Below, one piece after another: positions 1 to 37,029 of a stretch of DNA of 37,029 bases (position 1 is its first letter; each line of letters begins with the position of its first letter). Under the pieces are notes generated by a model. The model was not told the origin of the DNA. It ran no database searches and worked only from the letters and a program-made list of their open reading frames with translations. Position numbers and translations under genes: made by a program. The stretch comes from Pseudomonadota bacterium (GTDB taxonomy: Bacteria > Desulfobacterota > Desulfovibrionia > Desulfovibrionales > Desulfovibrionaceae), in contig JAHIUD010000109.1 in assembly GCA_018817515.1 (NCBI GenBank), forward strand, positions 1 to 37,029, read 5' to 3'.

Positions 1-290
1 AGGCCGTGGCCGCCGCCCTGGCCCGCGACATCGACGGCCTGCCGGGCCTGCTGCTCTCCCCGCGCTGCGCCACCCTGCGCAAAGGCATGGCCGGGGCCTG
101 GCACTACCGCCGCCTGCAAGTCGCAGGCGAGGCCCGCTTCATCGATACCCCGGACAAAAACCGCTTCTCCCACGTCTGCGAGGCCGCCCAATACCTCATG
201 CTCGGCGCGGGCGAAGGCCGACGCCTGCTGCACCAGGACCAGCCCGACTGCCCGCGCCAGGCCCGCAGCATAAACAGGGCACGAGGGTGA
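1..290 (+). CDS. Phage terminase-like protein, C-terminal fragment (5' end outside window)
   Basis: An open frame enters from the left edge (frame of the codon at 3-5) and ends with TGA at 288-290, so only about the last 95 residues are visible. The visible text contains LLLSPRCATLRKGMAGAW, then DTPDKNRFSHVCEAAQYLML followed by GAGEG. The order 'Cys-x-x-Leu-Arg-Lys-Gly ... Pro-x-Lys-Asn-x-x-Ser-His-x-x-x-Ala-x-Gln-Tyr-Leu' resembles the C-terminal nuclease end of large terminase subunits, which cut and package phage DNA. No other phage gene is visible, because the next gene is a chromosomal peptidase on the opposite strand. It could be the edge of a prophage or a stranded remnant. Family call is by eye and moderately sure; the ATPase part cannot be checked. 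Confidence 0.55.
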   Translation, partial: AVAAALARDIDGLPGLLLSPRCATLRKGMAGAWHYRRLQVAGEARFIDTPDKNRFSHVCEAAQYLMLGAGEGRRLLHQDQPDCPRQARSINRARG

Positions 291-300
291 GGAGAGGGGG

Positions 301-616
301 ATATGCCTCCGGCGGCCAAGGGGCCTGAGGCCCCTTGGAACCCCCAGTGCGCCGAAAGGGCTGTTTCAGGAGGAACCTGAAACAGCCCTTTCGGCTTGTG
401 TGGGAATCATAGGAGAGCGACTTTCCGAAGGTCTCCGGTTCCGCTCCCAAAAAGGGCCAACCGTGCGCAGGTTTTCGGCGTCTTCGCCGAAAACCTGCGC
501 ACATTGCCAGGGCCAAGCCCAGCCGACGCCTCTGCCCGCGCCACCCCCGGCCCAGGCCTATGGGGAGTCCAGAGGGCCTCAGGCCCTTTGGCGGGGTCTA
601 GGGGCAGCGCCCCTGG
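301..616 (-). repeat. Composite intergenic palindromic element, copy 1 (inverted orientation)
   Basis: It fills the gap between the convergent terminase fragment and M16 peptidase gene. Going rightward it has: end sequence GCCTCCGGCGG (305-315); a 10-bp hairpin with TGA triloop (316-338); the invariant 20-bp hairpin GCCGAAAGGGCTGTTTCAGG with loop AGGAA (351-395); an 18-bp perfect variable-stem hairpin with loop TCTT (463-502) between flanks GGGCCAACC and ATTGCCAGGG; a TCA-triloop hairpin near 571-589; and AGGGGCAGCGCCCCT (600-614). The loop AGGAA is the reverse complement of TTCCT in the other copies, which shows that this copy is inverted. Its reverse complement is close to copy 3 through most of its length. 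No T-tract follows the hairpins, so a role as a two-way terminator is possible but not demonstrated. Confidence 0.85.
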
Positions 617-632
617 CTCTGGCCCCCTGCCC

Positions 633-3600
633 TTACAGCACCTTGGTCAGGGTCAGGTCCAGGCCGCTGGTGGTCAGGCCCTCGCGGCCGCCGGCGATGA
701 CGATGCAGCCCTTGGTGGTGGCGGCTTCTACGGCCTGGCCGAACTCGCGGAAGTCCTGGGGTCCGGCGGCGAGGATGGCGTCGCGTGATTGTTGGCGGTA
801 GTCTTCGTTTTCGCCGGTGAGGTCGCGGGCGAGCGCGGTGAAGCCTTTGGCATCGGGCAGCAGGTAGTGGTCCATGTCGCCCACGGAGCCGATGATGCTT
901 TTTTCCAGTTCCGAGGCGTCGAGGTTCAAGCTGGCGAGGTAGGGCGCGACAGCGGCGAAGGCCTCGACGGTGCGGCCCAGGTTGGGGTCGCGGTAGGAGG
1001 TGAAGGTGAGGTTGCCGCTGGTGCGGGAGTAGGACACGCCTGCGCCGTAGGCTCCGCCCTGCACGCGCACGCGTTCCCAGAGGTAGCCCGCGCGCAGGAA
1101 CTTGGACACCACGGCGGCGGCGGCGCCGGGCGCGTGGCCGAGGGCTTTCACATTGGCGCCGGTGCAGACGTAGTTGACCTGTGCGGGCAGCACGAGCCCT
1201 TCGCGTTCGGGCAGCACGGGCAGGCTGCGCGGGGCGGTGGGCAGCGTGGCGTCGGGGAGGGAGCCAAGGAGGCTGTCCAGGCGTTTGGCGGTATCGGCCA
1301 GGGCCGGGGCATCGGCGGTGAGGTTGGTCACCAGCTTGGAGCGCCTGAGCATGAGGCCGAGCAGGGTGTTCAGGTCGCGCACCACGCCTTCCGGGTCTGT
1401 GGTCATGCGGTTGGCCAGCTCGCGCACGTAGAAAAAGCCGCTGAGGCCCTGCATGGCCTCGCCCATGGCCTGGGGCGCGCCGTAGCGGGCCTTGAGGCGC
1501 GAGGCGGCCAGAGCGTGCCCGGCGGGGATGAGCCGGTGTTCGCGCCGGGCCTTGGTTTCCAGCACGATCTTGCCCAGGCGTTCGATGTCGGAGAAGTCGG
1601 CCTCCAGCAGCACCTCGGCGAGGATGTCGAGCAGGGCCGGGGTGCGTTCGGCGGTGGCCTTGGCACGCAGGAACAGGAGCTGGCAGGGCTCTATGGCGCA
1701 GGAGCCGTCTGGTTTACGCACGGTGGAGATGAAGGACTGCGGCCAAATGCCGCCGGTGGTCATGGCGATCTTGCGCGTCAGGTCCACGAAGGAGGAGCGC
1801 CTGGTGCCCATTTCGAGCAGTGCGCGGCCCAGGATGGGCACCAGCGGGACGAGCTCGTCGGGCACGGCGGAGAGGTCCAGGCCCAGGTCCAGGTAGACGA
1901 TGCCGCTGGTGGGCAGCTCGTGCAGGTGGGCCGAGGCTCCGGCCAGGGTGCTGCGCTCGTGGGGGATGGCCGCGTTCTTGAGCGGCAGGTCGGAGACTTT
2001 GAGGCGCGGGATCTTGGCCAGGTCCTCGGGCGAGTCCGGGGCCTCCTGCAGGGCGTGCAGGGTGTGGGTCTCGGCCACCAGGCGCTCCAGGTCGGCAGGC
2101 GAGAGGGCGGCGCGCACGGCGTCCAGGCGGGCCTTTTCCACGGCTTCGCGGGCGGCTGCCAGGGTCTTGTCAGGCACCAGGATCACCAGGGCGCGGTGCG
2201 GGTTGTGCAGGAACTGGGAGCGGATGAGGTTCTCGAACACGGGCTCGCCAGCGGCCAGCCGGGCCTTGAGGCGGGCCAGCGGCCCCTCGAAGGGCAGCAG
2301 CATGAGCGGGTCGGCGTCGTAGAGCCAGGTGGACAGCGCCTCGAAGAACACGACCAGGCCGCGTGGGTAGCTGCCGGTGTTGTTCTCGCGCAGGTCAAAC
2401 TCCACGCTGTTCAGGGCGGCCTCGATGTCGTCGGCATGCAACCCGGTTTCGGCCAGGTCGCGCAGGGTGGCCAGCACCAGCTCCTCAACCTTGGCGCTGG
2501 CGGCCTCAGCGGCCTCGACGCTGGGCGCGTGCAGGCCCTTCAAGCCCACGGAGAAGGCCAGTTGGCGCAGGTCCGTCTCCAGGCCGCCGCCGGTCAGGTC
2601 CTCGCCCAGGCCGGAGTCGACGAGCGCCTTGCGCAGCGGCGAGGAAGGCAGGCCGATGAGCACGTGCTCCAGCACGGAAAGGGCCAGGTTCAGGTCCGGC
2701 CCGGCGTCTGGATTGTCGGGGTGGGCGGGGTCGGCTGCGGGCTCGGGCAGGCCGAAGTTCACGGTGCACATGGCGCGGGGTCCGGCTTCGCCCGAATCAC
2801 TGGCGTCGTCGCCGCCCTCGGCCAGCTCGTCGCCAGCGTCCTCTGCTTCCACCGCGTAGGGGTGGGTGAAGCGCCTCGGCTCGGCAAAGGGCTTTTGCAG
2901 AGCCACGGCCGAGGTGGCTGCGGCCTCCCGGCCGTCCTCAAACTGCGAGAAGACCTCGTCCAGCAGGGCCAGGCGCTTCTCGGGGTCGTCGTCGCCGGAG
3001 AAGAAGGCATAGGCATTGGACGGGTGGTAGTAGCGCGCATGGAAGTCCATGAACTGCTGGAAGGTCAGGTCCGGGATGCGCTCCGGGTCGCCGCCGGAAT
3101 CCAGGCCGTAGCAGGTGTCTGGGAACAAGGCGCGCTGGGAATACTCGGAGAGCAGGCTCTCGGGCGAGGAGTAGGCGCCCTTCATCTCGTTGAAGACCAC
3201 GCCCTTGTAGGCGAGCGGCGCGTCGACGCTTTCGACGTCGTAGTGCCAGCCCTCCTGCTTCAGGGTGTTCTCGGTCAGGTTCGGGAAGAACACGGCGTCC
3301 AGGTAGACATCAACAAGGTTGTAGAAGTCCTGCACGTTGGCGCTGGCCACGGGGTAGCAGGTCTTGTCCGGGAAGGTCAGGGCATTGAGAAAGGTGTTCA
3401 GCGAGCCCTTGATGAGTTCCACGAACGGTTCCTTCACCGGATACTTCTTGGAGCCGCAGAGCACCGAGTGCTCCATGATGTGCGGCAGGCCCGTGGAGTC
3501 GGCCGGGGGCGTGCGCAGCGCGATGCCGAAGACCTTGTTCTCGTCGGTGCTGATGATGGACAGAAGCCGCCCGCCGGTCTTGGCGTGGCGGTACACGCGG

Positions 3601-3680
3601 GCGGTGGCGGAGAGTTCGGGGAGAACCTGTTCGCGCTCGAGCAGAAAGCCGTGGGTCAATTTTTCGGAAGGCTGGGTCAT
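633..3680 (-). CDS. M16C family zinc peptidase (PreP/insulinase-like), 1015 aa
   Basis: A large zinc metalloprotease related to presequence protease (PreP/falcilysin), which degrades short unstructured peptides inside a closed two-half chamber. The inverted zinc motif is H67-IM-E70-H71, with the third ligand E165 in NEMKG. The substrate-chamber text around LNALTFPDKTCYPVAS (about residues 98-113) is typical of the M16C branch. The length near 1000 aa is that of a single-chain M16C enzyme, with an inactive second half and the M16C-associated region in the middle. A low-complexity acidic/Asp-Ala stretch near residues 270-300 is a likely linker. The ATG at 3680 is preceded by GAGG at good spacing. 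No signal peptide is visible, so it is probably cytoplasmic. It stands alone and converges on the repeat element at its 3' end. Confidence 0.93.
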   Translation of the reverse strand: MTQPSEKLTHGFLLEREQVLPELSATARVYRHAKTGGRLLSIISTDENKVFGIALRTPPADSTGLPHIMEHSVLCGSKKYPVKEPFVELIKGSLNTFLNALTFPDKTCYPVASANVQDFYNLVDVYLDAVFFPNLTENTLKQEGWHYDVESVDAPLAYKGVVFNEMKGAYSSPESLLSEYSQRALFPDTCYGLDSGGDPERIPDLTFQQFMDFHARYYHPSNAYAFFSGDDDPEKRLALLDEVFSQFEDGREAAATSAVALQKPFAEPRRFTHPYAVEAEDAGDELAEGGDDASDSGEAGPRAMCTVNFGLPEPAADPAHPDNPDAGPDLNLALSVLEHVLIGLPSSPLRKALVDSGLGEDLTGGGLETDLRQLAFSVGLKGLHAPSVEAAEAASAKVEELVLATLRDLAETGLHADDIEAALNSVEFDLRENNTGSYPRGLVVFFEALSTWLYDADPLMLLPFEGPLARLKARLAAGEPVFENLIRSQFLHNPHRALVILVPDKTLAAAREAVEKARLDAVRAALSPADLERLVAETHTLHALQEAPDSPEDLAKIPRLKVSDLPLKNAAIPHERSTLAGASAHLHELPTSGIVYLDLGLDLSAVPDELVPLVPILGRALLEMGTRRSSFVDLTRKIAMTTGGIWPQSFISTVRKPDGSCAIEPCQLLFLRAKATAERTPALLDILAEVLLEADFSDIERLGKIVLETKARREHRLIPAGHALAASRLKARYGAPQAMGEAMQGLSGFFYVRELANRMTTDPEGVVRDLNTLLGLMLRRSKLVTNLTADAPALADTAKRLDSLLGSLPDATLPTAPRSLPVLPEREGLVLPAQVNYVCTGANVKALGHAPGAAAAVVSKFLRAGYLWERVRVQGGAYGAGVSYSRTSGNLTFTSYRDPNLGRTVEAFAAVAPYLASLNLDASELEKSIIGSVGDMDHYLLPDAKGFTALARDLTGENEDYRQQSRDAILAAGPQDFREFGQAVEAATTKGCIVIAGGREGLTTSGLDLTLTKVL

Positions 3681-3821
3681 GGCGCCTCATTGGGTGCTTG
3701 AGTGTGGTGGCGCGAAACGCGCGCGTGCCACAAGATATAGCAGGATGGGCCGGGGGGGAAGGGGCAAGGCCCCACTCTACCCCCCAGGGCCACTCGGCCG
3801 GACCCAGCGCGCCCGACCCCG

Positions 3822-3862
3822 CAAAAAAAGCGCCGGACCCCGTACGTCGAGGCCCGGCGCTG
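3822..3862 (-). terminator. Intrinsic terminator of the chemoreceptor gene
   Basis: Read on the minus strand, AGCGCCGGGCC pairs with GGTCCGGCGCT (one mismatch) around an 11-nt loop, and seven T follow immediately (A-run 3823-3829 on the plus strand). It starts 26 nt beyond the chemoreceptor stop codon and separates that gene from the downstream peptidase. Confidence 0.85.
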
Positions 3863-3888
3863 TCTGGCATGTGCTAGCGGGCCGGGGC

Positions 3889-5925
3889 CTAGCCGCGCCC
3901 CTCCTGTTCCAGTTTGGTGATGAGCTGCTTGAGCACCTGCGACTGCTCGGCCAGCTCGCCCACGGCCTTGGCGGCCTCGTTCATGGCCTGCGAGGTGGAG
4001 TTGGAGATGATGTTGACCTGCTCGATGGAGCGGTTGATCTCCTCGCTGGCGGCGGACTGCTCCTCGCTGGCGGTAGCGATGGAGCGCACCTGGTCGGTGG
4101 CGTTGTCCACCAGGTTCACGATCTCGCTCAGCGCGGTGCCGGAGTCCTGGGCCAGGGTGGTGGTGACCTCGATGAGGCGCACGGACTTCTCCACGTTCTC
4201 CACGTTGAGCCGCGTGCTGCGCTGGATGACGCCGATGGCATCGCCCACTTCCTTGGTGGCGCTCATGGTCTTCTCTGCCAGCTTGCGGACCTCGTCGGCC
4301 ACCACGGCGAAGCCGCGTCCGGCGTCACCCGCGCGCGCTGCTTCAATGGCCGCGTTCAAGGCCAAGAGGTTGGTCTGGTCGGCGATGTCGGTGATGACGG
4401 TCATGATGCGACCGATGTCCTCGGCCTGCTTGCCCAGGTTGTCCATGTCGACCTTGAGCTGGTCGGACTGCACCTGCACATCGTTCATGCTGGAGACGAC
4501 CTTGCCCACGATGCCCGCGCCGGTCTGGGCCTTGGCCCGGGCGGAGCCAGCCGTCTCGGCGGCCTGGCCGGCATTCCTGGCCACCTCGACGACGGTGGCG
4601 GTCATCTCGTTCATGGCCGTGGCGGTCTCGCTCACGCGGGCTGCCTGATTCTCCGCACCACGGCTCGATTCCTCGATCTGCGAGGAGAGTTCGGCGGAGG
4701 CCGAGGTCACCACCTCGACAATGCTCTCCAACTGCTGGGCAGCCTGGAGCATGCCCGCGCGCTTGGCCTGCTCGGCTTCGGCCTTGGCAGCCTCGGCCTC
4801 GCCCATGGCCACCTGGGCGCGCTGCGTCTGGAGCTCGGCCTCGGCTGTCTTCTGCTTCGCCGTGCCGATCATTTCGGCCAAGCTGCCGACCATCTTGTGC
4901 AGCGAGTCGTCCAGGCGGCCCAACTCGTCCGTGCGCTTGAGGTCCATCTCGCAATCCAGGTTTCCGCTGGCCACGGCTTCGGAGAACTGCACGCAGCTGT
5001 CCAGCGCCCGCAGCATGTGGTTCAGGATGAGCACGACGGCCACGCATACCAGCACGATGCCCAGCACCCCAAAGAGCAGGCTGGCGTTGCGCACGCTGCT
5101 CGCGGCGTTGGAGATGTCGACGGAGCTGACGACGATGACGGCCAGCCAGCCGGTTTCCTTGTCGCGGGAGTAGATGGCGGTCTTCATGGTGCCGTTGTCG
5201 TTGTAGCCCGTCACGCCGGAATCGCTTGTGACCATGGCCTTGCCCCACTCGGTCTCGGCCAGCTTGAGCTTCAACAGCTTGGTATTGTCCGGGTGGCTGA
5301 ACACGACGCCAGCCTTGCTGGCCATGTAGGCGATGCCGCTCTGGCCAACCTTGATGGGGGCCACCACGTCCTCGGAGAATTTGCCGAGGTCGACCCGGGC
5401 GTAGATGATGCCGATGATCTCGTCGCCGTTTTTGATAGGCGCGGCGGCCATGAACACTGGTTTGTTGGTGACGCGGCTGATGACCGGCTCGGAAACATTA
5501 GCCTCGCCCTGGATGGCCAACTTGAAATAGGCGCGGTCGGCGAAGTTGCCCTTGGACTTTGGATCGTCGCCGAAAATCACCTCGCCCTTGGTGTCGAGCA
5601 CATTGACACCCTGGACGGAGGGGTCGAATTGGGTCAACTCAACAAGAGCCTGGCGGGCCAGAGCAATGTTCTCCGCGCTGGGGGTGGTGATGGCTTGCTT
5701 TATTCTGGGGTTTCGCGACTGCAAGACGACGGCCCCTCGAATGTCGGTCGCAAAGCTGCTCGCGCTGCTTGCAAGGGTCTTTGAAAGCACCTTCGAGGAG
5801 TTGAGCAGCTCAAGCCAAAGCTGATCTGAGGCCTTCTGTGTGGAGAAGTAGCTCGCCAGCGCCATGCAGGCGACCACCACGCCAAGGGTGGGGAACAGTA
5901 GCTTTGCGCGCAGTCCGAATTTCAT
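3889..5925 (-). CDS. Methyl-accepting chemotaxis protein with dCache sensor, 678 aa
   Basis: Membrane chemoreceptor feeding CheA/CheW and so the flagellar motor. Order: short cytoplasmic N-terminus, TM1 (about 10-28), an extracytoplasmic double-Cache domain (about 35-270, with [27 protein letters not shown] and PVFMAAAPI), TM2 (about 280-305, [19 protein letters not shown]), a HAMP segment ([21 protein letters not shown]), and a long coiled-coil signalling domain. The conserved hairpin tip reads [19 protein letters not shown] followed by [17 protein letters not shown]. An upstream in-frame ATG at 6003 exists, but the ATG at 5925 has GGAGG at ideal spacing and starts just before TM1, so it is chosen. 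No CheR/CheB-tethering pentapeptide is seen at the C-terminus (LEQEGRG). Ligand not predictable from the sequence. Confidence 0.95.
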
Positions 5926-6287
5926 AATGCCTCCGAAAGGGATGTGTGGGCGCTTACTTAAATGGGTGAACAATTCCGAATCTAGAGTAATTACGTAACA
6001 CAATCATGAGGCTCAGGCAATAAATTCTTGATGTTTTTTGCTTCCTCAGCAAAATAATTCAAGGCCCGCTGCCGACGGCATGGAGGCCGGATTGCCCCCC
6101 AGCCATGCGGCGGGCCGGGCCGCCCTCCGCGACTTCATGCCCGTTGCCTTGACTCCCCCGTCGCCAGCACCTATCCTTCGTAGATTGAGCAAAGCCAGCG
6201 CCGCCCGTCCGGTCGCCCTTCCCCCCCCAGTGGCGCGGCGGGCGCCAGCGCCTTTGCCCCAACCCCAACAGCAAACGGAGATTCCCC
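5926..6287. other. Divergent intergenic region between chemoreceptor and peroxiredoxin genes
   Basis: These 362 bases separate two divergent genes. The part nearer the chemoreceptor (5950-6060) is AT-richer than its surroundings and contains overlapping small palindromes GTAATTAC (5987-5994) and TTACGTAA (5991-5998), possible regulator sites of unknown identity. A weak 7-bp hairpin (TTTTGCT/AGCAAAA, 6036-6054) is also present. The right part holds the peroxiredoxin promoter. No convincing gene or RNA was found. Confidence 0.5.
6149..6177 (+). promoter_or_regulatory. Probable sigma-70 promoter of the peroxiredoxin gene
   Basis: TTGACT (6149-6154) and TATCCT (6172-6177) are separated by 17 bases, close to the housekeeping consensus. 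They lie about 110 bases before the peroxiredoxin start. Sequence match only. Confidence 0.5.
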
Positions 6288-6932
6288 ATGGGCTGCTGCG
6301 ACACCGAGCACGATCACGACGAAGATCTCATGGAATGCGCCAAGGTCGGACAAAAGATCCGCAACTTCACCCTGGAAGCCTATGACCCCACCGAGGGCGG
6401 CTTCACCGAGGTCGATTCCGAAAAGATCCTGAAGAAGAAGAAATGGCTCATCCTGTTCTTCTACCCGGCGGACTTCACCTTCGTCTGCCCCACCGAGCTG
6501 GCCGACCTGGCCGCCAGCCACGCCAAGCTGAAGAAGCTCGGCGCAGAGGTCGTCAGCGTGTCCACGGACACCCAGTTCGCGCACCTGGCCTGGAAAACCT
6601 CCGAGCGCATGCTCGAAGGGGTCAAGTTCCTCATGGCCGCCGACCCCGCCGGACACGTCTCGCGCTACTTCGACGTCTGGGATCAGGACACCGGGCTTGA
6701 CCTGCGCGGCACCTTCATCATCAACCCGGACGGCGTGCTGGTCTCAAGCGAGGTCAACTTCTACAACGTGGGCCGCAACGCCGACGAACTGGTGCGCAAG
6801 CTGGAGGCCAACGTCTACCTGGCCAAGCACCCGGCCGAAGCCTGCCCCGCCAGGTGGAGCCCCGGCGACAAGACCCTGACCCCCGGCGCAGACATCGTCG
6901 GCAAGGTCTACGAGGCCCTGAACCCCAAGTAG
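6288..6932 (+). CDS. Typical 2-Cys peroxiredoxin (AhpC/Prx1 type), 214 aa
   Basis: Thiol peroxidase that reduces hydrogen peroxide and organic hydroperoxides, important for oxygen tolerance in an anaerobe. The peroxidatic cysteine is C67 in PADFTFVCPTEL. The resolving cysteine is C186 in HPAEACPARW, in the C-terminal position of typical 2-Cys enzymes. The GTFIINPDG strand also fits. The start ATG has GGAG seven bases upstream. The N-terminus (MGCCDTEHDHDED, plus C17) carries an unusual Cys/His/Asp-rich stretch ahead of the thioredoxin fold that could bind metal; this is inference. There is no adjacent ahpF or rubredoxin/rubrerythrin gene, so the reducing partner is unknown. A hairpin-forming sequence follows the stop. 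Confidence 0.94.
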   Translation: MGCCDTEHDHDEDLMECAKVGQKIRNFTLEAYDPTEGGFTEVDSEKILKKKKWLILFFYPADFTFVCPTELADLAASHAKLKKLGAEVVSVSTDTQFAHLAWKTSERMLEGVKFLMAADPAGHVSRYFDVWDQDTGLDLRGTFIINPDGVLVSSEVNFYNVGRNADELVRKLEANVYLAKHPAEACPARWSPGDKTLTPGADIVGKVYEALNPK

Positions 6933-6949
6933 CCCGAACAGACCATCCC

Positions 6950-6993
6950 CCCGATCCCGGAGGCAGGCCACTGGCCCAGCCTTCGGGATCGGG
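6950..6993. terminator. Stem-loop after the peroxiredoxin gene
   Basis: CCCGATCCCG (6950-6959) pairs perfectly with CGGGATCGGG (6984-6993), and the intervening bases can partly pair too. There is no T-tract on either side, so it may be a transcript end or processing hairpin rather than a classical intrinsic terminator. Confidence 0.45.
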
Positions 6994-7029
6994 ACTCCCG
7001 CCCGGCCCATGCCCGGGCCAAGGCAGCCG

Positions 7030-7758
7030 ATGAACAAGGACGCCCTGCGCTACGACAAGTGGTTCACCACTCCCGAGGGCAGCCACGCCCTGGGGGCCGA
7101 GCGCCGCCTGCTCGACTCCGTCGTCGCCCAGTGGCCCCGGCGCAACCAGCGCGTGCTCGAAATCGGCTGCGGCACCGGCCTGTTCCAGCAAATCCTCTAC
7201 GACGACGGCTTCTCCGTGGCGGGCCTGGACAAATCTCCGGCCATGATCGATGAGGCGCGCAAACGCCTGGGCCCAAGCGCAGAACTCTACGTGGGCAACG
7301 GCGAAGCCCTGCCCTTCACCGACAAGGAGTTCGACTTCTGCGTGCTCTGGACCATGCTGGAGTTCTGCGACAACCCCGGCCTCGTCCTGGCCGAGGCCGC
7401 GCGCGTGGCCGCCAAAGGCCTGCTCATCGGCTTCCTCAACCGGCACTCCTGCTACTACCTGGCCCGCGGCTGGCGCTGGCCCTGGCAACCCAGCTCCACC
7501 CTGGCGCGCGCGCACTGGTTCACCTGGCCGGAAATGCGCGCCCTGGCCCTCGTCCACACCGGCTTCAAGCCCGCACTCTCGCGCTCCGTGCTGCCGGGCC
7601 CACCCTTCACCTGGCGCGATGCGCCACCCTGGGGCCTCATCAACCGGCTCATCCTGCCGCCGCAACTGGGCGCCATCAGCGCCATGCGCATCGACCTCGT
7701 GGGCTACCAACCCCTGACCCCCATCTACGCCTGGAAAACAGAACCCGGCATAGGCTGA
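7030..7758 (+). CDS. Class I SAM-dependent methyltransferase, 242 aa
   Basis: Small soluble methyltransferase of the UbiE/Methyltransf_11 type. The SAM-binding glycine motif RVLEIGCGTG is at about residues 41-50, followed by the acidic residue of motif II in VAGLDKSPAMIDEA, and GNGEALPFTDKEFDFCV, the usual motif before the substrate side. The substrate cannot be predicted; the Trp-rich C-terminal half (RGWRWPWQPSS) is not specific. An ATG at 7009 would add seven residues but lacks a ribosome site; ATG 7030 has AAGG upstream and gives the more usual N-terminus. It follows the peroxiredoxin by about 100 bases and a hairpin. The following spacer carries a lone copy of the repeat end GCCTCCGGCGG at 7766. 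Confidence 0.86.
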   Translation: MNKDALRYDKWFTTPEGSHALGAERRLLDSVVAQWPRRNQRVLEIGCGTGLFQQILYDDGFSVAGLDKSPAMIDEARKRLGPSAELYVGNGEALPFTDKEFDFCVLWTMLEFCDNPGLVLAEAARVAAKGLLIGFLNRHSCYYLARGWRWPWQPSSTLARAHWFTWPEMRALALVHTGFKPALSRSVLPGPPFTWRDAPPWGLINRLILPPQLGAISAMRIDLVGYQPLTPIYAWKTEPGIG

Positions 7759-7765
7759 GACGAGA

Positions 7766-7776
7766 GCCTCCGGCGG
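7766..7776. repeat. Solitary end sequence of the composite repeat
   Basis: GCCTCCGGCGG, identical to the ends of the composite intergenic elements, sits 8 bases after the methyltransferase stop, without the rest of the element. It may be a decayed or minimal copy. Confidence 0.5.
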
Positions 7777-7860
7777 CCAGAGACAGAGCCCCTGGCAGTC
7801 TTGATGTTCGCGAAGTGAAGGCGTAGCGTCCGCGCTTTGCACCATCCCAGGAGTACTTCC

Positions 7861-8625
7861 ATGCTTGGCCCTCTCGTCAACAGCGCATGCATCGTCATCG
7901 GCTCCGTGGTCGGATCGCTCAGCGGCTCGGCCCTCACCCAGGTCTTCCGCACCAAGCTCATGCATGTGTTCAGCTGCATCGCTCTCGGCATCGGCGTCGT
8001 CATGACCGCCAAGGCCAACGCCCTGCCACCCGTCATCGCCGCCCTGCTCTTCGGCACGCTCCTGGGCGAGGCCATGCGCCTTGAAGCGGGCGTCATGCGG
8101 GCCGCCTTTTGGCTCGCGGGACTGTTCCCGGGCACCGGCTCACACCCTGCGGACTCAGAGCCTGCGGGCGTTCAGTCTGCTGACATACAGCCCCCTGGCT
8201 CCAGCGCCCTCCCAGCCAAGGCCTTCCGCGACCAGTTCGCCGTGGCCACCGTGCTCTTCTGCGCCAGCGGACTGGGCATCATGGGCGCCATGCGCGAAGG
8301 CATGACCGGCGAACCCGCGCTGCTCTTCGTCAAGGCCCTGCTCGACCTGCCCACCGCCATGCTCTTCGCCTCCGGCACGGGCGCGGTGATGGGAATCCTG
8401 GCCGTGCCGCAGTTCCTGCTGCAAATGGCAATACTGCTGGCGGCCCAGGCCGTGGTGCCGCTGACCACCCCGGCCATGCTGGCCGACTTCACCGCCTGCG
8501 GCGGCATCATCATGCTCGGCACCGGACTGCGCATGTGCGGCCTGCTGGAAGTGCCCATCCTGAGCATGCTGCCCAGCCTGTTCCTCGTCATGCCCATCAC
8601 CGCGCTGTGGACGCAAATCAACTAG
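7861..8625 (+). CDS. DUF554 family membrane protein, 254 aa
   Basis: Multi-spanning inner-membrane protein of the DUF554 (YdfK-like) family, whose function is not established. The N-terminus MLGPLVNSACIVIGSVVGSL, the segment ALPPVIAALLFGTLLGEA and the Gly-rich C-terminal helices (FTACGGIIMLGTGLRMCGL) are characteristic. Hydrophobic segments lie near residues 1-20, 38-66, 82-92, 125-145, 165-200 and 211-250. Residues about 91-123 form a hydrophilic Pro/Ser/Ala-rich loop that looks longer than I expect for the family. Start ATG 7861 is preceded by AGGAG seven bases upstream; the in-frame ATG at 7837 has no such site. The gene ends against composite element copy 2 and converges on the trmI-like gene. 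Confidence 0.85.
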   Translation: MLGPLVNSACIVIGSVVGSLSGSALTQVFRTKLMHVFSCIALGIGVVMTAKANALPPVIAALLFGTLLGEAMRLEAGVMRAAFWLAGLFPGTGSHPADSEPAGVQSADIQPPGSSALPAKAFRDQFAVATVLFCASGLGIMGAMREGMTGEPALLFVKALLDLPTAMLFASGTGAVMGILAVPQFLLQMAILLAAQAVVPLTTPAMLADFTACGGIIMLGTGLRMCGLLEVPILSMLPSLFLVMPITALWTQIN

Positions 8626-8652
8626 CGCACCGGCACCCCTGAGGCGAAAGGT

Positions 8653-8958
8653 GCCTCCGGCGGCCTGGGGCCTGAGGCCCCCGGTCCCCCCCAGTTGGGC
8701 GAGCCGGGGGTGGTGAGGGCAGAGGCGTTGGCTGGGCTGAGCCCTGGCAATGTGTTTGGATCTTCGAGGGGGGACCCTCGAAGATCCGAACACGGTTGGC
8801 CCCTTTTGGGAGAGTTGTTGCAGAAGGCCAAGAGAAAGACGCTCTCCTGTAACTTCCCCAAAGAAAGCCGAAAGGGCTGTTTCAGGTTCCTCCTGAAACA
8901 GCCCTTTTGGCGCGATGAGGGGGTTCGGGGGGCATGATGCCCCCCGACCGCCGGAGGC
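8653..8958 (+). repeat. Composite intergenic palindromic element, copy 2
   Basis: It fills the gap between convergent genes and is the cleanest full-length copy. It starts with GCCTCCGGCGG (8653-8663) and ends with its reverse complement CCGCCGGAGGC (8948-8958). Inside are: a GGGGCC-TGA-GGCCCC hairpin (8667-8681); CCTGGCAAT, then a 19-bp variable stem (8752-8770/8775-8793, one T-G pair, loop GGGA), then GGTTGGCCC; the 20-bp hairpin with loop TTCCT (8867-8911, one T-G pair); and a GGGGGGCA-TGA-TGCCCCCC hairpin (about 8928-8946). Its variable stem (GGATCTTCGAGGG core) shares no sequence with that of copies 1, 3 or 4. Confidence 0.88.
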
Positions 8959-8964
8959 TCTGCT

Positions 8965-9852
8965 CTACTCCGTGGCTTCGGGGTCGTGTTCGGCGTCCTG
9001 CCTGGGGTCGCCTTCGCCGGTTTCGGGTCCGAGGTCCGGGTCGGTTTCACTGACGGCGATTTTGGCGGGCCGGGTGAAGGGCTCGGGGTTTTCCATGCAG
9101 CGCGCGAACACGAGAAAGCCGGTATGGGCGACCATGCGGTCTTCTGGCCGCAGGCGGTCGGGCACGCATTTGTAGCGCCGCACCAGGATTTCCAGGGCTT
9201 CGATCTCGGTAAAGGGCCCGGCCTCCAGGCCACGCAGCAGGTCGCTGACCTGGTTCACGGTGGGCAAAAGGAACCCGCAGGTGGCGCCGGGGGTGACGGC
9301 GGCGGGGATGTGGCGCAGGCAGTCCTGGGGTTCGCGCACGTCGAGGAACAGCGCGTCCGCGCCGGTCTGCTGGAAGCCGTCGGTCTCGATGTCGGCGAGG
9401 TGTTGTTCCACGCGGTGGGACAGGCCCACGCGGGCGAGGTTCTTTTGGGCCAGCTTGTAGAACTCCTCACGGCGCTCGTAGGTGTAGACCTTGCCGGTAT
9501 CGCCCACGTAGGTGGCCAGCGCCAGGGTCAGCCCGGCGCTGCCGGTGCCGGTCTCGATGACGCGGCAACCGGGCTGAATGCCCAGCTTGAGCAGCACGTA
9601 ACCGATTTCCTTGGGGTACATGATCTGGGTCTGGCGCTTGACGCCCTTGATGAGTTCGTACACCGTGGGCTTGAGGATGCGGTACGGGTGGCCCAGGTGC
9701 GAGCGCACGATGCCGCCGAAGCCGGCCTCGGCGATTTCGGACATGAGGATGCGCCCGTCGTGGGTATGTATCTCTTTGGCCGGGTCGAGCGCGTGCATGT
9801 AGCGCTTGCCCTTGGGGCTGATGACCAGGACGAGCTGTCCAGTTTCTATCAT
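8965..9852 (-). CDS. trmI: tRNA (adenine-N1)-methyltransferase, TrmI type, 295 aa
   Basis: SAM-dependent enzyme of the Gcd14/TrmI family, expected to make m1A58 in the T-loop of tRNA as a homotetramer. The N-terminal small beta domain contains GQLVLVISPKGKRY. The signature QIMYPKEIGYVL (about 76-87) precedes motif I VIETGTGSAG (98-107), then VYTYERREEF (122-131). The catalytic Asp is probably D171 in LFLDVREPQ. The last 30 residues are an acidic, Pro/Asp/Glu-rich tail not expected in the catalytic fold. Start ATG 9852 has GGAGGAA at good spacing. It is divergent from the radical SAM gene, with a 91-base gap that shows no clear promoter. Confidence 0.9.
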   Translation of the reverse strand: MIETGQLVLVISPKGKRYMHALDPAKEIHTHDGRILMSEIAEAGFGGIVRSHLGHPYRILKPTVYELIKGVKRQTQIMYPKEIGYVLLKLGIQPGCRVIETGTGSAGLTLALATYVGDTGKVYTYERREEFYKLAQKNLARVGLSHRVEQHLADIETDGFQQTGADALFLDVREPQDCLRHIPAAVTPGATCGFLLPTVNQVSDLLRGLEAGPFTEIEALEILVRRYKCVPDRLRPEDRMVAHTGFLVFARCMENPEPFTRPAKIAVSETDPDLGPETGEGDPRQDAEHDPEATE

Positions 9853-9943
9853 TTGAGTTCCTCCGTGCGCGGAGAGGTCCGCGCTGGCAAGGGCCTATCG
9901 GGTGGGGCCTCCGGCGTCAAGTTCGCGCAGGGGTGTTTTGGGG

Positions 9944-10969
9944 GTGCAGTTGGCGCAGGCAGAGGCATTTCGCTACGTGTTCGGGCCGGTGATGTCGGGC
10001 CGCTTGGGCCGCTCGCTCGGGCTGGACCTGCTGGGACGTCGCGTCTGCTCCATGAACTGCGTGTACTGCGAGTCCGGCGCACTGGAGCAGTTGACGCTGG
10101 TGCGCAAGGCTTACGTGCCCGCGCCTGCGCTGCTGGCCGAGCTGGAGCGCTGGGAGGCCGCGCGCATTGCGGCGAACCAGGCCCTGCCTGACGTGGTGAC
10201 CCTGGGCGGCCTGGGCGAGCCCACGCTGAACAGCGACCTTCCCGCCATCATTAAAGGTGTGCGCAGGCTGTTGCCGGGCGTGCCCGTGGCGGTGCTGACC
10301 AATTCGACCCTCATGACCGACCCGGCTGTGCGCGCCGAACTTACGGCGGCGGACATGCTGCTGCCCAGCCTGGACTCCCTGGCGCCGGAGGATTTTGCGC
10401 GCGTGAACCGGGCGCATCCGGGCCTTGACCCCAAGGCCATTGCGGACGGCATCCTGGCTTTTCGGGAAGACAGCCAGGCCAGGCACACCAAGATGTTCCT
10501 GGAGATTCTGCTGGTGGCTGGGGTCAATGACTCCGAGCAGAACCTGGAACTTTTGGCGGCCTTCTGCAACCGTCTGCAACCTGACCGCGTGGACGTGGTG
10601 ACCCTTTCGCGCCCGGGCACGGAGGCTTGCGCCCAGGCCGTGGACACGCAAACCCTGTCGCGCTGGCGGGAGCGCCTGGGGCAAACCGTGGCCGCTCTTA
10701 AGCCCGGCGCAGGCACAAGGCTTGCGGAGCGCGAGAAAAATGGGCAAGAACAGACCAGAGGCATGCAGCCGGAGGAACTCCGCGCACGCCTCCTGGCCTC
10801 CCTGGCGCGCCGACCACAGACGGGCGCGCAGCTGGCGGAGGCCCTGCTCGCAGACCAGGGCGAGGTATCGGCCGTCCTGGTGGAGCTGCTCGGCGCGGGC
10901 CGCATAGCGGTGCGCCAGCAGGACGGGCAGGACTACTACCAGGCCCGGACCGACCAGCCGACGCCTTAA
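9944..10969 (+). CDS. Radical SAM protein with C-terminal winged-helix-like extension, 341 aa
   Basis: Member of the COG0731-like radical SAM group. The [4Fe-4S]-binding CxxxCxxC motif reads CSMNCVYC, preceded by GRSLGLDLLGRRV and followed by VTLGGLGEPTLN, the SAM-contacting GGEP-like motif. The barrel continues to about residue 270. The final 70 residues (PEELRARLLASLARRPQ ... ELLGAGRIAVRQQDGQDYY) look like a winged-helix DNA- or protein-binding module. Substrate unknown; relatives include wyosine-type and other tRNA enzymes, but nothing fixes the reaction here. GTG 9944 is chosen because AGGGGTG lies nine bases upstream; GTG 9902 would add 14 residues without a ribosome site. It precedes the ribonuclease gene on the same strand by 66 bases. 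Confidence 0.85.
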   Translation: MQLAQAEAFRYVFGPVMSGRLGRSLGLDLLGRRVCSMNCVYCESGALEQLTLVRKAYVPAPALLAELERWEAARIAANQALPDVVTLGGLGEPTLNSDLPAIIKGVRRLLPGVPVAVLTNSTLMTDPAVRAELTAADMLLPSLDSLAPEDFARVNRAHPGLDPKAIADGILAFREDSQARHTKMFLEILLVAGVNDSEQNLELLAAFCNRLQPDRVDVVTLSRPGTEACAQAVDTQTLSRWRERLGQTVAALKPGAGTRLAEREKNGQEQTRGMQPEELRARLLASLARRPQTGAQLAEALLADQGEVSAVLVELLGAGRIAVRQQDGQDYYQARTDQPTP

Positions 10970-11035
10970 GGCCCCTCTGCAACGTGTGGATGGCCCGAAT
11001 TTCTTCACAATTTTCTATCTCCCGAGGTTCTTTTC

Positions 11036-13087
11036 ATGAGTGATGCCAACGACACCCAGGCCCCGCCCCAGGCGGAGGGCTCTGGCAGCGCACAAGCCGC
11101 TTCCGACTCCCGCACAGATACCCGCACGGACACCCGGCCCGAGAGCCTGCAGGGCGACGCCTCGCACGGCGACGGGCAGCCCCAGGACGCCAAGCCCAAA
11201 CGCTCGCGCGGCAGACGCGGCGGGCGCGGACGCGGGCGCGGGCGCAGCAAAAGCGCCGAAGGTGCGGCTCCGGGCGATGCCGCCAGCCAGGCCTCCCTTG
11301 ATGGTCTGCCTCCTCACGAGGCCCCGCCCTCTCTGGATGGACAGCCCGCCAACGATATTTCCCCGAACGTTCAAGACAGCCAGCCCGGCACCGAGGCGGC
11401 TGTGGCCACACCCAAGCCCAGGAGCCGCAGTCGCGGCGGGCGCGGCAAGTCTTCCGCCGCCAAGGCTGCGGCCAAAAGCGCTGGTGTGGACTCAAGCACG
11501 GACGCGGGTGGCGATGCTGGCATGGACGGCGTAGAGACCGCCCCGGGTTCATCGGAACGCAAGGAGCAGAAAGGCCGGCGGGAGCCTGCCGCCGCCAAGG
11601 AGCCCAAGGAAGCGGCGGACTCCAAGAAGAAGCGCGCCAAGAAGATGTTCATCGGCGTACTGCCGAACGAACTGGTGGAGGTGGTGCTCACCGAGGACAA
11701 CCTCGTGCAGGAATACTACGTGGAAATGCTGCACCAGGCCAAGACCAAGGGCAACATCTACAAGGGCTACATCCACAACATCGACTCCGCGCTGCAGGCG
11801 GCGTTCATCAACTACGGGGCCGAGCGCAACGGCTTCCTGCAGATCGACGAGGTCCACCCCGAGTACTACCAGGGCTCCTATCCGCTCAAAAAGGGCGCCC
11901 GCTACCCGCTCATCCAGAAGGTGCTGCGCCCCGGCCAGGAGGTCCTGGTCCAGGTGGTCAAAGAGCCCACTGGCAAGAAGGGCGCCTTCGTCACCTGCTA
12001 CCTGTCCCTGCCGGGCCGCTATTTTGTCTACACCCTGGGGCGCGACCAGCAGGGCGTCAGCCGCAAGATCGAGGACGAGAAGGAGCGCGAACGCCTGAAG
12101 TCCTGCATCGACCAGATCAGCCCGCCCGAGGGCGTGGGGCTCATCGTGCGCACCGCGGGCATCGGTCGCGCCAAGACCGAGCTGACGCGCGACTACAAGG
12201 TGCTGCACCGTCTCTGGGGTGAGATCAAGAAGAAGGCCCAGACCGAGAAGGCCCCGGCCCTGGTCTACAAGGAGCTGGACCTGGCCGTGCGCGCCGCGCG
12301 CGACTACCTGACCCCGGAAGTGGCCGAGGTCTGGGTGGACGACCCCGACACCTTTGAGCAGATCCGCGACTACGTGGCCCTGGCCTTCCCCAAGAGCCCG
12401 AACATGGTCAAGCTGCACGCCGACCACGACAAGACCATGTGGGAGCGCTTCGGCCTGACCAAGCAGGTGGAGCAGATCTACTCGCGCGAGGTCACCCTGC
12501 CTTCCGGCGGCCGCCTGGTGTTCGACCACACCGAGGCCCTGACCTCAGTCGACATCAACTCTGGCAAGATCGGAGGCGAGCAGAGCTTTGCGCGCATGGC
12601 CCAGAAGACCAACACAGAGGCCGCCGAGGAAATCGTGCGCCAGCTTAAATTGCGCGACATCGGCGGACAGATCGTCATCGACTTCATCGAGATGAAGGAC
12701 CCCAAGCACATCCGCGATGTGGAGAAGGTCGTGCGCCTGGCCATGAAGAACGACCGCGCGCGCACCGATGTCTCCGGCATCTCGCCCTTCGGCCTCATGG
12801 AGCTGGTGCGCCAGCGCCTGGGCTCCTCGGCCATCAGCGTGTCCACCGAGCCCTGCCCCTGCTGCGGCGGCACGGGCATCCGCAGGAACCTGGAATGGCA
12901 GTCGCTCCAGGCCATGAAGACCATCCACCGCCTGCTGCGCCGCCCCGGCTGCCCCAACCCGCTCCAGGTGCCCCTGGGCCAGGAGCTGGCCATCTACATG
13001 CTGAACAACAAGCGCGAGCTGTTGACCGAGATGGGCGCGCGCCTGGACAACCGCGTGGAGATCGTGGTCAACACCAAGCTGCCGTAG
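11036..13087 (+). CDS. Rne/Rng family ribonuclease with N-terminal disordered RG-rich extension, 683 aa
   Basis: Endoribonuclease of the RNase E/G family, processing rRNA and initiating mRNA decay at single-stranded AU-rich sites. The catalytic part begins near residue 203 (KKMFIGVLPNELVEVVLTE), followed by an S1-type domain with inserted sensor region (about 235-340) and the DNase I-like domain. The two metal-binding acids are D506 (TSVDINSG) and D549 (IVIDFIEM), 43 residues apart as in E. coli RNase E (303/346). The Zn-link is CPCCGGTG, C607-C610, also at the E. coli spacing. Residues 1-203 are low-complexity Ala/Ser/Asp/Lys/Arg with RG-rich blocks at 57-71 and 129-138. E. coli RNase E instead has its scaffold tail at the C-terminus. 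Without the extension, the core has RNase G length. Start ATG 11036 has GAGG eight bases upstream. Confidence 0.95.
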   Translation: MSDANDTQAPPQAEGSGSAQAASDSRTDTRTDTRPESLQGDASHGDGQPQDAKPKRSRGRRGGRGRGRGRSKSAEGAAPGDAASQASLDGLPPHEAPPSLDGQPANDISPNVQDSQPGTEAAVATPKPRSRSRGGRGKSSAAKAAAKSAGVDSSTDAGGDAGMDGVETAPGSSERKEQKGRREPAAAKEPKEAADSKKKRAKKMFIGVLPNELVEVVLTEDNLVQEYYVEMLHQAKTKGNIYKGYIHNIDSALQAAFINYGAERNGFLQIDEVHPEYYQGSYPLKKGARYPLIQKVLRPGQEVLVQVVKEPTGKKGAFVTCYLSLPGRYFVYTLGRDQQGVSRKIEDEKERERLKSCIDQISPPEGVGLIVRTAGIGRAKTELTRDYKVLHRLWGEIKKKAQTEKAPALVYKELDLAVRAARDYLTPEVAEVWVDDPDTFEQIRDYVALAFPKSPNMVKLHADHDKTMWERFGLTKQVEQIYSREVTLPSGGRLVFDHTEALTSVDINSGKIGGEQSFARMAQKTNTEAAEEIVRQLKLRDIGGQIVIDFIEMKDPKHIRDVEKVVRLAMKNDRARTDVSGISPFGLMELVRQRLGSSAISVSTEPCPCCGGTGIRRNLEWQSLQAMKTIHRLLRRPGCPNPLQVPLGQELAIYMLNNKRELLTEMGARLDNRVEIVVNTKLP

Positions 13088-13169
13088 CCCGGCTGCCATA
13101 CTCGGGCGGCAGCGAGAGGCCAACACCGCGCGCCGAAGCACAACCATCCACAACATCACAAGGCAAGCC

Positions 13170-13832
13170 ATGCCCAGCCCAGAACCTCTGCACCCCACCG
13201 CCGCGCCCGGTGAGAACGCCATCCTGCTGCACGCCTGCTGCGGGCCGTGCAGCATCATGTCCGTGCAGCGCCTGCGCGACCTGGGGCTGGCCCCCACGCT
13301 CTTCTTCTACAACCCCAACATCCACCCGCTGTCCGAGTACCTGCGCCGACGCGAGGGCCTGCTGGCCGTGGCCCAGCGCATGGATACGCCCGTCATCTTC
13401 GCCGACGAGGCCACCGACTCCGGCCATCCCGCCGAGTCCGGCCCTGCCGCCGCACACCCCGGCCCCTGGCTCGCGGCCATGGCCGAGCTGGGAGCCGGCA
13501 TGGACGACATGAAACAGCGCTGCCCCAAATGCTACGACCTGCGCTTCGTGGTGGCGGCCAGGGTGGCGCGCAGCCTCGGCTTCGCCAGGTTCACCAGCAC
13601 CCTGCTCTACAGCCGCTATCAGAACCGCAAGGCCATCCTGGCCGCTGGCGAGCGCCACGCCGGGCCGGACCTCGCCTTCCTGCCCGAGGACTTCCGCCCC
13701 GGCCTGCTGGAGGGCGTGCGCCTGTCCAAGGAGTGGGGCATCTACCGCCAGCAGTACTGCGGTTGCCTGCTCAGCGAGTACGAGCGCTACAAGCGCCTGC
13801 TGGAACAGGACAAGCCCGCCGTAAACACCTGA
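13170..13832 (+). CDS. queH: Epoxyqueuosine reductase QueH, 220 aa
   Basis: Iron-sulfur enzyme that performs the last step of queuosine synthesis in tRNA, reducing epoxyqueuosine without cobalamin; it replaces QueG in many anaerobes. The family's cysteine signature is complete: HACCGPC (C23, C24, C27), RCPKCYDLRF (C118, C121) and YRQQYCGC (C197, C199). FFYNPNIHPLSEYLRR after the first motif is also typical. Length is normal, though a Gly/Ala/Pro insertion at about 84-99 looks non-conserved. Start ATG 13170 has AAGG upstream. It lies 82 bases after the ribonuclease gene and may share its transcript. Confidence 0.93.
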   Translation: MPSPEPLHPTAAPGENAILLHACCGPCSIMSVQRLRDLGLAPTLFFYNPNIHPLSEYLRRREGLLAVAQRMDTPVIFADEATDSGHPAESGPAAAHPGPWLAAMAELGAGMDDMKQRCPKCYDLRFVVAARVARSLGFARFTSTLLYSRYQNRKAILAAGERHAGPDLAFLPEDFRPGLLEGVRLSKEWGIYRQQYCGCLLSEYERYKRLLEQDKPAVNT

Positions 13833-14076
13833 GCTCCCCCGCCGCTTCCCCGGACCCAGCACAACAAATTCGAGTTTCCGCACGGCGGGCCAAACCCGGC
13901 ACCTTGCCGACCAGCGCATGCACCAGAGCAAGACCATGCACAAGGTCATGCAATCCCAAAACAAACCGACGTGATTCTGACCGCAAGCTCCCACGGCGTG
14001 CAGCCCTGAAACACCCGGCAGCCCTTGGGCACCAGGCAAATCATGCCCTTGGCACAGCCTTTGCTTATGCGAAGGC
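13833..14076. other. Intergenic region upstream of the BON lipoprotein gene
   Basis: There is no gene in these 244 bases. The right end contains a close match to a sigma-54 promoter. Several GCATG/CATGC motifs recur at 13917-13951 (GCGCATGCACC, CCATGCACAAGG, CATGCAATCC) and could be part of an activator site; that is a guess. Confidence 0.4.
14050..14066 (+). promoter_or_regulatory. Sigma-54 (-24/-12) promoter
   Basis: TGGCACAGCCTTTGCTT matches the consensus TGGCAC-N5-TTGC[AT] with the exact GG-to-GC spacing. The predicted start of transcription is near 14076, which has consequences for the start of the BON gene. Confidence 0.65.
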
Positions 14077-15165
14077 ATGGAAACCACACGCCGCCCCAAC
14101 ACGCTCGCCGCACACAGCCGCGCCCGGTCCTTCACCCGGAACGGCGTGCGCGCCTTGGTGCTCAGCCTGCTGGCCCTCATGCTCTTCGGCGCCGGAGGCT
14201 GCGCCATGCTGCCCTTCGCCCTGTCCACCACGGCCTCCTTGGCCGCGCCCAGAACCGCCTCCCTGGCCTTCAGCGGCGTCAAGAACATCTACCAGACCGC
14301 GCAGCTCGCCGCAGACGAACGCGACATGAACACCATCCTGCGCGACAACATGCTCACCATGAAGGCCAAAAGCTCGCTGCTGACTGAGCAGGCCGCCTCC
14401 GACGTGCAAGTGTACGCCTACAATGGCGACATTTTCGCTGTGGGTGTGGTGGAAAACGAAACCCAGCGCGACCACATCATCAAGACCCTGCAAAGCGTCA
14501 AGGGCGTCGACGAAGTCATGGGCGTGCTGCGCTTGAACGACCTTGAAAATCCCTACGCCGGGCTCAAGGACGACTTCCTCGAAAGTTCCACCCGCATGGC
14601 GCTTAGCCGCTACATTCTGCACAAGAACGCCGGGGTCGAAGTCTCCGCCGTGCAAGGCGAAATCTGCCTCGTTGGTGTCGTCGGCACCCACGCCGAAGCT
14701 CTCGACCTCATCCAGTACGTCGAATCGGTGTCCGGCACCCGCGCCATGTCCCTGCTCGCCATCCGCGACGAATACGCCACCGGAAAACGCGAAAACAACC
14801 ACCGCTACCTGCTCTCCCCCAGACCCGAGCACGCACCACCGCGTGCGCCAGAAGCCGCACGCATCGCCAGCGCCAAGCCGCATAGCGCGCCCGCAACCCA
14901 CGTTGCCACACGCTCACTCATGGCCGAGGCACAGTCCGCTGAGCCCGTCGTCTGGAACAAGGCCCGACTGCGCCTGGGCGCACAACTCAAAACCCTCGCC
15001 AAAAGCCAGAACAACCCCACCGCCAAGGCCGAGCTGCTCACCCTGGCCGGGCAGGTCACCACCGACCGCGACGTGTCCATCGCCGACCGCCTGTCCGTGG
15101 CCGCCGCCCAAGCCACAAACCAGCACGCCCGACTCAAGATCCAGTCCCTGCTCGCCCTGTACTGA
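14077..15165 (+). CDS. BON-domain (OsmY/YraP-like) lipoprotein, up to 362 aa
   Basis: Probable envelope lipoprotein. A hydrophobic signal (RALVLSLLALMLFGAGG) ends at a lipobox-like AGGC, lipidation on C42 in this numbering. Two BON-type modules follow (about 80-150 with VQVYAYNGDIFAVGVVENETQ, and 155-225 with VEVSAVQGEICLVGVVGTH); BON domains are linked to membrane binding and envelope stability. A Pro/Ala/His-rich linker (about 240-285) and an Ala/Leu-rich helical C-terminus follow. ATG 14077 is the longest start, but the sigma-54 motif predicts transcription from about 14076, making that start leaderless. GTG 14146 would give an 18-residue lipoprotein signal with a 70-base leader and is a serious alternative. 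The gene runs into composite element copy 3. Confidence 0.85.
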   Translation: METTRRPNTLAAHSRARSFTRNGVRALVLSLLALMLFGAGGCAMLPFALSTTASLAAPRTASLAFSGVKNIYQTAQLAADERDMNTILRDNMLTMKAKSSLLTEQAASDVQVYAYNGDIFAVGVVENETQRDHIIKTLQSVKGVDEVMGVLRLNDLENPYAGLKDDFLESSTRMALSRYILHKNAGVEVSAVQGEICLVGVVGTHAEALDLIQYVESVSGTRAMSLLAIRDEYATGKRENNHRYLLSPRPEHAPPRAPEAARIASAKPHSAPATHVATRSLMAEAQSAEPVVWNKARLRLGAQLKTLAKSQNNPTAKAELLTLAGQVTTDRDVSIADRLSVAAAQATNQHARLKIQSLLALY

Positions 15166-15168
15166 GCG

Positions 15169-15522
15169 CAGGGGCGCTGCCCCTGGACCCCGCCAAAGGG
15201 CCTGAGGCCCTCTGGACTCCCCATAGGCCTGGGCCGGGGGTGGGGCTGGCAGAGGCGTCAGCTGGGCTTGGCCCTGGCAATGTGCGCAGGTTTTCGGCGA
15301 GGACGCCGAAATACCTGCGCACGGTTGGCCCCTTTGGGGAGAGTTGTTGCCTGGCCATGCGCGGTTGGCCCTATTTTTGGAGCGGTACCTAAAGAGCTCT
15401 CTCGTGGTTTACCCTGACCCACACAAGCCGAAAGGGCTGTTTCAGGTTCCTCCTGAAACAGCCCTTTCGGCGCAATGGGGGGGCCTGGGGGGCCTCAGGC
15501 CCCACAGCCGCCGGAGGCATAT
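15169..15522 (+). repeat. Composite intergenic palindromic element, copy 3 (mosaic)
   Basis: It fills the gap between two genes in tandem, unlike the others. It starts with AGGGGCGCTGCCCCT (15170-15184), then AGGGCC-TGA-GGCCCT; CCTGGCAAT; a variable stem of the same type as copy 1 (15282-15299/15304-15322) with one extra T on the right arm; then GGTTGGCCC. The right flank is then partly repeated: GCGGTTGGCCCTATTTTTGG follows at 15360-15379. After that come the 20-bp hairpin with loop TTCCT (15427-15471), a GGGGCC-TCA-GGCCCC hairpin and CCGCCGGAGGCATAT (15508-15522). It is nearly the reverse complement of copy 1 over most of its length. Confidence 0.87.
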
Positions 15523-15578
15523 CGCTTTTGGACGCAGGGCATTGCCTTTGGGTGGGTGCTGGGGCTACAGGGGACATT

Positions 15579-16781
15579 ATGAACGTCGTCGTGCTGCACC
15601 GAAACTTCCCTGGCCAGTTCCGGCACATTGTGCGGCACCTGGTGCAGGGCGGGCACCGCCTGGTGGGTGTGGGCAACATGCAGGCCCCGGGCCTGGCTGG
15701 CGTCGACCTGGTGCGCTACGATTCAAAGAAGCTCAAGATCGGCGGGCACCGCTTTCTGGCTACGGTTTCAAGCGGCGTGGCCCATGGCGAGGTGGTGGCG
15801 CACGCGCTGACGCAGCTGCGCGGCAGGGGCTTTGTGCCGGACGTGGTGCTGGCGCATCCCGGCTGGGGCGAGGCCTTGTACGTCAAGGACGTGTTCCCGG
15901 ACGTGCGCCTGGTGTCGCTGTTCGAGTTCTTCTACCATGCCCAGGGCGTGGACGTTGGCTTTGAGCCGGGCACGGAGGCTGATTTCGATCAGCGCGCCAA
16001 CCTGCGCTGCCGCAACATGCTGCACCTGACCAATCTGGAGCTGTGCGACGCAGCGGTCTCGCCCACGGCCTGGCAGCGTTCGGTGCACCCGGCAACGTAC
16101 CACCACAAGATACAGGTGGCGCACGAGGGCGTGGACACCACGCTCATGGCCCCGGACAAGGCCGCGCGCTTCGCCCTGCCGGATGGCCGCGAGCTTGCGC
16201 CAGGCGACCCGGTCATCACCTTCGTGGCCCGCAACCTGGAGCCCTACCGGGGCTTCCACAGGCTCATGCGCACCCTGCCGGACATCCAGCGCCGCTGCCC
16301 CGAGGCCCTCACGGTCATCGTCGGCGGAGACTCGGTAAGCTACGGCCGCGCGCCCAAAGACGCCGCCAACTGGCGCGAAAAGCTCCTGGCCGAGGTTGGG
16401 CCGCAGCTCGACCTCACGCGCGTGGTCTTCACCGGACAGATCCCATACCTCACCTACCGCTCGCTCCTGCAGGTCTCCGCCGCGCACGTCTACCTCACCT
16501 ACCCCTTCGTGCTGTCCTGGTCCATGCTCGAGGCCATGAGCTGCGGCTGCCTGGTGCTGGGCTCGGCCACACCGCCCGTGCTGGAAGTCCTGCGCCACAA
16601 CGAAAACGGCTTGACTTTCGACTTCTTCGACAACGATGGCCTCGCCAATCTGGTTGAAGCGGCCCTGGCGCACCCCGAGAACGTCACCCACCTGCGCACG
16701 CAGGCCCGGGCCGACATCGTGGCCAACTACGACATCCAACACGGCATCCAACACTACATGAAGCTGCTGCAAGGCTCGTAA
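15579..16781 (+). CDS. Glycosyltransferase family 4 protein, 400 aa
   Basis: GT-B fold, retaining glycosyltransferase. The N-terminal half begins NVVVLHRNFPGQFRHI, as in the 'glycosyl transferase family 4 group' N-terminal domain. The acceptor side includes HPGWGEALYVKDVFPDVRLVSLFEFFYH. The C-terminal GT4 domain has PVITFVARNLEPYRGFHRLM and the nucleotide-sugar site LSWSMLEAMSCGCLVLGSATPPVLEV (E-x7-E type). Likely role: adding a sugar to a surface polysaccharide or lipid, substrate unknown. Start ATG 15579 has AGGGG six bases upstream; a TTG at 15528 would place the N-terminus inside the repeat region. The gene stands between two composite elements (copies 3 and 4), with no other sugar genes nearby. 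Confidence 0.9.
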   Translation: MNVVVLHRNFPGQFRHIVRHLVQGGHRLVGVGNMQAPGLAGVDLVRYDSKKLKIGGHRFLATVSSGVAHGEVVAHALTQLRGRGFVPDVVLAHPGWGEALYVKDVFPDVRLVSLFEFFYHAQGVDVGFEPGTEADFDQRANLRCRNMLHLTNLELCDAAVSPTAWQRSVHPATYHHKIQVAHEGVDTTLMAPDKAARFALPDGRELAPGDPVITFVARNLEPYRGFHRLMRTLPDIQRRCPEALTVIVGGDSVSYGRAPKDAANWREKLLAEVGPQLDLTRVVFTGQIPYLTYRSLLQVSAAHVYLTYPFVLSWSMLEAMSCGCLVLGSATPPVLEVLRHNENGLTFDFFDNDGLANLVEAALAHPENVTHLRTQARADIVANYDIQHGIQHYMKLLQGS

Positions 16782-16803
16782 GGCAGCGCCAAAGGACTGG
16801 GAT

Positions 16804-17098
16804 GCCTCCGGCGGCCTGGGGCCTGAGGCCCCCGGACCCCCCATTGGTCTGTGCCGGGGGTGGCGAGGGCAGATGCGTTGGCTGATCTTGGCCCTGGCAA
16901 TGTGCGCGATATTTTGAGCGCAGACGCTCAAAATATCGCGCACGGTTGGCCCTTTTTAGGAGCGAAACCGAAAGACCTCTCTCGTGGTTTCCCCTGACTC
17001 ACACAAGCCGAAAGGGCTGTTTCAGGTTCCTCCTGAAACAGCCCTTTCGGCGCAATGAGGGGGTTCGGGGGGCATCATGCCCCCCGACCGCCGGAGGC
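16804..17098 (+). repeat. Composite intergenic palindromic element, copy 4
   Basis: It lies between the convergent glycosyltransferase and HD-protein genes. GCCTCCGGCGG (16804-16814) opens it and CCGCCGGAGGC (17088-17098) closes it. Inside are a GGGGCC-TGA-GGCCCC hairpin; CCTGGCAAT; a perfect 19-bp variable stem (16902-16920/16925-16943, loop CAGA, core GCGCGATATTTTGAGCG); GGTTGGCCC; the 20-bp hairpin with loop TTCCT (17007-17051); and GGGGGGCA-TCA-TGCCCCCC. It shares its right-hand end with copy 2 and its central spacer with copy 3. Confidence 0.88.
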
Positions 17099-17105
17099 TC
17101 TTGCT

Positions 17106-18443
17106 TTACACCAGGCGTTCTTCCTGGGCGTAGCGTTTGACGAAGGCTTTGGCTTCGTCGAGGTTGGTGACATCGCCGGCGATTTGGGCTTTGAGCAGCT
17201 CATCGCGGATGATGCCCACGGTCGGTCCGGGGTTAAGCCCGGTGGCCTGCATGATGTCACGGCCGTTGAGCAGCGGTTCCAGGGCTTCTTCGGGCGTGTC
17301 GGCGCGTTCGAACATTTTCAGGTTGTGGTTGAATTCCCGGTAGGAGCCGTTCCTGGCCTTGATGTCTGCGCGGACCATTTCCAGGATGCGCGGGTATTCG
17401 TCGATGGCCTTGAGGCGGCGCATGCCCTTGTCGGTGAGCATGAAGTGCGGACGCATGTGGTCGCGCACCAGGGTGCAGATGAGGTCGATGTCTTCGGGCG
17501 GGAAGTGCAGGCGGTTCAGTATCTTGCGTGTAACCTTGGCGCCCACGCGGTGGTGCTGGAGGAAGCTCCACTGACCATCGGAGTATTCGGCGGTGTAGAG
17601 CTTGCCCACGTCGTGGAACATGCAGGCGATGGTGCCGTACCAATCGTAGGGCAGCACTTCGGGGTAGTGGCGCATGACGTTGAGGGTATGGATGAAGACG
17701 GTCTCCTCGCCCTCCTCGGGATTCTTGATCTGCTTGACGCGCGATAGGGCGGCGATTTCCGGCAGCAGCCCGTGCAGGATCTGGCATTCGAACAGGAGCT
17801 GCACGAACTGCCAGAGGTTTTCGGCTTCGACCTTGCGGAACTCGTCCATGATGTCGGCCACGGGGCAGTAGTCGAGCACGCGGCGCGCGCCCCGGATGAT
17901 GGCCAGCCAAGTGTTCGGCTCGATGGGCAGATGGTAGTTGGCGGAGAAGCGCATGGCCCGCACGGCCAGCAGGTAGTCCTGCTTGAGCACCTGGTCGGGG
18001 AAGCCCTTGATGCGCACCATGCCCTCGTCAAATCCGGCCAGGCCATGATCCTGCTCCTGGGGGCTGGGCAGGTAGGGGCAGGCGGCGGAGAGAGGTATCT
18101 CGCCCTTCTGTTCCAGGACCTTGAGCAGACGCGGGGTGAGCCGTGTCACGCATTCTTCGGGGTGCCCGCCGTCGTCCACGCTGGCGGGGTGGAAATAGAA
18201 GGTCACGCCGCTCTGGTGGATGAGCCCGGTGACGCCCTGTTCGGTGCAGGTTTCCAGGTTCGGGAACAGGCGCTTCAGTCCGTCGAAGTCAAGCTCGGTG
18301 CTGATGTCCATGGCCAGCACGTCCTTGTCGGCGGCCTCCGCCAGGACGGTCTTTTGCAGGCGGGCGTTGATGACGTAGGCGTCGTAGCCGTTGCGCATGA
18401 TGCTTTTGCACAGGCTTACGGCGTCCTTGAAAGGCTGGCTCAT
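17106..18443 (-). CDS. HD-domain protein with degenerate CCA/poly(A) nucleotidyltransferase fold, 445 aa
   Basis: Related to tRNA nucleotidyltransferase/poly(A) polymerases. The N-terminus GYDAYVINARLQKTVL-x8-DVLAMDISTE aligns by eye with the class II nucleotidyltransferase start (GYEAYLVGGxVRDLLLG...KDVDIAT). However, the GG is NA (26-27) and the DxD is not in place. The following region (DYLLAVRAMRFSANYHLPIEP, 156-176) matches the RNA-binding domain of that family. An HD phosphohydrolase domain follows with H252, H277-D278 and D328/H329. I infer that nucleotidyl transfer is lost and the HD activity kept. Start ATG 18443 has GGAGGAAGA directly upstream; the open frame extends further but without support. 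It is the last gene after pyrC, 107 bases away. Confidence 0.85.
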   Translation of the reverse strand: MSQPFKDAVSLCKSIMRNGYDAYVINARLQKTVLAEAADKDVLAMDISTELDFDGLKRLFPNLETCTEQGVTGLIHQSGVTFYFHPASVDDGGHPEECVTRLTPRLLKVLEQKGEIPLSAACPYLPSPQEQDHGLAGFDEGMVRIKGFPDQVLKQDYLLAVRAMRFSANYHLPIEPNTWLAIIRGARRVLDYCPVADIMDEFRKVEAENLWQFVQLLFECQILHGLLPEIAALSRVKQIKNPEEGEETVFIHTLNVMRHYPEVLPYDWYGTIACMFHDVGKLYTAEYSDGQWSFLQHHRVGAKVTRKILNRLHFPPEDIDLICTLVRDHMRPHFMLTDKGMRRLKAIDEYPRILEMVRADIKARNGSYREFNHNLKMFERADTPEEALEPLLNGRDIMQATGLNPGPTVGIIRDELLKAQIAGDVTNLDEAKAFVKRYAQEERLV

Positions 18444-18550
18444 TCTTCCTCCATATGGGGTGGTCCCACGCGTGGGACCTGTCGCATGAGGCCCGACGCC
18501 TGGCCGGACCGGGGGGTTCTCGATGCTTCGCGGGCCTATACGCCCGTGGG

Positions 18551-19948
18551 TTAAATCTCTAGCACGGATTTGCCCGCAAGGAAATGGGCCACAACCCGTC
18601 CGCGCAGGGTGCGCCCCAGTAGCGGCGTGTTCTTGCTCTTGCTCTTCATGGTCTCTGCGCTGACGGTCCAGGCGGCGTCCTGGTCGAAGAGCAGGAAGTC
18701 CGCCGGGTCGCCCGGGGCGAAGGAGCACAGCGGCAGGCCGAAGCGCTGGCAGGGGGCGCTGGTCCAGGCGCGCAGGAAGGCGTCAAAGGGCAGCTTGTCC
18801 GTGCGCACCAGCTCCCAGGTGGTGGCGAGCGCGGTATCCAGGCCGGAGATGCCGCAGGGGGCCTGGTCGAACTCGACCTCCTTCTCGTGGGCGGCATGGG
18901 GCGCGTGGTCGGTGGCCAGCATGTCGATGGTGCCGTCGGCCAGCGCGTCGAGCAGGGCCTCCACATCGGCCCGGGGCCGCAGCGGCGGGTTGACCTTGGC
19001 GTTGGCACTGTAGTCCGCCACCTCGTCTTCGGTGAGGGTCAGGTAGTGTGGGCAGGTTTCGGCGGTGACGTCGACCCCTCTGGCCTTGGCCGCGCGGATG
19101 ACGGCCACGCTCTTTTCGCAGGAGATGTGCGCCAGATGGATGGGCGCGCCCAGGTATTCGGCCAGGAGCACGTCGCGCGCGGCCTGGATGGCCTCGGCGA
19201 TGTCCGGCTGGCCGACGAGGCCCAGGCGGCTGGAGACCTCGCCCTCGTTGACCCCGACTGCCGGGGCCAGGAAGGGATCCTCGCAGTGGTCGATGACCAC
19301 GCGGCCCAGGTCCTGGCAGTATTCCATGGCCCGGCGCATGAGCTCAGTGTTTTCCATGGGCCTGCCGTCGTTGGAGAAGGCTACGCAGCCCGCGGCCGTG
19401 AGGTCGGCCATGGAGGCCAGCTCCTGGCCCTTGAGGCCCTTGGTCAGCGCGCCGATGGGGTACAGGCGCGGGCCCACGCCAACGGCGGGCGGCCAGCTCT
19501 TGCGGGCCTGTTCGAGCATGAACTCGGTGACGCTGGCGTTGTCGTTGACGGGCCTGGTGTTGGCCATGCACATGATGTTGGAGAAACCGCTATGGGCCGC
19601 GGCGGACAAGCCCGAGGCGATGTCCTCCTTGTACTCCTGGCCGGGCTCGCGCAGGTGGGTGTGCGCGTCGGTGAGGCTCGGCAAGAGCAGCAGGCCGCGC
19701 GCGTCGACCTCACGAGCGGCCCGCACGTCCAGGCTGCCAGCGGGCACCACGGACACGATGCGGCCCTTGGCCACCAGCACGTCGACGAGCTGGCCCTTGG
19801 GCTGCTGCATTTTTCCAAGCGGGCTTGCAGGCTGTGAGCCCTTCTGATTGCTGGCTTTGGCCTGGCTCTTCAAGGGGCCGAGCCAGAGGGCCGAGCGCAC
19901 CGCGAGGTCGATTTTTTTGACCTGTTGTGGTTTGTTGTTCTCAGGCAT
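18551..19948 (-). CDS. pyrC: Dihydroorotase (type I), 465 aa
   Basis: Zinc enzyme closing carbamoyl-aspartate to dihydroorotate, third step of UMP synthesis. The first metal motif is DAHTHLREPG (94-103). Further ligands fall in VVIDHCEDP, IHLAHISCEKS and the late motif MLATDHAPH. The NPPLR stretch (AKVNPPLRPRADVEAL) is diagnostic of dihydroorotases. An Lys/Gln/Ser/Pro-rich stretch at about 24-53 separates the first beta strands and is unusual. Start ATG 19948 has AGGAGG at ideal spacing; the upstream ATG at 19969 lies at the pyrB stop without a ribosome site. It follows pyrB by 23 bases, so the two are co-transcribed and the enzymes catalyse consecutive steps. Confidence 0.95.
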   Translation of the reverse strand: MPENNKPQQVKKIDLAVRSALWLGPLKSQAKASNQKGSQPASPLGKMQQPKGQLVDVLVAKGRIVSVVPAGSLDVRAAREVDARGLLLLPSLTDAHTHLREPGQEYKEDIASGLSAAAHSGFSNIMCMANTRPVNDNASVTEFMLEQARKSWPPAVGVGPRLYPIGALTKGLKGQELASMADLTAAGCVAFSNDGRPMENTELMRRAMEYCQDLGRVVIDHCEDPFLAPAVGVNEGEVSSRLGLVGQPDIAEAIQAARDVLLAEYLGAPIHLAHISCEKSVAVIRAAKARGVDVTAETCPHYLTLTEDEVADYSANAKVNPPLRPRADVEALLDALADGTIDMLATDHAPHAAHEKEVEFDQAPCGISGLDTALATTWELVRTDKLPFDAFLRAWTSAPCQRFGLPLCSFAPGDPADFLLFDQDAAWTVSAETMKSKSKNTPLLGRTLRGRVVAHFLAGKSVLEI

Positions 19949-19971
19949 GGCGGCCTCCTGTTCCTTCATGT

Positions 19972-20928
19972 TCAGGCGGGGATGCCGGGTTGCGCGGCAT
20001 CCGGGGATTTGCGGGTCAGGTAGAGGTAGAGCAGGGCCATGCGCACGGCCACCCCGTTCTCCACCTGCTCCAGGATCAGGCTCTCGGCGCTGTCGGCCAG
20101 GGGGGAGTCGATCTCCACCCCCCGGTTGATGGGGCCGGGATGCAGCACGCAGGCGCCCGGAGCAGCCAGGGCCATGTGCCGGGGCGAAAGCCCGAAGGTG
20201 CGCGCATACTCGCGCAGGCCCGGCAACAGTCCCGCCTGTTGCCGCTCCAGCTGCAGGCGCAGGCACATCACCGCGTCCACGCCCTGGGCGGCCTTGGCAA
20301 CGTCGGAGAAGACCGTCACGGGCCAGGTGTCCAGGCGCGGCGGCAAAAGCGTTCTGGGGCCGCACAGGCGCACGTTTGCGCCAAGCTTGGTCAGCAGCAG
20401 AACATTGGAGCGCGCCACCCGGCTGTGGGAGATGTCGCCCAGGATGAGCACGGTCTTGCCCGCGAAGTCGCCGTTCCAGCGGCGCGACAGGGTCAGCGCG
20501 TCGAGCAGGGCCTGGGTGGGGTGGGCGTGGCGTCCATCGCCGGCGTTGATGACGCTGCATTCCAGGCGTTCGGCCAGAAACTGCGCGGCCCCGCTGGAGG
20601 CGTGGCGGATGACGATGCCGTCCGGGTTCATGGCCTGGAGGGTCAGGGCGGTATCCTTCAATGTCTCGCCCTTGGTCAGGCTGGAACCGCTCTTGGCCAG
20701 GGCGAAGGTGTCCGCCGAGAGGCGCTTGCCCGCCATGTCGAAGCTTGTCTTGGTGCGCGTGCTGGCCTCCGCGAAGAACAGCACCACGCTGCGGCCCTTG
20801 AGGGTCGGCACCTTTTTCACCGGGCGGCTGTTGATCTCCCGGAAATAGGCGGCTGTGGCCAGGACGTGGCGCACCTCTTCCGCCGAGAGCTGGGAAATGT
20901 CGAGCAGGTCCTTGTGTTTCCACTGCAT
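19972..20928 (-). CDS. pyrB: Aspartate carbamoyltransferase catalytic chain, 318 aa
   Basis: Catalyses carbamoyl phosphate + aspartate to carbamoyl aspartate, the committed step of pyrimidine synthesis. The carbamoyl phosphate loop reads [13 protein letters not shown] (S56-T-R-T59, with Lys60 where Arg is more common). [10 protein letters not shown] and the late loop [13 protein letters not shown] are standard. Length is that of a catalytic chain; no regulatory pyrI is present in the window. Start ATG 20928 has AAGGA upstream; the open frame continues further upstream but overlaps the amidohydrolase gene and has no family similarity. It sits between the amidohydrolase (62-base gap) and pyrC (23-base gap), on one leftward transcript. 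Confidence 0.97.
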
Positions 20929-20990
20929 GGCGGCGTCCTTTCCTTCCCGGCAGGTTTGGCTGCCGAGCTGCCCCGCTTCGGGCGGGTTGG

Positions 20991-22229
20991 TCAAAATTCC
21001 TGGGAAAACGCTTCGAGCACGCTCTGCGGCACCACGGAGAAACGCGCGGCCTTGCCCGGGGCCAGGCTGCCCAGCGCCTCCACCCCTGGCACCAGCGGCC
21101 CGAAGAACCGCGCCGGGTTTGCGGTTATGAGCGCCAGGCCCTGGCACAGGCTCATGACGCCGGGGTTCTGCGCGGCCAGCCAGGCCAGCTCGGCGTAGGG
21201 GTCAAGGTCGGTGTTGGAACACAGGCCGTCCGTGCCCAGGCAAAGGTTCACGCCCGCATCCAGGAAGGCTTTCAGCGGGGCCTGGCCCACGCCGATGTAC
21301 TCGTTGCTGCGCGGGCACAGGCAGACGCTGGCGCGGCTTTCCGCGATGCATGCGATGTCTTCGTCGTTGACGGTGACGCAGTGCACGCACAGGGTGGCCT
21401 TGTCCAGCAGGCCCAGCTCAGACGCCAGGGGCACGGGGCGCTTGCCCGGGGCGTCGTACCCGGTGATGAAGCCGCGCTCGCGCAGGATGTCCAGAAAGGC
21501 GCTCTTGCCTGTGAGCAGGATGGCGTCCTCGTCGGCGTGCTCGGCCAGGTGCATGGAAAAGGGCAAGCCATGCGCGGAGCTGGCGGCCTTGGCCGCGGCC
21601 ATAAGCACCGGGCTGGTGCTGTACAGCGCGTGCCCGGCCACGGCGCAGGCCCCGCGGCCGCTCTCGGCCACGGCCTGGACCTGATGCAGCAGCGTTTCGG
21701 GATTGTCCGGCGTCACGCTGCCAATGGCCTCCTGGAAGGAGGTGAAGCTGTGTCCGCTGCCGGCCAGGATCTCGGCCAGGCGCGGCGCGTTGCGCGTGCT
21801 TATGTCGGCCAGGAAGGAGCAGCCCAGGTTTTCCAGCCGGGTCAGCTCGCTGCGCACCAGGGGCTCGTCCACATCATAGGCGTCGTTGGCCAGCAGGCTC
21901 TTGATCCAGGTCACGAAGCCCTGGCCTGAGACGGTCTTGCCCAAGAGGTGCGTCATCTCCAGGTGGACATGGCTGTTGAACACGGCCGGGGCCAGGGTCA
22001 GCCCGCCCAGGTCGCGCACTGGGCCCTCAAATTTGCGGCGCATGTGGTCATAGGGGCCCACATCCAGGATGCTCTGGTTGTGGACCACGACGGCGGCGTC
22101 CTCATAAAGGGGCCAGCCGGGAGTCATGGGCGCGATGTGAGCCGCGCGGAATATTTCGGGCATGGTTTTGACTTTGGCGTTGAGGGTTACGCTGGTGGCA
22201 CGTTTTGCCTGTGCCCGCCGGGCCATCAT
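20991..22229 (-). CDS. Amidohydrolase/deaminase of the ATZ/TRZ-MtaD type, 412 aa
   Basis: Metal-dependent hydrolase with the TIM-barrel amidohydrolase signature. [12 protein letters not shown] (H87, H89) binds the metal, with further ligands in [18 protein letters not shown] and [17 protein letters not shown], the last typical of deaminases acting on purine- or triazine-like substrates. Candidates are 5'-methylthioadenosine/SAH deaminase-like enzymes or the aminofutalosine deaminase of menaquinone synthesis; the sequence alone does not decide. ATG 22229 is used because GGAG lies eight bases upstream. ATG 22163 ([12 protein letters not shown]) would fit a typical family N-terminus but has no ribosome site. 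It is first in the leftward run with pyrB and pyrC, just after the terminator of the HcyBio gene. Confidence 0.88.
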
Positions 22230-22295
22230 AGCCATTTCTCCAGGCCTTGCAAGGCCGTGGGCCACGTCAGGCGCGCATCAAAAAGAACATCCAGC

Positions 22296-22324
22296 AAAAA
22301 AAAGGGAGGCTTGCGGCCTCCCTT
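22296..22324 (-). terminator. Intrinsic terminator of the HcyBio gene
   Basis: On the minus strand, AAGGGAGGC and GCCTCCCTT form a perfect 9-bp stem around a 5-nt loop, followed at once by eight T (A-run 22296-22303 on the plus strand). It begins 8 bases beyond the stop codon and insulates the pyrimidine run downstream. Confidence 0.92.
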
Positions 22325-22331
22325 GGTCTCC

Positions 22332-23504
22332 TCACATGGACAGTATCTCGCACTGAGGCTCGGTGAGCAGGAACTTGCCGTCCTCAATCCATTTCTTGAG
22401 GGTTTCGGCGATCTCAAGCGAAATGGAGTAGCTGGTGACGGGCACCGTGGGCGTGACGCGCTCGTTCACCGTGATGCTTCCGCTTTTGAGCTCCTCGAAG
22501 TTCACGTGGCAGATGGTGCGGCTGATGCCGTTGGGATAGTCGTAGCCGTAGTCCTTGACGGGCATCTGGATGTCCGCGTCGGCCACGCCGGTGAACCAGG
22601 CCATCTCCTCGTCCAGGATGGGGATGGGGATGCCCACGCCCAGGTTCAGCGAGCAGCCGTAGCCGATGAGGGACAGGCCGCGCACGTAGCGCGGATCCAT
22701 GCCCTTGAGGTTGCCCTTGAGCATCAGCGTGCCCGAGGCGGCCAGCGGGATGCCGCGCTCGTTTCTGGGCGGTTTGGTCACATGCTGGGTGCCCGCGCCG
22801 ATGACATAGCCGATGCCGCCGCCCATGAAGATCCGCGTGCCCAGGCCGATGGTGCGCAGGTAGGGATCGTTGAACAGGGGCGAGAGCTGGCCCGCAGTGG
22901 CGTAGTTGGCGTTGCGGCAGCCGGGCTTGAGCGGGCCCATGTATGTGTAGATGGTGCGGCCGCTCATGTTCACGGCGCAGTTGTAGTTCTGGTAGCAGTT
23001 GCGCGGATTGAGCAGCCAGGCGCCGGGCAGGCTGGCCAGGGTGACGTCCTTCTCCAGATCCTTGCGCGGGTAGCAGTCCGTGCCATAGGACTTGGCGCGC
23101 AGGCGCACGGGCTTGCCACGCAGCAGGTCTTCGATGACATGCCCGCCGCCATAGGCGAAGCGGCCCGGGTAGACCTTGTTCAGGGGGTCGTCGGCGCTGG
23201 CCTCGGTGGCGCCGCAATAGGCGTCCACTGCGGCCAGCCCGGCGTAGCAGGGCACGTTGTTCAGCCAGACCTGGCTGGCCTTCATCAGCGGCGGCTCCTG
23301 GCCGAAATTGAAGAGCATGCCTGATGAGCACATGGGAGAGAAGGTGCCCGTGGTGACGACGTCGACCTCTTTGGCCGCCTTTGTCTTGCCCAGGCGGCGG
23401 ACAGTCTCGACCATCTCCTCCGCCGTGAGAACCACGGCCTTGCCCTTCTGGATGCGCTCGTTGATCTCGGCGATGGTCTTTCCGGTCTTGGCTTTCCCGG
23501 CCAT
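22332..23504 (-). CDS. HcyBio/DUF39 homocysteine biosynthesis protein, 390 aa
   Basis: Member of the COG1900/DUF39 family, shown genetically in methanogens and Desulfovibrio-type anaerobes to take part in making homocysteine from aspartate semialdehyde and sulfide. The N-terminus KTIAEINERIQKGKAVVLTAEEM is diagnostic. Candidate essential cysteines are C59 (SPMCSSG) and C144 (YGTDCYPR). The Gly-rich stretch IFMGGGIGYVIGAGTQH is also typical. No CBS domain is attached. The ferredoxin/NIL-domain partner gene found beside some homologues is not adjacent here. Start ATG 23504 has GGAGGAAG at good spacing. It is transcribed alone with its own terminator, or with the small upstream ORF. Confidence 0.9.
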   Translation of the reverse strand: MAGKAKTGKTIAEINERIQKGKAVVLTAEEMVETVRRLGKTKAAKEVDVVTTGTFSPMCSSGMLFNFGQEPPLMKASQVWLNNVPCYAGLAAVDAYCGATEASADDPLNKVYPGRFAYGGGHVIEDLLRGKPVRLRAKSYGTDCYPRKDLEKDVTLASLPGAWLLNPRNCYQNYNCAVNMSGRTIYTYMGPLKPGCRNANYATAGQLSPLFNDPYLRTIGLGTRIFMGGGIGYVIGAGTQHVTKPPRNERGIPLAASGTLMLKGNLKGMDPRYVRGLSLIGYGCSLNLGVGIPIPILDEEMAWFTGVADADIQMPVKDYGYDYPNGISRTICHVNFEELKSGSITVNERVTPTVPVTSYSISLEIAETLKKWIEDGKFLLTEPQCEILSM

Positions 23505-23593
23505 GTGCTTCCTCCGCTGCTGGAACTCTTGCTGCTTGCCGCCGCTCCCACTGCGGGCCGCGGCGGTATTATCGGCCTGCGGCCGCCTGGCCG

Positions 23594-23914
23594 CTAGCCG
23601 TTGTCGGCTTGGCCCGCGTCCGCTAAAAAATCTGGTTTGCGCCTGGGGGCCTTTCGCCGCCTGTCGTCCATGGGCTTGGACACCGGGGGCTGGGCCTTGC
23701 GCACGCGCACCTTGTCCGATGCTATGACCACCTTAAAAGCCGTGGCCTGGCCTTGCTTGCCGCCCATATCTGCAATCTCTTCCTTGCGTCTTCGCCACTG
23801 TCTGCGTCTTTGGTCTATACTCAGGTCAAGAGCGGCCCAGGTTCGTTTGAACACACTCTTGAAAACTTGCCTTAAACTGTGGAAAAACTTTTTGTCTTCC
23901 GCCTCGTTGAACAT
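23594..23914 (-). CDS. Hypothetical small basic protein, up to 106 aa
   Basis: Not recognised. The frame encodes a Lys/Arg-rich protein with an amphipathic N-terminus (EDKKFFHSLRQVFKSVFKRT) and a charged tail (DDRRRKAPRRKPDF). The last half has the GC-rich third positions usual in this genome and the first half is poorer. ATG 23914 lacks a clear ribosome site; an internal ATG at 23767 has AAGGAAGAG ten bases upstream and would give 57 residues. It is divergent from dnaA and 89 bases upstream of the HcyBio gene on the same strand. It may be non-coding DNA of the origin region. Confidence 0.35.
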   Translation of the reverse strand: MFNEAEDKKFFHSLRQVFKSVFKRTWAALDLSIDQRRRQWRRRKEEIADMGGKQGQATAFKVVIASDKVRVRKAQPPVSKPMDDRRRKAPRRKPDFLADAGQADNG

Positions 23915-24096
23915 GGCTTAAATCGCTGCGGTTGGCAATTCTTTTTCCGCCGGGGCCGTGCGCTATTCGCTTGGCATCGGAAGGCTTTTCGGGTAGGACT
24001 AGGGCGGATGCAGGAGCGCCCTGGGGCACGCTGCGAACCCAAGAAAATTCTCCTTGTTTTTCCACAAATTGGACGAAGGATACAGGCCACAGGACC
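23870..24096. promoter_or_regulatory. dnaA upstream region with two DnaA-box-like sites (possible origin)
   Basis: The 9-mer TTTTCCACA, one base from the DnaA box TTATCCACA, occurs twice in opposite orientations: as TGTGGAAAA at 23878-23886 and directly at 24058-24066, 30 bases before dnaA. Both sit in locally AT-richer patches. With dnaA-dnaN-gyrB-gyrA downstream this is a reasonable place for DnaA autoregulation or oriC. No cluster of consensus boxes is seen, so the origin call is weak. Confidence 0.35.
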
Positions 24097-25392
24097 GTGA
24101 AGAAAGCCCTGCGTGAACACCTTGCGGGCTCCTGCACCGAGCAGGAGCTTAAACGCTGGCTCGACCCCCTGGACATACAGAAGTCTGAGGGTGGCCACGA
24201 AATACGTATAGCTTTCCCGCATAGTTATTTCGCACAGTGGTTCGCCGGACGCATGCAGGACCGCTTCGAGGCCGAGCTCCACCGCTTTCATGGCGGCGCC
24301 TGCGACATCCGCTACGTCACCCCTGGCCTGCGCCGCCCGAACGGCAATGGCCACAGTGGCGACCCGGTGCCCCGGAAGCTCAGCTTCCCCTTTGACGCGC
24401 AGTACAGCTTCGAGAGCTTTCTGACCAACTCAAAGAACTACTTCCCGCTGGAAACGGCGCGGCAGGTGGCCCGCGACGGCCTGGCCCAGTTCAATCCCTT
24501 TGTCATCTGCGGCAAGTCCGGCTCGGGCAAAAGCCACCTCTTGAAGGCCATCGCCAACGAGATGGCCAAGAACCAGCCTTTGTCCGACATTCTGGTGACC
24601 ACGGGCGAGGGGCTGCGCACATTGCTGTCCCAGAGCGACCAGATGGCCGCGCGCAGCCACGTGGCCGCGCACCAGTTCCTCCTGGTGGACGACATCCACT
24701 GGCTGGCCGGGGACGACCGCCTCCAGCAGGAGCTTTTGGTGCTCTTCAACCAGTTCCATGACAGCAAGCGCCAGATGGTCTTCACCTGCCAGGACCGCAT
24801 CGGCGCCTACGAGGACATCATCCCGGCTCTGCGCTCGCGCCTGGAGGGAGGCCTGGTGGTCAGCCTCAAGCAGCCGGACATGGAGATCCGCGTGGCGCTT
24901 ATCCAGGAACGCGTGCGGGCCAAGAAGCTGCCGCTGTCCAAGGAGCAGATACTGGTTCTGGCGCAACGCTTTCAAAATTTTCGCGCGCTCAACGGCATCC
25001 TCATAAAGCTGTTGGCCTTCCGAGAGTTGGTCCGAAAAGACATTTCCTCGCGTGACTTCGACCATATCCTGTCCAACACCGAGGAGCGCGACCTGCCCAA
25101 GGTCACGGCGGACAGCATCATCGAAACCGTGTGCCAGCACTATCAGGTGAAGCGCAAGGACGTCATGGGCGAGGACAGGCGGCAAGGCATCGCCCTGGCT
25201 CGCCAGGTATCCATGTTCCTGTGCAGGGAGCTTTTAGGCCAGTCCTACCCGGTCCTGGGGCGAACATTTGGCGGCAAGGACCACAGCACGGTCATCTATT
25301 CCGTTAAAAAGATCAAAGAAATGCAGGAAGATGGCAAGGAAATGAAACAGCTGTTGAAAGATTTGAAGGTTCGTTGTCGACAAGCTGGCTGA
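24097..25392 (+). CDS. dnaA: Chromosomal replication initiator DnaA, 431 aa
   Basis: AAA+ initiator that binds DnaA boxes, melts the origin and loads DnaB. Domain I is at 1-75 (KALREHLAGSCTEQELKRWLDPL), domain II is very short, and domain III carries Walker A GKSGSGKS (139-146) and Walker B LLVDDI (195-200). Domain IV has the DNA-binding signature RTFGGKDHSTVIYSVKKI near the C-terminus. FDAQYSFESFLTNSKN at 100-114 marks the start of the AAA+ core. The frame is open upstream to 23932, but GTG 24097 gives the expected N-terminus; the nearest Shine-Dalgarno-like AGGA is only two bases away, so initiation may be weak. About 140 bases separate it from dnaN. Confidence 0.95.
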   Translation: MKKALREHLAGSCTEQELKRWLDPLDIQKSEGGHEIRIAFPHSYFAQWFAGRMQDRFEAELHRFHGGACDIRYVTPGLRRPNGNGHSGDPVPRKLSFPFDAQYSFESFLTNSKNYFPLETARQVARDGLAQFNPFVICGKSGSGKSHLLKAIANEMAKNQPLSDILVTTGEGLRTLLSQSDQMAARSHVAAHQFLLVDDIHWLAGDDRLQQELLVLFNQFHDSKRQMVFTCQDRIGAYEDIIPALRSRLEGGLVVSLKQPDMEIRVALIQERVRAKKLPLSKEQILVLAQRFQNFRALNGILIKLLAFRELVRKDISSRDFDHILSNTEERDLPKVTADSIIETVCQHYQVKRKDVMGEDRRQGIALARQVSMFLCRELLGQSYPVLGRTFGGKDHSTVIYSVKKIKEMQEDGKEMKQLLKDLKVRCRQAG

Positions 25393-25407
25393 ACCGTGTT
25401 TTGGCCG

Positions 25408-25440
25408 CGTGAAACGACACTCTGTTCCCGTGAAGCGACA
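25408..25440 (+). promoter_or_regulatory. Direct repeats 21 bp apart upstream of dnaN
   Basis: CGTGAAACGACA (25408-25419) and CGTGAAGCGACA (25429-25440) differ at one base and are spaced 21 bases start to start, two helical turns. TATAAA (25452-25457) lies where a -10 would be if the second repeat covers the -35. This looks like a paired operator for dnaN(-gyrBA); the binding protein is unknown. Confidence 0.45.
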
Positions 25441-25533
25441 GTCAATGTTTGTATAAAAGGCATAAAAACCGTGATGTTGCCACTGTTTCGAACAAACAGG
25501 CGCTGCTCATAGAAGCCATCAAGGAGAATATGT

Positions 25534-29279
<3,746 letters not shown>

Positions 29280-29515
29280 GGAAGGGAAAGCATTGGGGGC
29301 GCTGCCCCCAAGCCCCTGCCAAGGGGAATGATTCCCCTTGGAACCCTCGGTTGTTGATGTCTATTGCGGAGCATTAAAGTTGACCTGTTTCCCCTTGACC
29401 AGCCCCTTGGAGGGTCAGGGGGCCTCAGGCCCCCTGGCGGAGATGGGGGTCTGGGGGAAGAGGCGGCAGCCTCTGCCCCCGGTTCCACCCGATCCGCCAC
29501 ATACGGAGGATATAC
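29280..29515 (+). promoter_or_regulatory. Hairpin-rich gyrB-gyrA spacer related to the composite repeats
   Basis: Three strong hairpins occur in 236 bases. TGGGGGC-GCT-GCCCCCA is at 29294-29310. A 10-bp stem CCAAGGGGAA with TGA triloop is at 29319-29341. CAGGGGGCC-TCA-GGCCCCCTG is at 29416-29436. The GGCCTCAGGCC core and the TGA/TCA triloops are those of the composite elements, but the 20-bp and variable-stem hairpins are missing. None is followed by a T-tract. They could attenuate or process the gyr transcript. Confidence 0.6.
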
Positions 29516-31987
<2,472 letters not shown>

Positions 31988-32001
31988 ACCCCGGAGCAGC
32001 C

Positions 32002-32907
32002 ATGGGCGTCCTGTCGCGATCCATCAATCAAGTCATTCTGCTGGCGCTGGCGTGCGCCCTGGTCCTGGCCCTTGCGGCCTGCGACCGGGGCGCGCCCAGC
32101 GGCTCGGCGCTGGACCTGAGCATTGCCCGCGACGCCTATGCCGGGGGCTACTTTCTCGAGGCCGAGCAGGCCTACGAGCGCTATCTGCAGTCCGATCCCC
32201 AGGGCAAGCACCGCCTGGAGGCCTGGACGCGCCTGGTCGAGATATCAAGCGGCGTCAAGGGCGACAGCGGCAAGGCCGTGACGCTCCTTGAGACCGCCAC
32301 GCTGGAGTACAACAGCAGGCCCGAGGTCAACTGGCCGCTGTTGTTCCGCTTGGGCGAACTCTACGAGCTGCAAGGCCAGCGCAGGAAGGCCCTGGATGCC
32401 TGGGGCCGCTGCCTGGACACAAGTTCGGGAGATATGGGCAAGACCGTGCAGGCCCAGATGCGCATGGCCGTTGCCAATCGCGCCCTGGGCAAGCGGGACG
32501 TGGCCGTGGAGCTCTTGACCCAGTGCGTGGCCCAGGCCAAGGATGTGGAGACCAAGAGCCGGGCCATGTACGAACTGGCCCAGACCCTTGCCCTCTCCTG
32601 GCAGTGGGCCAAGGCCATCACCATCCTGGATGAGATCCAGGCCCTGGACAAGGCGCCTCAGGACGTCAAGGTCATGAGTTCGTACCTGCTGGCCGATGCC
32701 TACGAGGCACAGCGCAACATCCCCAAGGCGCGCGAGATCCTGTTGTCCATCAAGGATACCTACCCCAACCCTGAAGTCATCGTGGCGCGGCTGGCTACCC
32801 TCGGCCAGGTGCACGTAGCCCCGGCCACCCCGCAAATCCAGCCCGGCGACGCCATTCCGCCCGAGGCCGACGTCAAGGCTTCCAGAGTCCGCAACCCGCG
32901 GCGTTAG
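32002..32907 (+). CDS. TPR-repeat lipoprotein, 301 aa
   Basis: Secreted, lipid-anchored helical-repeat protein of unknown role. The signal peptide (ILLALACALVLALAAC) ends at a clear lipobox LAAC, Cys27 becoming the lipidated N-terminus. TPR-like helical pairs follow: SIARDAYAGGYFLEAEQAYERYL, LLFRLGELYELQGQRRKALDAW, AQMRMAVANRALGKRDVAVELL, ELAQTLALSWQWAKAITILDEI and SYLLADAYEAQRNIPKAREIL. The tail is Pro-rich and basic. TPR lipoproteins often serve as scaffolds for outer-membrane or peptidoglycan machines (BamD and YbgF/CpoB are examples of the class), but identity is not shown. ATG 32002 has GGAG upstream and lies 14 bases after gyrA, so it is on the gyrase transcript. Confidence 0.88.
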   Translation: MGVLSRSINQVILLALACALVLALAACDRGAPSGSALDLSIARDAYAGGYFLEAEQAYERYLQSDPQGKHRLEAWTRLVEISSGVKGDSGKAVTLLETATLEYNSRPEVNWPLLFRLGELYELQGQRRKALDAWGRCLDTSSGDMGKTVQAQMRMAVANRALGKRDVAVELLTQCVAQAKDVETKSRAMYELAQTLALSWQWAKAITILDEIQALDKAPQDVKVMSSYLLADAYEAQRNIPKAREILLSIKDTYPNPEVIVARLATLGQVHVAPATPQIQPGDAIPPEADVKASRVRNPRR

Positions 32908-32959
32908 AGCCAGCCTGGCGTGCCAACCTTCATGCCCCCAGTCTTCACGACTACATTCT

Positions 32960-33550
32960 TCACGTCTTTCGGCAGATCAAGAGCCCCGAGCCAACCGGCA
33001 CGATGACCGCGTCCACACGCGGGTCGATAGTGGCGTCATCCAAAAAATCCTGGAATTCAGCAGCATGGCTGATGGCGTTATCCACGCAGATAAGCCCGCC
33101 TTGCGGCAGCCTGGGCAGCGCAAGCTCAAAAGCGCTCTGCGCCAGCCCGCGCTCGGCATCAATGAAGCAGAACGCTGGCGAATCGGTGTTCATCAGCCCG
33201 GCCAGTCCGTCCCCCTCCACAAAGTCGACGACATCGAGCACATCCGCCGCAACAAAACTTTGCCGCGCCAGCTCTGCCTTGGCCGGATCCAGCTCATAGG
33301 TGTGCAGCCTGCGGCCTGTGGCCCGGCACGCCAAGGCCAGCCACAACCCGGAATACCCGGCGCCGGTGCCTATCTCCACGGCGTCGCCCGCCGGAGCTCC
33401 CGCCAGCAGAATCGCCAGCAACTTGCCCGTCTCCGGGGGAATCTGGCGCAGCAGGCGGTTGCGCTCCATGCCCTGGGCCTTGCGCCAGGCCTCCAAGCCC
33501 CTCAATGCACCCTGCGTGACCTCTACGGCCTGTGGTATGTCGCGAAACAT
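32960..33550 (-). CDS. O-methyltransferase (methyltransferase family 3-like), 196 aa
   Basis: SAM-dependent methyltransferase resembling the catechol/caffeoyl-CoA O-methyltransferase family. Motif I is AVEIGTGAGYSGLWLALA (57-74), motif II the acidic YELDPAKAELARQSF, and the conserved acidic metal-site region is FCFIDAERGLAQSAFELALP followed by GLICVDNAI. Substrate unknown. The N-terminus MFRDIPQAVEV with GGAGG five bases upstream fixes the start at 33550; the frame is open to 33649 without a ribosome site. It lies opposite to its neighbours, between the gyrase block and the flagellar cluster. Confidence 0.86.
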   Translation of the reverse strand: MFRDIPQAVEVTQGALRGLEAWRKAQGMERNRLLRQIPPETGKLLAILLAGAPAGDAVEIGTGAGYSGLWLALACRATGRRLHTYELDPAKAELARQSFVAADVLDVVDFVEGDGLAGLMNTDSPAFCFIDAERGLAQSAFELALPRLPQGGLICVDNAISHAAEFQDFLDDATIDPRVDAVIVPVGSGLLICRKT

Positions 33551-33704
33551 CAAACCTCCGTGCGCCGTCAGCGCTGTGCACCCAGGTAGCTGATTAGCCG
33601 CCCAAGGGGAAGCCTGTTGGCCAAGGGGAGCCTGAGTCAGGTGCGGCACCCTTGGTGTTGGCGACTTGGGGCATCGCTGCTTGCGTTCTTCCTCGAGATT
33701 TGGC

Positions 33705-33732
33705 TATACCTTTTGCACATGCAGGCCGATAA
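33705..33732 (+). promoter_or_regulatory. Probable sigma-28 (FliA) flagellar promoter upstream of fliL
   Basis: GCCGATAA (33725-33732) is the exact sigma-28 -10 box. TATA at 33705-33708, 16 bases upstream, is a weak -35 (consensus TAAA, usual spacing 15). It lies about 70 bases before fliL. A nearby TTGGC...TTGC pair has wrong sigma-54 spacing. Confidence 0.5.
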
Positions 33733-33800
33733 GGTCAGCGGGACAGTGTAGCACCGTTGCCGGGAATATCCGGCTGCATCGATAACAAGGCGGTTTTCCA

Positions 33801-34403
33801 GTGGCGAAGAAGGCACCTGACGAAGAGCCTACGGGCGATCTTTCCATAGAGGGCGAGGCCCCCAAGAAGTCCAAGAAGAAGCTGATCATCATCGCTGGCA
33901 TCAGCGTTCTGCTGCTTGCGGTGCTTGGTGCTGGCGGCTTTTTTGGCTACAAGTGGTGGATGGGCAAGAAGGCAGCCGCCGGTGGTGACAACGCCACGGA
34001 GCAGAAGGCCGCGGATGCGCATGGTGAGAAGCCTGCCGAGGGTGGCCCTGGTGCGGCAGCTGGGGAGAAGGCTGGCGAGAAGGGTGCTGCCGTTGAAGGC
34101 GGCGGCGAGCTGGTGAGCATTCCACCCTTCCTGGTGAATTTGGCCGATCCGCAGGGCCGCCGGTATCTCAAGTTGGCCCTCGACGTTGAAGTCAAGGACA
34201 AGCTCGCCGCGGACGAATTGAACAAGAACATGGCCAAAATCAAGGACTCCCTGCTTTTGCTCTTGTCCAGCAAGACCTACGAGGATCTTGCGAGCATCGA
34301 AAACAAGATCCTGCTGAAAAAGGAGATTGTGGAACGAATGACCCTTGTGCTGGGCGAGCAGAAGGTCATGCGGGTGTACATCACAGAGATTGTCATCCAG
34401 TAG
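33801..34403 (+). CDS. fliL: Flagellar basal-body protein FliL, 200 aa
   Basis: Single-pass inner-membrane protein around the stator ring that supports torque. A Lys-rich cytoplasmic N-terminus (APKKSKKK) is followed by TM 28-50 (LIIIAGISVLLLAVLGAGGFFGY). A long Gly/Ala/Glu/Lys-rich periplasmic linker (52-105) leads to the FliL domain: SIPPFLVNLADPQGRRYLKLALDVEV and, near the end, KIKDSLLLLLSSKTYEDL and VMRVYITEIVIQ, all characteristic. The start is GTG 33801 with AAGG about ten bases upstream. It is first in the flagellar cluster. The next gene is fliN, not fliM. Confidence 0.93.
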   Translation: MAKKAPDEEPTGDLSIEGEAPKKSKKKLIIIAGISVLLLAVLGAGGFFGYKWWMGKKAAAGGDNATEQKAADAHGEKPAEGGPGAAAGEKAGEKGAAVEGGGELVSIPPFLVNLADPQGRRYLKLALDVEVKDKLAADELNKNMAKIKDSLLLLLSSKTYEDLASIENKILLKKEIVERMTLVLGEQKVMRVYITEIVIQ

Positions 34404-34534
34404 CCCTGCGCCTGCGGTGGGGAATCTTCCTCATGCGCTTGCTTGTGCACGGGTTTTGCAATAATGACTTGAGCACGGGAGTGACCCGCGCCTTTTGCAT
34501 GAGCGGGACATCAACCTGACACAGAGAGGTCAGC

Positions 34535-35068
34535 ATGGCCGATGATAAAGACCAGGACGCCCTTGCCGAGGAATGGGCCAACGCCTTGATGAAAGAAGAA
34601 GGCGGCGCTGACGCTCCTGAAGCGGCTGACGCTGGCGCTTCCCCAGACGACGCCCTGGCTGACGAATGGGCCAAGGCCCTTGCCACTCAGGAAGTCGACG
34701 GGGTAAAGAAGGAGAAGGAGCAGGCCTATCTCCGCACGCAGACGCATGAGCCTGAGTTCAGGGACATGACTGCGGAGCACAAGGCCCAGCGCCAGAATCC
34801 CGGCACCAAGCGCGACCTGGACTTCATTCTGGACATCCCGCTGGAGGTTTCGGCGGAGCTTGGCCGCACGCGCCTGCTCATCAACGAGCTGTTGCAGCTG
34901 GGCCAGGGCTCTGTTGTCGAACTGAACAAGCTCGCTGGCGAACCCCTTGAAATCTTTGTTAATGGAAAGCTGGTGGCGCGCGGCGAGGCCGTGGTCATCA
35001 ACGAGAAGTTCGGCATCCGCCTCACGGACATCATCAGCCCCATTGAGAGGGTCAAGCAGCTTGCCTGA
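34535..35068 (+). CDS. fliN: Flagellar switch protein FliN with duplicated N-terminal motif, 177 aa
   Basis: C-ring switch protein that, with FliM and FliG, sets rotation direction and docks the export apparatus. The C-terminal SpoA (surface presentation of antigens) domain (about 95-177) is standard: LDFILDIPLEVSAELGRTRL, ELLQLGQGSVVELNKLAGEP, FGIRLTDIISPIERVKQLA. The acidic N-terminus holds the same 11-residue motif twice, DALAEEWANAL (8-18) and DALADEWAKAL (39-49), resembling the single DDLWAEAL segment of E. coli FliN. ATG 34535 has GAGG upstream. The 131-base gap after fliL contains no gene. Its stop overlaps the proposed start of fliO. Confidence 0.94.
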   Translation: MADDKDQDALAEEWANALMKEEGGADAPEAADAGASPDDALADEWAKALATQEVDGVKKEKEQAYLRTQTHEPEFRDMTAEHKAQRQNPGTKRDLDFILDIPLEVSAELGRTRLLINELLQLGQGSVVELNKLAGEPLEIFVNGKLVARGEAVVINEKFGIRLTDIISPIERVKQLA

Positions 35069-35513
35069 TCAGCTTTTTTTTGACATCGTGAAAATGGTTG
35101 TGGCGCTCGCGTGCATCGTGGGGCTGCTCTTTTTTGTGGTGTGGCTGTTGAAGAAGTTTTTGCCCGGGGTGGTGCGCCGCCCCTATGAGCGTGTGGAGCT
35201 CGGGGTCATCGCCCAGATGAACCTTGGCTCACGGCAACGAGTGGCTGTCATCCGCGTGGCGGAACGTACGCTGGTCATCGGCGTCACCGAAGGCTCCATC
35301 AGCACCCTGGCCGAGCTTACGTTGCCGCAGATTGCGCCCGCATCCCAGAAGGAAGCCGATGACCCGAAAATCTTCGCCGACCTGCTTGCCTGGCGCAAGG
35401 ACAGCCCTGAACCTGTTGCCGAGCCTGCTGCCAAGCCTGCACGCAAGCCCGCCGAGCCTGAAGAGGACGAGGGGCCACGCCTCTTCGCCCCTGGCGAGCG
35501 TCCCGCGCCTTAG
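35061..35513 (+). CDS. fliO: Flagellar export assembly protein FliO, 150 aa
   Basis: Small inner-membrane protein that helps FliP assemble into the flagellar type III export gate. One TM segment (about 10-33, MVVALACIVGLLFFVVWLLKKF) is followed by the cytoplasmic FliO domain (VELGVIAQMNLGSRQRVAVIRV, ERTLVIGVTEGSISTLAEL) and a Pro/Ala/Glu/Lys-rich tail. There is no good ATG: TTG 35061, overlapping the fliN stop by eight bases with AGAGGG upstream, is chosen for coupling. ATG 35094 would start inside the membrane segment. The tail overlaps the region where fliP must begin. Confidence 0.85.
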   Translation: MPDQLFFDIVKMVVALACIVGLLFFVVWLLKKFLPGVVRRPYERVELGVIAQMNLGSRQRVAVIRVAERTLVIGVTEGSISTLAELTLPQIAPASQKEADDPKIFADLLAWRKDSPEPVAEPAAKPARKPAEPEEDEGPRLFAPGERPAP

Positions 35514-36258
35514 CCTTCTTACCCTCGGTTTTCTATTCCTCTTCGTGTTGCTGCCGGCGCTTGCGCAGGCGGCGGCTCCTGCGGTTCCCACGCTGACCAT
35601 GCAGCTTTCCGGCGGCCAGAGCGAGCCCACCAAGGTGGCCATAGCCCTGGAGCTCATGTTCCTGTTCACGGTGTTGACCATCGCGCCGTCCATAGTGCTG
35701 ACCATGACCTCGTTCATGCGCATCATCATCGTTTTCCATTTCCTGCGCCTGGCCATGGGCACTCCGCAGATGCCGCCCAACCAGATTCTGGCCTCCCTGG
35801 CCCTGTTCATGACCATCATCATCATGGGGCCTGTGATCAAGAACGTGAATGATGAGGCCTTGCAGCCCTATCTGGAGGAGCGCATCGGCTTCAAGGAGGC
35901 GCTGGACAAGGCCCAGATCCCCATCCGCGCTTTTTTGTTCAAGCACACGCGCGAGAAGGACCTCTCGATCTTCTACTCCATCAGCAAGGAAGACCGGCCG
36001 CAGAACAAGGAGCAGGTGTCCACCATCATGCTCGTGGCCGCCTATACCATCAGCGAGCTCAAGACCGGCTTTTCCATCGGTTTTCTCATCTACATTCCGT
36101 TTCTCATCCTGGACATGGTCGTGGCCAGCATCCTCTTGTCCATGGGCATGATGATGCTGCCGCCAGCGATGGTCGCCCTTCCCTTTAAAATCCTGTTATT
36201 CATTTTGGTTGATGGCTGGGGCCTGCTTATCGGCTCTGTCGTCAACTCCTTTGCCTGA
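35491..36258 (+). CDS. fliP: Flagellar export gate protein FliP, about 255 aa
   Basis: Core subunit of the flagellar protein-export gate (FliP5-FliQ4-FliR1). A cleavable signal (RLSLLTLGFLFLFVLLPALAQA) is followed by the conserved family text ELMFLFTVLTIAPSIVLTMT, SFMRIIIVFHFLRLAMGTPQ, PPNQILASLALFMTIIIMGP, AYTISELKTGFSIGFLIYIP and SMGMMMLPPAMVALPFKILL. The start is uncertain. No ATG, GTG or TTG lies between the fliO-overlapping ATG 35359 and GTG 35545, which is inside the signal peptide. CTG 35491 gives an ideal signal peptide and the normal family length and is given here as the most sensible boundary; it overlaps the fliO end by 23 bases. Confidence 0.9.
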   Translation: MASVPRLSLLTLGFLFLFVLLPALAQAAAPAVPTLTMQLSGGQSEPTKVAIALELMFLFTVLTIAPSIVLTMTSFMRIIIVFHFLRLAMGTPQMPPNQILASLALFMTIIIMGPVIKNVNDEALQPYLEERIGFKEALDKAQIPIRAFLFKHTREKDLSIFYSISKEDRPQNKEQVSTIMLVAAYTISELKTGFSIGFLIYIPFLILDMVVASILLSMGMMMLPPAMVALPFKILLFILVDGWGLLIGSVVNSFA

Positions 36259-36268
36259 CGAGGCGAGT

Positions 36269-36544
36269 ATGGCCATTACTCCTGAATTCGTCGTCGGTTT
36301 CGCCCGTGAGGCCATGGAGATGACCCTGGTCATCTGCCTGCCCATGATGGGCGTGGGCCTTGCCGTGGGCGTATTGATCAGCGTATTCCAGGCAGCCACG
36401 CAGATCCAGGACGCCACGCTCTCACTTGTGCCAAAACTTGTGGCGATGTTCATAGCCTTGATCCTCGCTTTTCCCTGGATCATGGACAAGATGATGACGT
36501 ACACCACAAAGTTATTCACCAATCTACCTGAATACATACGATAA
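36269..36544 (+). CDS. fliQ: Flagellar export gate protein FliQ, 91 aa
   Basis: Two-helix hairpin subunit of the flagellar type III export gate. MAITPEFVVGFAREAMEMTL leads into TM1 (about 18-40, VICLPMMGVGLAVGVLISVFQAATQI). The motif QAATQIQDATLSLVPKL and TM2 (about 53-73) follow, ending FTNLPEYIR; length and motifs are those of FliQ. ATG 36269 has GAGG six bases upstream and lies 10 bases after fliP. The usual next genes fliR and flhB are not found; a glycosyltransferase follows instead. Confidence 0.95.
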   Translation: MAITPEFVVGFAREAMEMTLVICLPMMGVGLAVGVLISVFQAATQIQDATLSLVPKLVAMFIALILAFPWIMDKMMTYTTKLFTNLPEYIR

Positions 36545-36841
36545 ATCCGCCAATCTCTGCCCAACCTTGCCAAACTGGCGCGCACAGGCTAGGACTCTTG
36601 CCACACGTCAAAACATCAGGGGATGATCTCCACGCATGAGCAGCCACTATTTTCTTCGCCTTTGCGGTCAGCCCGCCAGCCTGCATAACTGTGCCTTGGC
36701 CATTGCCCTCGGCAAACCTCATAGATGTGCAGCGGTAGTCTGGCGCAAGCCTCTTCTCTCTTCCTCCATGGCGCAGTGTTGCGACTTTCTTGGCCAACTG
36801 GTGACGTCCTGCCCCTCTGCCCAGCGCTCTCGGTAACCACA
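36545..36841. other. Intergenic region after fliQ
   Basis: 297 bases. I see no hairpin with a T-tract, no recognisable promoter and no convincing gene; short open frames here lack ribosome sites and coding character. Confidence 0.5.
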
Positions 36842-37029
36842 ATGCTCCTCAACTCTATCAGCAACTCCATCAAGGCGCGGCCCGGGCGCTGGCTGTTCTG
36901 CCTTATCGCACTGCCGACGCTGTTGCGCCTATGGTTCGTGGCTACCGGACAGCTTGGCCTGGTGCAGGACGAGGCTCAGTACTGGGACTGGACCAGGCAT
37001 CTTCAGCTTACTTACTATTCCAAGGGCCC
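36842..37029 (+). CDS. Membrane glycosyltransferase, GT39/ArnT-like, N-terminal part (runs off window)
   Basis: ATG 36842 opens a frame that reaches the right edge (62 codons). It reads a first membrane helix (RWLFCLIALPTLLRLWFVATG) followed by VQDEAQYWDWTRHLQLTYYSKG. The Asp-Glu-Ala-x-Tyr-Trp, then Tyr-Tyr-x-Lys arrangement in the first periplasmic loop is the hallmark of PMT-2/GT39 and ArnT-type transferases, where the acidic pair is catalytic. These use undecaprenyl-linked sugars to modify lipid A, proteins or glycans. No strong ribosome site is visible. It is not a normal neighbour of fliQ. Confidence 0.75.
   Translation, partial: MLLNSISNSIKARPGRWLFCLIALPTLLRLWFVATGQLGLVQDEAQYWDWTRHLQLTYYSKG

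What the first reader, a model, noticed from the sequence alone, without database searches (positions are those of the whole stretch)
301..17098. A multi-copy composite palindromic element in the gaps between genes
Four gaps (301-616, 8653-8958, 15169-15522, 16804-17098) contain the same ordered set of parts. These are end sequence GCCTCCGGCGG or its inverse, a triloop hairpin, CCTGGCAAT, a variable stem, GGTTGGCCC, a spacer, the 20-bp hairpin GCCGAAAGGGCTGTTTCAGG with loop TTCCT, a second triloop hairpin, and the inverted end. Copies 2 and 4 have the full inverted ends. Three of four lie between convergent genes. No transposase is nearby, and copy number within 17 kb implies many in the genome. 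It may be a MITE/REP-like parasite, a two-way transcript end, or a structured RNA.
Basis: seen in the sequence. Interest (0 to 1): 0.75.

Follow-up and report, generated by a model that had tools for sequence, protein, structure and literature searches.

The report
Modular repeat doubling as gene-end terminator
A roughly 300-base repeat sits just after stop codons, mostly between genes that face each other, and looks like two back-to-back transcription stop signals built from swappable hairpin parts; nothing here shows that it jumps or that it makes an RNA of its own.

Summary
The four window copies belong to a family of at least 55 sites in this genome, which belongs to a Humidesulfovibrio-type genus. 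By an exact-arm pattern, hairpin B occurs in 7 of 15 genomes of the genus and in 0 of 273 others of the family. There is no Rfam match. No Y1/RAYT transposase was found in the own genome or in five of six element-bearing relatives, the sixth not tested. No target-site duplication was seen.

The anatomy is polar. Hairpin A has a T-rich tract on its plus side and hairpin B mainly on its minus side, so the tracts face each other. A tends to face the gene ending on its side, and B the gene ending on the other side. The inverted ends are a REP-like module found a few bases after stop codons, where elsewhere it precedes other hairpins. In the copy 4 gap, four element-free sister species carry an ordinary U-tract terminator.

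Best reading: a BIME/REP-like mosaic serving as tail-to-tail gene-end terminators. Stems change by paired substitutions without G-U bias, hinting at template-switch repair. There are no expression data, and mobility is not shown.

The parts
301..616 (-). Copy 1, whole composite element; A side at the window's right end
305..348 (+). Copy 1 B-side end module, in sense after the stop of gene 3-290
351..395 (-). Copy 1 hairpin B
454..511 (-). Copy 1 hairpin A, followed on the minus strand by a T run
551..616 (-). Copy 1 A-side end module, CCAGGGGC variant, after the stop of gene 633-3680
8653..8958 (+). Copy 2, whole element with both GCCTCCGGCGG ends
8743..8802 (+). Copy 2 hairpin A followed by CTTTT
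8867..8911 (+). Copy 2 hairpin B
15169..15522 (+). Copy 3, whole element, between codirectional genes; variant left end
15273..15331 (+). Copy 3 hairpin A
15359..15371 (+). Copy 3 extra partial repeat GCGCGGTTGGCCC
15427..15471 (+). Copy 3 hairpin B
16804..17098 (+). Copy 4, whole element with both GCCTCCGGCGG ends
16804..16847 (+). Copy 4 A-side end module, after the stop of gene 15528-16781
16893..16952 (+). Copy 4 hairpin A; window 16886-16960 folds at -41.0 kcal/mol (z -6.29), with the flanking GGCC and GGTTGGCC closing the stem one base before TTTTT
17007..17051 (+). Copy 4 hairpin B; on the minus strand -40.1 kcal/mol (z -8.88), followed there by TTGTGTGAG
17054..17098 (-). Copy 4 B-side end module, in sense after the stop of the minus-strand gene at 17106
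7766..7777 (+). Lone end sequence 8 nt after the stop codon of gene 7030-7758

Best explanation
Each copy is a mosaic intergenic repeat that works as a tail-to-tail pair of gene-end signals. After its stop codon, each neighbouring gene meets the same REP-like end module (GCCTCCGGCGGCC plus a triloop hairpin), and then a strong terminator-type hairpin with a T-rich tract: A for the left gene, B for the right gene. The two tracts face each other across the spacer, so each transcript would stop, or be trimmed back to a protected hairpin, before entering the other gene. Shown here: the anatomy, the polarity, the placement after stop codons, the interchangeable parts, and an ordinary terminator in the same slot in some element-free species. 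Inferred: actual termination or 3'-end protection, and spread by copying or gene conversion from older REP-like modules. Stem pairing is kept by paired changes, plausibly helped by replication template switching.
For: Gap types in the own genome: gaps holding an element are 32 convergent, 18 codirectional, 1 divergent; other gaps of 20 bp or more in the same regions are 6, 82 and 25. Orientation, recounted with a more lenient A motif: 24 A+B elements with both neighbours called are 19 convergent, 2 with only the A-side gene running in, 2 with only the B-side gene, 1 with neither; 20 elements without a stemmed A have the B-side gene running in in 19 and the other gene in 10. In codirectional gaps, elements without a stemmed A have B facing the gene end in 10 of 11; elements with A have A facing it in 5 of 7, of which 2 of 4 A+B and 3 of 3 A-only. 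With B oriented by its flanks instead of its loop, B faces a gene end in 35 of 37 (11 of 49 B sites could not be oriented). Relatives, by the stricter motif: 38 of 47 B-only and 18 of 19 A-side. T content of the first 9 nt: A 3.97 plus vs 0.07 minus (n=29); B 4.58 minus vs 2.06 plus (n=48). In copy 4 the conserved flanks of A pair and bring the stem base to one base before TTTTT. End sequence in 34 regions picked away from A/B: 38 sites, 20 in sense after a stop codon, 14 called inside an ORF, 4 other. Gap of copy 4: G152, G155, G157 and G161 have a hairpin with a run of A before it, that is a U-tract terminator for the right-hand gene, where G000, G156 and G163 have the element; only G161 also has TTTT on the plus side. 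Other orthologous gene ends in G152 and G159: hairpin plus T tract in 17 of 40 sense vs 6 of 40 antisense (p 0.013). Pairing: 97.4% (B) and 94.2% (A) of cells paired, 6 and 10 pairs with changes on both sides, 0 of 500 shuffles reaching the covariation score.
Against: No transcript data. The T tracts are short and interrupted (TTTCTTT, TTGTGTG), and 5 of 29 A copies are followed by CCCCTTCC or CCCCCTTCC instead of a T run. A full element lies in a divergent gap, and 2 of 4 codirectional A+B elements have the gene end on the B side, so A is not always used. My first count (A facing in 5 of 5, Fisher p 0.0025) used an A motif that missed two of these and is withdrawn. If RNA pairing on one strand were selected, G-U should outnumber A-C on that strand; they are equal (B 17 vs 16, A 6 vs 6). 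G159 alone shows little excess of ordinary terminators over its antisense control (6 vs 4 of 14), and 15 of 26 orthologous ends in G152 and 8 of 14 in G159 had none by my finder; some hits lie far downstream, up to 283 nt. Copy 3 and a few others are complete in codirectional or divergent gaps, so the second half is not always needed by a gene.
Confidence: 0.6

Rival explanations
1. A selfish REPIN/MITE-like element: two inverted REP-like modules around a hairpin-forming spacer, moved in trans by a transposase and tolerated best just after stop codons; likeness to terminators is incidental.
For: High copy number with identical B cores at many loci (20 of 48); inverted ends; contig ends at copies; complete copies in codirectional gaps; about half of gene ends differ between related species (G156 keeps A or B at 21 of 39). 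REPs elsewhere also sit next to gene ends and between convergent genes (PMC3733652, passages), and REPINs show compensatory changes (PMC3116915, passages).
Against: No Y1_Tnp in the own genome (95% complete) nor in 5 of 6 element-bearing relatives, G160 not tested (control rings in 5 of 14 genomes including E. coli); no direct repeat of 3 bp or more at 23 own end pairs, several of which share an end; no precise occupied/empty pair seen; B keeps a fixed polarity toward genes and its T tract, which random insertion would not give. Other transposase families were not searched.
Confidence: 0.25
2. A REP-like 3' barrier: the modules and hairpins protect mRNA ends from 3'-5' exonucleases or mark processing sites, with real termination elsewhere (for example Rho).
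For: End module a few nt after stop codons; very stable hairpins; weak T tracts.
Against: Polarity of the T tracts, and U-tract terminators in the orthologous copy 4 slot.
Confidence: 0.1
3. A structured non-coding RNA or a DNA-level site (gyrase or nucleoid-protein binding, cruciform).
For: No G-U bias fits DNA-level or two-strand constraint; conserved blocks around A.
Against: No Rfam match; hairpins are swapped for unrelated ones in the same slot; the gene-end bias is not required of a DNA site.
Confidence: 0.05

Closest known systems
BIME / REP (palindromic unit) mosaics of enterobacteria and REPINs of Pseudomonas
   Same: Many-copy intergenic palindromes, mosaic of REP-like modules and other motifs, at gene 3' ends and between convergent genes, inverted doublets with hairpin spacer
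   Different: No Y1/RAYT transposase found in the own genome; GTAG/CGTC tags not looked for; the core has two large hairpins with T tracts facing each other; about 300 bp long
Rho-independent (bidirectional) transcription terminators, including repeats co-opted as terminators (paired uptake sequences in Neisseria, PMC1852404, passages)
   Same: Hairpin plus T tract after stop codons, enriched in tail-to-tail gaps; a repeated DNA word forms the hairpin
   Different: Two separate one-way hairpins tail to tail inside one repeat unit, preceded by a REP-like module; an uptake function was not tested
MITEs
   Same: Short, many copies, inverted ends, no ORF of its own noticed
   Different: No target-site duplication and no matching transposase found

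Membership tests
REP/BIME/REPIN | High-copy extragenic palindrome, often mosaic | tested here: met
REP/BIME/REPIN | Cognate RAYT (Y1_Tnp) transposase in the genome | tested here: not met
   0 matches in G000 and in G153, G156, G158, G163, G165; own assembly 95% complete; G160 not tested
REP/BIME/REPIN | GTAG or CGTC tag at one end of the palindrome | not tested
   not searched for
Intrinsic terminator | GC-rich hairpin followed by T tract in the direction of transcription | tested here: met
   my finder hits 31 of 41 own gene ends and 27 of 39 in G156, not always at A or B; tracts are short
Intrinsic terminator | Transcript 3' ends at the tract | not testable with these tools
   no RNA data held
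MITE | Terminal inverted repeats | tested here: met
   23 own and 26 relative end pairs, nested ends counted
MITE | Target-site duplication | tested here: not met
   none of 3 bp or more in own, one of 3 bp in relatives; shuffled mean 0.36 and 0.92 for 3 bp
Known RNA family (Rfam 15) | Score at or above gathering cut-off | tested here: not met
   whole window; copy 4, relaxed; 8 weak matches, all far below cut-off

The most novel reading that the evidence does not exclude
In one branch of a bacterial genus, a family of self-perfecting palindromes has taken over many gene-end terminator slots: modules are swapped between sites, and each stem is kept perfectly paired by replication template switching between its arms rather than by slow compensatory mutation through G-U. 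Signs: G-U and A-C deviations are equal; in A, cells changed on both sides outnumber one-side changes 71 to 2, with 25 unpaired cells (some from misaligned rows); some loops are inverted (1 of 38 own and 5 of 69 relative B loops; one more own loop judged by its hairpin A; the G156 ortholog of copy 4 has TCTG where copy 4 has CAGA).
Probability: 0.25. Interest if true: 0.7.

Novelty: new variant of a known kind. Interest (0 to 1): 0.45.

Why it matters
It offers a case in which a repeat family without a detected RAYT transposase appears to supply gene ends across a genome and to turn over while keeping polarity. That makes two questions testable: how repeats become terminators, and how long perfect hairpins are kept paired in DNA that is copied but not visibly transposed.

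Tried and rejected
Rfam at gathering and at relaxed threshold: nothing real. Y1 transposase: absent in own-genus members tested; three of four genomes of a second genus that carries the end module have Y1 matches, whose link to the module was not examined. Target duplications: none. B's orientation by its loop was checked against flanks, because loops can be inverted: 37 of 38 oriented own sites agreed. A first count of shared positions (15 of 55 own sites with B in the same gap of a relative) is biased, since most of those relative loci were chosen for holding B; the flank query replaces it. The A motif missed degenerate A copies; one search recounts with a lenient motif, which in turn calls a few stemless matches that look like chance (C14, C88, C109:37821). 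The counts for relatives still use the strict motif. The gene caller is a simple dicodon script and its starts are rough. Six of 79 loci were dropped by record title as chance hits. The gap counts come from regions chosen for holding elements, so their Fisher odds ratio is inflated. A resemblance of A to integron attC sites crossed my mind and was not tested. No covariance model was built.

Full report
Observation. In the own genome (3,612,504 bases, 114 contigs; the window is contig 56) the 20-mer arm of hairpin B has 92 matches with up to 2 mismatches and the reversed control none; hairpin A has 22 exact matches, control none. In the regions fetched around these, 48 B hairpins and 29 A hairpins (strict motif) lie at 55 sites; further A copies turned up later in L300, L320 and L322, so 55 is a lower bound. 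Rfam has nothing at gathering, and for copy 4 with a relaxed threshold only weak hairpin-like matches far below cut-off.

Organism. Related records carry titles such as Humidesulfovibrio sp. Ess09-03, Desulfovibrionales bacterium GWA2_65_9 and Deltaproteobacteria bacterium HGW-Deltaproteobacteria-8. Contig lengths tie G156 and G163 to two of these (374331 and 19251 bases).

Distribution. Hairpin B (exact arms of 10, loop 3-8): 7 of 288 family genomes, all in the own genus of 15. Hairpin A with a real stem, by reading the list: G000, G153, G156, G163 and G165 of 253 genomes searched. I count about 65 other matches outside the genus, none with an evident stem, against 21 for the reversed control, so the pattern alone is not specific. 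The full end module is wider: 13 of 288 genomes, 6 in the own genus and 7 of 14 in a second, unnamed genus, with up to 72 copies. So the ends are older or more mobile than the core.

Polarity. A is followed by T on plus and hardly at all on minus; B mainly on minus. The genes fit. With a lenient A motif, 24 A+B elements split into 19 convergent, 2 with only the A-side gene running in, 2 with only the B-side gene and 1 with neither; 20 elements without a stemmed A have the B-side gene running in in 19 and the other in 10. A stricter motif gave 17 of 20 and 22 of 24. In relatives, by the strict motif, the figures are 16 of 19 convergent and 38 of 47, with 18 of 84 B sites undetermined; orthologous sites are not independent. 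Orienting B by flanks instead of its loop gives 35 of 37. In codirectional gaps B faces the gene end in 10 of 11 elements without a stemmed A, and A faces it in 5 of 7 with A. The gap counts (32 convergent, 18 codirectional, 1 divergent, against 6, 82, 25) come from regions chosen because they hold elements, so the odds ratio overstates, but convergent against divergent is still lopsided.

Fold. In copy 4 the conserved words around hairpin A pair with each other, through some G-U pairs and two small bulges, so that the stem closes one base before TTTTT; B folds as a perfect 20-bp stem with TTGTGTGAG behind it on minus. This could explain why CCTGGCAAT and GGTTGGCCC are conserved; it was looked at in copy 4 only.

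Modules. Of 38 end sequences in 34 regions that I picked as away from A/B (from 95 matches), 20 lie in sense behind a stop codon, 19 of them within 47 nt and one at 404; 14 were called inside an ORF, of which at least three (L311:2394, L319:1525, L322:515) look like element sites misjudged by my caller; 4 have an upstream gene called on the other strand. The same module is followed by other variable hairpins there: CATTTGG-stem-CAAATG, GCGAA-stem-TTCGC, and others. In G156 the slot of B in the copy 3 gap holds an unrelated hairpin, and orthologous ends in L230, L225 and L214 hold B-like frames with another apex, as does L246, which my motif counted as B.

Orthologous slots. In the copy 4 gap, G000, G156 and G163 have the element, G153 has B plus the right module only, and G165 a different hairpin. 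G152, G155, G157 and G161 have a GC-rich hairpin preceded by 6-8 A, a U-tract terminator for the right-hand gene; on the plus side only G161 has TTTT. A query of 43 own gene ends gave 39 orthologous ends in G156, 26 in G152 and 19 in G159 (14 fetched). A or B within 320 nt: 21 of 39, 0 of 26, 0 of 14. Hairpin plus T tract in sense: 11 of 26 in G152 (antisense 2, shuffled 2) and 6 of 14 in G159 (antisense 4, shuffled 0); in G156 27 of 39 (antisense 18, shuffled 4).

Stem evolution. On the own-genome alignments, 97.4% of B cells and 94.2% of A cells pair, with 6 and 10 pairs changed on both sides; sliding the partner drops pairing to at most 53% and 59%. One A measure, further pair types, does not exceed its shuffles (486 of 500 as high). 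Three A rows are misaligned by one column and lower the A figure. Over all sequences held, deviations are G-T 17, A-C 16, other 20 among 960 B cells (48 distinct cores), and 6, 6, 7 among 432 A cells (54 distinct stems). Template switching is reported to create and keep RNA hairpins (PMC8794818, search listing with start of abstract), and compensatory change in terminators is known in Bacillus cereus (PMC5381666, passages). The template-switch reading is an inference.

Known kinds. Desulfovibrio desulfuricans is named among bacteria outside the Firmicutes that appear to use intrinsic termination widely (PMC1852404, passages). REPs near gene ends and between convergent genes are known (PMC3733652, passages; the word Desulfovibrio does not occur in its main text). 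Searches for Desulfovibrio with repetitive extragenic palindromic, Humidesulfovibrio, Desulfovibrio with intrinsic terminator and Solidesulfovibrio with repeat (8 of 15 listed) showed no paper that by title or abstract start treats this element. The role of BIMEs in transcription attenuation in E. coli is recalled, from no call.

Verdict. A real, high-copy mosaic repeat, apparently undescribed, of a known general kind (REP/BIME-like), most likely working as a tail-to-tail pair of gene-end terminators. Termination itself, mobility and template switching are untested.

Noticed in passing
window 7758-7777: A lone end sequence GCCTCCGGCGGCC 8 nt after a stop codon, with no A or B seen behind it.
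   Followed up: partly
window 29281-29500: Further REP-like triloop modules in a codirectional gap without hairpins A or B.
   Followed up: no
L038 (own C50, near 36050) and L060 (own C85, near 17840): The same short insert (CCCATCTATGCTGTCGACAGCC...) sits inside the left end module of two copies.
   Followed up: no
L053, L061 and L047 (own contigs C9, C89, C91): A shared GCGGCAGCCGTTAGG sequence interrupts the right end module; two of the contigs end there, so it may be a further repeat.
   Followed up: no
before hairpin A in the window copies (for example window 16849-16890): A conserved G-rich block between the end module and hairpin A whose role is unexplained.
   Followed up: no
L057 2355-2765, L038 16109-16517, G156 gap of copy 4 (L192): The left end sequence is repeated several times in tandem, mostly at 23-25 base spacing.
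   Followed up: no
window 15507-15528: The inverted end CCGCCGGAGGC contains GGAGG shortly before the start of the next codirectional gene, so it could act as a ribosome site there.
   Followed up: no
L194 3876-4936 (G153): The orthologous gap of copy 4 lacks the left half of the element and has about 900 bases of other sequence, with a possible small gene.
   Followed up: no
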